NCBI RefSeq assembly: GCF_029542785.1
Contig: NC_083375.1
Span: 496,001 to 560,000 of the forward strand
From: Malassezia japonica
Lineage: Eukaryota > Basidiomycota > Malasseziomycetes > Malasseziales > Malasseziaceae
Direction: 5' to 3'
Length of the DNA: 64,000 nt
The position numbers and the translations under genes are program-made. Under the pieces are notes generated by a model. That model did no database searches and was not told the DNA's origin. It was given only the letters and a program-made list of their open reading frames with translations. Shown piece after piece: positions 1 to 64,000 of this stretch (its first letter is position 1; every line of letters begins with the position of its first letter).

Positions 1-77
1 TGCAGCGCTGTATCAATCACAATCTCGTTCACGAGCGAGCCCAGAAGGCGCGCCGTGAAGATTGACTTGGGGTCCAT
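1..77 (-). CDS. 5' fragment of a gene running off the left edge
   Basis: On the minus strand an ATG at 77 opens a frame that stays open to the window edge (begins MDPKSIFTARLLGSL, about 25 codons). It would be divergent from the gene starting at 240. No family can be recognised from so few residues, and a short open frame could arise by chance in GC-rich DNA. The region 78-239 has no other convincing gene and is probably a shared promoter. Confidence 0.35.
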   Translation of the reverse strand, partial: MDPKSIFTARLLGSLVNEIVIDTAL

Positions 78-239
78 CCTCCTCCACCACCGTCGTAGGA
101 GCTGGCGTGTGCGGGGGTCTTTACTAAAGCACGGCCGAGGCGCAGGCCTAGCGGGCTGTGCCGGGCTACGTGGTGGCAAACGTGTTTTGCCTCAGCGTAA
201 CACGCTTATTTTGCACGCGACGCGTCTGGTGCATACGAG

Positions 240-1334
240 ATGTCCTTTTCTCTCCCACCCAGTCTCAAGGCTGATCTCACTGTCTATCGGGACACACTCA
301 ACTCCCAAATCGAGGCGTGGGCGGCGCAGTACAGCGTGAATCCCGCTGCGATCCGCCGCTACCTCGGCTTTTCGCGCGAGTTTGGACGCCAGCCGAACTC
401 GTGGAACCAATACCAGCGCTACCTTGCAGAGCAGAAGCGCAAGAATGCCAACGGTCAGGGCATGCCGCTAGGTGTAACGATGGAGCACATGGGCGGCGAC
501 TCGAATACTACGCAGGCGCAGCGCATCCGCGACGAGCTCGCGCCGCTGTACCAGAAGATGAAGGAAGACCCTGAATTCCTGAGCCGGACTCAGCAGGAGA
601 TCTCTGCATGGGAGCAAGGGCATCGCATGGAGAAGTCGGGGAGCGTGACGCGCGCCGAGTACAAGCGGGCTGTGCGCCGCTTTGAACAGTTTTCGCAACA
701 GTGCTCGCAGAACCTCGGTGCGGAGTCGTTCACCATTATTGCGCACCCCAACATCGGCTCGAACCATGTACAAATTGCCGCGTCGCCCACCGGGCTGCAT
801 GCATTCCAGACTGCGCTGGGCGCAGGCAAAGGCCTGGAGCACTTCCAGAACCGTTTTGCTGCGAGCATCTGCCTGACGATTGCACAAAACGAAGATCCGA
901 ACGTGCTAGACCGTGATACCCACATCGATGTACAAGTCCCTCTACAGCCTCAAGAACCGATCATCCTCCCAGAAGACCCAACTCTGCTCACCTCTATCCA
1001 GAAACGGAAACTCGCTACGCCGCTCTTCCAGCGCCTGGTCGAGTCCGGCCTGGATCCGGTTGGACTTGCCAACTTCCGCAAAAAGTCCCAGTCGCGTTTC
1101 CCGTGGAAGGGCTTGATGACCTGGCTACACGAAAACGGATACCGCTTCAACTACTGGCCCAACGACTCCACGCTGTACGGCATTCGGCAGACGACGGGCG
1201 ATACCGCACTGCTCCCTGCACATTTGCGATGTGAAGGACTAAACACACCCAATTGCTGGAAGTCGGATGCGATGAACGCAATTTTGCGTGCCTGTGTAGA
1301 CCAAACCGACCCCCTCCGTGTCGTACGCTTGTAA
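240..1334 (+). CDS. Unrecognised protein, 364 aa, intronless
   Basis: Continuous frame from ATG 240 to TAA. I do not recognise the family. The protein is hydrophilic, with no signal peptide or membrane segment. The N-terminal third is rich in Q, R and aromatic residues (around residues 30-65: YLGFSREFGRQPNSWNQYQR). The middle (about 110-150) looks helical and basic, and the C-terminus ends DPLRVVRL. The coding strand keeps the usual G/C third-position bias, supporting a real gene, though it contains more A/T-ending codons than the housekeeping genes to its right. It could be a lineage-specific protein or a domesticated element-derived one. Nothing in the neighbourhood hints at its job. Confidence 0.6.
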   Translation: MSFSLPPSLKADLTVYRDTLNSQIEAWAAQYSVNPAAIRRYLGFSREFGRQPNSWNQYQRYLAEQKRKNANGQGMPLGVTMEHMGGDSNTTQAQRIRDELAPLYQKMKEDPEFLSRTQQEISAWEQGHRMEKSGSVTRAEYKRAVRRFEQFSQQCSQNLGAESFTIIAHPNIGSNHVQIAASPTGLHAFQTALGAGKGLEHFQNRFAASICLTIAQNEDPNVLDRDTHIDVQVPLQPQEPIILPEDPTLLTSIQKRKLATPLFQRLVESGLDPVGLANFRKKSQSRFPWKGLMTWLHENGYRFNYWPNDSTLYGIRQTTGDTALLPAHLRCEGLNTPNCWKSDAMNAILRACVDQTDPLRVVRL

Positions 1335-1674
1335 TCTAGCTGTTGCTCATTATAATCGTCATTCCGCATATAGTGCCTCCACATGTGATCTTGTGCACCG
1401 GTCCGGAAATACGAATGCTTACATAATTCTACACGGATCTTGGTGCGACTCGGCGTCGTGCTGCCAACCAGCGATCGCTGGTCCGGTGTAACAAGCGCGG
1501 AATATCGCCACGTGCTCGCGCAGGGGCCCTGCCTGCACCAACAAGATAAGGCCTAAGCGAATCTTTTGACGCGATAATTATTTCCTGCTGCGCGCCGCAT
1601 TAGCGCAAGTATATTCGAAAGCGACATTATCTGTGTTTCCTGCCGCCACATCCAGGAACTAGTCGCCCTCAATC
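1335..1674 (+). promoter_or_regulatory. Intergenic region upstream of the first ABC transporter
   Basis: These 340 bp separate the stop of the unknown gene from ATG 1675 of the first ABCC gene. The region is A/T-richer than the flanking coding DNA. It lacks the TCCGCGG motif that occurs three times upstream of the second paralogue. A palindromic GCGATCGC lies near 1470. No gene is apparent. It presumably holds the promoter of the first transporter. Confidence 0.4.
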
Positions 1675-4600
1675 ATGAGCGGGGAGAACGGTCCTCAGGA
1701 CGAAAAGCTGCCGGCACCAAAGTCGGTGCCGGACATCGCCAACTCTGGGAGCATGGCCGAGGTCACGGCCGAAGTCGCGGGCGAGGTCGAAGGTTCGATC
1801 ATCTGGACCGACGGCGACTTTGAAAAGCAAAAGAATGCTGCCGATGTCGAGGCGCAGGGCAAGACGGCCGAACGCGCGGGAAACCGCAAGTTCGAGGCCA
1901 AGACTCGCCAGCACTGGTACCAGTTCTGGCGCTTCAAGCACATGCCCCCGGCGCCTCCGGCCTCGCTTGACGATGCCAAGCTGCTGCCGCTCGCCAATGC
2001 CAACTTCTTTAGCGACTGGTCCTACTCTTGGATTAGGCCGCTTCTGATGCTCGGATACCGCCGCCCGCTCGAGGCGACGGATCTCTGGGCGATGGACGGG
2101 CCGCGCCAGGCGGAACACCTCAGCAGCAAGCTGCTCGAGCGCTGGGCCGCGCGTGTGGAAAAGGCCGACGCGCACAACAAGCGCCTCGAGGACAATGAAA
2201 TCAACCCGAGCGGCTACCAAAAGTCCAAGTGGCGCAGCGCTGCCAAGAAGGAGGCCGCAAACGACCTCGGCGGCAAGGCTACTGTTGAAGAGCGCATGAA
2301 GGCCAAGGAGTACTGCTGGCGCACCGCGCCTCTCCAGGACATCAAGGCCGAGCTGCGCACCCCTGAAATGAAGCATATGCATGCGATTGCCGGTAAGGTC
2401 AAGTCGCAACACAAGCACGCCAACCTCTTCTGGGCGCTGATGGATATTTTCTGGGTCAACGTTCTCATCGGTTTCTTCGCGAAGCTCTTGGCCGACACTG
2501 CCTACCTCGGTTCCGCACTGATTATGGGTCACATTATTGAAGTCGTGAAGAAGGCTCATGCTGGCTACATCCCTTTCCATGACGGTGTTCGCATTGGTAT
2601 GGGTTACGTTGTGGGCATGTTTGTGATCATGGTTATCAGCAACTTCTTGTCGAACCGTTTCTTCTACGAATCTCTCTATGTTGGTGTGTTTTCCCGTGCA
2701 GCTCTTGTCTCGGGTATCTTTAGGCGCGCCCTCAGCATGCAAGGTCGCGACCGCTCTACCGGCAAACTCGTCAACCATATTTCGACCGATGTGTCTCGCA
2801 TTGACTTCGGCTCGCAATGGTGGCTTTTGACGTTTACGGCACCTGTTGAGATTATTGTGTGCTTGATTATTCTCTTGACGCAAGGTTTGGGTGCTTCGTG
2901 TCTGGTCGGTTTCGCGCTCGTGCTCATTGTGATGCCTGCGCAACTGTACTGCATGAAGTTTTTGTTTATTATTCGCGCCAAGTCGATGGAGTGGACGGAC
3001 CGCCGCGCACGCCGCACTCAGGAAGTTCTTTCGGGCATGCGCATCGTCAAGCTATTCTCATACGAGTCTAACTTTTTGAAGCTTATTAGCAAGCTTCGTA
3101 AGAACGAGCTCGTGTACATCTTCCAGCTGACGGTGGCCCGTGCGGGTATCATGGCAAGTGCGATCAGCCTGCCCCTCCTTGCCGGTGTCTGTGCCATCAT
3201 CACTTATTACTACACACACCAGGACAAAGAAGACCCGCTCGACCCTGCCATTACTTTCCCGGCGATCACTCTCTTCCAGCTTCTTCGTATTCCGCTCATG
3301 TTCTTGCCCTTCGGTCTCAGTGTGATTGCCGACGGTGCCAACTCGTTCGTGCGTCTGCGTGAAGTCTTCTACGCGCAGCAACACGACACTACAGTCAAGT
3401 CGGACGAGTCGTCGCCTTTCGGCCTCAAGCTGACGAATGCACTTTTTGAGTGGGAGGACGTCAGTGAGGACGCGACACTGAAGCCGACTGCGACTCAGGA
3501 AAAGAAGCAAATGAAGAAGCAAAAACAAAAGCAGAAGAAGATGTGGGCTTTCTTGCGCAGGGATCGCAAAAAGACTCCGAAGGACACCGAAAAGAAGCGT
3601 CTCGGTCTCTTCCGCAAGAAGAACAAGAAGGGCGAGCTGATTGTCCCTGCTACCGAGCCTCAGCCTGCACCGGAAACTAAGGAAGAGGAGCCTGCCGACG
3701 AGTTTGTCATGTCGCCGCTGAACCTTGAAATCAAGCGCGGTGAACTGTGTGCCATTGTTGGCCCCGTCGGCTCTGGCAAGTCTTCGCTCCTGCTTGGTGC
3801 GATCGGCGAGATGCGCAAGGTATCTGGTGACGTGACGTGGGGCTCGCAGCGCATTGCGTACTGTTCGCAGTCTGCCTGGATTCAAAACGCGACGCTCCGT
3901 GACAACATCACCTTCGGTCAGCCGTTCGATGAAGCTCGCTACTGGGAGTGCATTGAGCGTGCCGAACTCCCTGCTGACTTGGCGCTGCTGCAGAACGGTG
4001 ACTTGACCGAGATTGGCGAGCGCGGTGTGACCCTGTCGGGAGGCCAGAAGCAACGTGTGAACATTGCTCGTGCGCTTTACTACGACGCTGACGTCATTTG
4101 TCTCGACGACCCTCTCTCGGCAGTCGACGCGCACGTCGGCAAGGCGCTTTTCAACAATGCCATTCTTCCTCTCCGCAACCGTGGGAAAACAATTCTTCTT
4201 GTAACGCATGCGATTCAGTATCTGCAAGGCTGTGACAAGATTGTGTCGATGGACGACGGCCGCATTGAGGACTTTGGTACCTACCAAGAGCTGATGGGCG
4301 CACGCGGCAACTTCTACAACATGATGAAGAACTTTGGTATGCTCAAGGAGGCTGGCGAAGACGAAGATGCCGAAGAGCTTGCAGCAGACACCGAAGACGC
4401 TAAAAAGCGCAAGCCTAAGGTCGACGTTTCGAAGCTCAGCAAGCCGGGTGGTAAGACGATGGAGGACGAGGAGCGGAACACGGGTACCGTCGACGGCTTT
4501 GTGTACAGGTCGTACCTGAAGGCTGGTAGCGCCTCGTGGATTCTCCCCATTGCCATTACAGCCGCATGCTGCATGCAAGCTGCTACAACTCTGTCGACCT

Positions 4601-6348
4601 ACTGGTTGAACTGGTGGGAGGAGTGGCACAGAACCGGTGAACGCACAATGGGCTTCAGTGTCGGACTCTATGTCATGCTGGGTCTTCTTCAGCTTGTTTT
4701 CAACTTTATTTTGGATGTTTTCCTTGGACTGATGACTTTCTTGGCCTCACGTAAATTGCACGACAATGCGATGAAGCGTGTCATTTACTCGCCGATGGCA
4801 TGGTTCGACACCACGCCGCTTGGTCGCATTATCAACCGTTTCGGAAAAGACATCGACGTGCTGGACAACCAGCTGAGCAATCTGCTCCGCCAATGTGTCT
4901 CGACCATCATGGCTATCGTTGGTGCTGCAGCGATGATCATTGCACTGACGTATTACTTCGCGATCGCCATCGCTGCAGTGTTTGTCATTGCTTATGTGGT
5001 CGCGCTCTACTACCGTTCTTCTGCGCGTGAGTTTAAGCGTATCGATGCCGTGCTGCGCAGTACGCTGTACTCGCACTTTGCCGAGTCGCTTTCAGGCCTG
5101 ACGACGATTCGCGCCTACCGCGAGTCGGAGCGTTTCCTGAAAGAGAACTACAAGCGCATGGATCTGCAGAACCGTGCATACTTCTTGACGGTTGTCAACC
5201 AGCGCTGGCTGGGTCTGCGTCTCGATCTGCTTGGTTCGCTTTGCGTTCTGGTCGTTGGTACTCTCACTGTCTGTCTGAAGAATACGAACCCCGGCAAGAC
5301 GGGTACCTCGTTGTCGATGATCATTACCATCGCCCAGACCCTTGGTTTCCTCACTCGTCAGCTCACTGAGCTTGAGAACGAGATGAACTCGGCTGAGCGT
5401 CTTGTCTACTATGCCGAGACGCTCGACCAGGAGGCGCCTCAGCAAATCCCCGAGACGAAGCCGCCTTCGTCGTGGCCTTCGGAGGGCACGTTGGAGTTTG
5501 ACAATGTCTGGTTGCAATACCGCCCGACTTTGCCGAATGTGCTCAAGGGCGTCACTCTCCAAGTCGGCGCTGCCCAAAAGGTCGGTATTGTCGGTCGTAC
5601 GGGTGCAGGCAAGAGTTCGATCCTGACGGTCTTGCTGCGTCTCACTGAAGCGACGCGCGGTGCGATCAAGATCGACGGCGTCGATGTGTCCAAGATCGGT
5701 CTTGAAGATCTGCGTCGTGCGATTGCCATCCTTCCTCAGGAGCCGCTGCTCTTCAGCGGCACGCTGCGCTCGAACCTGGACCCCTTTAATATCTACGACG
5801 ACGCGCGTCTGTGGGATGCGATGCACCGTGCCTACCTTACGGGCCAAGCGAACACGATTACGACTGAAGAAGCAATTACGGACCCCAATATCCCGACCAC
5901 GACGCGCACAGAGCTCCAGGAAGGCGCCGCTGCCGAGGGCAAGGCGACCGAGAGCAAGTCGCTGACGCGTCTGTCACTCGACTCGATCATTGACGAGGAA
6001 GGTGCGAACCTGTCGGTCGGCCAGCGCTCGCTTGTGTCGTTGGCCCGTGCCCTTGTGCGCAACTCGAAGATTATTCTGCTGGACGAGGCCACTGCGTCGG
6101 TCGATCTCGAGACGGATGCCAAGATCCAGCAGACGATCCGCACCGAGTTCAACGACCGCACGCTGCTGTGTATTGCGCACCGTCTGAGTACGATTATTGG
6201 CTACGACCGTATTGTGGTGATGGACGACGGCAAGGTTGCCGAGTTTGACACGCCGCTCGCCCTCTTTGACCGTCCCGAGAGCATTTTCCGAGGCATGTGT
6301 GACCGCAGCGGTATTACGCGCGAAGAGGTGGTGCATGCGCACATGTAA
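1675..6348 (+). CDS. ABCC-type multidrug transporter, YOR1-like (proximal copy)
   Basis: Full ABC exporter of 1557 aa, intronless, laid out TMD1-NBD1-TMD2-NBD2, the MRP/CFTR (ABCC) arrangement typical of fungal Yor1 pumps that export organic anions and drugs across the plasma membrane. NBD1 shows Walker A GPVGSGKSS near residue 697, signature LSGGQ near 787 and Walker B CLDDP. NBD2 shows GRTGAGKSS near 1308, the ABCC-style signature LSVGQ near 1446, Walker B LLDEA and H-loop AHRLST. A lysine-rich insert of about 80 residues (around 610-690, with KKQKQKQKK) interrupts NBD1 before Walker A. It forms a tandem pair with the gene at 6815. Residues encoded from 5961 onward are almost identical between the two at DNA level. 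It uses more T-ending codons in its middle than its paralogue. Substrate is not deducible. Confidence 0.93.
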   Translation: MSGENGPQDEKLPAPKSVPDIANSGSMAEVTAEVAGEVEGSIIWTDGDFEKQKNAADVEAQGKTAERAGNRKFEAKTRQHWYQFWRFKHMPPAPPASLDDAKLLPLANANFFSDWSYSWIRPLLMLGYRRPLEATDLWAMDGPRQAEHLSSKLLERWAARVEKADAHNKRLEDNEINPSGYQKSKWRSAAKKEAANDLGGKATVEERMKAKEYCWRTAPLQDIKAELRTPEMKHMHAIAGKVKSQHKHANLFWALMDIFWVNVLIGFFAKLLADTAYLGSALIMGHIIEVVKKAHAGYIPFHDGVRIGMGYVVGMFVIMVISNFLSNRFFYESLYVGVFSRAALVSGIFRRALSMQGRDRSTGKLVNHISTDVSRIDFGSQWWLLTFTAPVEIIVCLIILLTQGLGASCLVGFALVLIVMPAQLYCMKFLFIIRAKSMEWTDRRARRTQEVLSGMRIVKLFSYESNFLKLISKLRKNELVYIFQLTVARAGIMASAISLPLLAGVCAIITYYYTHQDKEDPLDPAITFPAITLFQLLRIPLMFLPFGLSVIADGANSFVRLREVFYAQQHDTTVKSDESSPFGLKLTNALFEWEDVSEDATLKPTATQEKKQMKKQKQKQKKMWAFLRRDRKKTPKDTEKKRLGLFRKKNKKGELIVPATEPQPAPETKEEEPADEFVMSPLNLEIKRGELCAIVGPVGSGKSSLLLGAIGEMRKVSGDVTWGSQRIAYCSQSAWIQNATLRDNITFGQPFDEARYWECIERAELPADLALLQNGDLTEIGERGVTLSGGQKQRVNIARALYYDADVICLDDPLSAVDAHVGKALFNNAILPLRNRGKTILLVTHAIQYLQGCDKIVSMDDGRIEDFGTYQELMGARGNFYNMMKNFGMLKEAGEDEDAEELAADTEDAKKRKPKVDVSKLSKPGGKTMEDEERNTGTVDGFVYRSYLKAGSASWILPIAITAACCMQAATTLSTYWLNWWEEWHRTGERTMGFSVGLYVMLGLLQLVFNFILDVFLGLMTFLASRKLHDNAMKRVIYSPMAWFDTTPLGRIINRFGKDIDVLDNQLSNLLRQCVSTIMAIVGAAAMIIALTYYFAIAIAAVFVIAYVVALYYRSSAREFKRIDAVLRSTLYSHFAESLSGLTTIRAYRESERFLKENYKRMDLQNRAYFLTVVNQRWLGLRLDLLGSLCVLVVGTLTVCLKNTNPGKTGTSLSMIITIAQTLGFLTRQLTELENEMNSAERLVYYAETLDQEAPQQIPETKPPSSWPSEGTLEFDNVWLQYRPTLPNVLKGVTLQVGAAQKVGIVGRTGAGKSSILTVLLRLTEATRGAIKIDGVDVSKIGLEDLRRAIAILPQEPLLFSGTLRSNLDPFNIYDDARLWDAMHRAYLTGQANTITTEEAITDPNIPTTTRTELQEGAAAEGKATESKSLTRLSLDSIIDEEGANLSVGQRSLVSLARALVRNSKIILLDEATASVDLETDAKIQQTIRTEFNDRTLLCIAHRLSTIIGYDRIVVMDDGKVAEFDTPLALFDRPESIFRGMCDRSGITREEVVHAHM
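5961..6301 (+). repeat. Direct repeat, proximal copy of the ABC 3' near-identical tract
   Basis: This 341-bp stretch matches 11044-11384 at a constant offset of 5083 bp. The first 228 bp (5961-6188) are identical, and I count only three mismatches over the whole tract (6189, 6273, 6291). Flanking parts of the paralogues differ at many synonymous sites. It encodes the NBD2 signature, Walker B and H-loop. Confidence 0.9.
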
Positions 6349-6814
6349 TGACACACCGAGTGCTATGTAAAATATGAATGAAGCGATCGCACTGTGTTGA
6401 TGAGCATGTACACTTGTATTGCTCCCTATAGTTTTGTTATTGCCACGAAGATACAATTCCATGCAGACCACGACTTCCTATTCAGTCGGCGTAAAGCACT
6501 GCCCTTTGCATGATACGCAAGGGTTGTGCCGCGTGGACTGTGTCTTCGCACTGCACCAAGCGGCCAGGGGCGCATGACGCCTGCAGCGCCCTCTCAAAAC
6601 TCCGCGGCAACCACAATTTCCGCGGACTTTTGCAGTAGAGCCACGTGGTCGTCCAAAGTCCGCGCCTCGGAACCTGTCGCGCGCAAAATGTAGGGCGAAT
6701 GAGCTTAATTTGCGCATCTCCGCGGCTGAGGTTGGCCGTCAAAAAGAATATTAAGTGACGCGTCATGTCCTTCGCCACCGCCACACTCTGCCAGACGCCC
6801 ACGTCCTTTCCACG
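6349..6814 (+). promoter_or_regulatory. Promoter of the second ABC transporter with three TCCGCGG elements
   Basis: A 466-bp region between the paralogues. It carries TCCGCGGC at 6601-6608, TCCGCGGA at 6619-6626 and TCCGCGGC at 6719-6726, that is 89-214 bp before ATG 6815. The budding-yeast pleiotropic drug response element is TCCGYGGR, an everted CGG pair bound by the Zn2Cys6 factors Pdr1/Pdr3, and yeast YOR1 is one of its targets. The match is seen; function here is inference, since basidiomycetes need not have a Pdr1 orthologue. No gene is evident. Confidence 0.5.
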
Positions 6815-9800
6815 ATGAGTGGGACATCTGGTCTCGTAAATGAGAAATCCCCTCCAGCTGGAGGGGACAATATGTTGAATAGCCGGAGCGTTTCCGACGC
6901 GACTGTCCGTGCTGACATGTCAGATGCCGATATCGAGAAGCAGCCGATGGCCGACGGCGCCGATAAGCCTCAGCGGGCGGGAAACCGCAAGTTTGAAGCC
7001 AAGACGCGCGAGCACTGGTACCAGCTCTGGCGCTTCAAGAACCTCCCTCCGTCTGCGCCAGCCTCGATGGATGACGCGAAGCCACTGCCTCTGGGCAATG
7101 CCAACATTTTTAGCAACTGGACCTACAGCTGGATCGAGCCACTCCTGTTCCTCGGCCACCGCCGTCCCCTCGAGGCGTCTGATTTGTGGGCCATGGACGG
7201 CCCACGCCAGGCAGAGCAGCTGAGCAACAGGCTGCTTGAGCGCTGGACCGCTCGTGTGGAAAAGGCCGATGCGCACAACGCCCGTCTCGAAGCCGGCGAG
7301 ATCAATCCTAGCGCCTTTCAAAAGTTCAAGTGGCGCCGTGCGGCGAAGAAGGAGGCGGCTGAGGAGGTCGGCGGTCAGGCGACCATCGAAGAGCGCATGG
7401 CGGCCAAGGAGGCGTGCTGGCGCAGCCCTCGTCTCAAGGATGTCAAGGGAGAGCTGCAGACCGCGGAAATGAAGCAAAGACATGCCATCGCTGGCAAGGT
7501 CAAGACGTCGTACAAGAAAGCCGACCTCTTCTGGGCCATGTTTGATATTTTCTGGCCCAACATGACTATTGCTTACTTTTCCAAGCTCTTGGCCGACACG
7601 GCGTACCTCGGCTGTGCGCTCATGATGCGCTACATTATTGAGGCTGTGACCGTCGGCCACCTTGACCCCAGCCAGTTCAACCACAGCATCCGCGTGGGCA
7701 TGGGCTATGTGGTCGGCATGTTTGCAATTATGGTCGTCAGCAACCTTCTATCGAATCGCTTTTTCTACGAGTCGATGTACATTGGTGTGTTCAGCCGCGC
7801 AGCCCTTGTGTCTGGCATCTTTAAGCGCGCGCTCAACATGCAGGGCCGCGACCGCTCGTCGGGCAAGCTCATGAATCACATCTCGACAGATGTGTCGCGC
7901 ATCGACTTTGCAGCGCAGTGGTGGCTTTTGACGTTTACCGCCCCTGTTGAGCTCATCGTTTGTCTTATTATTCTTTTGACACAAGGCATGGGTGCCTCGT
8001 CTCTGGTAGGCTTTGGTCTTGTCTTTACGGTGATGCCTGCGCTGATGTTCTGCATGAAGTTTATGTTTGTTCTACGCAAGAAGTCGATGGAGTGGACGGA
8101 CCGCCGCGCGCGCCGCACGCAAGAAGTCATTTCTGGTATGCGCATCGTCAAGCTGTTCTCGTACGAGTCCAACTTTATGAAGCTCATCAGCAAGCTGCGC
8201 AAGAGCGAGCTGGTGTATGTCTTCCAGCTGAATGCGCTGCGTTCGGCGATTGTTGCGACCGGTGTGAGTCTGCCGCTCCTTGCGGCGGTGCTTGCAATTG
8301 TCACGTACTACTACACGCACGGTCAGCAGCTCGATGCCAAAGTCGTCTTCCCTGCCATTACGCTCTTCCAGCTGCTGCGTTCGCCGCTCATGTTCCTGCC
8401 GATGGGCCTGAACGTGATTGCTGACGGTCTCAACTCGTTCCAGCGCCTGCGTGGTGTGTTTTACGCAGAGCAGCACGACGTGTCGGTCAAGGCCGACGAG
8501 TCGTCGCCGTACGGCCTCAAGTTGACCAATGCGCTCTTTGAGTGGGAGGACGTCACCGAAGACGCGACGCTCAAGCCCACCGCTGCGCAGGAAAAGAAGC
8601 AGCAGAAGAAGCAAAAGCAAAAGCAAAAGAAAATGTGGGCCTTCCTGCGCCGCAATAACAAGGCGCCCAAGGAGGAGAAGAAGCGCCGCTTCTTTTCCAA
8701 GAAAGCCAATAAGCAGGAAGCCAAGCCTGAGGAGAGCAAGCCGAGTGCCCCGAAACAGGAGGAAAAAGCCGAGCCACCGAACACCTTTTCTATGTCGCCT
8801 CTCAACCTCGAGATCAAGCGCGGTGAGCTGTGTGCGATTGTCGGTCCCGTTGGTTCCGGAAAGTCGTCGCTGATGCTCGGTGCGATCGGCGAGATGCGCC
8901 GGGTGTCGGGCGATGTGACGTGGGGCTCGGAGCGCATTGCGTACTGCTCACAGTCTGCCTGGATCCAGAATGCGACGCTCCGTGACAACATTATTTTTGG
9001 TCAGCCGTTTGATGAGGCCCGGTACTGGGACTGCATCAAGCGAGCTGAGCTTGTCGCGGACCTGGAGCTGCTGCAGAACGGTGACCTGACCGAGATTGGC
9101 GAGCGCGGTGTGACGCTCTCTGGTGGCCAGAAGCAGCGCCTGAACATTGCGCGTGCGTTGTACTACGACGCCGACATTGTGTGTCTCGACGACCCTTTGT
9201 CGGCGGTCGATGCGCATGTCGGCAAAGCACTCTTTAACAATGCCATCATTCCTCTGCGCCAGCGTGGCAAGACGGTTCTTCTTGTGACGCACGCCATCCA
9301 GTACCTGGAAGACTGCGACAAGGTGGTCTCGATGGACGATGGCCGCATTGACGAAGCCGGCACCTATACCGAGCTGATGGCAGCCCGCGGCAACTTTTTC
9401 AATTTGATCAAGAACTTTGGCACGCTTAAAGAGGCCGGTGAGGACGAAGATGCCGAGGAGCTCGCTGCCGACACGGAGGATGCCAAGAAGGACCAGAGCA
9501 AGCCCGATCCCAAGGCGCTGAGCAAGCCCGGCGGCAAGACGATGGAGGAAGAGGAGCGCAACACGGGTACGGTCGACCGGGGCGTGTACTGGGCCTTCCT
9601 TAAGGCCGGTCAAGGTCACTGGATCCTCCCCCTCGCCGTTTTTTCGGCGGTGTGCATGCAAGGCGCAACTACGCTCTCGACCTACTGGCTGAAGTGGTGG
9701 CAAGAATGGGACCAGAACAAGACGCACACGACCGGCTTCAGTCTCGGTCTGTATGTCATGCTGGGCTTTGCGCAGCTGATTTTCAACTTTATGGTCGGCA

Positions 9801-11443
9801 CAGTTCTGGGATTGATGACGTTCTATGCGTCGCGCAAGCTGCACGACGATGCGATGAAGCGTGTTTTGTACGCGCCGATGGCGTGGTTTGACACGACGCC
9901 GATCGGCCGCATCATCAACCGTTTCGGCAAGGACATTGATGTGCTGGACAACCAGTTGAGCAACTTGCTGCGCCAGTGCATTCTGACAATCATGTCGATG
10001 CTTGGTGCGGCGGCGATGATTATTGCGCTGACGTACTACTTTGCGATTGTCGTGGTGGTCGTCTTTTTCCTGGCGTACATCGTTTCTCTCTTTTACCGCT
10101 CGTCTGCGCGCGAGTTTAAGCGTGTGGATGCGACGCTGCGCAGTGCGATGTACTCGCACTTTGCCGAGTCGCTGTCGGGCCTGACGACCATCCGTGCTTA
10201 CCGCGAATCGGAGCGTTTCCTCAAGGAGAACTACAAGCTGGTCGACCGTCAGAACAGTGCCTACTTCCTCACGGTCGTGAACCAGCGCTGGCTCGGTCTG
10301 CGTCTCGACCTGCTTGGCTCGCTCTGCGCGTTGATTGTCGGTGTACTCACCGTGTGTCTGAAGAACACCAACCCCGGCAACACGGGTGTGTCGCTGTCGA
10401 TGATTGTCGTCATTGCGCAGATGCTTGGCTTCCTTACCCGCCAGCTTACCGAACTTGAGAACGAGATGAACTCGGTGGAGCGTCTCGTGTACTACGCGGA
10501 GAAGCTCAACCAGGAGGCGCCGCAAGAAATTGCCGAAGCGAAGCCGCCGGCCGAATGGCCCTCGCACGGCACGGTTGACCTCGAGAATGTGTGGCTCAAG
10601 TACCGTCCAAACCTGCCCAATGTCCTCAAAGGTGTCACGCTCCATGTCGGCGCCGCGCAGAAAGTCGGAATTGTCGGGCGTACCGGCGCCGGCAAGAGTT
10701 CGATCCTCTCGGTGCTGCTGCGTCTGAACGAGGTGACGCAAGGCTTGGTCAAGATTGACGGTATCGACGTCTCCCAGATCGGCCTCGAGGATCTGCGTCG
10801 TGCGATCGCCATCCTCCCCCAGGAACCGCTGCTCTTTAGCGGCACGCTGCGCTCGAACCTGGACCCCTTTAATACCTACGACGATGCGCGGCTGTGGGAT
10901 GCGATGCACCGCGCCTATCTGACTGGGCAGTCGAACGCGCCGACGACCAAGGACGCAATTGTGGATCCCAGCATCCCGACGACTGCTCGTACCGAGCTGC
11001 AAGAAGGTGCGGCGGTGGATGCCGAAGTCACCGAGGGCAAAGCGCTGACGCGTCTGTCACTCGACTCGATCATTGACGAGGAAGGTGCGAACCTGTCGGT
11101 CGGCCAGCGCTCGCTTGTGTCGTTGGCCCGTGCCCTTGTGCGCAACTCGAAGATTATTCTGCTGGACGAGGCCACTGCGTCGGTCGATCTCGAGACGGAT
11201 GCCAAGATCCAGCAGACGATCCGCACCGAGTTCAACGACCGCACGCTGCTGTGTATTGCGCACCGTCTGAGCACGATTATTGGCTACGACCGTATTGTGG
11301 TGATGGACGACGGCAAGGTTGCCGAGTTTGACACGCCGCTCGCCCTCTTTGACCGCCCCGAGAGCATTTTCCGGGGCATGTGTGAGCGCAGTGGCATTGC
11401 TCGCGAGGATGTGATCCAAGCGCGTGCCCAATACCCTAATTAG
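6815..11443 (+). CDS. ABCC-type multidrug transporter, YOR1-like (distal copy)
   Basis: Intronless exporter of 1542 aa, paralogous to the gene at 1675 throughout, with the same TMD1-NBD1-TMD2-NBD2 order. The frame is open from a GTG at 6755, but the first ATG is 6815 (MSGTSGLVNEKSP), the likely start. NBD1 has GPVGSGKSS, LSGGQ and CLDDP; NBD2 has GRTGAGKSS, LSVGQ and LLDEA. The Lys-rich NBD1 insert is conserved in character. The greatest divergence is at the N-terminus and in the inserts; transmembrane segments and NBDs are strongly conserved. Its promoter carries PDRE-like TCCGCGG motifs absent before the first copy, so the two may be regulated differently. Probably a plasma-membrane drug or organic-anion pump; the substrate is unknown. 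Confidence 0.92.
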   Translation: MSGTSGLVNEKSPPAGGDNMLNSRSVSDATVRADMSDADIEKQPMADGADKPQRAGNRKFEAKTREHWYQLWRFKNLPPSAPASMDDAKPLPLGNANIFSNWTYSWIEPLLFLGHRRPLEASDLWAMDGPRQAEQLSNRLLERWTARVEKADAHNARLEAGEINPSAFQKFKWRRAAKKEAAEEVGGQATIEERMAAKEACWRSPRLKDVKGELQTAEMKQRHAIAGKVKTSYKKADLFWAMFDIFWPNMTIAYFSKLLADTAYLGCALMMRYIIEAVTVGHLDPSQFNHSIRVGMGYVVGMFAIMVVSNLLSNRFFYESMYIGVFSRAALVSGIFKRALNMQGRDRSSGKLMNHISTDVSRIDFAAQWWLLTFTAPVELIVCLIILLTQGMGASSLVGFGLVFTVMPALMFCMKFMFVLRKKSMEWTDRRARRTQEVISGMRIVKLFSYESNFMKLISKLRKSELVYVFQLNALRSAIVATGVSLPLLAAVLAIVTYYYTHGQQLDAKVVFPAITLFQLLRSPLMFLPMGLNVIADGLNSFQRLRGVFYAEQHDVSVKADESSPYGLKLTNALFEWEDVTEDATLKPTAAQEKKQQKKQKQKQKKMWAFLRRNNKAPKEEKKRRFFSKKANKQEAKPEESKPSAPKQEEKAEPPNTFSMSPLNLEIKRGELCAIVGPVGSGKSSLMLGAIGEMRRVSGDVTWGSERIAYCSQSAWIQNATLRDNIIFGQPFDEARYWDCIKRAELVADLELLQNGDLTEIGERGVTLSGGQKQRLNIARALYYDADIVCLDDPLSAVDAHVGKALFNNAIIPLRQRGKTVLLVTHAIQYLEDCDKVVSMDDGRIDEAGTYTELMAARGNFFNLIKNFGTLKEAGEDEDAEELAADTEDAKKDQSKPDPKALSKPGGKTMEEEERNTGTVDRGVYWAFLKAGQGHWILPLAVFSAVCMQGATTLSTYWLKWWQEWDQNKTHTTGFSLGLYVMLGFAQLIFNFMVGTVLGLMTFYASRKLHDDAMKRVLYAPMAWFDTTPIGRIINRFGKDIDVLDNQLSNLLRQCILTIMSMLGAAAMIIALTYYFAIVVVVVFFLAYIVSLFYRSSAREFKRVDATLRSAMYSHFAESLSGLTTIRAYRESERFLKENYKLVDRQNSAYFLTVVNQRWLGLRLDLLGSLCALIVGVLTVCLKNTNPGNTGVSLSMIVVIAQMLGFLTRQLTELENEMNSVERLVYYAEKLNQEAPQEIAEAKPPAEWPSHGTVDLENVWLKYRPNLPNVLKGVTLHVGAAQKVGIVGRTGAGKSSILSVLLRLNEVTQGLVKIDGIDVSQIGLEDLRRAIAILPQEPLLFSGTLRSNLDPFNTYDDARLWDAMHRAYLTGQSNAPTTKDAIVDPSIPTTARTELQEGAAVDAEVTEGKALTRLSLDSIIDEEGANLSVGQRSLVSLARALVRNSKIILLDEATASVDLETDAKIQQTIRTEFNDRTLLCIAHRLSTIIGYDRIVVMDDGKVAEFDTPLALFDRPESIFRGMCERSGIAREDVIQARAQYPN
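11044..11384 (+). repeat. Direct repeat, distal copy of the ABC 3' near-identical tract
   Basis: Partner of 5961-6301, with the first mismatch at 11272. The sharp onset of near-identity within otherwise diverged paralogues suggests recent gene conversion rather than purifying selection, because synonymous positions are identical too. Confidence 0.9.
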
Positions 11444-11514
11444 CCGTGGAAGGCTTTTGCATATAGATTCTATAGCGTACAGATATTGCGTGGTTGAACA
11501 CGGTAGCGAGCTAC

Positions 11515-12574
11515 TTAGACGACGTTCTCCTTGGCTGATTGTTAGCACAGCATACGTACGGAACTTGAGCACCGGGCCGACCTGGCCGATGCACATGCCA
11601 CCGAGCTTGTGGCCGACGTCGATCGCCTGCTCGATCGACTTGCCGAGGATGAGGCCGGCAACGACACCGCCCGCGAACGCGTCGCCCGCGCCATTGGTGT
11701 CGACAATGTCCGCCGGGTTGATCTTGGGCGTGTCGTGGGTGTACGGCTTGTTCTCGCCCTGCACCGCGCGGATCGTCGCCTTGGAGCCGTTGGTGATAAG
11801 CACGGTACGGGGCGTGTTCACCTCCGACGGCGAGTTGGCGATCGCCTGCGCGATCTCACCCAGGTCGCGCGTCTCGAGGCCCGAGGCCTGCGCCCACGCC
11901 TCGGCCTCGGACTCGTTGCCGATGACCAGCTGGGCGTAGGGCAGGACCTGGTCGACCTGCGACTTGAAGAACTGGGGAATGAACGGCGCCGAGAGGTTGA
12001 ACGAGAAAGGCTTGCCGGTCTCCTTGGCGTGCTTCGCGACAATCAGCGCGCTCTCGACACCGTGGGTGAGGAAGAAGCCGCCGATGTAGAAGAACTTGGC
12101 GGCGTCGATCGCGGCCTTGGCCTCGGGCGTGTCGAGGTGCGACTTGTTGAACTTCTCAGCCGCACCGAGGTTAGTGCACAGCGAGCGGTTGTGCTCGGTG
12201 ATCACCACAGCGCACGAGCCGGTGGGCGTCGTGTCGACCACCTGGTAGAGCGACTGGAGACCCTCGCGGTCGTTCGCCGCGCGGAGCTGCTGCGCGAGGT
12301 CGTCGTTGCCGACCGCACCGAGGTAGGCCGTCGAGTGCTCCGGGAGCACGTACTGCGCGCAGCGCGCCGTGTTCTGCGCGGCGCCGCCCGCGACGTAGGC
12401 CACCTGGTAGTTCTCGACGAGGTACTGGTAGATCGACAGCTGCTCCTCCGACGCAAGCACCGCATCGTTGGGCTTCAGGCCGTACTTTTCGAGTACGGCC
12501 TGGCCATCGCGGACCTGCATGTCCAGCAGAGGGTTACCAAGCGCAACGAGCTTCAGAGCAGCGGTGTCGACCAT
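11515..12574 (-). CDS. ADO1: Adenosine kinase
   Basis: PfkB-family ribokinase fold of 344 aa that phosphorylates adenosine to AMP, recycling the adenosine released by S-adenosylhomocysteine hydrolysis. Seen: N-terminal KLVALGNPLLDM, substrate motif AGGAAQNTAR near residue 62, and the PfkB signature 2 DTNGAGDAFAGG at residues 292-303 with the catalytic Asp. One 25-nt intron (11535-11559) near the 3' end; removing it gives the ending GPVLKFPKENVV, which fits the family C-terminus. The start is the first ATG, at 12574. Convergent with the second ABC gene (71-nt gap) and divergent from RPN5, with 94 bp between start codons. Confidence 0.92.
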
Positions 12575-12668
12575 GATTGCGTCTAGGGCCAAGCCACGGT
12601 GCCCCGTCCGCTGGCACACGGATTCATCACGTGAGAGTGATCGGCGACGCGGCGCCTAACGTGTCGCC

Positions 12669-14213
12669 ATGAGCCACGAGAAGCAGGAGGCGGACTATAC
12701 GGCGGAGGTGGACACGCTCCTCCCCCAGCTCGAGGTGCAGGTGAAGAGCAGCGGCCTGCAGGCCGCGCTTGAGCTTATTGCGCCGCTCGAGAAGCGCGCG
12801 CGCGGCGGTGGCGATTTGCTGAGCACGTCGCGCCTGCTGCTCGTCAGCGTCCTGATGATCCGCACCACGCCGAGCGTCAAGGAGACGGATATGAAGCTGT
12901 TGTGCGACACGATTGTCGGCTATTCCAAGAAGCACGGGCAGCTGAAGCAGGCGATTGCGCGCATGGTGCAGCTCGCGATGCTCTTTCTCCAGAAGCCGGC
13001 GGCGGCGGACGCCAAGGTCCCGAAGTCGATCTATGCGATTGTCGACAAGGAGCTCTTTGCCGACGAGAAGAAGCCCGAGGCGATGGACACGGACGATGCC
13101 GCGGACGAGTCGGACGACAAGGCGGGCATGGAAGACGGCCGAATCACGGTGCTCATGCAGCAGGGCCGCGCCCTTGGCGATACTGGCTTGGACGACAAGC
13201 TGCGCCTGCAGCTCATCGAGACCCTGCGCGAGGTCACCGAAGGCAAGGTGTTTGTCGAGGTCGAGCGCGCGCGCGTCTCGCGCATGATGTCAGACCTGTT
13301 GTACGCCCAGGGCGACGTGAACCAGGCGGCGGATGTCCTGCAGGACCTCGCCGTGGAGACCTTTGGCTCGCTCGAGCGCCGCGAAAAGGTCGAGTTCATT
13401 CTCGAGCAGATGCGCCTGAACATGGAGCGCGGCGACTTTCACCGCGTCAACCTCTTTTCGCGCAAGATTCATACCAAGTTCTTTGAGGACGAAGCGCAGC
13501 AGGACCTCAAGTTGCTGTACTATGACCTGATGATCCGTGCGGGGATGCACGACCGCAAGCACCTCGACGTGTGCAAGTACTACCGCGAAGTCCTCAACAC
13601 GCCCTCGGTGCGCGCGGACACCCAAAAGAGCGAAGAGACGCTCCGCAACGTGATCCTCTTCCTCGTTCTCGCGCCGTACGACAACGAGCAGAGCGACCTG
13701 ATGAGCCGCGTCGAGACGATGGAGCGCCTCGACACTGTGCCGGAGCACCGCAGCCTGCTCAAGTGCTTCACTACGCCAGAACTCATGCGGTGGCCGGGCA
13801 TCGAGGCGCTCTACGGCGATATGCTCAAGGCGACGCCCATCTTTGCGGGCTCCAGCGAGGCGGACGCACGCTGGAAGGAGCTCCACGCGCGCGTCGTCGA
13901 GCACAACATCCAGGTCGTGTCCAAGTACTACACCAAGATCCGCCTCGAGCGCCTCGCACAGCTCCTCGACCTCACCCCGGCCGAGGCAGAAGAGGCACTC
14001 GCGGACCTCGTGGTGAAAAAGACCATCCACGCGCGCATCGACCGCCCGTCGAAGCTCGTCGACTTTGAGGCGCGCCTTTCCGACGCGGAAGTGCTCAACC
14101 ACTGGAGCAGCGATATGGGCAAGCTCCTGCGCACCGTCGAAAAGGTCTCGCACCTCGTCGAGAAGGAGTGGGCGATCCAGCGCGCGGGGCTCGTAGTGAA
14201 AGCGAATGAGTAG
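12669..14213 (+). CDS. RPN5: 26S proteasome regulatory (lid) subunit RPN5
   Basis: Intronless, 514 aa, close to the size of human PSMD12 and yeast Rpn5. It is a scaffolding subunit of the 19S lid. N-terminal helical repeats start with TAEVDTLLPQLE, followed by an acidic loop around residues 137-155 (rich in D and E). The C-terminal PCI (winged-helix) domain lies roughly at 330-470, with KYYTKIRLERLAQLLDLTPAEAEEAL and a terminal helix ending in WAIQRAGLVVKANE. The start ATG at 12669 lies 94 bp from the divergent adenosine kinase start. The gap to SEC5 is only 27 nt. Identification rests on overall resemblance to the Rpn5 family. Confidence 0.9.
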   Translation: MSHEKQEADYTAEVDTLLPQLEVQVKSSGLQAALELIAPLEKRARGGGDLLSTSRLLLVSVLMIRTTPSVKETDMKLLCDTIVGYSKKHGQLKQAIARMVQLAMLFLQKPAAADAKVPKSIYAIVDKELFADEKKPEAMDTDDAADESDDKAGMEDGRITVLMQQGRALGDTGLDDKLRLQLIETLREVTEGKVFVEVERARVSRMMSDLLYAQGDVNQAADVLQDLAVETFGSLERREKVEFILEQMRLNMERGDFHRVNLFSRKIHTKFFEDEAQQDLKLLYYDLMIRAGMHDRKHLDVCKYYREVLNTPSVRADTQKSEETLRNVILFLVLAPYDNEQSDLMSRVETMERLDTVPEHRSLLKCFTTPELMRWPGIEALYGDMLKATPIFAGSSEADARWKELHARVVEHNIQVVSKYYTKIRLERLAQLLDLTPAEAEEALADLVVKKTIHARIDRPSKLVDFEARLSDAEVLNHWSSDMGKLLRTVEKVSHLVEKEWAIQRAGLVVKANE

Positions 14214-14240
14214 CCACGTGGTATTGACGTTCGGGCCACG

Positions 14241-16906
14241 ATGTCCCTCCGCGTGAGTGAGGAGGAACTGCTCAAGGCGTACCAGCTGAGTACGCTACAC
14301 CCCCAGCAGTGGGAGCAGACCGCGTCGGGTGCGGCGTACGGCGGGGTCGATGTGCCGGGCACCGAAGAGTGGTCCGACCCGCTCGGCCTGCGTGCGGCGC
14401 TCCCGGCGTCGCGCGTGACCGACGCGCAGCAGCGCCAGCAGGTGTGGATCGGCAGCAAGTCGTTCGATGCCAAGACGTTTCTGAACACAATGCACCCGAA
14501 TGCGTCGTTTGCCGACCTCTCGCGGGGTGCACAGGCGCTCAAGGGGAGCATCGGGCAGCGCTCGGAAGCGCTCAAGGTGTTGGTCGACGAAAACTTTGAC
14601 CGCTTTGTGAGCGTCAAGGCGACGACCGACGGCGTGTACCGCGAGATGGCCAACGCGACCGGCGGGCCGCTCGCGCCGGGCGCCGACCACGGCGTGGGGC
14701 CGCTGCACGCGTCGCTCCAGGGCGCAGGCGCCAAGGCCGACCAGGTCTTTCGCCCAGTGCTCGAGAACTACGTCAAGGCGATGAAGCTGCGCAACACGCT
14801 CGGCGTGTTCCAGCGCTCGCACTTCTTCTTCAATCTCCCGGGCTCGCTCAACGAGAGCGTGCGTGCAGGGCACTACGAGGCCGCGCTGCGCGACTACAAA
14901 AAGGGCAAATACCTGCTCGAAAGCCGCCCGGGGCAGCTGCTCCCGGTGCAGGACGCGGCGTCGGGGAGCACGCCGAGCGACGCACAGCTCGCGCAGCAGC
15001 GCCGCATCTTTGCCAAGGTGTGGGATGCAGTGGAAGATACCATGTACGATATGCAGACGCGCCTCCTCGCGCACCTCCGTGAGCCGCAGCACAGCGTCGA
15101 GGAGCAGGAGAAATGCATCGAGGTGCTGCTCGAGCTCGATCCGGCGACCGACCCGGTCGCCGTGTTCCTCGAGTCGCAGCACCAGCACATTCAGAGCCTG
15201 CTGCGCTCCGCATTCGAGCGCGAGCAGGGCGCGATCCAGGCGGCACGCTTCACCGCCCAGGGCGTGCGCCACACGACTATGGACCAGGCCAAGGACCTGA
15301 GCCGCTGCCTGATGCTGGTGCGCACCGTGTACGGCACGAAGCCGTCCTTCTCCCAGGCGCTCAATGCGCCGGTCTGGGAGGCGATCGACGAAATGGTCGC
15401 CAAGCTCTGCCGCACGGTCCTGCAGACCGTGCCGACCTTTTGGCGCGTGGCGCGCGACCACGCCGACGGGCGCTTTGGCAAGGAGAAAGGCGCGTCGTTC
15501 TCCGACTCGTCGATCCACAAGCAGTCCAAGACGTGGGCGGCAGAAAGCATGCAGCAGTTCTCTGCGCGCCTCTATACCTTTTTCGAGCTCGAGCCGTTTG
15601 CGGCACGCGCCAAGCAGCCGCTGTTTACCGCGCTGCCGGCGTGGGTCCCGGATCCGAGCTGCTCGCTGAGCACGACGCACTACATGAGCAGCATCCTCGG
15701 CACGCTCACCGAGGCGCTTGCCGAGTTCAAGACGCTCGCGATTCCGGGCGTCGCACAGCAGCTCGAGGCGCTCGTGCTCGACCTGCGCTTCCAGTTCACC
15801 GAGGTACTGTGCTTTTTGTGGCTGCGCGACGCGCAGCTCTGCTACCACATGGAAAACTGGATGCCGAATACGCAGCAGCCGGCGATCACTTCGTACCTCT
15901 TTTCGCTCAGCGTATTCAATCGCTGGAACGCGCGCGAGGGGTTCTACATTGCCGACGGCCGCTCCAAGCTGCAACACCCGGGCACCGCCAAGGAGAACGA
16001 GGCGCATGCCGCGTTCAGCGATCGCCTGAAAAAGACGTTTGTCCACGCGCTGTACGCATTCCTCGACGGGATCGTTACCGCGGCCCAGGCGCCGAGCGAG
16101 GGCGCGGCGCTCGAGCCGCGCGCGGCCGACGCGCCGCTCGCCATGGCACTCGATCGCGTACGTATTCGATCTGACACAGGACACGCGCATTCTCCTCAGC
16201 GTCTCGAACCTGTCCCACCTGCGCTCGCACATCATCGGCGCGTGGGTCACGCAGTTCGAAGAGGCCTATCACGTCTCGCTCGCAGAAGAACAGCAGGTAC
16301 GTCTCCCGACTCACCCAGCAACTGGTCAATGTCTGCGCACAGCTCGACCGCGACCTTCTGCACGACTTTGTGCGCCGCAAAGGCGAGTCCATCAGCGCCG
16401 TGATCCACAAAGGTATCCTCGAGGACGGCGTCGACTGGGCGAACCAGCCAAAGCCGACGTCGGTCAACGCGTTTATCTACCAGGCGCTCTTGCTCCTGGT
16501 CGAGGTCCACGCGCAAATCCGCGCGACCGTTCCGCCGCTCGTCTCGCGTGTCATCTCTGCGCTGGTCGAGATCATGGCCGATGCGACGCTCAATGCGTAC
16601 AGCCGCGTGCCCGCGTTTAACAAGGGCGGCATGCTCCAGGCGACCCTCGAGATCGAGTTTGTGCACCAGACCATGTCCTTCCACGTGTCGCCTACGGCGG
16701 AGAAGTCGCTGAAGCGCGTCTACGAGACCATCAGCCAGCGCTACTCGAGCACGCTCGGCGGTCGCGAGGAGCAAAGCGAGCTTTTGCAAAAGGAGCTCGA
16801 GGGCGTAAAGCACACGCTCATTGCGAGCCGCAAAGCGACTGCGCTCGAGTTCCTGTGCTTCCGCCGGCCCAAGTCGGACGAGAAGAGCAAGTCGAAGAAA
16901 AAGTAG
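14241..16906 (+). CDS. SEC5: Exocyst complex subunit Sec5
   Basis: Spliced protein of 873 aa. It is part of the octameric exocyst that tethers secretory vesicles at the plasma membrane. The N-terminus has EEELLKAYQLSTLHPQQW and EWSDPLGLR, typical of fungal Sec5. The middle is a long helical-rod region with QLLPVQDAASG and later a SLSVFNRWNAREGFY stretch. Two 22-nt introns (16158-16179 and 16297-16318) were found because the frame shifts around a GTACGT..CAG pair; joining the exons restores DRDTRILLSVSNLSHLRSH and EEQQQLVNVCAQLD. A Lys-rich tail ends the protein. Its TAG (16904-16906) directly abuts the stop codon of SHY1 on the other strand with no spacer, so each mRNA's 3' end must lie inside the other gene. 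Confidence 0.87.
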
Positions 16907-18028
16907 CTACGGTGCGCGGCCCTTGACGGCCATGTAGATAAACATCACCGAGGTGACGGCCGATAGCGAGAACCACGTCACGGCGTACTCCATGTGCTGG
17001 TTCCGCAGCTCGATGCGGGCCGGGCGGCCGACCGGCGTGCCTTTGCGCATGAGCGCGCCCGCCTCGTTGTACGTTCCGTCAAAGACCTGCTCGAGGTAAA
17101 GCGGGATGACCGGCTCCGCCTTTTGCTGGAACGCCTCGTGAGGCGAGAGCGCTTTTTCCGTGCGGAACGGCAGCCAGTTGGATGGCGACAGTGAGCGGTT
17201 CGCTTTCTGCTCGGCGCTGCCCGCCTGCTCGATGCCCGCCTGCTCGTTGAGCCATGCGGCCATCTGCGCGGGGTTGATCTGCATCCACAGGTTGTTCTGC
17301 GGCTCGTTCGGCAGCGCAAAGCGCGACGGGGGGTATATGCGCGGCAGGAGCGTCACGATCGTCGTGTCGCCGCTGTAGGGCAGGGGGTCTTTGAGGCGCT
17401 TGTCCATGCCGGTGCCTTCGACAAACTCATTCGCGACAAAGCCGACATTGACGAGAATGTCGGCGCCGCCGCCCTCGCGCTTGAACGGCATCACGAGCTG
17501 GTATCCACGCTGGCCTTCGCGCGTGCGCGGCCCAAGGAAGAGCACGCGCGACGTGTCGAAGCGGCCGCGGATCTGTACGAGGCGGAACGCAAAGTCTTCG
17601 AGCACTTCCAGATTCACGTTGCGCGGCAGGCGCAACGGCTCGGTGCGCAGCTTCTCGTCCAGCTCGTCTATCAGATTGAGCTTCCACTGCAGGCGCCGCA
17701 GCTGCCAATTCCCGAGCCAGAACGTAAAGATGGGCACGATCATCAAGACGTACATCACTGGAGACGTGTACCATGGCTTCCGCCGCGGGCGCTGCGGCCG
17801 GTTGTACACGAGCGGCTCCTGGCCGTCGTCCTCGGACTCGGTCACGGTGACTGGAAGGTTGGGCTTGTCGCTCTGCGTGGCAAGCGTGCGCGGCAAACCA
17901 AGCGGCGTACGCCATGCCGTGCGCAGCACTGCACCCAATTGCGGCCGCACGACACTCCGCGTCGCCATCGGAGCGCTGCCGAGCACGCCGTGCCACGCCG
18001 CACGGGCCCCCAGCGTTCTTCTGAGCAT
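16907..18028 (-). CDS. SHY1: SURF1/Shy1 cytochrome c oxidase assembly factor
   Basis: 373 aa, intronless. A mitochondrial inner-membrane chaperone for Cox1 and haem a centre maturation. Seen: an Arg/Ala-rich presequence ([14 protein letters not shown]), a first membrane segment ([18 protein letters not shown]) immediately followed by the SURF1 hallmark [19 protein letters not shown], an intermembrane-space core with [14 protein letters not shown], and a second membrane segment near the C-terminus ([19 protein letters not shown]). The frame is open upstream from a GTG, but the first ATG is at 18028. Divergent from the complex I 51-kDa gene with a 158-bp shared promoter, which could co-regulate two respiratory genes. 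Convergent stop is flush with SEC5. Confidence 0.9.
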
Positions 18029-18186
18029 CGTCTGAGCCACGCGGCTTCGGGCGCACGCGGGTGGGAAATGTGTATTTTCACATTTGTATTCTCTCGTCTG
18101 GGATTGGCTGGATTAATGCGGCACATGGGGCCAGTGGTTTGTTTGCGAATTCGCAGAGGCACTTCCCGAGCCACAACGTCCTGACG
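18029..18186. promoter_or_regulatory. Bidirectional promoter between SHY1 and the complex I 51-kDa gene
   Basis: A 158-bp region between divergent ATGs of two mitochondrial respiratory genes. An ATTGGC at 18103-18108 is a CCAAT box on the minus strand. In fungi the Hap2/3/5 complex binds CCAAT and activates respiratory genes. A/T-rich sequence with TATTTTCACATTTG lies at 18072-18086. The motif is seen; control by a CCAAT-binding complex is inferred. Confidence 0.5.
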
Positions 18187-19716
18187 ATGCAAAGGGTCGT
18201 TGCTACTCGTGCTGCTGGCATTGCCACTGCGGCGTGCCGTTCTGGCACCCGTACGAGCGCTCGCCGTGGCCTTGCTACTCTGACTGATATGCCGAACCGC
18301 ACGCACGGCGGTCTGCAGGACAAGGACCGTATTTTCCAGAACCTGTACGGTCAGCATGACTTCCGCCTGAAAGGCGCGCTTGCGCGTGGCGACTGGCACC
18401 GGACGCGCGACATCATTGAACGCGGCCACGACTTTATCATCAACCAGATGAAGGAGTCGGGTATCCGCGGCCGCGGTGGTGCCGGCTTCCCCTCGGGTCT
18501 CAAGTGGAGCTTCATGCTGAAGCCCGGCTGGGAGAAGGACCCCCGCCCGCGCTACCTCGTGATCAACGCCGACGAGGGTGAGCCGGGTACCTGCAAGGAC
18601 CGTGAGATCATGCGCCACGACCCCCACAAGCTCATTGAGGGCTGCCTGGTCGCCGGTCGTGCGATGGGTGCGAACGCTGCCTACATCTATATCCGTGGCG
18701 AGTTCGTCGAGGAGGCGAACAACCTCCAGGAGGCCGTGTACGAGGCGTACAAGGCCGGCCTCATTGGCAAGAACGCGTGCAACTCGGGCTACGATTACGA
18801 CGTGTACGTCCACCGTGGTGCCGGCGCCTACATCTGTGGCGAGGAGACTGCGCTGATTGAGTCGCTTGAGGGCAAGCAGGGCAAGCCGCGGTTGAAGCCG
18901 CCGTTCCCTGCGGATATCGGTGTCTTTGGCTGCCCCACGACCGTTGCCAACGTCGAGACGGTCGCCGTGGCTCCGACGATTATCCGCCGTGGCCCCAAGT
19001 GGTTCGCTGGCTTTGGCCGCGACAAGAACCACGGAACGAAGCTCTACGCGATTTCGGGCCACGTCAACAAGCCCTGTGTCGTGGAGGAGGAGATGAGCAT
19101 TCCCCTCCGCGAGCTCATCGACAAGCACTGCGGCGGCGTCCGTGGCGGCTGGGACAACCTCCTGTCCGTGATCCCGGGTGGTTCGTCGACCCCTATGATG
19201 CCCAAGGACGTCTGCGGTGAGGCCCTGATGGACTTTGACTCGCTGCGCGACTGCCAGTCGGCGCTCGGTACCGGTGCGGTGATTGTCATGGACCAATCCA
19301 CCGACCTGATCCACGCCATCTCGCGCCTGACCAAGTTCTACCAGCACGAGAGCTGTGGCCAGTGCACGCCGTGCCGCGAGGGTACGACGTGGCTGAGCAA
19401 CATGATGTCCCGCTTCGAAAAGGGCCGCGGTGCGCTCCGTGAGATCGACATGATCTGGGAGCTCACCAAGCAGATGGAGGGCCACACCATCTGCGGTCTC
19501 GCGGACGCGACCGCGTGGCCGATCCAGGGTCTTCTGCGCCACTTCCGTCCTCGTGTCGAGGAGCGCATGCGCGAGTACGAGGCCGAGCACGGCCCCGTGC
19601 TCTTCGGCGGCCGCCTCGCGAGCGAGCGCCCCGAGGACCTCGCCATGCCGCAGAACCTGTCCTTCCCCAACCAGGAGTCGAAGGACAACTTTGCCCCGGG
19701 CGTGCCGGGTGCGTAG
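18187..19716 (+). CDS. NADH:ubiquinone oxidoreductase 51-kDa subunit (NDUFV1/NUBM)
   Basis: 509 aa, intronless. The complex I flavoprotein that oxidises NADH in the matrix. Seen: a basic presequence ([20 protein letters not shown]), the NADH-binding [10 protein letters not shown] near residue 93, the FMN-binding [13 protein letters not shown], and 4Fe-4S cluster N3 ligands Cys390, Cys393 and Cys396 ([11 protein letters not shown]) with a fourth at Cys436 (HTICGLAD). The frame extends 42 codons upstream to a GTG, but that part is not targeting-like and ATG 18187 is the natural start. Presence of this subunit implies a functional complex I. Convergent with PKR1 (46-nt gap). Confidence 0.95.
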
Positions 19717-19762
19717 ACGTAGTGTAGTGAATGCATTGCGTATGGACAGCTATCGGAGGACC

Positions 19763-20045
19763 CTACTCCTTCTTGTCCTCCTTGTCGCGCAGCGCGGCCT
19801 CGCGCTGGAGCTCGGCAATGAACCTGCGTCAGAAAGCGTGCCTACCAGTTCACCGAGACAAATAGACACACGGAGAGGAGCAGAAGCGCCATCACATGCC
19901 CGTTGCCGCCCGACACGAGCAGGAGCCCAATGAGGGTGATGAACAGGCCATAGAACGCCAGGTTCATCACACGGTGCGTCGGCGTGTTGACGCCTTCGTG
20001 GAACACGCTCTCCCACACCCCCTCTAGGGTCGACGCGACACCCAT
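19763..20045 (-). CDS. PKR1: PKR1-like V-ATPase assembly factor
   Basis: Small ER membrane protein of 86 aa. The family member in yeast helps assemble the V-ATPase Vo sector. Seen: the N-terminal VWESVFHEGVNTPTHRVMN (the WxSxFxPG-type start of the family), two hydrophobic segments (LAFYGLFITLIGLLLV and VMALLLLSVCLFVSV), then NWFIAELQREAALRDKEDKKE. A 22-nt intron (19824-19845, starting GTAGGC) must be removed to reach this charged tail; the unspliced frame stops inside the intron. Shorter than yeast Pkr1 (about 120 aa). Start codons of this gene and the desaturase are separated by only 35 bp. Confidence 0.8.
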
Positions 20046-20080
20046 CGTCGTCGGAATGTGCTTTGTCAGCTTTCACAACC
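20046..20080. promoter_or_regulatory. 35-bp divergent intergenic region (PKR1 / desaturase)
   Basis: The two start codons face away from each other with 35 bp between them. This is too short for two separate core promoters plus 5' UTRs, so initiation for at least one gene probably occurs inside the other's transcribed region. Confidence 0.55.
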
Positions 20081-21271
20081 ATGGCTCATCTGCTCGGCCG
20101 CTGGTCCGAGTCGAATCGTGCGGCGCCCAGCGTGCACATTGACTGGTCGCTGTACGGCGGAAACGAAACGTTGCCGCCGACGAGCAATGTGCCGGGCGCC
20201 AAGTGGATGCCCAAGGCGGCGAAGCAGGCGATGCCCGCCGACGATTTTCTCTGGGCCCTGAACGAGGAGCCACACAGGACGCGCCGCATGGCAATCCTCA
20301 AAGCACACCCCGAGATCCGCAAGCTCATGGGGCACGAGCCTCTCACCAAGTACGTGGTCATGTCGGTGGCCGTGATGCAGCTCTCGATCGCGCTCGCGAT
20401 GTGGGCGAACGGGATCCACCCGCTCGACTGGCGCTTCCTCCTCACTGCGTATGTGATCGGTGGCACGGCGAACCAGCACATCTTTCTTGCGATCCACGAG
20501 ATCACGCACAACCTTGCGTTTAAGAGCATCCGTGCGAATCGCATCCTGGCGATCGTCGCGAATCTGCCGATCGGCATTCCGTATGCAATGACCTTTAAGC
20601 CCTACCACATTGAGCACCACAAGCACCTCGGCGAGGACGGCATCGATACGGATATGCCGACCAAGTACGAGCTGTGGTGCCTGAACAATGTGCTCGGCAA
20701 GGCGTTCTTTGCCACCTTCCAGCTGCTCTTTTACGCGCTGCGCCCCGGCCTGGTGCGTGTGCAGCGACTCGGGCCGTGGCACTTTGCGAATATCGGCCTG
20801 CAGCTCGCTTTTGACGCGCTCCTGTACGAGGCGTGCGGCCGCTCGTGGACGCCGCTGCTGTACCTGCTCATGAGCTCCTTCTTTGCTGGCTCGCTGCACC
20901 CCATGGCCGGCCACTTTATCGCGGAGCACTACATGTTTTCGCAGATCCAGCAGGAGACGTGGAGCTACTACGGGCCGCTGAACATCTTCCTGTACAATGT
21001 CGGCTACCACAACGAGCACCACGACTTTCCCTCTGTACCGTGGACACGTCTGCCGGAGCTCCACAAGATCGCGTCGGAGTTTTATACGGTGCTGCCGTAC
21101 CATACCTCGTGGACGATGGTTATTCTCCAGTTCATCTTTTCCGACCACTCTGGCATGAACATGCGCGTGAAGCGCAAACATTCGGGGCCGGATCCCGTGC
21201 AGGAGCAGCCGATTGAAGACGCACCCGAACATACCGGCTGGGAGCTCCGTCCGCAGCCTCTCCGTACATAG
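20081..21271 (+). CDS. Sphingolipid delta-4 desaturase (DES1 family)
   Basis: 396 aa membrane desaturase that introduces the 4,5-trans double bond into dihydroceramide, needed for glucosylceramide synthesis in fungi. Seen: an N-terminal DES1-like segment (VHIDWSLYGGNETLPPTS) and three histidine boxes, HEITH 139-143, HIEHHKH 176-182 and HNEHH 310-314, with HPMAGHFIAEHY at 273-284. Hydrophobic segments lie at about 91-110, 117-137 and 150-170. The frame opens at a TTG (20063) but the first ATG, 20081, gives the family N-terminus. Intronless. Confidence 0.93.
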   Translation: MAHLLGRWSESNRAAPSVHIDWSLYGGNETLPPTSNVPGAKWMPKAAKQAMPADDFLWALNEEPHRTRRMAILKAHPEIRKLMGHEPLTKYVVMSVAVMQLSIALAMWANGIHPLDWRFLLTAYVIGGTANQHIFLAIHEITHNLAFKSIRANRILAIVANLPIGIPYAMTFKPYHIEHHKHLGEDGIDTDMPTKYELWCLNNVLGKAFFATFQLLFYALRPGLVRVQRLGPWHFANIGLQLAFDALLYEACGRSWTPLLYLLMSSFFAGSLHPMAGHFIAEHYMFSQIQQETWSYYGPLNIFLYNVGYHNEHHDFPSVPWTRLPELHKIASEFYTVLPYHTSWTMVILQFIFSDHSGMNMRVKRKHSGPDPVQEQPIEDAPEHTGWELRPQPLRT

Positions 21272-21306
21272 ACCCAATCGGGCTATCGGGCCCACCTCTC
21301 CCCACG

Positions 21307-22878
21307 ATGCCGTCCGAGTCGAGTTTGCCCGCGTGGCCGCCGCAGGAGCTGATTGAAGCGACGCGGTGCGCGTCGGTGACGGGCGATGCGCGTGACTATG
21401 CCTTGTCGCACGGCCTCGTGTACCGCGCGCTGCCCGCGGAAAAGGGCGGCGTGCCGCCGCAGGACACGACCATCCATGCGCCGATCACGCTGCTCCCGAC
21501 GCCGTTCCCTCGCTTTCTCTTTAACAAGGCGCAGGAGCTACAGCCGCTGTACAACCAGCTGTATGCGCGCCTCGCGCTTGATGAGCAGTTTATCAAGTCG
21601 ATCATGGAGAGCTCGGTGGTGCACGTCGACGAATTCCAGGCGAAGCTCTACGAGATCTGGCGCACGGTGCTCGACGAGGGCCTCACGCAGGATGCGCAGC
21701 TCGGCCTCTTTCGCTCAGACTACCTGATGCACTCGAGCGCGGAGGCAGGCCTCGAGCTGAAGCAGGTCGAGTTCAACACGATCTCGGCGTCGTTCGGGCC
21801 GCTGTGCACGCGCACCTCGCAGCTGCACCACTTTCTCCTGCACAAGGGCGCATACGAGGCGCTGAGCCCGGTGCTGCGCAAGGAAAACATGCCCAAGAAC
21901 GAGGCGCTTACCACGCTTGGCGCCGGCCTTGCAGACGCGCACAACTACTATGTACACGAGTCGCGCGATGCACAGCACGCCGTCAAGCCGGCGATCCTGT
22001 TTGTGGTGCAAGGCGACGAGCGCAACACGTTTGACCAGCGCGCGATCGAGATGGAGCTCATGGCCGAGCACGGGATTCCAGTGATCCGTGCGACGCTCGA
22101 GGATCTGTCGACCACCGCGTCGCTGCACGGCAACGAGCGCGTGCTCGTGCTGCAGTCGCCGGTGAGCCACGCGCCGATCGAGATCTCGGTGGTGTACTTC
22201 CGCACGGGCTACAGCCCGGAGGACTACAGCACGGACAAGGCGTGGGACGTCCGCCTGATGCTCGAGCGCAGCCACGCCATCAAGTGCCCGACGATCGCAC
22301 TGCAGCTCGTTGGCTCCAAAAAGGCACAGCAGGTGCTTGCCGAGCCGGGTGTGCTTGAAAAGTACATTGGCCACGACGCGGACCAGCTGCGCCTCTCGTT
22401 TGCGCAGCTCTGGCCGATGGACCCCAAGACGGACCTCGGGAAGGAGGCGATCCGCCTTGCGCGCGAAGAGCCGCACAACTACGTGCTCAAGCCGCAGCGC
22501 GAGGGCGGGGGGCACAATATCTACAAGGACGATATTCCCGCCGCCCTCGACGCGATGGAGAAGCGCGACAAGGAGCGCGCAGCGCGCGGCGAGGACAGTG
22601 TGGTGAAAGAGTGCGAGGGATACATCCTCATGAGCCTCATCAACGTCCCGCCGAACCGCGGCAACCTGCTCCTGCGCGCGGGCCACAGCGTACCGGCCGC
22701 GGAGCACATCAAGGACACGGTGAGCGAGCTCGGAGTCTATGGCACGACGCTCTTTACGCCGAGCGACGTCATCGAAGATCGCTCGGGCGGGTACCTCTTG
22801 CGCACTAAGGCCAAGGAGAGCGACGAGGGTGGCGTCGCGGTGGGGTTCAGTGTAATCGATACGCCGGTACTGGTATAG
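21307..22878 (+). CDS. GSH2: Glutathione synthetase (eukaryotic type)
   Basis: 523 aa, intronless. The ATP-grasp enzyme joining gamma-glutamylcysteine and glycine in the cytosol, the second step of glutathione synthesis. Seen: ITLLPTPFPRFLFNKAQELQ near residue 60, FRSDYLMHS, the substrate-binding VEFNTISASFG near 157, and the ATP/Gly-rich loop KPQREGGGHNIYKDDI near 397. Length suits the homodimeric eukaryotic family (about 470-520). ATG 21307 follows the desaturase by 35 nt. Its stop lies 1 nt from the opposite-strand stop of the next gene. Confidence 0.93.
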   Translation: MPSESSLPAWPPQELIEATRCASVTGDARDYALSHGLVYRALPAEKGGVPPQDTTIHAPITLLPTPFPRFLFNKAQELQPLYNQLYARLALDEQFIKSIMESSVVHVDEFQAKLYEIWRTVLDEGLTQDAQLGLFRSDYLMHSSAEAGLELKQVEFNTISASFGPLCTRTSQLHHFLLHKGAYEALSPVLRKENMPKNEALTTLGAGLADAHNYYVHESRDAQHAVKPAILFVVQGDERNTFDQRAIEMELMAEHGIPVIRATLEDLSTTASLHGNERVLVLQSPVSHAPIEISVVYFRTGYSPEDYSTDKAWDVRLMLERSHAIKCPTIALQLVGSKKAQQVLAEPGVLEKYIGHDADQLRLSFAQLWPMDPKTDLGKEAIRLAREEPHNYVLKPQREGGGHNIYKDDIPAALDAMEKRDKERAARGEDSVVKECEGYILMSLINVPPNRGNLLLRAGHSVPAAEHIKDTVSELGVYGTTLFTPSDVIEDRSGGYLLRTKAKESDEGGVAVGFSVIDTPVLV

Positions 22879-22879
22879 T

Positions 22880-23597
22880 CTACAAAGTAGTGCCTTGGAG
22901 CGTATGCAGCTGCTTGCGCTCCTGCGCAAGGGCTTCTTCGAGCAGGATGAGCTCGCCGTCGATCTCTGCACGCCGCTGCAGCAGGCGCTCTTTGTACTCG
23001 TCATTCGACAGGGGAACAATGGGGTTGTGCTTTTCGATGAACGCTCGGATACTCCCTTTCGGCTTGGAGGGCCGCTCGTGCCCCACGTCGGGCTCGGGTG
23101 CCGTGTCGACCGACGGCGCGGCGGGCTGCGGGGGCGCCGCCGCTTCTTTTCGCATCAGCGCGCGCACACCGATCGTGGCCTCGTTCGAGGCGACCTGTAC
23201 AATGGTGCACAGGCCCGCCACGGTCAGGATCCCCGGCACGATCGGGCGCCGCATAAACCCTGCTGCAACGGCGCCCACCGCGCCGCCCGACAAAAAGGTC
23301 GCCCGTAGGTCGTGCATATGGGGATTCTCTGGCCCAGTCCAGTTTCGCTGAACGATCGGACGCACGGCGTACTCACGGATAGCTGCATTAGATAAACGAC
23401 GTACCAAAGAAGCCGAACGAAAAGAGGAACCAGCTCTTGGCGAGGCGCGCCGCGAGCACAAACGGCGGCACGCCCTGCGAGCCAAGTACGCCAGCCGTAG
23501 TCCCTGCAACTCCCCCTGCTGTAGCGCCCAGAAGCGCGCCGCCCGCGACGAGCACCGGCGCATTCGGCGCGACGCTCCATGCGCTCGCCGTGTCCAT
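22880..23597 (-). CDS. Predicted multi-pass membrane protein with glycine-rich segments, probably mitochondrial
   Basis: Two frames join across a 22-nt intron (23383-23404) into one 231-aa protein. The N-terminal half has a Gly/Ala-rich hydrophobic segment (LVAGGALLGATAGGVAGTTA), then WFLFSFGFF. After the junction come IREYAVRPIVQRNWTGPE, another Gly-rich hydrophobic stretch (FLSGGAVGAVAAGFM) and GILTVAGLCTIVQVAS. The C-terminus is a charged coiled-coil-like tail (SNDEYKERLLQRRAEIDGEL). GxxxG-type packing resembles Tim17/22/23 or other small inner-membrane proteins, but I cannot assign a family. ATG 23597 is the first in frame; 62 bp separate it from the divergent RVB2 start. Confidence 0.7.
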
Positions 23598-23620
23598 GCT
23601 GCGAGACGCCACGTGGCTAA

Positions 23621-25054
<1,434 letters not shown>

Positions 25055-25130
25055 TAGCTGCATGCCCCGATTGTTACGTCAGCGCTCCACGCGCGGCTGT
25101 TGGACCGAGCGCAGGGACGCGTGTCGCACC

Positions 25131-26635
25131 ATGGCGCCGAAGCAGGGCGAGGCGCTCCTCCCGTACATCTATCATGGTAGGTCGCCGGCCTAACGGCAGA
25201 GCGTCAGGAGCCAGGAAGTATGCTGTGTGCACAGCACGCACTGAACGGAGTGCTCCAGGGCCATTTTTTCGACCCAAGCCAGCTGAGCCAAATCGCCGCC
25301 GAGCTCGCCGAGTACGAGCAGAGCGAGCTGGGGATCGACCACACGGACCTTGCTGCATCGGATACAGCGCAGCACATGGATGATACGGGCTACTTTAGCA
25401 TCGAGGTGCTCGACCGCGCATTCAAGACATGGGACATGAGCTTGGTGCGCTGGAGGAAGCAGTCGCTGCAGCAACGCCACGAGCACCCCGAGCGCGAGTT
25501 TGCGTTCGTGCTCAATCTCGGGAGCCACTGGCTCGCGGTTCGCGGGTTCGGACAGAGGAACCGGCAGTGGTACGTCGTATGTCTAAGACAGGTTCAACCT
25601 CAACAGCTTCTTTGCCAAGCCGCAGTGGCTCGGCGAGGCATACCTCGGCACGTTTCTGCACGCGGTACGTGGCACGGCTAACGCAGGCGGAACAAGAGGG
25701 ATACTCTGTATTTGTCGTGGAGCACGAAGGCGTCGCGCCGCCGGACAACATTGCCGACGACGTTGCCGACGCCGGCGACGAAAATGGGACGCAGCAGGAG
25801 CCTATCTCAATTTCGGACGACGAAGATCCGGAACTGCAGGAAGCCCTGCGCCTCAGCCGCGAAGAGTACGCGGGAAACGGCGATGTGCAGTCCTTGGTAC
25901 GTTGCTCTTCTCACACAGACGCCCCGCCGCCGCCGCACACGCGAACCTACGTCGGGGTCGGAAGAGGAAAACGACGGACACGTCGACGCCATTGCCCCGA
26001 CACGCAACCGCTCACGCAACGACGATCTCGTGGAAAGCCTCCCGGTCAGCGGCCATCGCAGCCGCCGCCGGTCGCAAGCACACGAGGCAATGCAAGATAC
26101 CAGCACCGACCTGCAGGGGCTCCGTGCATCCCGCTCGCGACGCAACTCGCGGCGGCAGTCATCCCCCGACGTGTTTGACGACGAAGAGAGCAACGTGCGC
26201 CAGTCGCCGTTCCTGCACGCCGTCGCGACGAGCTCGCTGCTCAACGAAGATGTCCAAGAGATCGACGAGCTCTCGGACTCGGACATTGAGGAGGTGCCGC
26301 GCCCTGCGCCTGCGCCACAGCTCAGCGAGGACGACGAGCAGCTGCAGGCCGTCATTGCTGCAAGTCTTGGACAGCCCTACGAAGTATCGGAGCGCCTCTT
26401 GTCCCATGCGAATCGCGAGCTGAACACGCGCCCTGCGCCGCAGCCGATTCCCGAGGACGTCGAGCGCATCCGGCGCATGCGCGAGAGCGCGAACCAGCCT
26501 ACACCCCCGCCAGCGCCCGAGCCAGCGCCGGAACCAGCGCCCGAGGCGCCAGAGGAGGAAGAGGACGAGGACGAGGACGAGGAACAAGTTTCTCCTGAAG
26601 AAATGCGCCGCCGAAGACTTGCGCGGTTTGGATAG
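25131..26635 (+). CDS. Ataxin-3-like Josephin-domain deubiquitinase
   Basis: 471 aa from five exons. Introns are 25177-25199 (23 nt), 25570-25591, 25665-25686 and 25897-25918 (22 nt each). Splicing rebuilds a Josephin cysteine protease: YHERQEPGSMLCAQHALN with catalytic Cys25, LNLGSHWLAVRGFG with His125, and WFNLNSFF with Asn143, spaced as in human ataxin-3. GYSVFVVEHEG closes the domain near 185. Two ubiquitin-interacting motifs follow: PELQEALRLSREEY and DEQLQAVIAASLGQ. The C-terminal half is disordered and Ser/Arg-rich, then Pro/Ala/Glu repeats and an acidic E/D run. There is no polyglutamine. Probably trims ubiquitin chains in protein quality control. Its TAG abuts the opposite gene's TAG with no gap. 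Confidence 0.9.
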
Positions 26636-28472
26636 CTATGGTACAATATGATTTTCGTTCGCCTCGAGATTTTCCACTGTCTTGAGCACTTCATCGAGCT
26701 GAGCATGCAATTTCCGAATGATGAGCTGGTCGATTGGGTTGAGCCGTAGCGGCACGCGCGGCTTGGAGTGACCGCGCCGCAGGTGTTTCTTGGCGCAGCA
26801 TGTCCCGGGTGGCGCATCTGGTGGAACTTGCCTCATCGTATCTGGAGGCTGGGGAAGCGAGCGCTGGGCGACTTCATGGACATGCGCCAGGGCACGCTCC
26901 AAGTCGTAAAGTTCCAGCTTCATCGCATACAACGCAATCTTGCGCGCATTCTTGGGCGTCGGCAAAAAGTCGCCGATGCGCACCTCGACTACGCCAGGCT
27001 CCTCGCCAGCACGCAGCCGACGCGGCTCCGCATTGCACGGACACGATGTGCATGTTCCAGACGCTTTGCACCCGCAGCCGCCGGATCCGTTGGAAATGAG
27101 CACTTCTTGAAATACCTTGAGGGCGCGAGCATAGATTTGGAGTGCGGTAGAAATTAAAAGGCCTGCACTGACTTCGTACGAGGGGTCTTTTTTGCAGGTG
27201 GGGCAGTCGGCGCTGCAGGCGCACTTTTTCGTGATAGACTGGCTCATGGACAGGGTGAAGACAAGCGAGGAAGCGACATTCGCTTTTGACGTCCCGCCGC
27301 CATGCGAATCGTCCCACGCAAGTGGGCCTGAACGCAAGGACCGTTGCAACGATAACAGTGCCAAGTCCGACTCGCACAGGCACGAACAGCCCGGGCCGGC
27401 AGGGTTGGGGACACAGTGCACCTTGTCGTGCTTTCCGACGGGGTTTTCTTGCAAAACGGCCGGGGCGCTCGTCTCTGTCTTGACCGAGCAGCAGGATTTG
27501 AGCGGACCACCAGCGGCAACGGCCGCCGGTGGCTCGGGCACAGGAGGTGGCGTGACCCGCGCCTCTTCCTTGTCCGAATAGGGCGTGCTGACTTCGCTGC
27601 TCTTTGTGTCGTGCAAATCAGAACCCTGACTATGATCCGGCAAGGACCACGCCAGGTTCCACCACCGCATGTCGGAAGGAACGGAGTAGACAAGGTCGTC
27701 CTGGAGAAACGCACTTTCGGCGTACTCGGCACCGGGCGACGACGCCGGCCTTGGGCCAGATGTTTCGTGGAGCTGGGCAATGCCGTTCATGGTGTCGGAT
27801 GCAGAGACGCCGCCCCATCCCTCGCTGTTGACGGGCGCCGTAGAAAGCATATTAGGTGTCAGGCCATCGGCCGGTGCGATTTCGAGCGTGTAGAGTGATT
27901 CCAAAAAGACAGCGAGCGACAGATCCGAGAGGGACGACGGTGCGGCCATCTCCTGATTGGCAGGCGGAGGTGCATCCATAGGCAGTGGCGTATTCGCCGG
28001 CGCGGCCGTCAGGGCTGGCTCTTTTACCGAAGGTGGCTCTGGAGTGCCTGGCGCAGGGGTCGAGGTCCGCAGATCATAGTTGCATTGCGCCTTACGGGGG
28101 CTGCCCGTAGAAGCGTCCGAGGTGGGGCGGGGGTGATTGAGGCCATGCTCTGCCGGACCCTTCCGAGGGCGTCCGATGCGCGACTGGGCCGCTGAGTTAG
28201 GCTAGGGACGTACCAAAGAAGCAGTCAGCTCCGTCCATGGTGCAGCGTGTGCATGCTCTGCCATCGCGCGACACGCCCGAGCACCGCAGCTTTCGCGTAC
28301 GGCACTGTTCGCAGGCAACACGGAGCTTGCTTCCAATAGCCAAGGCATGCGACATAGAAATGCGCTCATCACCGAGCTGCACGGTCTGCCCACCGAGCGA
28401 GGGCTGCATACTAGACGATGGCTCGGGTGAGCTCTTTGGCAAGGGTTTTGCCACGTCGTGCGCGTGGATCAT
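26636..28472 (-). CDS. Zn2Cys6 transcription factor with additional Cys-rich clusters
   Basis: 604 aa from two exons, with a 22-nt intron at 28192-28213 just after the zinc cluster. The N-terminal DNA-binding domain has Cys at 54, 57, 64, 74, 77 and 84 (ACEQCRTRKLRCSG...CTRC), the fungal binuclear zinc pattern. Unusually, four further Cys-rich patches follow: KSCC near 320, CSCLC at 355-359, CACSADCPTC at 410-419, and CGCKASGTCTSCPC at 459-472. A helical region with ARKIALYAMKLELYDLERAL (about 502-525) and a Leu-rich C-terminal helix (IDQLIIRKLHAQLDEVL) may dimerise. The middle is Pro/Ser-rich. The Cys patches recall copper-sensing regions of fungal metalloregulators, but that is inference. 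Target genes unknown. Stop is flush with the ataxin-3 gene. Confidence 0.85.
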
Positions 28473-28577
28473 AGCCCCTCTGTCTTTTCACAGGCACTCT
28501 ATTCTACCGAGCTTGTCGAAAAAAAGGGTCCGAGAACAACAGGGGGCCCGGTAGGCCTGCCGAATATTCTATGGGTA

Positions 28578-29492
28578 TTAAAATTGCGCTGCCTTATTGG
28601 CCCGATGCGACCGTACTGAGGCACGGTGCTCGCCCGATTTGATGGCTTCAATGGTGCGGAGGCGCATCGCTTCGTCGTGCGATCGCTTGGAAGGCGTCGT
28701 GGGCGTAGTTGAGCGTGGGGCATATCGCGTTGGGGAGCGAGCGCTATTTTGTTTGGTCGACGGGCTTTGACTGGAGAGCAAGAGGTCATCGGAGGATTCC
28801 GAGGCACTTCGTACGATCGCTGCAGGGACGTGGGGCGGCTCCGGTGGAGGACTCGACGGGTGCGTAGGGGTATTTAGCATAGTTTGGCAGGTTGGGCTGG
28901 ACATTATTCGACGTAATGCGTTTTTTGGGCTTGTATTCTGATCGTCTGGCGCGGGGACAGCCGCACGGAGCGCCATGGCTGCCAGTGTGTCCATCCACTG
29001 CCCAAATGCCATGGCAAAAGCGGGTGAATTTCCATGCAGTGCATCCAGCTCGAGGACAAGTGTAGCGGGCTGTGCAGAACATAGAGCAAAACAGCAGGTC
29101 GCCTGGGTCAGTGCAGAGGCTTACTAGGTGACGTTCTCTCTTGAGCGTGGCAGACTTTCGCTGGACCTCGGCATTTTGCGAGCTAGGATAGACTGCCACT
29201 TCCAGCAAGCGCACTGCATGCTCTGTTTCCACCGGTTCAGTTGATACACGAGCGCAGCGCGCCAGAGACGCGACCGGGTACCATCCATAATAGCACACAC
29301 ACTGCCCTAGGTCCAGGAGCAGCACTCTGCAAATGTCGTGCTCGTGGGCATATTTCTGCATAAGATTACGCACATACCATCACACAGCGCTCATCCGGAT
29401 AAAAAGACCATGCGGCACTCTCGAGCGCCTTTGATGCCGCCTGCATTAGTCCCGCGACGTACCGCGTTCCATGCCCAGGGCTCGTCCGCCAT
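28578..29492 (-). CDS. Unrecognised spliced protein, 282 aa
   Basis: Four exons rebuilt from three frames using 22-nt introns at 29441-29462, 29356-29377 and 29103-29124. The first two start GTACGT and GTATGT; the third starts GTAAGC. The joined protein begins MADEPWAWNAAASKALESAA, has a compact N-terminal half (about 130 residues) with hydrophobic strands (ICRVLLLDLGQCVCYYGWYP, LVLELDALHG), and a disordered Ser/Pro/Thr-rich C-terminal half with TPTTPSKRSHDEAMRLRTIE. I do not recognise it. The N-terminal part could be a small beta-rich fold (OB-like), which is a guess. It is divergent from the permease, with 52 bp between starts. That three introns fit the same layout strongly supports expression. 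Confidence 0.7.
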
Positions 29493-29544
29493 GCGCGTTT
29501 GAATGTGGAGGTGTTGGCCCTTCCTCCGGACGCGATTGAGCAGG
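29493..29544. promoter_or_regulatory. 52-bp divergent intergenic region
   Basis: Separates the ATG of the unknown minus-strand gene (29492) from the chosen permease ATG (29545). An in-frame ATG at 29503 would leave only 10 bp, which is why I prefer 29545. Confidence 0.45.
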
Positions 29545-31364
29545 ATGCAAAAGGACCCCCTCGAAGATGCCATTGTCATGGAAGGCGTCTCCAATGCGGG
29601 TCGACAGTCGGGTGAAGAAGCTGCCAATGTCTTCCGGTCGGTAGACACGACAGGGCACATGCCACACGTCGCGCACACCAAGCCGCCTCCCGACGAAGAG
29701 CTTGACGAGTTTGCCTATGCGGATACCATTCTCCAGTTGCACCCCACTCGTGACCTGGACGAGAGCTTTGAGCAGGGAAGGACAGCAGATCAACCTGCGC
29801 AGCGCGCGCGAATGTCACTCTTGGATGGTACGTCGCCAGTCTAACGCAGCCATGTCCTTGACGATCGGACTGCAGGTGGTGCGTGCACCTTCTCACAGCA
29901 GGGCAGTGGCATTTTCTCGTCGCCAGGCGTCGTTACTGCGCACACGGGATCGGTCGGTGCTAGCATCCTTGTGTGGATTGCAAGCGGTGCGCTGACACTC
30001 ACCGGAGCGAGGTACGTTTCCCGTTTAACCTAGCTCCTTTGCCGAGCTCGCGACTGCCATTCCTCTTAACGGCGGCGCACAAGCCTACCTTCAGGTGCGT
30101 TGATATTCTGACGCAGTACTCTTTTGGACCGCTGTTTTCCTTCCTTTTCTCCTGGACAGCCATCGTCGCGATGAAGCCGAGCTCGGGCGCGATTATTGCG
30201 ACGATTCTCGGCGAGTACGCGACGCGTGTCATTCTTCACATTTTAAACGATGGCGCATCGGATGATTACCACAAATTCAGCTCGTCCGAGCTGCCCCAGA
30301 TTGGTGTAAAAGGCATTGCTTCGGCGGCCGTTCTTTTTGTGGTGCTCGTCCAATGCATCAGTCCCAGGCTGGGCACACACGTCCAAAACACGGTCACGGC
30401 CATCAAGCTGATTCTGCTGGCTAGTATTCCCATCATTGCCGTTGTACAGGTGGCACGCGGAAAGATGCCGGCCGTGTCCAAAGAGGCGTTCCGCTCCCTC
30501 TCTTTGCTATTCCGCGGCTCTTCGATCCAGCCCAGCAGCTACGCTCTGGCATTGTACAGCGGTTTGTGGGCCTATGATGGCTGGGACCAGGTGTCGTTTG
30601 TGGCCGGTGAAATGAAAAACCCCAAGCGCGATGTACCGCGCGCGATTCACAGCAGCACAATGATTGTATCACTAGCGTTTGTGGCCGTGGTCATCTCCTA
30701 CTTTACTGTGCTCCCTCCCCCAATGGTCGCACGCACAAACTCGGTCGCGCTCGACTTTGGCTCGACTGCGTTTGGGCTCGTGGGTGGCATTCTTTTTTCG
30801 GCCATGGTCGCCTTTTCGTGTCTTGGTGCGCTCAACGGCCACTTGTTCACCTATGCGCGGCTTACCATGGCCGCTGGTCAAGAGTCGTTTTTACCAAAAG
30901 CGATTGGTACGACCAATACGCGGCTGCGTACACCTGTCAATGCAACGCTTCTCAGCGCTCTGCTCGTCCTCTTTTTTGTGTTGTTTGGTTCGGGCTTTGC
31001 GAGCTTGGTCAACTTTTGCGGTGTCTGTGCCTGGTTCTGGTACGGTACGACGGTCGCGGGCCTCTTGTACTTGCGCATCAAGGAGCCAAATTTGAACCGG
31101 CCGTATCAGACCTGGCTCATCACCCCCATTGCCTTTACGGCCATGGCACTCTTTCTGCTCGTGATGCCCATCTTTGCGGCGCCGATGGAAGCGCTTGCGG
31201 CGCTGCTCTTTATCGTTGCGGGAGTTCCTTTGTACTATGGCTCACAACACGGAGCCCCTGAATTTCTCCAGCGCTTCCTCCCCGGCGAATCGCACGGCTT
31301 TTCTGCTTTGCCGACCGATGTCGAGGAGGTCGAGCTCGAGGGTTCGTCGCGCAACGCGCACTAA
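29545..31364 (+). CDS. Amino-acid permease of the APC superfamily (MUP1/LAT-like)
   Basis: 576 aa from five exons; introns at 29828-29849 (22), 29879-29901 (23), 30012-30033 (22) and 30095-30116 (22). The introns chop the first membrane helices: joined, they read LTIGLQVGSGIFSSPGVV, VGASILVWIASGALTLTGA, then SSFAELATAIPLNGGAQAYL and SFGPLFSFLFSWTAI, the classic APC/LAT helix 1-3 motifs. The N-terminal 94 residues are cytosolic and acidic. About twelve membrane segments are predicted by eye. Fungal relatives include high-affinity methionine permeases and LAT-type transporters; substrate cannot be told. Intron 2 has alternative junctions (the choice here gives GLQVGSGIF). ATG 29503 is an alternative start. 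Confidence 0.88.
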
Positions 31365-31382
31365 TCATGTAGTATTACACCT

Positions 31383-32992
31383 TTACAACCTATCCGTGTG
31401 TTTGGGGCCCGGATGCTCCATCTCAATAAACTCATCTGTACTTGCCATGGGATCGTTACTGTGCCAAAAGTCCGAGGGTTTGTCGCCATAGGATGATGCT
31501 TCGCGCAAGCGCTTGAAGCGTTCGAGGCGCAAGTTCTGTTGCACTTGCGGCTTGACCTTATCCATCTTGCGCCAGATGTACACCGCAATGAGAATCGTGA
31601 TAGCCGTCACAATGACAATCACGGCAACCTGCACGCCTTTGGATCCGCTGTTGTTCTTGTCTTCGCCTTGGGACTCGAGCGCAACACCGAGGTAGACAAC
31701 ACTCAAGTACTTGGGCAACGACAGAATGGCGGCCAGCAGAAAGATCCAAAACTTCATGCCGACCGTTGCAAAGACAGCGGTCGTGAGGTGGCCTGGGACA
31801 GCGGAGAGACGCGTCAGGAGCGCAATCTGGGTCAGCCATGGTACGTACCCAAAAGCCGCCATTGCGAATAATCTCGGCAAGGCACGCGTACGACATGCTC
31901 TTTCGCTCAGCCTTGATCGCATGCGACTGCAGCAGGTAGCGGAAAGCATAAAAGTTGCCAATCTCGCCGAGCAGTGTTCCGAGCGCCACGATACCGAACC
32001 CAATCCATACACCGTACACAATACCACAAAGTACCGCCACAATCTCTGCGCCAAAAAGTGGTGGGAAGGAGAGGACAAAGAGGATCGCAACCGGAATGAC
32101 CCATCCCCAGGACAAGTGTCGGATCTTTTCTGATTCAGGCCGCAAAAATGAGACAATTTGGTGGTGAAATATGGTCACACAGGCAATCAAGGCAATGATC
32201 AAGATGCCAATCAGGTAATAGTCTGGGTCAGCAATGCCACGTACGCCAGTACTGCCACCGAACATAGCTTCGCCAGTCGCGCAGCGAGGAAACCATGGCC
32301 TGGAGATGTGTCCTAGGCTCCTCGTCCAAATCTTTGGCATACTCCTTTGTGATCCGCTGCTGCTCAGGATTCATCTTTTCCATATCAGGTGCCCTGTCGA
32401 TGTAGATGCCATCGTCGTCGTACCGGCGGGGTAGCATGGTCGCATTTTCAGCTTCGCTAACTCCCTCATACGACGGGTTGCCTGATGAGCCTGCATACAT
32501 CATACCAGAGTACATCGGCACCGCAAGATGGTCCGGCGTGGACAGGTCTATTGAGCCATGGGGCTCAGGCGCCAGGTACGATACAGGCTGAAACCGATGC
32601 ACAGGCTCGGGCTGCAATGGTGCACCTACAGGTGCAATCTCAGGGAGATTCGACGCATGCTCCAGACCCTGGCCCTGATAAACAACCGGCTCGCCCCTGC
32701 CCTGAGGCTCGTACACCGGCTGCTGCACTAGCACGCGCGCTTCATTGGGGTGCGCTGTTTCTGCCTCTGGTGACCCGGCGTCCAGCGCCGCGATCAAAGT
32801 TGACGGCACGCCGCTACCCGAGTCACTGGGCCTCCGTGCCGCCATCTCGTACGCTGGCGGATCAGAGGCATACATGGCTGCAGGACTCGGGGGAGGCGAA
32901 ACCGTGCAACGTTGCCTCCACTTGTGTTGCACCCAAGTTCTCCAATCCGCCCACTGCAATCGGGCACGAGCACAGCCAATGAATCGGGCCAT
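31383..32992 (-). CDS. TVP38/TMEM64-family (SNARE-associated Golgi, VTT-domain) membrane protein
   Basis: 521 aa from three exons; 22-nt introns at 32223-32244 and 31827-31848. The core after residue 250 has LIGILIIALIACVTIFHH, VIPVAILFVLSFPPLFG, GIVYGVWIGFGIVALGTLLGEIGNF, then IRNGGFWIALLTRLSAVPGHLTTAVFA (the R-x-x-P-x-x-x-x-x motif region of the family) and a last segment VAVIVIVTAITILIAVYIW. Yeast Tvp38 is a Golgi protein; relatives include lipid scramblase-like VTT proteins. The N-terminal 240 residues are Pro/Tyr-rich and disordered, longer than in yeast. Start uncertain: 32992 is the first ATG, and 32875 (MYASDPPAYE) is equally plausible. The basic tail ends HPGPKHTDRL. Confidence 0.85.
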
Positions 32993-33154
32993 GTTCGGCC
33001 GCTCGGGCGAACACCGGCGAGGGCGCGCGTGGCTCACCAGGGTTCAGGCACGGACCAACCCTATGACGTAATGCGGCGCGGGGTCATTAGTTGCCAAGGG
33101 GTGGTGGGCAAAAGGGGCCCGTAGACCCTACTGCACTGACAAGCCCGGCCCACC

Positions 33155-36100
33155 ATGGCTCACTACTTGGGTGAAGGATGGTCGGAACGTAATCAAATCC
33201 CCACTGTTCAGCAGTATGAAGCAGAGGTACGCAAGCGCGATGGCGAGGAAGAGTCCTCGACTTTCTCCGACTTCTTTTCTCGCTGGACGCGGCCCTCGGA
33301 GAACAAGACGGATGGTGTGCCCTCCGAGACGGGAAGCAACTTGCCTGCCTACGCGACTCGCCAGAACAATGGCCCGTATGGCGGCGAGGATGATGAAGCG
33401 CCTGCCAAGTCGGGCATGCAGCAAAGCGTCTCGGGTGCCGGCGTGTCTCAGCAGTCCCAGGCCGCCAAGCCGCTCAACGCAGACTCTTTCAAGGGTACTC
33501 CGACGAACTTAAACCAGTATGGCAGCTCGCTTAGTGCGCAGCCGAGCACTGGTTCGGCCCAGCCGCCGATCCGTCTGTCCAGCCAGCAGTCGGGCGCGGG
33601 CTCTGACGCACAGAGCCAGCTTTCTCGCACACAGAGCCAGTTCTCTGGAGCTCAAAGCCAGTACTCTGGTGCCCAGAGCCAGGCCAGTGGCGGAAAGGCC
33701 AGTGGTGCGAGTGGTGCCGAGTCGGGCAAGGGTCCGGATGTCCCTCCTAAGGAGAAGAAGAAGAAGGAAGTGGTCAGCGATGCTGGTGGAGGCGAGGAAG
33801 AGAAGCAGCGCATCAAGGAGGCTGCCGAGAACAGCAAGAAGAAGACCACCAACCAGTTCACTGCCAAGGGCGAGCGCGTTGTGGACGACCCGATCACTGG
33901 TCGCGATGTCGTGATCCGCGACGGCAAGGGGAAGAGTGATATTGACCCGAAGCATCTCGACGCGCGCTACCCCGGCGGCTACTCGACCCACGAGCTTGGC
34001 CCCAATGACGAGCAGCGCGAGCTGCACACGAAGCCGCACCCCGTCACGCCCTCGAACGTGCTCCTGCGCACGTACCCTGAGCCCGCGAATGTCGAGGGCC
34101 TTTCGCAGCTCAAGGAGTCGTTTGACAAGCTGAGCATGTATTTGATCGGTGCCGTGGTGTGTGTTTGGGCCATTTCTGCATTTGGCCGTGGCTGGATCGC
34201 GTTCTTTATGCGCACGCTTGTGCTGGGTGGCGTGGGCCTCGGTGCGTACATGGCTGTCGGGCTCGCCTACAACAAGATCGCGCGCCAATTTGAGCACGTC
34301 CGTGCGCAGATGCACAAGCAGCGCGGTGCGCAGTACTCGCCCCCGATGCCCGAGAGTGTCGAGTGGCTGAACGCCGCGATCGCATGTGTGTGGAAGCAGA
34401 TGAACCCCGAGATGTTTGTGTCCATGCTCGATATGGTTGAAGATATCATGCAGAGCTCGCTGCCTGGCTTTATTCAGTCCGTCAAGGTCTCCGACTTTGA
34501 TCTTGGCGAGAACCCGTTCCGTTTGATTGCGATGCGTGGTCTGGCCGACATCATGACCGACCCCGAGTATCCCCGCCGCACTTGGATTGAGCACAGCGAG
34601 GGCCAGAGCGAAGGCCAGCCCCAGGAGGACAAGGAGGATGAGACCGAAGGTCTCACCGGCGAGGCGGGCGAGGAGGTAAAGAAGGCCAAGGAGGACGACG
34701 AGGCTGGCGACTTTTTGAACATGGAAGTGAGCTTCTGCTACTCGGCTCTTTCGGGTGAGAGCTCCAAGGACCGTTCGAAGAACATTCACATGCTCGTCGA
34801 GTTCTTCCTCGGTGCCTTTGACTGGATCGAGATCCCCCTGCCGATCTGGGTGCAGGTCGAGCACATCACCGGCACGGTGCGTGTGCGTGCGCAGATCACG
34901 TCGGAGCCGCCGTTCCTGCGCAACCTGACCTTTTCGCTGATGGGTGTCCCGAGTGTCCACATTAGTGCCATTCCCATGCTTCGGGCCCTGCCCAACGTCC
35001 TTGACCTGCCGCTGATCTCCAACTTTGTCCAGTCCTCGATTGCCGCGGCGTGCAACATGTACGTTGCGCCCAAGAGCATGACGATGAACATGACGCAGAT
35101 GCTGAGCGGCGACGGTGTCAAGAAGGACACTGACGCGCTCGGTGTGCTCATGGTTAACATCAAGTACGGTCAGGATCTTTCGTCGCAGGACGTGAATGGC
35201 AAGTCGGACCCCTACTGTGTGCTCAGTTTCGCCAAGTTTGGGCGCCCGCTGTACGCGACGCGTATCATCTTTGAGGATCTGAACCCCGTGTGGGAGGAGA
35301 CGGCGTTCCTGCTTGTCACACGCGACGACCTGCGTTCGGGCGAGAGTCTTTCGCTGCAGCTTTGGGACTCGGACAAGCGCAGTGCCGACGACATTGTCGG
35401 TCGTGTGAACGTCCCCCTGCGCGACTTGGTGCGCAACCCGAACAAGCTCCAGTCCCACCTGTCCGACCTGATGGGCTTCGAGGACGCGGACCAGATGCAG
35501 GGCCAGCTCAGCTGGTCGGCTGGATTCTTTGAGAAGGCCAAGCTCAACAAGGAGCTCTCCACCGCCAAGGACGACAAGGACGAGTCGCAGACCGAGAAGG
35601 AGATTGAGCGCAAGCCCTCGCCGATCGACTCAGAGGAGGAGGCGGCGAGTCTCCATGTGCCGCCTGAGCGCAAGTGGCCGTGCGGTGTGCTGAGCGTGAT
35701 TGTGAAGCACATCAACGGCCTCGAGAACCGCGAGGTGGAGAAGGGTGTCTCGACCTCGGATCGTGAAGGCACGGCCGGCCAGGATGTCGAGGAGAACTTG
35801 GGTGGCCTTCCGTCGAGCTACTGTGAGCTGATTCTTAACGACAACCTCTTGTTCAAGACGCGTGTGAAGCAGTACTCCAACATGCCCTTCTTCAACGCGG
35901 GTACCGAGATCTTTGTGCGCGACTGGACCGAGGCCGAGCTGCGTGTGATTGTGCGTGACGCGCGTCTGCGTGAGCACGACCCGATCATGGGCATTGTCTC
36001 GCTGCCGCTCACCGAGGTCTTTAAGGAGTCCTCGCAGGTCGACCAGCAGTTCAGTCTGCAAGACGGTGTCGGCTACGGCAAGGTCTCGCTTAGCCTGGTA

Positions 36101-36956
36101 TTCAAGGCGGTACGCCTCTCGATTCCTCGTGAGCTGCGTGGCTTCAACACGGTCTCGGTGGACATTCTGAGCAACATTGAGATCGAGAGTGGCTCCGAGT
36201 CGTGGAAGAGCAAGCTGGCCGATCTGAAGCTCAGCATCACGGCCGGCCTCTGGTCCAAGAAGCTCTCGTCGCTGAACAAGCTTGCCCATCTCACCGAGGA
36301 CGAGCCGCTCATTTCGGTTCCCGTCTTTGACCGCTACTCGACGCTCGTCTCGTTCGACTTTGGCCGTCTGCCGATCCCCGGCATGTCGGGCATCACCAAG
36401 CCGATCCCGGGTGTGAACAAGCCGAACGCAGTGGCCGTCCTGCCGCTGCGCGACTTGGAGGACGGCCAGGTGACCGACGTGGTGCTGCCTGTGCTGCACG
36501 CGAGCAACGTACATGCACTTGAGCGCAACTATATCGACCACCAGACCAAGAAGACGCATGACTTTGAAGAGGTCGCCACGATCTCGATGCGCCTTCGTGT
36601 CAACGCGGGTCTCTCCGAGGCACACCGCGAGATCGCCACCGGCCCTCGTGACCGCCACGAGTTCGAGGTGTACGAGCGCCTGGTCGGCCTGCCCCAGCGT
36701 GCCGAAGACAACTCGCACGCGGACGACGACGGCATCATCTCCCGCAAGGAGCGCCGCGCGATCAACAAGACGCAGACGCAGCAGTTGCACATGCGCCACC
36801 GCGGCGCGATGGGCTACACGCCTGTGCGTATGGCCAAGTGGGCCAAGGACGGCTTCAAGGACCACGTGAAGCAGCTCGGCGGGGCCGTCATCGGAAAGGA
36901 AAAGCGTACGTACCCCGACTCACCCAGGCGACCAATCTATTTTGTCCGAATCGTAG
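33155..36956 (+). CDS. Tricalbin / extended-synaptotagmin-like SMP-C2 protein
   Basis: 1259 aa; one 22-nt intron (36906-36927) ten codons before the end, giving the tail GKEKRDQSILSES. ER-plasma membrane contact-site lipid-transfer protein. Order: a disordered N-terminus with Ser/Gln-rich repeats (QSQFSGAQSQYSGAQSQ near 160-180); a hydrophobic hairpin near 325-370 (YLIGAVVCVWAISAFG, TLVLGGVGLGAYMAVGLAY) for ER insertion; an SMP domain near 405-650 (WLNAAIACVWKQMNPEMF, LPGFIQSVKVSDFDLGENPF); a C2 domain near 660 (LMVNIKYGQDLSSQDVNGKSDPYC with Ca-binding Asp residues); a second near 845 (VLSVIVKHINGLEN). Divergent from the TVP38-like gene with 162 bp between starts. Confidence 0.9.
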
Positions 36957-37010
36957 TGCATAGTGCTAATTTGTGGAGGTGTAAGTGGAGACGGACAGCA
37001 CACTGCCACC

Positions 37011-40000
37011 ATGTCCTGGCTCAAGAAGGTGGGCAAGCACAAGCACGGTGCGGAGGAGGTCTCGCACCTGCCGCCCCTGAATGCGCGCCTAGGTGACTGG
37101 AGTGGTGAGCTGCGTGATGAAGGCAAGTTTTCCGAGGGATTCCTCGATCAGATTACGCTCCCGGGCCAAGTGTCAGCGATGGCGTACGAGCCCGGGATCG
37201 GCCTGCTGGCCGTCGGCACTTCGGCAGGGACCGTACACGTGTACGGTGCGCCGCCTGCGCGTGTTACCATTACCTTGCGCCCGGCACTGCGTGTGAAGCA
37301 CCTTGTATTCAAGTCGGACACGTATCTGTTGATCTGCATCGGTACGTGGCGGACCTAACGCAGATGAGAAGGACAATATCAGTGTATACGACATGTCGCG
37401 CCAGGATCCCCATGCGGCAAAGCTGCGTGGAAGCGCGACGCGCCGCGCTCCGCCGACAGCAGGCGGTGGTGCGGCTCATGCGGCGCAGCTGGCGGATGCA
37501 CCGCTCCGTGTCGGCACGCATTCGGCACGCAACGCCGTGCTGTGCCTCGAGGTAACGGCGGTGCATAGCCACATGTTCCTCGGCCTCGCGGATGGCACGG
37601 TCGATGCGTACGACCTCGAGCGCTTTGCCCCGGCGCCGTACCGCATCCCGAACTTGTGGTGGAACGAAGAAGAGGCCGAACGCCGCAACGGCATGCCGGG
37701 CGCACCGAGCCGCCTGCACGTCCCGCTGATTATCGATATCCAGACGCACCCCAAGGACGTGAACCTGCTGCTCCTGTGCTATGAGGGCGGCGCGGTTCTG
37801 TACTCGGTGCGCGACAAGAATGCGCTGCTCGCGTTCCAGCTGCGCCTCCTTCCTGGCGCTCCGGGACCGTACGCCGACGCACCGATGGAGCAAATCTGGA
37901 GCGAGCGTGCGTGCCCCGCGACGGCGATCGCCTGGAGCCCGGATGGCGAGCAGTTTGCGATGGGACATGAAAACGGATGCATTTCGTTCTGGTCGATCAA
38001 GGACGAGGACAAGCCGCTGCATGTCCGCACGCTCGACGAGATCGACGTCGAGCGGCCGACCGCACCAGAGGAGCTCGCACAGCGCCGCTCGGCAGGGCCG
38101 CGTGAGCCCATCTTTAAGCTTGCCTGGTCAGCCTTCCCGGGCCCGGGCTGGTACGAGGCCGCGGCGAATGCTTGGAGTGGTGAGGCGCCGTCGCAGGACG
38201 CCGAGACGTCGCAGCACGGCACTGTGCTCACCGTGATGGGCGGCACGCCGGTCCGCCAGAACGCCGCGTGCCTGCACACGTTCCACCTCCCGCCGCCCCC
38301 TCCGAGCGCAATGTGGGCGAGCACGACACCCGAGGCGCAGTACAAGGCGCGTGTCGCACAGCAGCAGTCGCTCGTGCCGACGCACGTCGCCATGTACCGC
38401 ACGACGTCGACTGTCGAGGACTTTATGCTTCTCCCTCGCCTGAGTCCGTACTACCGCGGGACGTACGACCCCTATGCGATTCTCGTGCTGGTCGGCCCCG
38501 ACGACTCGCTGCCGTCGCTTGCGACGCAGGCGACGCACCGCGGCCTCGAAACCTACTCGTTCCCGCCAAAGACGTCGGGGAGCGACGGGTACACGCCTCT
38601 CCACCTCCCCCTCCCCCTCTCGCTCGTGGGCAGGGGCACGGTGCTCGGTGCAAAGATTGAGACGGTGCCCCTGCCGACGTACCGCAAGCTAGTGCAGGAC
38701 GCGAACGGCACCGCTGCGGGCTCCGTCGCGCCCGACCAGCCGATGGGCGGTTTTGCGACGCCGAACATTTACGGCGGCACGCTCATGCACGCCGCCGGCA
38801 TTGCGCGCATGGGCCAGCCGCGTCTGCTGCTTACCTGGCACCTGGACGGGAGCGTGCGTGTGCACGATGCGTCGCCGCACCTCTTGCTGCTCGGCACGGA
38901 GGATGCACGCCGTGGCACGGTGCTCGAAAAGCCGTTCCCGCAGCCGCTGCCGCACCTCACGGTCGGCGTGCGGGACGTTGTGCTGCACCCCTCGGCGATT
39001 GGCGCGCCTGCGCTCGAGCCGCTGCAGCGCTTCCCAATGCAGCTGCAGATTGCCGACGTGGTTGCCGGCTGGCACTCTGCCGAGCTGGCGGTGCGCCTTA
39101 CCACTGGGCATGTGCTCCATCTCGCGTACGCGCCTGCAGCGCTGGTCGATCCCGGCACCGCGATCTCTGACGCGCTCAACAGCCTGAATATGGACACGCC
39201 GAGCGCCAATAGCGCGCCGCTCCCCGAATTTACGCCGCTCGAGGCGACGGCCGTCGCCAGTGCCCCTGGATTCAAGCGTACGTTGCCCTACTAACCCAGC
39301 GCATGCCATGCTCCACCTGATGCCTGTGCCGCCGTCGTGCATGGCAATGAGCGACACCGGCCTGTGCGCCGTGGCGTCCGGCGGCATGCTTGTCGTCGCT
39401 GACGCACGCAATCAGGACATTGTGGTGCGTGCCGGCTTTGGCGCACAGGACTTTTCGTCGCACCAGATCGGCGAGCGCGAAGGCAAGATCGTCGCGGGCG
39501 AGGCGCGTGGCGAGATTGCATCGCTCACCTTTGCGGTGTGCCGCATCGCCGAGGATCCGATGCTCGCGCCGCGCCTCGTCGTCGTGCGCACGAGCGGCCT
39601 CGCGACTGTGTGGACCTTTGAGCAGGGCTCGCTTGGCGACTGGTTCGGCTTCCGCAGCGCGGCCGTCCAGCTGGATGTCCAGGGCCGCATGATCTACACT
39701 GCGGTCCTCGACCCTACCGGCGCCGAGGCGCAGTGCACCGCCGAGGATGTGCAGCGCGCCAAGATCGAGCAGGAGAGCATCGGCGCGGGCTTTACGGCAA
39801 ACATGCACCAGTTCCACGTGCTGCTGGCCGTGAGCGAGCAGGGCGCGACGGTGCGCGACCAGGTCACCGGCCCGCGTATCGGCCGCGCCGACCTGCCCGA
39901 CCGCGCAGTCGCGGCGCACATCGTGACGCGCTCACGGGGACGTGTGCTCCTTACCGTGTCGCCCAGCAGCATCACCACCGCGTCGCTGCCCCGCCTAGAC

Positions 40001-40728
40001 ACCACGCACCGTATCCAGCGCCATGTGCCGCAGTCGTCCGAGGTCGTTGCCGCCGCGCCGCAGGTCAGTGTCGAGGCGCAGGGCGACTTTATGGAGCTCT
40101 GCGACGGGCAGCAGCTGCGCCACTGGACGGCGTTTGCGACGCAGCCGCACGGCGAGATGCCCAACATGTGCCTCTTTACGCCCCGCACGCTGCCGTTTGC
40201 GCCTGGCGTCGGTGCGGGCGGGTACATTGCCGGCCTCGCCAGCTGGCTCGGCACGTCGGCCGGGTCGACGCTCTCGCCCGCCGCGCAGCTCGACGCGGCG
40301 ATCGGCGGCACGCGCCGCGCGCCCCTTCCCAAGCTGCCGCCTCGCGTGAATCCCACGCCCGAGGTGCCGGTGGAAGAGGTGCCGGTCGCCGCCCCCGGCC
40401 CCGCGCCTGCGCCCGGAGCGGCCGCTGCGCCGGGCGCGCCGTCCGCCGAAGCCAGGGGCTCGTGGCTCGACTCGTACAAAAACTCGCTCGCGAGCTTCGC
40501 CAACGGCGGCGCTCGCTCGCAGGCTCAGTTGAATATGCAGCTCTTGCACAAGCGCGACGAGATTCTATCGACGTACGTCTTCTATCTAACCCAGACTCGG
40601 CGAGGGCATGTCGGACTTGGAGCGCAACGCGACCAACTTTTACAAACAGTACGTCGCCCGACTCACCCAGAACGCGCAACTCTGCGCTGAAGGCCGCCGC
40701 CAAGGATAAGTTTGATAAGTACATGTAG
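37011..40728 (+). CDS. Lgl/Sro7/tomosyn-family exocytosis regulator
   Basis: 1209 aa from five exons; all four introns are 22 nt (37342-37363, 39278-39299, 40573-40594, 40649-40670). Sro7/Lgl proteins are double beta-propellers that bind Sec9/t-SNAREs and Sec4 in polarised secretion. Seen: N-terminal MSWLKKVGKHKHGAEEV and SGELRDEGKFSEGFLDQI, WD-like repeats (ISVYDMS, LGLADGTVDAYDLERF, IAWSPDGEQFAMGHENG), and after intron 2 SCMAMSDTGLCAVASGGMLVVADARNQD. The last two exons (54 and 58 nt) encode LGEGMSDLERNATNFYKQ plus TRNSALKAAAKDKFDKYM, an R-SNARE-like, tomosyn-style tail. The Pro/Ala-rich linker near 1125-1150 precedes it. Start ATG 37011. Gap to the next gene is 21 nt. Confidence 0.87.
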
Positions 40729-40749
40729 TGCTCCACCTCCACAACCAGC

Positions 40750-43700
40750 ATGGAGGCGTGTCGGGCGGCGCTGCAGGCCGTCGCCGCCTCGGTTGCGGAC
40801 GTCGAAGGCTGCTATGCCGCATGGAACGCGCGCTCGTTTGGGTGGGAGTATGGGCCGGCGTTTTCCAGCGGCGCGCCACGGCCTGATGCGTGGACCGCGG
40901 TGGCCGACGGCCGGACGCTCCACATCGCGCCCGAGGCGTACGCACGCGCCGAGCTCCCGATCCGAGCAGAGGGCGCGCTCGAGGAGGCGGCACGGCCGCT
41001 CGCAGGCCTGAGCTCGTTCAAGAACACTGTGCATGCGGAGCTCCGCTTTCTCGACCGCGTCGAGGCGGGCGCGACGTCGGAAAGTGTATCGAATGCTACG
41101 TTCCTGATCGCGTACTGGGCCGAAGTGCTGCATGCGCTGCTATTGCATGGGCCGCTCCTTGCGCTGAACGTGGCCAAGGATATCGGATCGCGGCGCACGG
41201 TGCGTATCTCCATCGCAGCGCACGGCCGCTGGATCCGCCTCGTCCCACTCCGCCTCGACGCACTGCGTGCCGAGTTCCGCGAGGTCGACTCGATGCTGGA
41301 CCTGGACGACCTGCCGCACGATGACGAGGCCGTTGGTATGTCGAGTATTGTGCGTGTCGCCAACGACGTCGTGTCTGCGGCGAGGAACGACGTGGCACAG
41401 CCGGCTGTGGAGCTCGTCCTTACACGCCTTGAGCCGCTCGACGCCCCTACGGCGCCCGCCGTGACGGAGCGTGCGTACTGGACCTCGCCAGAAGAGGTCC
41501 GTCTCGCATGGCGCCTCCGTGCGATTGTCGCCGAGGTCGAGGCGCTCGGCGTGCACGTCCGCTTCGGCACGCGCCCTCTGCCAAAGAGCTCCGCGACGCT
41601 CCAAGGCACGCCGTACCCGCTGTTTCCGCATCCGTCGCCGCTCCGCCCATTGAGTGCTTCGAGTACCTTGAATCTCGACGTGAGCGCTCTCATTGCGCTT
41701 GCAAGCGATATTGCGCATATGCCGCTCGAGCAGGATGCGGAGCACCGTATTGAAACTCATCCCAATCGGGCGCTAGGCGAGCAGTACACACATGAAGGCC
41801 AGTCGCAGCTCCTTCAGTGCATGAGCGATGCACTGCGTGCGCCAACGAAACTCGTTGCCACGGGCGAGTCAATCGCCAAGTTTTCCTCCATCGTTTCCAT
41901 GTTGGGGTCGCCGGACGAGAAAGGGCGTGCACACGCGCTCTTGCAGGGTGATGCGTCTTCCTTTTTTCAGCATTCACGATGGCGTGACACGCCCATTGCG
42001 TCCATCCTTCAGTTTCCCGTGCACGATGCAGACGCTTTTGCATGGAGCGGCACGTTTGAGGACGACGCGGCCGCGCGTATGCAGGCCCAGCGCCTGGCCG
42101 AGGCACTTCAGACAGCCTCCAGTGCGCCGACACGCGCCAAGACGCTCGCATCCTCGCCGCATACCGCCCACTCGCTTGCATTGGGCCTCGCACAGAACGT
42201 GACGACGCTTACGTCGCATGCCAACGCCGTCACCCAGCTCGCGGCGTGCAGTGCACGCGTCGCAGTGGCAGACTTTACTGTCCCACCATCGCATGCTGCC
42301 GTATGGCTCATACGTCCCCGCTCGTTCTGTGGCGAGGTAACTTCGGCTGCCGTCACGCCTGAAACGTCGACATTGCTTGGCACGGCACCAGAGCGATCGA
42401 GTGACGCGCAGGATGCACGCGACCGACTAAAGGTGCATGCGGCGCCGCCCATTGCAAACGCGTTGCCGGTACGCCGAGCGCCGGTCGCAGACGTCCCACC
42501 AGCACACCATGCACCGGCTGCAGACACGCTTGCAGCACGCCAAGCCCCGGTTACCGACATTTTGCCATTGTCGCACGAAGGAAATGCCCGTCGGGACCCT
42601 CTGCACGTACGCCATGCTGGACCTTCTCGGGCGTCCACCGAGCTGTCCCATGCACCGCGGTCAAAGCAGGACCTTTCCCCACTTCCGTACGGCGAGACGC
42701 CTGTCGGCGCGACGTCCGAGTCGCCTCCCTCGCCAGGCTCGAGCTCCGATTCGTCCATTGGCCTGGCGGCGCCGCGGACGAGGTGGGGCAAGATCTGGCG
42801 ATGGGCGCTTGGGCCCCCAGTCTCGACACTCGCGCCGATCCGGCACTATCCCTGGTGGCCATTTGCGCGTGTCGAATCCACGTTTCAGCGCTGGACAGCC
42901 CCGTTGTCCTGGCAAGCACCTCCGCCTGCCCATTTGCCACGGTGGTACGCCGACGAAGCTGAGACGTACGAGCTGCTGCCGGCGGCCATGTCGCGTGAGC
43001 GGCCGCCGCAGCGGGGTGCAATGTGGCTCGGCAAGGTCCAATCGGCGCTGTGGCACAATCGCATTCACTATGCCGTCCTCGTCGCGATCCTCCTCGCATG
43101 GCTCTTTTCGTTTGCGAATCTCGTTGACCGCAACTGGTTCCGCACCAAGGTGTTGACCGAGCATGGCTGGAGCGCGCCGCAGTATCTCGACTGCACGTCG
43201 ACTTTCTGGCTGCGGAACGAGCAGTGCGGCCTGGACGGTGCACAGTGTGCGCCATTTATCGGCATGCCACAGACATTCCGGTGCCCCAGCGACTGTGCGT
43301 CGACGACGCTCCTAAATCCGCGCACGGTCGGTGATGAGCAGTACAACTACAAGCCCTTGGTCGTCGGTGGTGGTGCGCACAATGCTACGGCCATGACGCC
43401 GTACCGCGCCGATTCGTTTGTGTGCGCCGCAGCGCAGCACGCCGGTGTCATTTCCGCGAACGGCGGCTGTGGTAGGCTGCGCATGACTGGCGCGTATGCC
43501 AACTTTACCGCGAGCTCGGCCAATGGGATCGACAGTTTCCCGTTCCTCAGCCCATTTCCCTCCTCGTTCGTGCTGGAAAAGATCGGTGGAGAGCGCGACT
43601 GCGAGGATACGCGGTGGAAGACGTACGTGCTAAATGCTGTCATGACGGCGCTGGTTGGCATCGTCGTGCGGCCGCAGCCCATTGTGCTGCTCTACATTCT

Positions 43701-44676
43701 CTCCATCGTCGGGTTCTGGCATGTGAACCTCGTGTCGGAGCTGCGCGACTTTCCGCCGCCCGTCGGTGCTGCTGCCGGCGACTTTGGGCCGCACCTGTTC
43801 GTGACATACGCCGCCTGGCGCATTGCGTTCCGGTACGTGTGGCCGGCCTTTTCGCATGTCCCGATCGAGTTTGGCGTCGGGACGCTGGGGCTGTGGTGGA
43901 TCGGAGTGCTGCTTGACGTGGTCTTTAAGAACGTGCCGCTGCAGCGTCTCGAGGCGCACGATATCATGCAGCAGCCCGGCGGCCTGGCGTCGCTGATCGT
44001 TGTCATCATTGTCGTGGTGTGCGTGGCGATCAACCAAGTTCGTGTGATCCGCGCGGCGGGGTGCCTGCCCAAGTACCTCACCTTGTACATTATTGCGGGG
44101 ATTGCCATTGGTCTGTGTGCCGCCGTGCCCGGCGAAGGCGTGCGTCTGCACCACTATGTGATCGGCATTGCGCTCCTTCCGGCTTGTGGCTTCCCTACGC
44201 GTATTTCGCTACTGTGCTGTGCCCTACTCTTTGGCATGTATACCAACGGCGTTGCGCGCTGGGGCTTCGATGGCCTCATCCAGGACGTCGGCGTCATTCA
44301 GGGCGATGCGACAGGAGACTCGGCGCTCCCGTCCTTTGGCGCACCGGCCATGACCGGCTCAACGGTGCACTGGAACGCGATTCCGTCGAACGAGCGCTTG
44401 AGCTGGGACTCGGTCGTGCTGCTCGTCGACGACGTGGTGCGGTACGAAGGCACCGCGACGCAGTACGACCTGCAGTCGCTCTATGCCGAGTACAACACGA
44501 CCGACGCGGTGGACCCTGCCGAGATTGCATCCGGTGACCTACTCCATGCTGTAGAGGCTGCTCCGCACTATCTGCGCCTCGGCTACAGCCGCGGCGGCAC
44601 CGCGGGCGACTTTACCAAACCGGCTCTGGCCTGGCTAAATGGGACGTATATCCCTCCACCTCCTGGACGTACCTAG
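40750..44676 (+). CDS. DUF1308-like region fused to an LCCL-domain multi-pass membrane protein
   Basis: A single 1308-codon intronless frame with two dissimilar halves. Residues 1-480 are soluble and resemble DUF1308: SVSNATFLIAYWAEVLHALL, TLNLDVSALIALASDIAHM, and ESIAKFSSIVSMLGSPDEKGRAHALL. Residues about 520-700 are low complexity with degenerate A-P-V-A/T-D-x-x-P repeats. The second half has a membrane segment (IHYAVLVAILLAWLFSF, near 775), an LCCL domain near 825-935 with conserved Cys (FRCPSDCAS, FVCAAAQHAGVI, GGCGRLRM, YANFTASSANGI), then at least six membrane segments (VLLYILSIVGFWHVNLV, LGLWWIGVLLDVVF, LIVVIIVVVCVAINQV and others) and a lumenal tail. No Met occurs in frame between the low-complexity region and the first membrane segment, so a separate downstream gene in this frame is unlikely. 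The DUF1308 assignment is from memory of the family and moderate. Confidence 0.7.
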   Translation: MEACRAALQAVAASVADVEGCYAAWNARSFGWEYGPAFSSGAPRPDAWTAVADGRTLHIAPEAYARAELPIRAEGALEEAARPLAGLSSFKNTVHAELRFLDRVEAGATSESVSNATFLIAYWAEVLHALLLHGPLLALNVAKDIGSRRTVRISIAAHGRWIRLVPLRLDALRAEFREVDSMLDLDDLPHDDEAVGMSSIVRVANDVVSAARNDVAQPAVELVLTRLEPLDAPTAPAVTERAYWTSPEEVRLAWRLRAIVAEVEALGVHVRFGTRPLPKSSATLQGTPYPLFPHPSPLRPLSASSTLNLDVSALIALASDIAHMPLEQDAEHRIETHPNRALGEQYTHEGQSQLLQCMSDALRAPTKLVATGESIAKFSSIVSMLGSPDEKGRAHALLQGDASSFFQHSRWRDTPIASILQFPVHDADAFAWSGTFEDDAAARMQAQRLAEALQTASSAPTRAKTLASSPHTAHSLALGLAQNVTTLTSHANAVTQLAACSARVAVADFTVPPSHAAVWLIRPRSFCGEVTSAAVTPETSTLLGTAPERSSDAQDARDRLKVHAAPPIANALPVRRAPVADVPPAHHAPAADTLAARQAPVTDILPLSHEGNARRDPLHVRHAGPSRASTELSHAPRSKQDLSPLPYGETPVGATSESPPSPGSSSDSSIGLAAPRTRWGKIWRWALGPPVSTLAPIRHYPWWPFARVESTFQRWTAPLSWQAPPPAHLPRWYADEAETYELLPAAMSRERPPQRGAMWLGKVQSALWHNRIHYAVLVAILLAWLFSFANLVDRNWFRTKVLTEHGWSAPQYLDCTSTFWLRNEQCGLDGAQCAPFIGMPQTFRCPSDCASTTLLNPRTVGDEQYNYKPLVVGGGAHNATAMTPYRADSFVCAAAQHAGVISANGGCGRLRMTGAYANFTASSANGIDSFPFLSPFPSSFVLEKIGGERDCEDTRWKTYVLNAVMTALVGIVVRPQPIVLLYILSIVGFWHVNLVSELRDFPPPVGAAAGDFGPHLFVTYAAWRIAFRYVWPAFSHVPIEFGVGTLGLWWIGVLLDVVFKNVPLQRLEAHDIMQQPGGLASLIVVIIVVVCVAINQVRVIRAAGCLPKYLTLYIIAGIAIGLCAAVPGEGVRLHHYVIGIALLPACGFPTRISLLCCALLFGMYTNGVARWGFDGLIQDVGVIQGDATGDSALPSFGAPAMTGSTVHWNAIPSNERLSWDSVVLLVDDVVRYEGTATQYDLQSLYAEYNTTDAVDPAEIASGDLLHAVEAAPHYLRLGYSRGGTAGDFTKPALAWLNGTYIPPPPGRT

Positions 44677-44715
44677 CCGTAGTGCAAATTGGGCCATTTC
44701 ATCAGCATCTCCACC

Positions 44716-45062
44716 ATGACCGACGACGGGGGTGAGAGCTGTGAGGAGCTGCTGAACCTGCTACACCAGCGCTTGGTGGCGACAGGCGAGTGGAACACAC
44801 TCCTAGCCCAGCTGCGGCGTATGCTGGAGGAAAACGAGTGGGACGCACAGCTGCGCGAACAGGCGGAACGTGCGTGGAGCGACTGACGCAGGCGAAGCAC
44901 GCGCGCAGGACGAACTGCATCTGCCTACCCTTGTGGCCAAACTCGGCCCGTATGCACAGAGTAGGTTGCGCGACTCACGCAGAAACACTGCCGCAGCCCG
45001 TGCGTGACGCAATCACAGCCAAGCTCCGCGACTTTCTCGACCGGAACCTGGAGGATGCTTAG
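44716..45062 (+). CDS. SUS1: SUS1/ENY2 subunit of SAGA DUB module and TREX-2
   Basis: 100 aa from three exons (154, 69 and 80 nt) with two 22-nt introns (44870-44891, 44961-44982). Joined, it reads LLNLLHQRLVATGEWNTLLAQL, RMLEENEWDAQLREQAEREAR, then LHLPTLVAKLGPYAQKTLPQ and VRDAITAKLRDFLDRNLED, following ENY2/Sus1 helix by helix (the TGE...L motif, the W near residue 37, the terminal RxFL helix). Sus1 links H2B deubiquitination to mRNA export at nuclear pores. Budding-yeast SUS1 is one of the rare genes there with two introns, and this one also has two. The upstream TTG at 44689 is not the start. Convergent with the next gene. Confidence 0.88.
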
Positions 45063-45101
45063 CGTGCTGCACGACAGGGATACTCCTTCTATACCAGTAG
45101 A

Positions 45102-45806
45102 CTAAGGCGCTACCTGCGTCGCACTCCACGAATCCGACTCATGCTTGTAAACAACTCGCTTGCGCTGGTCGAGGTCGAGGACATCGACCGCGGTCGGATC
45201 CAATACAATTAGCGCAAAGCTGCGTCAGCGAGAGTACGTACCTCGACGGGATGCCTGCGGCGTCGTCCGTAAGCTCGTCGACGTGCGTGGCATCGGCGAG
45301 CGGCGTGCCGGGCGGGGGCCCGCGGAAGGACGCCTGCATCGGGGGGCTAAGGGCGTCCCACACGCGCCGCCGCTCTGCATCCCACCCGCGTCCCGGCGCA
45401 AGGCGCCCTGGCAGCGAAGCGCGCCACGAGTGCTGCGCGCCAGGGACCATGTATGCTTGCGCGGCGATGCGAAACTGCGTCAGTCGCCCCACCTACCTGA
45501 ACCTTGGCCGGATGAATGTACCAGTCCACTTCGACATTCGGACGCGCGTGGATCTCGGCTGCTTTCGGCGAGCGCACGTCAGTCGTCGTGAGAAAGGCGG
45601 TGCGCTCGTTCGGCACACCCCGCTCCTCCTCCATAAAGCCGCGGTGCACCACCTGGCGCACGCGCGGCACACTCCCGTCTCTACTCAACGTGGCCAGCGC
45701 ATAAAAACCTATCTAAGCCATCCCACGTACCCACGCCACGGTCCGCCGCGTGCTCCGCGAGCGTCTCGTGCAGCCGCTGCTTCCAGGCAGGGATCATGGG
45801 TACCAT
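45102..45806 (-). CDS. Pyridoxamine-5'-phosphate-oxidase-like FMN-binding protein
   Basis: 212 aa from four exons; 22-nt introns at 45709-45730, 45475-45496 and 45220-45241. Joined: MVPMIPAWKQRLHETLAEHA, GFYALATLSRDGSVPRVRQVV, GFMEEE, TAFLTTTDVRSPKAAEIHARP, VEVDWYIHPAKVQFRIAAQAY and a C-terminus SFALIVLDPTAVDVLDLDQR. This is the split-barrel, Alr4036-type PNPOx-like pattern: an RxVVxRGF-like strand, a 'TD.RSPK' FMN-contact region and W/F barrel strands. Such fungal proteins bind FMN, but their substrate is generally unknown, so a role in vitamin B6 synthesis should not be assumed. The first intron ends TAG and has a weak branch site. Start 45806, or 45797 as second choice. Divergent from the ligase gene with 39 bp between starts. 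Confidence 0.72.
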
Positions 45807-45845
45807 GTGGAGGCTGCGCGCGGGCCAGGCGGAGATAAATCCACC
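45807..45845. promoter_or_regulatory. 39-bp divergent intergenic region
   Basis: Only 39 bp separate the start codons of the FMN-binding protein gene and the acyl-CoA synthetase gene. Using the second ATG (45797) would lengthen it to 48 bp. No TATA-like element is evident. Confidence 0.5.
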
Positions 45846-47639
45846 ATGTATCATTCGTTGTACAACACGTTGGAGCTGCCGCGCAATGTCTCAGTCCCGG
45901 AGTTTGTGCTTCGGCAGCTCGATGATGAGAAGGACCTCGGTCCTCTTCTTTTTCCATCGCCGTTTACCACGCGCGCGGACGCTGTGCCGCTCAAGCTCGA
46001 TGATGTGCGCCAAGGTGCATATGGCATTGCCACGAGCCTCCTCTCGCCGGAGCTGCCGGGTGGCGCGTGGAAGAAAGGCGATGTGGTCCTCTTCCTCACC
46101 GAGAACCAGGTATGTGTCATGACTAACGCAGCACGACTACCTCCTTGCCGCGCTCGGCACGATGCTGGCCGGCGGCATCCCTGCGCTCCTGAATCCCCAG
46201 TACAAAGGCCGCGAGCTCGTGGAAATGATGCACAAGGTGAGCCCCCGTGCGATCTTTGTCTCGGAGGCGACGCTCGCCAATGCAGAGCAGGCGGCCGAGG
46301 ACTATGCTGAGACCGGTGCCAAGCCCCCGATTTACGTCATGGCCGAAGGGCACGAACGCAGCCTGCAGAAGCTGCTGCAGGCGCCTGGCATGCAGCGCCG
46401 TGCCGCGGGCGACAAGGCAATCGAAAGCGTCCAAATCGAGCCCGAGACGGACACGGCGGTGTTTTGCTTCTCGTCCGGCACGTCGGGCCCGCCCAAGGTG
46501 GTGCGTCTCTCGCACTTTAACCTCGTCGCGAATGTGATCCAGACCACCGTCGCGCTCGGCGGCCGGATGAACAAGCCGCGCTTTGACGACGCCAACTGGT
46601 ACGACCAGCCCCTCGGCCCTGCGCAGGACGGCACGCACGAAGTGCACCTGTCGATTCTCCCCCAGTTCCACTGCTACGGCCTGCTCACGGCACTTGCCGC
46701 ACTGCACACCGCGACACCGTGTGTAATCTTTTCGCGGTTTAGCACGGAGCACTTTTTCGAGGCGGTGCAAAAGTACAAGGTCACCTTTATGTTTGTCGTG
46801 CCGCCGATGCTCCTGGCGCTCGCGACGTCGCCGCTTGTCAAAAAGTACGACGTGTCGACGATCAAGTCGTTTGCGTCCGGTGCGGCGAAGCTGTCGAAAG
46901 AGCTGTGCCAGCTCGTGCTGGAGAAGCAGGGCATTCCTGTGACCGATGGCTACGGCATGACGGAGATGTCGCCGCTCATCTCGCTGCAGACAACCGCCGA
47001 CATCAAGCGCAAGCACCTCGACGTCGGCCGCCTCGTGCCGAATACCGAGGCGCGTGTCGTAGACGTCGCGTCCGGCAAGGACGTCGGGCCGGGCGAGACG
47101 GGCGAGCTGTGGCTGCGTGGCCCCCAGATGATGCTCGGCTACCTCGACAATGACGAGGCGGATGCCAAGTCATTTGTGCCGAACGCGCAGGACCCCGAGC
47201 GCTTCTTCCGCTCGGGCGACATTGTGTCGATCGACGAGCAGGGTGCGTGTGAATACTAATGCAGGTTACGTCAAGATCCATGACCGCCTGAAGGATATCA
47301 TCAAGTACAACGGCTACCAGGTCGCTGCGTCCGAGCTCGAAGGTACGTATTTTTTTTGCTGATGCAGCCCTGGTATCCGCGTGCAAGTCGGTGCTCGACG
47401 TGGCCGTTACCGGCAAGGTTGACCGTGCGGACGCGACACGCAACGAGCTCCCGTGGGCGTTTGTCGTGCCGAGCGACGAGGGGCGCCAAGTCCCGGAGGA
47501 GGAGCGCACGCAGGGCGTGCTCGACTATGTCAACGCGCGTGTTCCGCCATACAAAAAGATCCGTGGCGTGACCTGGATGGATGCGCTGCCCAAGTCGTCT
47601 GCCGGTAAGATTCTCAAGCGCGAGCTGCGCGAGCTGTAG
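45846..47639 (+). CDS. AMP-binding acyl-CoA synthetase / CoA ligase (4CL-like)
   Basis: 574 aa from four exons; introns 46110-46131 (22), 47243-47264 (22) and 47343-47367 (25). Adenylate-forming enzyme activating a carboxylic acid to its CoA thioester. Seen: the P-loop FSSGTSGPPKVVRLSH near residue 200, the FHCYGLLTAL motif, GYGMTEMSPLISL, the GELWLRGPQMMLGYLDN A8-type region, YVKIHDRLKDIIKYNGYQV (hinge), and the C-terminal PKSSAGKILKREL with the catalytic Lys. It ends REL, not a canonical peroxisomal SKL. The mix of motifs fits fungal 4-coumarate-CoA-ligase-like or medium-chain enzymes; the substrate is unclear. Convergent with the F-box gene (6-nt gap). Confidence 0.88.
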
Positions 47640-47645
47640 GGTATA

Positions 47646-48795
47646 TTAGGGCATGCCATGGAGTTCCATGAGATGCAGCGTCTCGACGTCCGGCACGAGC
47701 CCTTTGCCGTGCATCATGTACGCGACAAGGCCCCATGCCTGCGACCGCACCGCCGCCTGGAGGTGCTGCAGATCGAGCTGGCACCGGTCGCTCAGGCGCC
47801 GGCGTTTTGTGCGCCCGGCTGGCGGCCGCCGGGGGTGGGGGAATGGGACGGCGTGGTTGCGCAACGCACTGAGCTCGTTCAGCACGTCCACGAGGGCATT
47901 CAGGTGCGCACGCCACTTGCTCTCGAGCTGGTCGTCGCGCTCGACAAGCAGCTTGAGGCCTTCGAGCCACCCTTTTTTGGCGGCAAGCTGCAGCGCAATG
48001 CCTTGCTTGAGCGTCGGATCGGCGCCGCTCGCCAGGAGAAAGCACACGAGCGGCGTGCTCTGCCGGTGCACGGCCATCGCAAGAGGGAAGCCTTGGGAAG
48101 AGTTCGCCGAGGCGCGGTGCACCAGAATCAGCCGCAGCAGCAGCTCGAGGTGGCCGAGCGGAGGGCGCGGCATTTGCTTCGCGCGCGCCGACGAGGGAAC
48201 CATGCTCTCGACAGTCGCGAGCATTGTGCGCAGGGGTGCATGCAGTGCTTCGGGAATCGAGCGCAGCTCGTCGTCCATACACCGCGCCTCAATGGCGCGC
48301 ACGAGGCGCTCGGGGACCGTGTGACAGGCGAGGTGCGCGGGCCGCAGCCCCGGCGCGTCCGCCGGAAAGAGGCCATGGAGCTGGCACACGTTTCCACACA
48401 GCGGCATGTCCAGCAGGCGCTGCTCCGCAATGCCTAGCAGTGCAGGCGTGCACACGCCAAAGCGCGCAAAGTACGACAGAGCGTCGCACGTCGCGGCGCG
48501 CCGCTGCGCAATCGCGCTGCCGGACGGCGGAAAGGACGTCGGCAGAAACTTGGGCCGCAGAGCAGGGATGCCGGCATCTGCACGCAGGCCGTGCGTAAAA
48601 CGCAGCGCGTACGAGTCTAGCCAGCACCCAACGAGAAATTCACTCACCACGTACAAAGGGCACTGCGTGTACACGAGATAGAGTCGGCGGCACACATACG
48701 GCAGTGCGGCGCTGCGCGAGTACAGGAGAATACGCCATAGGATCTAAGTTAGCTCGGCACCCTACCTCGACCGGCAACTGCGTCAGGCCGCGCAT
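47646..48795 (-). CDS. F-box protein with ankyrin-like repeats (predicted)
   Basis: 375 aa. The first exon is 30 nt, then a 22-nt intron (48744-48765) that ends TAG. Joining gives MRGLTQLPVEILWRILLYSR and SAALPYVCRRLYLVY, an F-box (L-P-x-E-I-L-x-x-I...L...C..L) at residues 4-36. F-box proteins recruit substrates to SCF ubiquitin ligases through Skp1. Later, SSQGFPLAMAVHRQSTPLVC and FLLASGADPTLKQGIALQLA followed by KKGWLEGLKLLVERD read as ankyrin-type helices, perhaps the substrate platform. The C-terminus has a basic GRTKRRRLSDRC patch. Without the intron the second exon would start at a GTG and lack the F-box. 92 bp separate its start from the divergent transporter. Confidence 0.72.
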
Positions 48796-48887
48796 GCCAC
48801 CACCGCGGCTCGGCGCTGGGCGCTGCAAGGCCTAGTGGAGGTCGGCGCGCTTGACTTTGTGCTGTACGGAGGGCCGCCGGGGGTGCT

Positions 48888-51800
48888 ATGGATCCAGCCG
48901 CGCTGCTGTTTTCAGCGCGCACGTCGTGGCAGAGTACATGGAAGAGCAAGGTGTATGACTTGCTGCCGTCCATCCTCTTTAACGTGCTCCTCCTGCCGTT
49001 TGTCTTTGTGACGCGCGTGGAGCAGTGGCTCGGCAATCGCGCATTTTTCTGTTTCGTGCTGGTGCATCTTGCGTTCTACCCCGGCGGAAACACAGTGGGC
49101 TCGCACGTCGAGCTTGTCGTCCTCGGAGCGATCGGGAGCACGATCTGGCTCGGACTCGGCTACCTTGTCGTGTGTGGCCAGGTCTGGATCGACGCGCCGC
49201 ATCCGATCTACTCGAGCGCGGCGTCGCGCGGCGTCGGCGCGTGCTATCTGTTTGTCACCTTTTTCATCGGAGGTGCGATATGGAGCCGCGTGCCGCGTCT
49301 GCGCTCCGCGATGCGCGTCGGGATGTTTGTGCAGACATGGGCGCTCACCGGCTCGATCGGCGAAATCACAGCGACCAATTTTACGCAGCTGTTTTACCCT
49401 GTGATCATCACGGCGGTCCTAAGCCTCGCTTCGAATCTGTGCTTTCCGCGCACAGGGCGCGACGCGTACTTTCAGGCGGCGTGCAGCGGCTTGGAGACCG
49501 TCTCGGAACTGTCCCAAGTCGCTGTCAAGAACTTTGACAGCGAGCTGCACCTGTGGCTCGCACGCGACCGCGCCGCACAGAACGCGCCCGCGTCGATGGG
49601 CGCGCCGCCGCCGCTGCAGCAGTCGCTCGCATTTATCCAGCTGCGCGAAAAGCTGCGGGCAACGACGTCCAAGATGCGCCAGGCGCTCGCTGCGACGAAC
49701 CACGAGCTGGCGTACTGCCGCGTGCCGGTATCGAGAATGGGCGACACGCTCGCGTTCCTCGTGGACTTTGAGACGTGGATGTTTTGCGGATTCGGCATGG
49801 ACCTGCCCGCGGCGCCGTTCGAAGAGGATGCATTCGTGCACCCGACCGACGAAGCTCTGCCTGCAGACGAGGAGCAAAATGAGGGCGACACGAGGCTCGC
49901 GCGCGAAGACACAACCGAACCAGCAGAGCCAGTGCACACTGGCGTGAAAAATGCCACGGTGCCCAAAGTGAAGATCAGCAACTGCGAGGAGAAAGGCACA
50001 GACGAGGCGGAGCATACCGAGGCGAAGCCGAGCGAGGAGCCTACTGGTGCAGGCGTCGACGCGCCGCCAAGCACCAGCGATACCCATCCCCTCAAAGCGT
50101 CGGCTCCGGCGCATGAGTCGGCGCGTCCCGAAGCGGATATCACGTCCCACTCGGGCGAGATTCACCTCGGCAATTATACCCACCTTGCGAGTCTGCATAC
50201 CCATCTCCAAGACTCGCTTGCTGCCCTGCATGTGATCACCGAAGCGTGCTACGGCCGGCGCCCGGCGGCGAGCCGCCCCGGCACGCTGGACTTGGTCCAG
50301 TCGTTGTTCCACGCGACGCCCCACAAGCATCCCCGCGACCTTTTGCGGCGGCAGCGCGACGCGCTCCAAGTTGCTATTGATCGCAGCCGCATCGAGCTGC
50401 ATCGCCTGATCGAGAGCCGCACACACACGGCGTGTACACGCGCGAAAGCACAGCGCCGTTTCTCTCCCATTGGGACGCCTCATGCATACTCGGGCACCTC
50501 TACGCCATCGTGCCATGCGATGGACATGCTGAGCGAGCCGACGCTGTTTTGTACAGACCTATGCGCGCTGTCCTTTTATGCATTGACGCTGATCGAAGTC
50601 TCCTATCGCACCATCCGCCTCATGGAGACCACCGACAAGACCATCGTCTACTACGAGTCGCATCCGCACCGCACATTCCACTTTCCCAAGCTCAACTTTC
50701 GGCGCTGGTTCATGTCGTCAAGTGGCCTTGGCCTCTTTCAGAACACGGCAGACACGCCGCTCGGGGGCCACCAAGGGCATGCAAGCAATGAGGAAGAGAC
50801 AGAGAGTGCAGCGCCACCCCCGCCCCCTGAAAGCGCCACTGGTAGTGGGCCGCACCCCGACGAGCTTGCTGGGCTTTTTGACGACATTCGCGACCCCGGC
50901 GGCTACCGGACCTATGCAGCAAATGTTGCCAAGGCCAGCGAGAATACACACACCTACCGCGTCCCCGTGCAGCGCAGCTGTTTCATGGCGCGCGTGCACC
51001 GCATCAAGCAGCGCATTACACGCCATGCAGCCGTTATCGACGTGCGCATTCGCCTCTCGCAGGCGGTGCGGCGCATGAAGCGGTCGCGCCATGCGCAATT
51101 TGCGCTCAAGCTCGCGGCCGGCGTCGTGCTCCTCTCCATCCCCGCGTTTCTCGAGCCAAGTGCGAACCAGTGGTGGAACCGCGAGCACGGGCAGTGGATG
51201 GTCATTTCGTACATTTGGTGCTTGGAGGCATCGACCGGCGACTCGATCCGCATTTCGCTGTGCCGCATTATTGGTACAATCGCCGGCGCAGTGACGGGCC
51301 TGCTCGCGTACGAAATCTCGCGCGAGAACGTCTATGCGCTCGCCTTTTTGGTGGTCCTCTTCGAGGTCCCTGCATCGGTCTTGCGGCTGCATACACGCTA
51401 TCCGCCGATCGGGACAGTGATGGGCCTCACGACGCCGATCGTGGCGCTCGTGCCGTACCTCGGCAATACCGAGTACTCGTCGGGCATGGTCGCCGTGGTG
51501 CGTGGGTACATGATCTGCCTCGGTATCGTCGCGGCGCTGCTGATGAACACCTTCATCTTTCCGTACCACGCGCGCACCAAGCTTAACAAGAAACTGGCCG
51601 GCGTCGCGACGAATCTCCAGACAATGTACATGAACCTGACTCGCCACATGTTCTACGTCGGATTCTACGCGAGCGATGCATCGCACAAGCGCTTTGCGCG
51701 CGTCGAGCGCCAAATGCGCACGCACATTGCCGAGTGCCGTGGCCTGATTGAGGTGATGAACACGGAAGTGTCCCTCGTGCCGAAACCTATTGCAGTGCTC

Positions 51801-52406
51801 AACCAAGTGCTTGTACGGCTCGAGTCGATCTTTCATCTGCTCATTGGCCTGCGCATGTGCCGAGAGCACGGCATGCAAAGCTTGCGGGAAAAGGCGGTAT
51901 GGGACGTGGCGGATCTGCGCCAAGAGATGGCGTCGTCTATCATCGTCAACCTCTGGATCATTGGCCAGTCAATGCTGACGCGTGCGCGGCTGCCCCAGTT
52001 CCTTCCGTCGACACGCCGCACGCTCGACGAGCTGACCGCAGCCCTGGCGCTGAAACAGGGCGAAGTCTTTTACGACCGCGACCAGGACGCCGTGCAGGTG
52101 CCCCTAGTGTACCGCCGCGTATTTGACGCACCGATTCTGCACTACCGCTCGATTCAGAACGTGGCTGAGAGCCACACGCCGTCGCTGCGGTACAGACCGA
52201 CGGTGCACATTTCACGCGACCTGCCCATGGCCCCTGCCGCGCTGCGCACGCCGGCGCTTTCCGGCCCCAACACAGATGGCATTCTGTACCTGCTCGCTGA
52301 ACACACGCTGCTGCTGCAGATCGTCGGATCGCTCGAGGCGCTCCTGCGCCTGACGCGGTACTTGCTGGGCGAACTGCGCTTTGTCCACGCCGAGACCTCC
52401 TTGTAG
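48888..52406 (+). CDS. FUSC/ArAE-family membrane transporter (BRE4-like, DUF2421 C-terminus)
   Basis: 1172 aa, intronless. The N-terminal membrane block (about 23-190) has ILFNVLLLPFVFVTRV, FFCFVLVHLAFYPGG, VVLGAIGSTIWLGLGYLVV and YLFVTFFIGGAIW. A long hydrophilic loop includes an acidic disordered part (about 320-420). A second membrane block (about 735-890) has FALKLAAGVVLLSIPAFL, WMVISYIWCLEASTGDSI, a Gly-rich helix, then VVLFEVPASVLRLHT and PIVALVPYLGNTEYSSG. The C-terminal 280 residues match the DUF2421-type cytosolic tail. Such fungal proteins are thought to export aromatic acids or act in intracellular transport (yeast Bre4). Substrate not known. Its stop lies 3 nt from the opposite LYRM2 stop. 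Confidence 0.85.
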   Translation: MDPAALLFSARTSWQSTWKSKVYDLLPSILFNVLLLPFVFVTRVEQWLGNRAFFCFVLVHLAFYPGGNTVGSHVELVVLGAIGSTIWLGLGYLVVCGQVWIDAPHPIYSSAASRGVGACYLFVTFFIGGAIWSRVPRLRSAMRVGMFVQTWALTGSIGEITATNFTQLFYPVIITAVLSLASNLCFPRTGRDAYFQAACSGLETVSELSQVAVKNFDSELHLWLARDRAAQNAPASMGAPPPLQQSLAFIQLREKLRATTSKMRQALAATNHELAYCRVPVSRMGDTLAFLVDFETWMFCGFGMDLPAAPFEEDAFVHPTDEALPADEEQNEGDTRLAREDTTEPAEPVHTGVKNATVPKVKISNCEEKGTDEAEHTEAKPSEEPTGAGVDAPPSTSDTHPLKASAPAHESARPEADITSHSGEIHLGNYTHLASLHTHLQDSLAALHVITEACYGRRPAASRPGTLDLVQSLFHATPHKHPRDLLRRQRDALQVAIDRSRIELHRLIESRTHTACTRAKAQRRFSPIGTPHAYSGTSTPSCHAMDMLSEPTLFCTDLCALSFYALTLIEVSYRTIRLMETTDKTIVYYESHPHRTFHFPKLNFRRWFMSSSGLGLFQNTADTPLGGHQGHASNEEETESAAPPPPPESATGSGPHPDELAGLFDDIRDPGGYRTYAANVAKASENTHTYRVPVQRSCFMARVHRIKQRITRHAAVIDVRIRLSQAVRRMKRSRHAQFALKLAAGVVLLSIPAFLEPSANQWWNREHGQWMVISYIWCLEASTGDSIRISLCRIIGTIAGAVTGLLAYEISRENVYALAFLVVLFEVPASVLRLHTRYPPIGTVMGLTTPIVALVPYLGNTEYSSGMVAVVRGYMICLGIVAALLMNTFIFPYHARTKLNKKLAGVATNLQTMYMNLTRHMFYVGFYASDASHKRFARVERQMRTHIAECRGLIEVMNTEVSLVPKPIAVLNQVLVRLESIFHLLIGLRMCREHGMQSLREKAVWDVADLRQEMASSIIVNLWIIGQSMLTRARLPQFLPSTRRTLDELTAALALKQGEVFYDRDQDAVQVPLVYRRVFDAPILHYRSIQNVAESHTPSLRYRPTVHISRDLPMAPAALRTPALSGPNTDGILYLLAEHTLLLQIVGSLEALLRLTRYLLGELRFVHAETSL

Positions 52407-52409
52407 ATA

Positions 52410-52728
52410 CTATGTACGTTCGCCTCGTAATTTTACAAACGGCTCACCCGTGCCGCTCAGCATGAACCCAGACTCGGTCTGCTTGAGGAGGATGCGGCCG
52501 TGCTTGAGCAGCGAGTCGACCTTGTCGGTCTGTGTCTCGTGGCGAGTCCTTTCAAACTCGTCGCGGAACCACGCGATGGTCTCGCGCCGCGCGGAAAGCG
52601 TCGGAACGGCTGCGTAAGACATGTAACGTACGCCGTGTCGCGCGAAGATACTGCCGATAGAGCGAGAGGACCTCGGCACGCTGCAGAAACTGCTTCAGGC
52701 CCAGCATAGGACCCCGGCGCGCCGACAT
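52410..52728 (-). CDS. LYRM2-like LYR-motif mitochondrial protein
   Basis: 98 aa from two exons with a 22-nt intron (52610-52631). Joined: MSARRGPMLGLKQFLQRAEV, LSLYRQYLRATR, AVPTLSARRETIAWFRDEFE and RTRHETQTDKVDSLLKHGRI. The LYR tripeptide lies in helix 1, followed by the conserved WxRxEF-like motif of LYRM2. LYR proteins pair with mitochondrial acyl-carrier protein and assist assembly of respiratory complexes; LYRM2 has been linked to complex I. The N-terminus is basic but short for a presequence. Start 52728 or 52707. Its stop is 3 nt from the preceding transporter's. Confidence 0.82.
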
Positions 52729-53069
52729 GGCAGCAGCACGGACCTATCACGTGCCGATGTCTTGTCTTCGCCGCGAGGGGCGCGGCCTTTTTCCTTTGTG
52801 CGGCATACGTCGTCCTCTTCGTGTTGCGCCTGGCAGGTAGCAGAACGTTCGACTTGGTCTTATGTAGCCTGTGCCGTATTGCCTGAGCGCTTCAATGGGC
52901 GACCAGATCAGGCGACCCCAGGGGGATAATGCCATCCCTCGTGTCTGCCGCAAGGCAGGCCCGCACGGCCATCTTAGTACCCATGCTCCTGCTCTTTTGA
53001 GTAGGAGCGGGTCGGTAGGCCGCACATTGTATCATAGTTTGTATATTTTGTTCCTTGATTCCTACCACC
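52729..53069. promoter_or_regulatory. 341-bp divergent intergenic region between LYRM2-like and dehydrogenase genes
   Basis: No coding gene is visible. The right half holds three consecutive inverted repeats (see the candidate ncRNA entry). The last 40 bp before ATG 53070 are A/T-rich (TTTGTATATTTTGTTCC), a likely core promoter for the dehydrogenase. Confidence 0.5.
52881..53008 (+). ncRNA. Candidate structured RNA (three tandem hairpins)
   Basis: Three inverted repeats in a row within non-coding DNA. (1) GCCTGA 52881-52886 pairs with TCAGGC 52908-52913. (2) A 7-bp stem 52943-52949 / 52954-52960 is closed by a GCAA (GNRA) tetraloop at 52950-52953. (3) A 10-bp stem 52985-52994 / 52999-53008 has a TTTT loop and one position that is G-U if transcribed rightwards. 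I could not match it to SRP, RNase P, U snRNA or tRNA. It may be a small RNA or 5' UTR structure, or unrelated repeats; the strand is a guess. Confidence 0.3.
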
Positions 53070-54348
53070 ATGTCGCCGATCCCCGTGGCTGTGCTCGGCT
53101 ACGGCAATTCCGCGCGTACATTTCATATCCCGTTTCTGCAGTCGCTGCCGGAGCTCTATGCGCTAAAGATTGTGCTGCAGCGGCCTCGTTCGGAGGGCTC
53201 GACGTCGCCAAATGCCACTGCCGACCTGCCGGACGTGCAGGTGGTGCCAGACATCGATGCAGCGCTCGCCGCATTGCCAGAGAACGGCCTGGTGATTATC
53301 ACGACCGACAACGCGTCGCACTTTCCGTACGCGGAGCGCGCGCTGAAGGACAAGAAGCATGTGCTCGTCGAGAAGCCGGTCGCCCTCGACGAAAAGGCCG
53401 TTGATCAGCTCGCGGAGCTCGCTCGGTCCATGGGCAAGGTGTGCACCGTCTACCAGAGTACGTCGCGCGACTTACACAGACCGCCGCTTTGACGGTGACT
53501 ACCTCACGCTCAAGTCGCTCCTGCTCAACGATCCGGCCTCGCCGCCGTCGGCACTGGGACTGCCGACCTACTGGGAGTCGCGCTTCGACCGCTTCCGCCC
53601 GATCGCCAAGGGCGGCTGGCGCGAGAGCGTCGATCCAGAGTCCGAGGGCGGCGGCATGCTCTGGGACCTTGGCGCGCACTTGGTCGATCAGGTCGTGGCG
53701 CTGTTTGGGCCCCCAGAGACTATCTTTGGTACACTGCGCAACCAGCGCGGCCAGGGGCCGCCAAACGTCGACGACGACTGGATGGCCATCCTGACTTACC
53801 CCAGCAGCCATCCGCTGCCGGGCGACGCCTTTGCACCGGGCACGCGCCTCGGTGGCCTCCGTGTGGTCCTCGGCGCGACGTGCCTCTCGACGCACACCGA
53901 CGCCCAGCAGCCCCGCTTCCGCGTCGAAGGTACGCACGGCTCGTACATCAAGACGGGCACGGACCCGCAGGAAGGCCAGCTCAAGCTGGGATGGACGCCG
54001 CGCACGCACCCCGACACGTTTGGCGTGTACGCCGAGGACGAGCCGGCGGCCTTGCGCCTCGCGCGCCTCACCACCTCGCAGGTGGATAGCGAGGAGGTCA
54101 CTGCCACGAAGCCGCCCAAGCTGGCCGTCGGCGAGATCCCAATTCTTCCAGGACGCTACATTGATCTCTACACGAACCTCGGCGAGACGATCCTCGCTGC
54201 GGACCAGAGTGCATCGCCCAAGGAGGCCGCAGACACGATCGCACAGCGCCTCGCCATCTCGCTCGAGCAGGTGTCGGCCTCGACGCGCGTCCTCCGCCTG
54301 ATCCGCACCAGCGCCAAAGAGGGCCGCGTCGTGCGCTTTGCCGAATAG
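53070..54348 (+). CDS. Gfo/Idh/MocA-family NAD(P)-dependent oxidoreductase
   Basis: 418 aa; a 22-nt intron at 53458-53479 joins VCTVYQ to NRRFDGDYLTLKSLL. The N-terminal Rossmann fold has VAVLGYGNSARTFHIPFLQ (the GxGxxA-type turn), and HVLVEKPVALDEKAVDQLAE carries the family EKP motif. The C-terminal beta domain has RPIAKGGWRESVDPESEGGG, MLWDLGAHLVDQVVALFG with the conserved Asp/His, and a catalytic-region FGPPE. Fungal members reduce or oxidise sugars, inositols or biliverdin-like substrates; the specific one is unknown. The GWRE...GGGMLWDLGAHLVDQ pattern is close to YdgJ/scyllo-inositol-type or fungal Gal80-independent members. Confidence 0.88.
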
Positions 54349-54370
54349 TTCTTCTCCACACGGTAGACGC

Positions 54371-55207
54371 ATGCTGCGTTGGGGCGCGACGCGCCTTCGG
54401 TTCGCATACCCAGGCATGCAGCAAGGGGGGCAGAGCGAGCTTCTAGGGCTGCTGAGCCGCTTGCCAGTCCAGGCAACAGGCATGGCAAGCACGGCGCATG
54501 TGCGGCGTGGGAATCCGGCCGACTACCCCTTCGAGGCATGGAGCCTGGTCGAACTCAAGCGGCAATGCCGTACACTCGGCCTTGTCACGTCGCGCTCGAA
54601 AGGCGTCTTGATCGAGATGCTGCGTGTGTTTTATCAAGAGCATAGCGAGGTGGACATGCCGCGCGCGCCGCCGTCTGCGTCGTCGTCAGCCGCTCCAGCC
54701 GAAGGGCCGTCGTCGCCCAACGTCATTACCATCTCGGATACAGACTCGTCAGGCATCGAGGTGGTCGAGGCGCCCAAGGCGCAAAGGAGACGCCGCAAAG
54801 CAAAAGAATCACCAGTGTCGTCCGATGCATGGAGCACCAGTGAAGAGACGCAGCTTGAGCAAGGTCTCGAAGCCCTATCGCTTGGCGCGCGCAAGCCGCG
54901 GCGGCGTAAGTCGGCGTCAAGTTCGGAGAGCGAAGTGGACCCCGAGACAGCGGCGCGTATGGCCGCCGACCTCTATGGAAGCGAGCCGAATGCCATGGAC
55001 GAGGTCATGTGCAGCGCAATATACCAAGATGAGCAGCTGTACCAGCGCATCCTGCTCCTTGAGCCCGTACCGCTCGACGAGATGATGGGCGTCGGGATCC
55101 GTGCGCAGGTCCTCTCGGGTGCTGGCACAAAAGAGCGGGCTAGGATGCGGACGTGGCTGGATACGCAAGGTATATGCTTCTACGAAGGCGATCTCGGCAC
55201 GCGCTAA
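54371..55207 (+). CDS. SLX4: SLX4-like structure-specific endonuclease subunit (short form)
   Basis: 278 aa, intronless. Slx4 is the scaffold that activates the Slx1 nuclease on branched DNA. Seen: a SAP-like helix pair at 57-88 (AWSLVELKRQCRTLGL, KGVLIEMLRVFY), a probable SUMO-interacting motif VITISDTDSS at 118-127, basic stretches (QRRRRKAK, RKPRRRK), and at about 218-272 the conserved C-terminal Slx1-binding domain (DEQLYQRILLLEPVPLDEMM, RARMRTWLDTQGICFYEGD). Most fungal Slx4 proteins are 500-800 aa, so this is very compact and lacks obvious UBZ or BTB domains. The frame opens at a TTG; the first ATG is 54371. Alternative ATGs at 54416 and 54482. Only 22 nt follow the preceding stop. Confidence 0.75.
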   Translation: MLRWGATRLRFAYPGMQQGGQSELLGLLSRLPVQATGMASTAHVRRGNPADYPFEAWSLVELKRQCRTLGLVTSRSKGVLIEMLRVFYQEHSEVDMPRAPPSASSSAAPAEGPSSPNVITISDTDSSGIEVVEAPKAQRRRRKAKESPVSSDAWSTSEETQLEQGLEALSLGARKPRRRKSASSSESEVDPETAARMAADLYGSEPNAMDEVMCSAIYQDEQLYQRILLLEPVPLDEMMGVGIRAQVLSGAGTKERARMRTWLDTQGICFYEGDLGTR

Positions 55208-55215
55208 TGCGTTGT

Positions 55216-56341
55216 TTAAGCGTCCTTGTCCTCGGCCTTGGCGTTGTCCTTCTTGTCCTCGGCCTTGGCGTCGTCCTTCTTGTCCTCGGTTTTGGCATCC
55301 TTGTCCTCCTCCGACTTGGCATTCGGGTTCTCGACGCCTTCGTCGAGCTCGACGAGCTGGAATCTGGGTAAGCATGTCGACGTACTGCACGACAAAGAAC
55401 ACCTCCTTGCTGGCAAGGTTCTTGCATACGTAGCGGACCGGCTGGCCGTCCCAATACCTCTGTAGATCAAAATGAAGGCCAGCATACGGAAGCACGAGCT
55501 GCAGCGTGTTGAAGTCGATGTAGCCGTTGCAAAAGTCGACTGTGACGACGTCGCGGGGTGTGACGCTCACCTTTTCGCGGTTCGTCTTCTTGCCCAGCCA
55601 CGATGCACGCGTGCGGCTCGCGGCGTTCGCATCGTCCGACTGCAGCTCCTTGACCGTGCTTTCCGGGATCCCGGTGCTCTCGTCGACCTTTTCCTCGTCG
55701 CCCAAGAAAAGGGGCGCAATGTCTTCGCGAACAAAGTGCTCCTCGCTATTGCCTTCGGGCGTAGGGAACGCCGGCCATGCCTTGTCCCCGAACATGTCCT
55801 TGCTCGACTTGCCTTTGTACGCGTCCTTCGCACGGTTCACTTGCACGCGGTACATGGTCGAAAGCAGCGGGGAAAAGGCCCACGGCTGGTCGGCGTACAG
55901 GTCATGCGACACTGTATTAGCACTCACACGTACAGTTCGGGTCCACGAGGTGCGCAAAGCGCAGTGCAAGGCTCGTGCCGTAGGGAAGTGAATCCTGCAT
56001 GAGCAAAGCTACTTACACGAATCGGCTTGTCGAACTCGTTGCCAAACACGAGGTCGTTGGCGTTGATCGACTCGGTGAAGGTACCTGCATAAGACAAAGA
56101 ACGTACCCTGCACCTGGATACTGTACGTCATGCCATCCCCGTACGGTTCCTGAAAGTACTTGGCCGTCTTGTTCGCCGCCTCTCCGCTCGGCGCCTCGCC
56201 CTTGAAGTCCTTGATGCGGACCGTCAGGCGCCCATGGAACTTGTCACTGTCGACTACAAATGGCTCCGTGTCATGATTCACCGAGACAATCTCCAGGTGA
56301 TCCGCGTCGGGTCCAGCCGAGATGCGCAGTTTGGGCGCCAT
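55216..56341 (-). CDS. DUF1769 family protein
   Basis: 345 aa from five exons; four 22-nt introns (56085-56106, 55995-56016, 55912-55933, 55364-55385). Joined: MAPKLRISAGPDADHLEIVS, VDSDKFHGRLTVRIKDFKG, TESINANDLVFGNEFDKPIR, LALRFAHLVDPNLSHDLYAD, WAFSPLLSTMYRVQV, then VDFCNGYIDFNTLQLVLPYA and RYWDGQPVRYVCKNLAS. This is the conserved fungal DUF1769 pattern (SNDPxxxxNDLxFGNDFDxPI-like), function unknown. The C-terminus is acidic/lysine repeats (DAKAEDKKD units). Homologues also occur in plants. It probably acts in the cytosol; no signal or membrane segment. Convergent with SLX4 (8-nt gap) and divergent from the glucanase (102 bp). Confidence 0.75.
55227..55307. repeat. 27-bp tandem repeat within the DUF1769 gene
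   Basis: About three copies with unit starts at 55227, 55254 and 55281, the third degenerate. They encode DAKAEDKKD-type repeats on the minus strand. The period is a multiple of three, so copy-number change would keep the frame. Confidence 0.8.
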
Positions 56342-56443
56342 GGCGAAAGCGAGCCCGTTAATGGCTTAGGTAAAGCACGGGCCACCTTTCTCCGCAGGCG
56401 TGCCCCGAACCCTGCGGGAATTAGAGCGTTCGCAACTACAACG

Positions 56444-58035
56444 ATGCACAAGGTACGCTTGTCTAGCTCACACAGATCCTCGACAAAGTGACTTCCAAGG
56501 TGGACGGCCTGAACCTCGACGGCAAGAAGCATGCACCGGTGAGCGTTCCCGGGACCAAGGACCCACTCGATGCCCGCCGCATCTACCAGTTCCGCAAGCA
56601 GCGCGGCGTGAACCTTGGCTCGTGGTTCTCGCTGGAGTCGTGGCTTACGCCCAGCATCTTCCAGAATGCATGCGAGCCGAAAGGCTCCGAGTTTGACGTG
56701 GTCAAGAACTGCAACCCCGACGAAGTCCGTGCGCTCCTCGAGAAGCACTGGGCCAACTTTATTAACGACGGCGACTGGAAGTGGATGGCGCAGCACGGCG
56801 TCAACTCGGTGCGCCTTCCCATCGGCTACTTCCACTTTTTGGCCGGCGCGGATGGCGGCAAGCTTACGTCGCTGTTGAAGGGCACCGAGTACGAAAAGTA
56901 CGCCGCTGTCTACCAAGGCGCGTGGCAGTATATTACTGCCGCGATTGAAAAGGCGCGTGCGCACAACATCGGCGTGCTGATCGACCTGCACGGTGCGCCA
57001 GGCGCCCAGAACAAGGACGGCCACAGCGGTGTGTCGACTGGCAAGGCCGGCCTCTGGCACGGCCTCAGCTCGGGCTCCAACCAGAAGCTCACGATCGAGA
57101 TCCTCGTCGCCCTGGCCGAGGCCGTGGCGCCGTTCGAGAACGTGGTCGGCCTCGAACTGCTGAACGAGCCCGAGAACAGCTCGGGCCTCGAGTCGTTCTA
57201 CAACAAGGCTATTTCCTCGATCCGCTCGAGCAAGGTGCCCGAGGTCAAGCAGCTCCCGCTGTACCTCGGCGACGGCTGGGCAACCGACCACTACGCCACG
57301 TTTGTCGGCGAGAACTCGACGGCTGGCAGCCCTCTGGTACTGGACCACCACGTCTACCGCTGCTTCACGCCGGGCGACCAGAACACTCCCGCCGAGGCGC
57401 ACGCGCAAAAGATGGATCCCAACAGCAACGGTCCTACGTCACAGTGGCTCTCGGGCATCTCCAAGAAGGCCCACGGCTCGATCATCATTGGCGAGTGGAG
57501 CGGTGCGCTGAACCCGCGCTCGTTTGAGCTGAGCCAGATCCAGAGCAAACTCGAGGCGCGCACACTCTGGACCAAGGCCGAGTGGCACGCGTTTGAGCGC
57601 CACACGGCCGGCTACTACTACTGGACGCTGAAGAAGGAAGGCGGCCCTGACCCTGGCTGGTGCTTCTACACGGCGGTCGAGAAGGGCTCGCTCCCTCCGT
57701 CGCTCAACCCCCTGCAGGGCCGCACGCCGAACCCCCAGCAGCTCCAGGGACCCGTCGAGCAAGAGTTCAAGGCGGCGTACGACGGCCACGTCAACTACTG
57801 GAAGGGCCAGGGCGGCAAGTACGAGCACTGGCGCTTTGAGCAGGGCTTCCGCCTGGGCACCTCCGACGCTTTTGCCTTCCTCCAGAGCGGCTCCGAGGTC
57901 GGCTTTGCGCACCAGCTCGCGGACCTGCGTCTCGCAGCCCACGAGAAGGAGACGGAGAAGAGCTCGCTGCTGTGGGAGTTTGAGCATGGCTACAAGGCCG
58001 GCGTCGCGGCTGTGACCAAGGTCATCTACGCATAA
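56444..58035 (+). CDS. GH5 glucan 1,3-beta-glucosidase (exo-beta-1,3-glucanase) without signal peptide
   Basis: 522 aa. The downstream frame has no ATG at its beginning (the first possible start is a GTG at 56488). A 9-nt first exon, ATG-CAC-AAG at 56444-56452, followed by a 23-nt intron (56453-56475), supplies MHK joined to ILDKVTSKVDGLNLDG. GH5 features: RGVNLGSWFSLESW near 55, GVNSVRLPIGYFHF, DLHGAPGAQNKDGHSG, the proton donor in LELLNEPE, HHVYRCF and the nucleophile in IIIGEWSGAL. No secretory signal is seen, unlike cell-wall Exg1, so it may be cytosolic or ascospore-type like Spr1 relatives. It lengthens at the C-terminus with an aromatic-rich region after 400 and ends VTKVIYA. Divergent from DUF1769. 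Confidence 0.85.
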
Positions 58036-58076
58036 ACATAAACATTGGCATTTTAGTATAGGTATCATCTACGCAA

Positions 58077-59028
58077 CTACTCCTCCTCTTCGGCATGTAC
58101 GCTGACCGTCACGCCGGACGCGTTGCCGGCCTCGTTGTAGTCTGCGTGCTCACCATAGTAGCCTTGCGGGGGCGGTGCATAGGGCTGTGCCGGGGCGCTG
58201 GCCGCCGGCGCCGGCGGTGCTTCCTCCTCTTCCCATGTCCGTTGGGGCTTGGGAATGCGGTCTGGGTCAGCAAAGGTACGTACGCAGCAGTCCATAGCCG
58301 ACACCACAGCCAAGCAGGCCGTCGCCGCCCCAGTCGCGGTTCGGCATAATGACCACCTCGCGCGTGTGGTCGTAGTCGCTATTGTAGACATACAGCGCGA
58401 GGTTGCGGCCGGCGTGCTGCTCGATCAGCTGGAAAAAGTCGTTCTCGCTCTCCAGCGGTCCCCCCGTCCAGCCGATGATATAGTCGCCGTACGGCACAAG
58501 GCCGGCAGAGTCGGCGGGGCTGCCTTCGAGCACGTCGAGAATGTGCCATACGTGACTAATGGTCACCGTCGGGTTGCACAGGCGGAGCGTGAGGCCGAGC
58601 AGCGACGGTTGCCCGCTCTCCCGCGCAAATGATTCCGACCACGCGCGCGATGGGACGATACGCACATCTACGTTAGGGTCAGTGCGTACCTCGGTAAGCC
58701 TGTTGCTTTGAGCTCCAAACGTTGAGGACGATCTCGCGCCCTTCGTTCGCCTCGACCATGCTCCAGCTTGCGTACCCCATGCGGCGGCCGATCGGCATGC
58801 CCGGCGGAAACTCGACACCGAGGTCGGTCAGCGGCTGGCCATTGATGCCGATGCAAAAGTCAAAGAAAGGCTCGCTGTGTGAGTGACGGCACGTACAATC
58901 CCGCGTGCTGCGCAGGACTTCCCTGTGCCACACGGATCACATGAAATCCTTGCTTGGGGGCTGCATAAGTCGCGCCACGCACCAATACTATCTTCCCCCG
59001 CCTCGGGACGGCTCTCCGCCGCGCCCAT
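58077..59028 (-). CDS. GRH1: GRASP/Grh1 Golgi reassembly-stacking protein
   Basis: 287 aa from five exons; four 22-nt introns (58961-58982, 58875-58896, 58668-58689, 58262-58283). Joined: MGAAESRPEAGEDSI, APKQGFHVIRVAQGSPAQHA, GFEPFFDFCIGINGQPL, YRDVRIVPSRAWSESFARES, LLGLTLRLCNP, HILDVLEGSPADSAGLVPYG, DYIIGWTGG and LLGCGVGYGLLHRIP: two tandem PDZ-like GRASP domains, then a short Pro/Gln tail ending EEEE. Gly2 with Ser6 fits an N-myristoylation consensus, as in metazoan GRASPs. Acts in early secretory traffic and unconventional secretion. The intron at 58668-58689 ends in TAG. Start ATG 59028. Convergent with the glucanase (41-nt gap). Confidence 0.9.
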
Positions 59029-59167
59029 CGTGTCGAGGTCGAGCGCAAACGGCGCGTGTTGCCCACGTGGCTCATGTAATTGTCTGTGGAGCTGCAAAGC
59101 TATGAAAAGAGTGATGGCCGGAAAGGCGATCGGTGTGCAGTGCCCTTCGTAAAGTAAAAGTGTAAGC

Positions 59168-61039
59168 TTAGTTGCCACCAATGAGGTTAGCAGCAACCTC
59201 GGCGATGCCGTAGGTAACCGACATCAGGTGGGTCGAGAAAGAAATCGGGGGGACCGAGGCGTCGACGACACGGATGTTCGACGTGCCGTACACCTTGAGG
59301 TCGTTGCCGACGACACCGCCCTGCGAGCGGGGGAGCATCGACGAGGTGCAGCTGGGGTGGTACTCGGTACCGCCGACCTGGCGCACCCAGTTCTCAATGT
59401 CGTCGTTGCTCTGGACGTTGCTGCCGGGGTTCTGCTCGTAGTCGATCAGGTCCTTGAGCGGCGACTGCTGGGCGAGCTTACGGATCAGCTTGACACCCTG
59501 GCGCAGGATCACCAGGTCAGTGTTCTGCGAGAGGTAGCCGGGGTCAATGTTGGGGTTGGCAAAGGGGTTCTTGCTCGTGATCTTCACCGAGCCACGCGAC
59601 ATGGGGTGCTGCAGGGCGGCCTGGATCGAAATGCTGCCGAACATGACGTTGCCGAGGATCTCGAGCGGGGCCACCTTCGAGGGGTAGATGTCGTTGACAA
59701 TGGCCGAGTAGGTCTTGCGCATACCCTTCTTCACAGCGCTGGGGGCGTCAAAGCCGCTGATGATACCATCGACGCTGTTCTGGATCTTGCTGACGAACGA
59801 GTCGGGGTCCTTGAAGAGCTTGTCCATGCCGACGTACGACACAGCCGCGTTCACGTACGAGTCCTTCTTGGCGTTGCCAGTGAGCGACGAGGGGCCGACA
59901 TCCGACTTCTTCTTGGGCTTGAACGACATGCCGACCGAAAGGTGGTCCTGCAGGTTCGCACCGACACCGGGCAGGTCGACCGCGACGTCAATGTTGTGGC
60001 TCTTGAGCAGGCTCGCGGGGCCGATACCCGAGAGCTGAAGGATCTGGGGGGTGTTGATCGCACCACCGCTCACAATAACCTCCTTGTTGGCGTGCACGGT
60101 GTGGCGGTCCTCGTCGCTGCTAGCAGCGTACTCAACGCCGGTCGCCACAACGTTGTCGGGGTTCGAGCGGTCCAGGTGGATCTTGGTCACGCGGTGGCCA
60201 GTGAGGACGTGCAGGTTCGAGCGGCGGGAAACGGGGTCAAGGTACGCGTTGCGCGAGAAGCTGCGCGTCCAGTCGTCCTTGTTGATGGTCGAGGTGGCCA
60301 CGTAGGTACCCCAGTTGTTGCCGTTGTACGGGTCGTGGTTGATCTCGCCCAACACCGAGTCGGCCGACTTGACAAAGGCGCCGATCGGAGGGTGGGTGAT
60401 ACCCGACCAAGTGGTGTGCAGGGGGCCGTTGTGGCCGTGGGAGCTCGACTCGTACTCGATGTGGGCCTGGTCGGCGACGCTGCTGAGGGGAGTGCCAAAG
60501 TTCTCGCTCTTCTTCATCGCAGACAGGAACGAGTCCCAGTCCCAGTTGCCACCAGCAAGGTCGTTCCAGATGTTCTGCTCCTTCTTGCTGTTGCGGACGT
60601 AGTAAAGACCGTTGATGGCCGAGCTACCACCCAGAACCTTACCGCGGGGCCATGAGGCGCGGCGGCCGTTCATGTAGTTCTGCTTCGTGGTCTTCCACTG
60701 CCAGTCGTACTGGGTGTTGACCGACGAGTCGTACAGGTTGGCAGCGGGAACGGTGAACTTCTCATCGTCGTCGTAGCCCGAGTTACCAGCCTCGATGACG
60801 GCCACCGAGTTGGACTTGTCCTCCGTGAGGCGGCCGGCCAGCGCAAGACCGGCGGTGCCACCACCGATGATCACGTAGTCGTAGGACTTGCCGTCCAGAT
60901 CCCAGCCATTGCCGGTCGTCTGACGCTTAGTGAAGTGGACGGTCTCATTGGAGGCCGGCGAGGGCTGCGCGGCAGTGCACGACGCCGTGGCGAGCACAGC
61001 GAGGGGCACGGCGGCCCAGTTACCGAGGGTGAGCTTCAT
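59168..61039 (-). CDS. Secreted GMC-family FAD oxidoreductase
   Basis: 623 aa, intronless. Signal peptide at 1-24 (LAVLATASCTAAQP). FAD-binding DYVIIGGGTAGLALAGRLTED near 55, EAGNSGYDDDEKF, the GMC signature 1-like WPRGKVLGGSSAINGLYYV near 126, signature 2 SGGAINTPQILQLSGIGP, and the C-terminal active-site region EYHPSCTSSMLPRSQGG with DASVPPISFSTHLMSVTYGIAE. GMC enzymes oxidise alcohols, sugars or choline; fungal secreted ones include aryl-alcohol and glucose oxidases. Closest neighbour is the paralogue at 61473, same strand. Two conserved Cys are present. No GPI tail is seen, so it is probably secreted freely. Confidence 0.93.
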   Translation of the reverse strand: MKLTLGNWAAVPLAVLATASCTAAQPSPASNETVHFTKRQTTGNGWDLDGKSYDYVIIGGGTAGLALAGRLTEDKSNSVAVIEAGNSGYDDDEKFTVPAANLYDSSVNTQYDWQWKTTKQNYMNGRRASWPRGKVLGGSSAINGLYYVRNSKKEQNIWNDLAGGNWDWDSFLSAMKKSENFGTPLSSVADQAHIEYESSSHGHNGPLHTTWSGITHPPIGAFVKSADSVLGEINHDPYNGNNWGTYVATSTINKDDWTRSFSRNAYLDPVSRRSNLHVLTGHRVTKIHLDRSNPDNVVATGVEYAASSDEDRHTVHANKEVIVSGGAINTPQILQLSGIGPASLLKSHNIDVAVDLPGVGANLQDHLSVGMSFKPKKKSDVGPSSLTGNAKKDSYVNAAVSYVGMDKLFKDPDSFVSKIQNSVDGIISGFDAPSAVKKGMRKTYSAIVNDIYPSKVAPLEILGNVMFGSISIQAALQHPMSRGSVKITSKNPFANPNIDPGYLSQNTDLVILRQGVKLIRKLAQQSPLKDLIDYEQNPGSNVQSNDDIENWVRQVGGTEYHPSCTSSMLPRSQGGVVGNDLKVYGTSNIRVVDASVPPISFSTHLMSVTYGIAEVAANLIGGN

Positions 61040-61472
61040 GGGATGGTTGAGGGGATAAAGAAAAACAACGCGTCCGTTCGCAATTCATACCGGCGCGAGT
61101 TTGTGCCGCCCCGGGCTTCCGCGTAGAGTCTGGCGTCTGGATCGCGACACAGCTGCAAGAATCAGCCCATCACAAAGCGTAGGGCTATTTGCAGCTGCAT
61201 CAGTGGCCACGTAACTCCACACAGAATTTAGTGTCGGAAAGAAATTGTCCTATTGGTCTAAATACCGCGCCAAGCTCGACCCTGCTCCGTCACATCGATG
61301 CAGGTAGGGTTTGACGTGCCTGCAGCGCGTGCCCGAAATCACATGGCGGACGCGTTCCAACGCGTCCTTGCACCCGGCGCGTTGAGGGGTGGCGCGTATT
61401 AGCAATTTTCATGCATGCCGTAAGAGGGGGAGGTAGATCGGTGATGACCTTGGTATCGGTGGTATCCAAATT
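61040..61472 (-). promoter_or_regulatory. 433-bp intergenic region between the two GMC genes
   Basis: Contains the promoter of the proximal GMC gene. TATTGG at 61250-61255 is an inverted CCAAT box. A pyrimidine/AT-rich patch lies near the ATG (GGATAAAGAAAAACAACG on the plus strand). The part next to the distal gene's stop (61385-61472) is A/T-rich. I see no further gene. Confidence 0.4.
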
Positions 61473-63616
61473 TTAAAGCATCAGCACAAGAACCGCTGCA
61501 ATGAGCGAGCCCAGGGTGCCAAGCAGGCTGACGGGCGCAAGGGCAGCGGCACCGTTGCCAGAGCCAGAGCCAGAGCCCGAGCCCGAGCCCGAGCCCGAGC
61601 CAGAGCCAGAGCCAGAGCCACTGCCGCTCGAGCCACCCTTACTGCCCGACGAGCCAGAGCCACTCGAGCCGCCAGACTGTTTGTTGTAGTTGTCCTTGTT
61701 CTTGATGACAATTTCGGAACCAATTTCGGCAATGCCGTAGACAATCGCCATCAAATGTGCCGAAACAGACAGCGGGGGAACGGCAGCATCGATCACGCGC
61801 AGGTTGCTCGTGCCGTACACGAGCAGGTTCGTGTCAACGACACCACCGGCATCGCGAGGAAGCATCGAGCAAGTGCAGCTGGGGTGGAACTCGGTACCGA
61901 CAACACCGCGGATCCAGTTGTCCAACGCCGCATCACTCGTCACCCCGGAACCAGGCTTTGTCTCAGTAGCAAAGTGATCGCTGAGCGGTGCCTGCTGGCC
62001 AATCTTGCGGGCCATCTGGAAGCCGGCACGCAGGATAGCCATGTCACTGTCTTGCTCAAGGTACTGGGGGTTGATGTTGGGTGCGTCGAAAATGTCTTGT
62101 GACTCGATGGTGATCGAACCACGCGAGAAGGGGTGTTGGAGCGCAGCTTGCACCTGCATCTGGCCGAAAGCCATCGAGAAGAGCAGCTCCATCGCACCAA
62201 TATGCGTGCCGTAAATGTGGTTGGCCGTCGCGCTGTAGGTCATGTTGTAGCCCTTCTTGACGGCGTCGGGCGCATTGTACGCAGCAACCGCCTTGGAGAT
62301 GTTGCCACGGGCAGCACCCATGACCTGATCTTCGAGCTTGCCAAGCAGCTGGCTCGTGTTGGTGTACGACGTAGCACTGTTCACGAACGAGTCCGTCTTG
62401 GCATCACCCGTGATCTTCGAGGGAGCGAGCTCCGAAACGTTCTTCGGCGAGTACTCGACACCACCCGACAGATGGTCTTGCAGGTGGTAGCCAACACCGG
62501 GGAGGTCGACCACGACAGGCACCTTCTTCGACTTGAGCAGGTTAGCATCACCGATACCCGAGATCTGGAGAATCTGGGGGTCGTTCACCGAGCCGGCACT
62601 GAGAATCACCTCGCGCTTCGCCTTGACCTGGTACACCTTGCCACCACGCTTCTTCATAAAGTCCACGCTAGTCGCTGTGACACTGTCCTTGTTCGAGGTG
62701 TCAAAGTTGATCTTCGACACCATGTAGCCAGTCAGCACAACAAGGTTCGAGCGGTAAGTGAAGGGGTCAATGTAGCCAGTGCGCGAAGTGCTGCGCGTCC
62801 AGTTGCTGGGGTTGATCGCCGAGTTGGCCACAAAAGTGCCCCACGCGTTGCCGCTGTCGGGGTTGTTCGTAGCAGGCGCCGACACGACCGAAGCACTCTC
62901 AATAAAGGCACCGACGGGAGCGTACGACACAGCAGGCCATGACACCTGAATAGGGCCCTTGCTGCCGTGCGCAGTCTCGTTCCAGTGGATCTCACCCAAC
63001 TGGCGGGCCTCGTCGGTGGGCGGAGTGAAAGACTCGCTCTTCTTCATCGCACGGAGCATGTTCTCCCAGCTCCAGTTGTCCTTGCCACCGTCAACAAGGC
63101 TAGCCCAGAGGTTCTGTTCCAGGGCGCTCTGGCGGACGTAGTAGAGACCGTTGATCGCCGAGCTACCACCAAGCACCTTGCCACGGGGCCAGGGCTTCGA
63201 CTGGCCGTTGAGGCCATCCTGGGGGGTCGTCGTCCAGTTCCAGTTCAGGTCGGACTGCACAGGCGAGTTGTACAAGTTGCCAGCAGGCACATCGATTTTC
63301 GCCGCTTCGTCGGACTCCAGACCGGTTCCGCCGGCCTCGATCACAGCCACATTCAGGCTGGGATCCTCCGAAAGGCGCGAGGCGACAACAAGACCAGCCT
63401 GGCCACCGCCAATAATCACATAGTCAAACTCCTTGTCTGGGGTTAGCAAAACACTTGTGAAAAAAACATACTCTGAACGTCGTTCGCCTTGGTAGTCAAG
63501 GCGCGCTTCGCAATGTGCGCGTGGTGACGCATAGCATCTTGGGCATAGCTGAATTCTACAACACAAAGAAAAACAACTGCGAAGGCCCCCAACCAGGAGC
63601 GGAAAAGGACCGACAT
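61473..63616 (-). CDS. GMC-family FAD oxidoreductase, probably GPI-anchored
   Basis: 702 aa from two exons; a 35-nt intron at 63437-63471 is the longest in the window. Exon 1 gives MSVLFRSWLGAFAVVFLCVV and FSYAQDAMRHHAHIAKRALT, a signal peptide and pro-region with a KR site. Exon 2 carries FDYVIIGGGQAGLVVASRLSE, WPRGKVLGGSSAINGLYYV, SAGSVNDPQILQISGIGD and TEFHPSCTCSMLPRDAGGV with DAAVPPLSVSAHLMAIVYG. The last 70 residues are a long Gly/Ser repeat followed by a hydrophobic tail (LLGTLGSLIAAVLVLML), the pattern of a GPI-attachment signal; so the enzyme likely sits on the cell surface. Its sister at 59168 lacks this tail. Confidence 0.92.
61549..61690. repeat. Gly/Ser-encoding low-complexity tract (6-bp repeats)
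   Basis: Runs of GAGCCA/GAGCCC hexamers on the plus strand encode SG repeats in the minus-strand GMC gene. The hexamer unit is a multiple of three, so copy-number change would alter spacer length without breaking the frame. Confidence 0.85.
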
Positions 63617-64000
63617 TGGCAAAACACCAAGAATGAGAGGATGGTAAAGAAGCGAAGGTGAGTTCAACAAACAAGCCACCTGCACGGTACGCAGCCACAA
63701 ACACTGCCAGGGGCAAGGGCGTGTCCGTGTCCGTGCCGCGGCTCAATTATCTACCGACCAATCACAGGGCGCGTGTCGGCTTCTCGCCGCGGTTACAGGC
63801 TCCATCGCGCGTCGGCTTCCTTCTACACTGGTGCTTAGCTAATCTATCGGATCATGATTCGCTAGGAAGTACATGCCGCGCACGGCTCAAGCCTTGGCGC
63901 GTGGCAATTCATCGGTGATTCGGAGTGTGGTCCGGTTGGCTCGGCGTCTTTCGCTAGCGCTTCGCGACGCGTGAATTCGCACCTGCGGGTGCATCGACCA
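63617..64000 (-). promoter_or_regulatory. Upstream region of the distal GMC gene, to the window end
   Basis: No gene is convincing here. The 50 bp before ATG 63616 hold AGAATGAGAGGATGG and CT/GA-rich sequence. The last 250 bp have no frame with recognisable features on either strand. It presumably contains the GMC promoter and perhaps the edge of another gene. Confidence 0.3.

Follow-up and report, generated by a model that had tools for sequence, protein, structure and literature searches.

Introns of the 64-kb window

The window, by which we mean the whole 64,000-nt stretch of the Malassezia japonica genome analysed here, carries very short introns on both strands, most of them exactly 22 nt long. 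A Duc1 gene on the minus strand contains four of this length (introns 1 to 4 at 56085..56106, 55995..56016, 55912..55933 and 55364..55385), as does a GRASP gene on the same strand (58262..58283, 58668..58689, 58875..58896 and 58961..58982). On the plus strand, an AMP-ligase gene is interrupted by two 22-nt introns (46110..46131, after residue 88, and 47243..47264) and by one of 25 nt (47343..47367). The introns of these three genes are given by gene models and by protein alignment, and the spliced proteins align across the tested junctions, from which removal of the segments from the mRNA can be inferred. Further 22-nt introns have been found in an LYR-protein gene (52610..52631, minus strand) and a GFO/IDH/MocA gene (53458..53479, plus strand). 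Elsewhere they are located on the plus strand at 16158..16179, 16297..16318, 25570..25591 (with a CTAAG branch), 25665..25686, 25897..25918, 29828..29849, 30012..30033 (with a TTAAC branch), 30095..30116, 36906..36927, 37342..37363, 39278..39299, 40573..40594, 40649..40670, 44870..44891 and 44961..44982, and on the minus strand at 19824..19845, 23383..23404, 28192..28213, 29441..29462, 31827..31848, 32223..32244, 45220..45241, 45475..45496 and 48744..48765. All of these 22-nt introns are supported by gene models as well as by a common layout.

This layout has been searched in a relaxed form, GT[AG]NGN followed by seven free bases, YTNA at positions 14-17 and a terminal YAG, which gives 39 matches in the window, compared with 0.36 on average and never more than 2 in 50 order-2 Markov simulations of the window and with none in its reversed sequence. 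Our own gene models splice out 36 of the 39. The other three, all on the minus strand (29103..29124, 29356..29377 and 45709..45730), fit the layout and are left unused by the decoder, which at the last of them, a segment with CTTAG, instead took 52 nt (45679-45730). Base 18 is a non-pyrimidine in two matches only (25570 and 45709). Four window segments of 30 (twice), 52 and 60 nt are regarded as artefacts of gene merging or of the decoder.

The initial annotation of this DNA had listed seven introns of other lengths (three of 23 nt, two of 25, one of 26 and one of 35), and all of them have been recovered independently in our gene models. Besides the 25-nt intron of the AMP-ligase gene, these are a 25-nt intron in a presumably adenosine-kinase-like gene (11535..11559, minus strand), introns of 26 nt (24939..24964) and 23 nt (25177..25199 and 29879..29901) on the plus strand, a 23-nt intron in a gene that we take to be glucanase-like (56453..56475, plus strand), and a 35-nt intron in what we assume, likewise from its sequence, to be a GMC-oxidoreductase-like gene (63437..63471, on the minus strand). 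Together with the 39 layout matches they agree with the 46 introns annotated before, an agreement that refers to totals and not to individual coordinates. The observation of 22-nt introns is thus confirmed at the level of the sequence, 36 of the 39 being decoded and three seen by layout only. The earlier placement of the branch A 5 nt from the 3' end also stands, as the motif lies at positions 14-17 in 39 of 39 matches, but this position is built into the pattern and the A is read from the motif; splicing as drawn here, with its branch position, is accordingly a prediction. It also holds, as had been stated, that a retained 22-nt intron always shifts the frame, and 15 of the 36 decoded ones would run into a stop within 7 codons if translated.

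Public gene models of related species bear on the same junctions. The M. brasiliensis AMP-ligase model has a break at the same place as the intron after residue 88, and the breaks in the M. yamatoensis Duc1 model coincide with the splice sites of the introns found here, which suggests for the two genes compared that these introns predate the species. Both public models look like an apparent joining of distant splice sites over missed tiny introns; as gene finders that miss such introns join distant sites, published Malassezia intron lengths and proteomes may be off. Long introns called by BP-blind decoders, e.g., 195 nt at 55912-56106, have been rejected here, as they resolve into several 22-nt introns separated by tiny exons.

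Length distribution, branch geometry and the longer class

Across the genome, a strict form of the 22-nt pattern has 2,739 matches, compared with 11 in a reversed control. A motif-free decoder, which works from coding potential and GT...AG alone, under a flat length prior, assigns 22 nt to 11 of 33 introns in the window and to 29 of 93 in a 200-kb stretch of contig C1, every other length being represented by at most 4 introns. As the peak at 22 persists in this decoder, the lengths are not a product of the motif. In 98 decoded 22-nt introns, a GTACGT consensus and a CTNAC branch at a fixed place have emerged, neither of which was imposed, while GT...AG was required.

The main length run covered the window and the C1 stretch, 264 kb of the 8.43-Mb genome, with a flat length prior and lengths permitted from 14 nt; the training introns were short for both the donor matrix (up to 30 nt) and the branch matrix (up to 60 nt), and the decoder drops very short exons and fuses some genes. 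From 169 calls, 144 introns have been scored, each measuring 22-60 nt and containing a branch motif; of the 25 excluded calls, 15 exceed 60 nt, 3 have a complete 22-nt intron at their start, 6 lack the branch motif and 1 has 16 nt. Among the scored introns 96 have 22 nt, a narrow mode below 30 nt in line with the genome-wide matches, and 48 are longer, with 11 of 23 nt, 7 of 25 nt and a tail beyond, to 49 nt. The range of 29-60 nt holds 23 introns, including one of 60 nt at 44646 that is probably a gene-merge artefact, so the introns lack the tight clustering of tiny-intron genomes, in which almost every length falls within 1-4 nt of the mode. The window exaggerates the uniformity relative to C1, with 22 nt in 35 of 43 scored introns as against 73 of 119 (Fisher p = 0.023). 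The sole call below 22 nt in the main run is the 16-mer, in which the branch motif is absent; in a flat-branch run two such calls were made, of 16 and 20 nt, and the 20-nt candidate (position 65681 counted from C1:200001) has been rejected, as it offers two AGs 3 nt apart and could equally be 23 nt. The distribution is one-sided, with a floor at 22 and nothing convincing below, and a symmetrical length lock has been rejected. The first description as "length-locked" is not supported, one third of the scored introns being longer.

The floor is made up of two distances. The branch A lies 16 nt from the first G in 99 of 144 introns and closer to it in none, although 2 of 145 are placed at 12 and 14 nt when the best-scoring instead of the 3'-most branch motif is chosen. 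The last G follows the branch A at 5 nt in 116 of 144 introns and at 6 nt in 17, a fixed short spacing of the Yarrowia type. Both limits are reached together in 96 introns, the first-G limit alone in 3, the branch-to-end limit alone in 20 and neither in 24 (n = 143; p = 3e-12).

The longer introns are a second class with stronger branch sites, located in codon-biased genes such as those of ribosomal proteins. The base preceding the branch A (position -1) is itself an A in 29 of the 96 introns of 22 nt but in 17 of the 23 that measure 29-60 nt (p = 2e-4), a contrast which holds with a decoder blind to that base (p = 1e-4). Intron length correlates with codon bias at the gene level (rho 0.56 for 85 genes, with the intronless RPS10 gene as reference; rho 0.35 with a second intronless reference gene). 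Only 2 of 21 introns in the most codon-biased fifth of genes have 22 nt vs 105 of 140 elsewhere (p = 1e-8), and the long-class genes include RPS27, RPL19, RPS30, superoxide dismutase, a Tim10-type protein and a complex I subunit. Within the window, the 4 most biased of 19 intron genes have single introns of 25, 26, 23 and 35 nt. With codon bias as a presumable proxy for expression, genes that look highly expressed mostly avoid the 22-nt minimum.

Explanations of the 22-nt length

Probably these are ordinary U2-type introns that have been eroded by deletion to a geometric minimum, the erosion being resisted where efficient splicing is needed. The minimum would be made up of two distances, each as short as permitted, with 16 nt separating the first G from the branch A and 5 nt separating this A from the last G. 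Deletion pressure in the compact Malassezia genome would push most introns onto both limits, and where both are reached together the length is exactly 22. In strongly expressed genes, selection for efficient splicing would keep introns longer than this floor, and these would combine a better branch site (CTAAC) with a looser 3' end. We infer a combined action of deletion and a functional threshold, the latter being set by the spliceosome; a threshold-plus-deletion idea has already been published for mikrocytids (PMC10245619). Erosion of one gap at a time would, by itself, leave the strong coupling of the two limits unexplained.

The splicing machinery bears directly on the alternative favoured in the initial annotation, an altered spliceosome that measures one loop size and prefers 22 nt. 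The very sharp mode and the near-total coupling of the two distances would agree with it, and so would the relaxed branch base of the 22-nt introns, as if spacing had replaced base pairing. Yet about one third of the introns are longer, and they are located in the most codon-biased genes, whereas a 22-nt optimum would predict the opposite. Moreover, the introns carry U2-type signals, GT...AG with donor and branch complementary to U6 and U2, and the branch-binding GUAGUA of U2 and the ACAGAGA of U6 are present and canonical. U2AF35, a U2AF65-like frame, SF1, Prp18, Slu7, Cwc25 and Isy1 have been found; Cwc25 begins with MGAGDLN and keeps two of three plug glycines, the third being alanine, and the N-termini of Cwc25 and Isy1 are close to the human ones. 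The alterations of the Stentor type (Slu7 and Prp18 missing, a changed Cwc25 plug or Isy1 N-terminus) do not appear among the factors read. U1 gave no Rfam match in the genome, a miss that is not proof of absence, and the search for SPF45 gave one weak match only (E 9.7e-5), presumably an RBM39-like protein, which is no proof of absence either. SPF45 has been described to splice some human short introns without U2AF (PMC8363638). The snRNAs and factors read look canonical, nothing yet points to a specialised spliceosome, and we consider one rather unlikely.

It also seems unlikely that the 22-nt introns arose in a burst of ready-made units, by an introner-like gain, with the longer introns being ancestral. 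Two discrete classes that differ in branch sites and gene distribution would be expected from such a history. The free positions 7-13, however, amount to ~1.25 bits summed over the 98 introns, and with so little common sequence the copies are not similar, so that mutual similarity as a sign of recent copying has been rejected; the shared breaks in the M. yamatoensis and M. brasiliensis models (two genes compared) argue in the same direction. That the length is kept because 22 is 3n+1, retention thus shifting the frame and leading to mRNA decay, is very unlikely. The 15 of 36 early stops on read-through would fit, but 25 and 28 nt would be equally suitable, and yet 23 nt is commoner than 25 (11 vs 7). 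Branch motifs that form stop codons are not enriched in the relevant phase (26 of 44 vs 43 of 66; p = 0.55), and have been rejected as a selected decay signal. Finally, it is hardly credible that the segments are motif coincidences or another type of insert, given their excess over chance in window and genome, the conserved proteins obtained through the tested junctions upon their removal, and the same length reached by the motif-free decoder.

We tentatively put forward a further possibility, that a fungal spliceosome with canonical factors has its smallest substrate at 22 nt (16 + 5), that geometry partly replaces branch pairing, so that CTNAC would be enough, and that introns are sorted by expression into minimal ones and longer, stronger ones. 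If true, this would be a natural measurement of the smallest intron usable by a spliceosome with ordinary-looking factors, and from the link of length to codon bias one would expect a minimum that is tolerated and not preferred. A question mostly confined to ciliates and relic nuclei would become testable in transformable Malassezia, a transformation system having been described for the genus (PMC5654937).

Comparison with known short-intron systems

Uniform tiny introns are a known kind, of which the fungal form found here is new. The claim of real, uniform tiny introns in a fungus is supported, while their supposed restriction to ciliates and nucleomorphs is contradicted by introns of 16-17 nt in mikrocytids (PMC10245619), down to 23 nt in Trichomonas (PMC12316389), and by "very short introns" stated in general terms for Malassezia (PMC7426719). 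Our literature search, in which subscription journals were barely covered, has found no report of a 22-nt intron mode in Malassezia. A proteogenomic re-annotation of M. sympodialis reportedly appeared in 2017. For other members of the genus, reported lengths are larger than here, with a mean of 37.2 and a median of 30 in M. restricta, a mean of 68.1 and a median of 40 in M. arunalokei (PMC9241646), and mean values of 76-79 tabulated in a re-annotation (PMC4634964; apparently M. globosa). As the smallest intron allowed in the annotation of M. restricta was 15-20 nt and the median is still 30, a 22-nt mode is not established genus-wide, and neither such a mode nor the branch geometry or the expression link was found in these reports (PMC9241646, PMC4634964, PMC7426719).

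The introns of Stentor coeruleus (15-16 nt) are equally uniform, with base 10 of 15 as the usual branch A, i.e., 5 nt before the last G, and with U2 and U6 recognition sequences reported as conserved. They are AU-rich and lack a strong branch consensus, unlike those described here, and a clear longer class is peculiar to the present genome; Slu7 and Prp18 are listed as N/A for Stentor and the Cwc25 glycine plug is reported as lost, whereas here both proteins have been found and two of three glycines are kept (PMC9505925). Mikrocytids share the very narrow length, conserved sequences and a floor-plus-deletion proposal, but are reduced parasites with 224 introns and 17-19 splicing proteins found, in contrast to thousands of introns and ordinary-looking factors among those sought here (PMC10245619). 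A narrow range (18-21 nt) in a compact genome is also cited for the nucleomorph of Bigelowiella natans, which is the relic nucleus of an endosymbiont and not, as here, the nuclear genome of a yeast (PMC10245619). In Yarrowia lipolytica, Trichomonas and Giardia, the branch motif is fused to the 3' splice site as in our introns, leaving no room for a downstream pyrimidine tract (PMC2483917, PMC12316389). The spacing of 2 nt from CTAAC to AG in Yarrowia is the same as here, but its introns are rather long (PMC2483917), so that the donor-to-branch distance lies above the minimum, whereas in M. japonica both distances are minimal.

Modal intron length and gene models

The assembly comprises 8,433,779 bases in nine contigs, of which the stretch C6:496001-560000 has been analysed. 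A relaxed form of the 22-nt layout (6-nt donor, 7 free bases, a YTNA-type branch motif with its A at position 17, and a YAG end) has been found 39 times in the window, as compared to a mean of 0.36 and a maximum of 2 in 50 order-2 simulations, and 0 times in the reversed window sequence. When the donor GTRNGY and the acceptor CTNAYNYAG were searched 12 to 120 nt apart with all spacings allowed, the window yielded 35 pairs at 22 nt and at most two at every other length, and 200 kb of a second contig (C1) yielded 71 at 22 nt, six at 23 nt and at most five at every other length. Over the whole genome, a strict 22-nt pattern has given 2,739 matches vs. 11 for the pattern read backwards. As this strict pattern under-counts relative to our gene-finding decoders (87 sites vs. 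98 to 110 called 22-nt introns in the 264 kb of window and C1), the genome total, by extrapolation, may lie at ∼3,000–3,500. Judged from sequence, the introns look real, with 22 nt as the true mode.

Gene models have been obtained with a two-strand decoder trained on 74 long ORFs, the variants of which differ in donor, branch and length terms. With no terms beyond coding potential, GT...AG and flat lengths, 22-nt introns account for 11/33 calls in the window and 29/93 in C1; with a donor matrix, trained on introns of ≤30 nt from that first run, these values are 13/29 and 40/84. A branch motif accepted at any distance under flat lengths has resulted in 31/42 and 67/127, flattened branch weights in 27/45 and 61/130, and a learned length prior in 36/47 and 74/137. 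The latter variant has also recovered, with the same lengths, the seven longer window introns annotated initially. Four further window segments from this run (30, 30, 52, and 60 nt) have been rejected as merging or decoding artefacts, and one of its models, at 33155-45062 (plus strand), apparently comprises three head-to-tail genes with very short spacers. Elsewhere in the window, 1675-6348 and 6917-11443 (plus) form a tandem pair of similar intronless genes, which from their sequence we take to be ABC transporters, and 59168-61039 and 61473-63532 (minus), presumably GMC oxidoreductases, are adjoining and similar, one being intronless and one carrying a 35-nt intron.

The splice junctions have been further compared with protein alignments. 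Residues 13 to 231 of the GRASP gene product (58077-59028, four 22-nt introns) align with GRASP65 (4kfv) without gaps at the four junctions, the first of which lies near the match start, and the three junctions of the AMP-ligase gene (45846-47639; introns of 22, 22, and 25 nt) are gap-free against 4-coumarate-CoA ligase (5bsw). The best matches of the window proteins are from Malassezia; for Duc1, with four 22-nt introns, the top three named matches are M. psittaci (63%), M. vespertilionis (55%), and M. yamatoensis (52%), and its junctions are unbroken against M. psittaci, M. vespertilionis, and smut-relative proteins. The public M. yamatoensis Duc1 model (P0003) misses residues 79-121 and appears to join the intron 1 donor to the intron 3 acceptor; the same false intron of 195 nt has been produced by a decoder variant blind to the branch motif. 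Likewise, the M. brasiliensis AMP-ligase model (P0076) ceases to match at the site of intron 1, directly behind residue 88. Since these breaks fall exactly on window splice sites, we infer that both species have the same splice sites as the window genes. Further public Malassezia models are gapped or truncated (Duc1: P0059, P0037, P0005; AMP-ligase: P0109, P0075, P0083), and two metagenome proteins with 93% and 95% identity to the window genes (P0004, 223 aa; P0073, 392 aa) are shorter than the full genes and about exon-sized, as if cut by intron-unaware gene callers.

Length floor and branch geometry

The lower length limit has been studied in the pooled window and C1 calls of the flat-length decoder with branch motif, for which lengths from 14 nt were permitted. 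Retained were 144 introns of 22–60 nt with the branch motif at most 12 nt from the end, and excluded were 15 of more than 60 nt, three starting with a complete 22-nt intron, six without a branch motif, and one 16-mer. The 22-nt class comprises 96 introns, the 23–28 nt class 25, and the 29–60 nt class 23; the only call below 22 nt in this run was of 16 nt and lacked a branch motif. The distance from the first G to the branch A is 16 nt in 99/144 introns and smaller in none, and that from the branch A to the last G is 5 nt in 116, 6 nt in 17, 7–11 nt in ten, and 4 nt in one, which has been judged a merge artefact. Both limits are reached together in 96 introns, the first alone in 3, the second alone in 20, and neither in 24 (n = 143; p = 3e-12). 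The introns had been described as apparently length-locked, which the data do not support: the limit is a one-sided floor, with 48/144 introns longer than 22 nt. Against this floor stand 2/145 introns in which the branch A falls 12 and 14 nt from the first G when the best-scoring instead of the 3′-most branch motif is taken, and one 20-mer and one 16-mer called by the flat-branch decoder. The 20-mer lies at C1:265681-265703 (L015:5681-5703) in a 55-aa gene of strong codon bias, where one donor faces two acceptor AGs spaced by 3 nt, so that the intron may be of 20 or 23 nt. This site is a candidate for NAGNAG-type splicing and gives the strongest indication that an intron may fall short of 22 nt.

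Steric limits may underlie both minimal distances: the 16 nt would leave U6 room to hold the donor with the branch A presented by U2, and the 5 nt would bring the AG within reach of the active site for the second step. Runs of at least five T between donor and branch occur in 3/25 (23–28 nt) and 3/23 (29–60 nt) introns vs. 0/96 of 22 nt. Positions 8 and 9 of the 22-nt introns lean mildly towards GC (57% G, 58% C); with flattened branch weights, G at position 8 is found in 49/86 of these introns vs. 3/25 (23–28 nt) and 11/33 (29–60 nt), the latter set still holding some segments that contain a 22-nt intron.

The introns fall into two classes, which differ also in sequence. In the CTNAC motif, the base preceding the branch A is A in 29/96 (22 nt), 7/25 (23–28 nt), and 17/23 (29–60 nt) introns (22 vs. 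29–60 nt, p = 2e-4), and a decoder blind to this base has given 26/86, 6/25, and 18/24, respectively (p = 1e-4). Long-class introns cluster by gene, with 10 within-gene pairs vs. 3.3 expected (P = 0.006).

Intron length and codon bias

A provisional relation to codon bias arose, unplanned, while the longer introns were examined, and is drawn from decoded gene models of one contig stretch and the window; the overall sample covers 264 kb of 8.43 Mb plus search-hit loci of one organism. When three ribosomal-protein genes serve as the reference, introns are longer in the more codon-biased genes (rho 0.49; 157 introns, reference genes excluded). Because these three genes themselves carry long introns, intronless references were used next. 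A self-consistent one has given a gene-level rho of 0.35 (p = 0.001), or 0.34 (p = 0.006) for C1 and 0.42 (p = 0.07) for the window alone, and the intronless C1 gene c1_98, the first 55 residues of which match the S10 family (Pfam), has given as sole reference 0.56 (p = 3e-8; 85 genes), or 0.52 minus the three ribosomal genes. For CDS length and GC3, rho is −0.05 and 0.00. In the top codon-bias fifth of genes, 2/21 introns are of 22 nt vs. 105/140 in the rest (p = 1e-8), and with the other reference 5/23 vs. 102/138 (p = 3e-6). Among the 19 intron-bearing genes of the window, the top four by bias have one intron each, of 25, 26, 23, and 35 nt; on the ribosomal-reference scale, one C1 HAD-phosphatase paralogue with a bias of 0.72 has introns of 34 and 37 nt, and a second with 0.50 has introns of 24, 24, 23, and 25 nt.

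Splicing machinery and related systems

Rfam searches have revealed one U2 and one U6 gene, in which the U2 branch-binding GUAGUA and the U6 ACAGAGA are normal; compared with its Rfam model, U6 (L030:1501-1605, minus) shows two insertions of one base each, of which one apparently lies in its internal stem-loop. The genome search returned no Rfam match for U1, which does not show its absence. U2AF35 is 57% identical to the human sequence, and a U2AF65-like open frame lies below the family cut-off, yet scores 224 bits vs. 67 for other RRM proteins. SF1, Prp18, Slu7, Cwc25, and Isy1 have been found in the genome, Cwc25 being assigned by its Cir_N match and its N-terminus as read. Cwc25 starts MGAGDLNMKKSWHP and Isy1 starts MAQNQEKAQAVLYRFRQAQ, both close to the human N-termini, with one Cwc25 plug glycine replaced by alanine. 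With the length-prior decoder, ten splicing-factor loci contain 16 introns, eight of 22 nt, two each of 23 and 25 nt, and one each of 32, 33, 34, and 46 nt.

For Stentor, by contrast, Slu7 and Prp18 are reported as not found, the Cwc25 plug as lost, and the Isy1 N-terminus as unconserved (PMC9505925), whereas Slu7, Prp18, Cwc25, and Isy1 are found here. The same study places the Stentor branch A mostly at position 10 of 15, i.e., at a 5-nt distance, and for Yarrowia the arrangement is CTAAC, two bases, and AG, likewise 5 nt (PMC2483917). As this distance recurs in both, 5 nt from branch A to last G may be a general limit; the donor-side limit of 16 nt is larger than that of Stentor. Genes under strong demand appear to retain above-floor introns, whereas deletion bias may drive the others down to the floor; such a balance has already been proposed for mikrocytids (PMC10245619). 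In M. restricta, for which the annotation used a 15–20 nt intron minimum, the reported median is 30 (PMC9241646), so that the 22-nt mode may be limited to Malassezia japonica or its near relatives.
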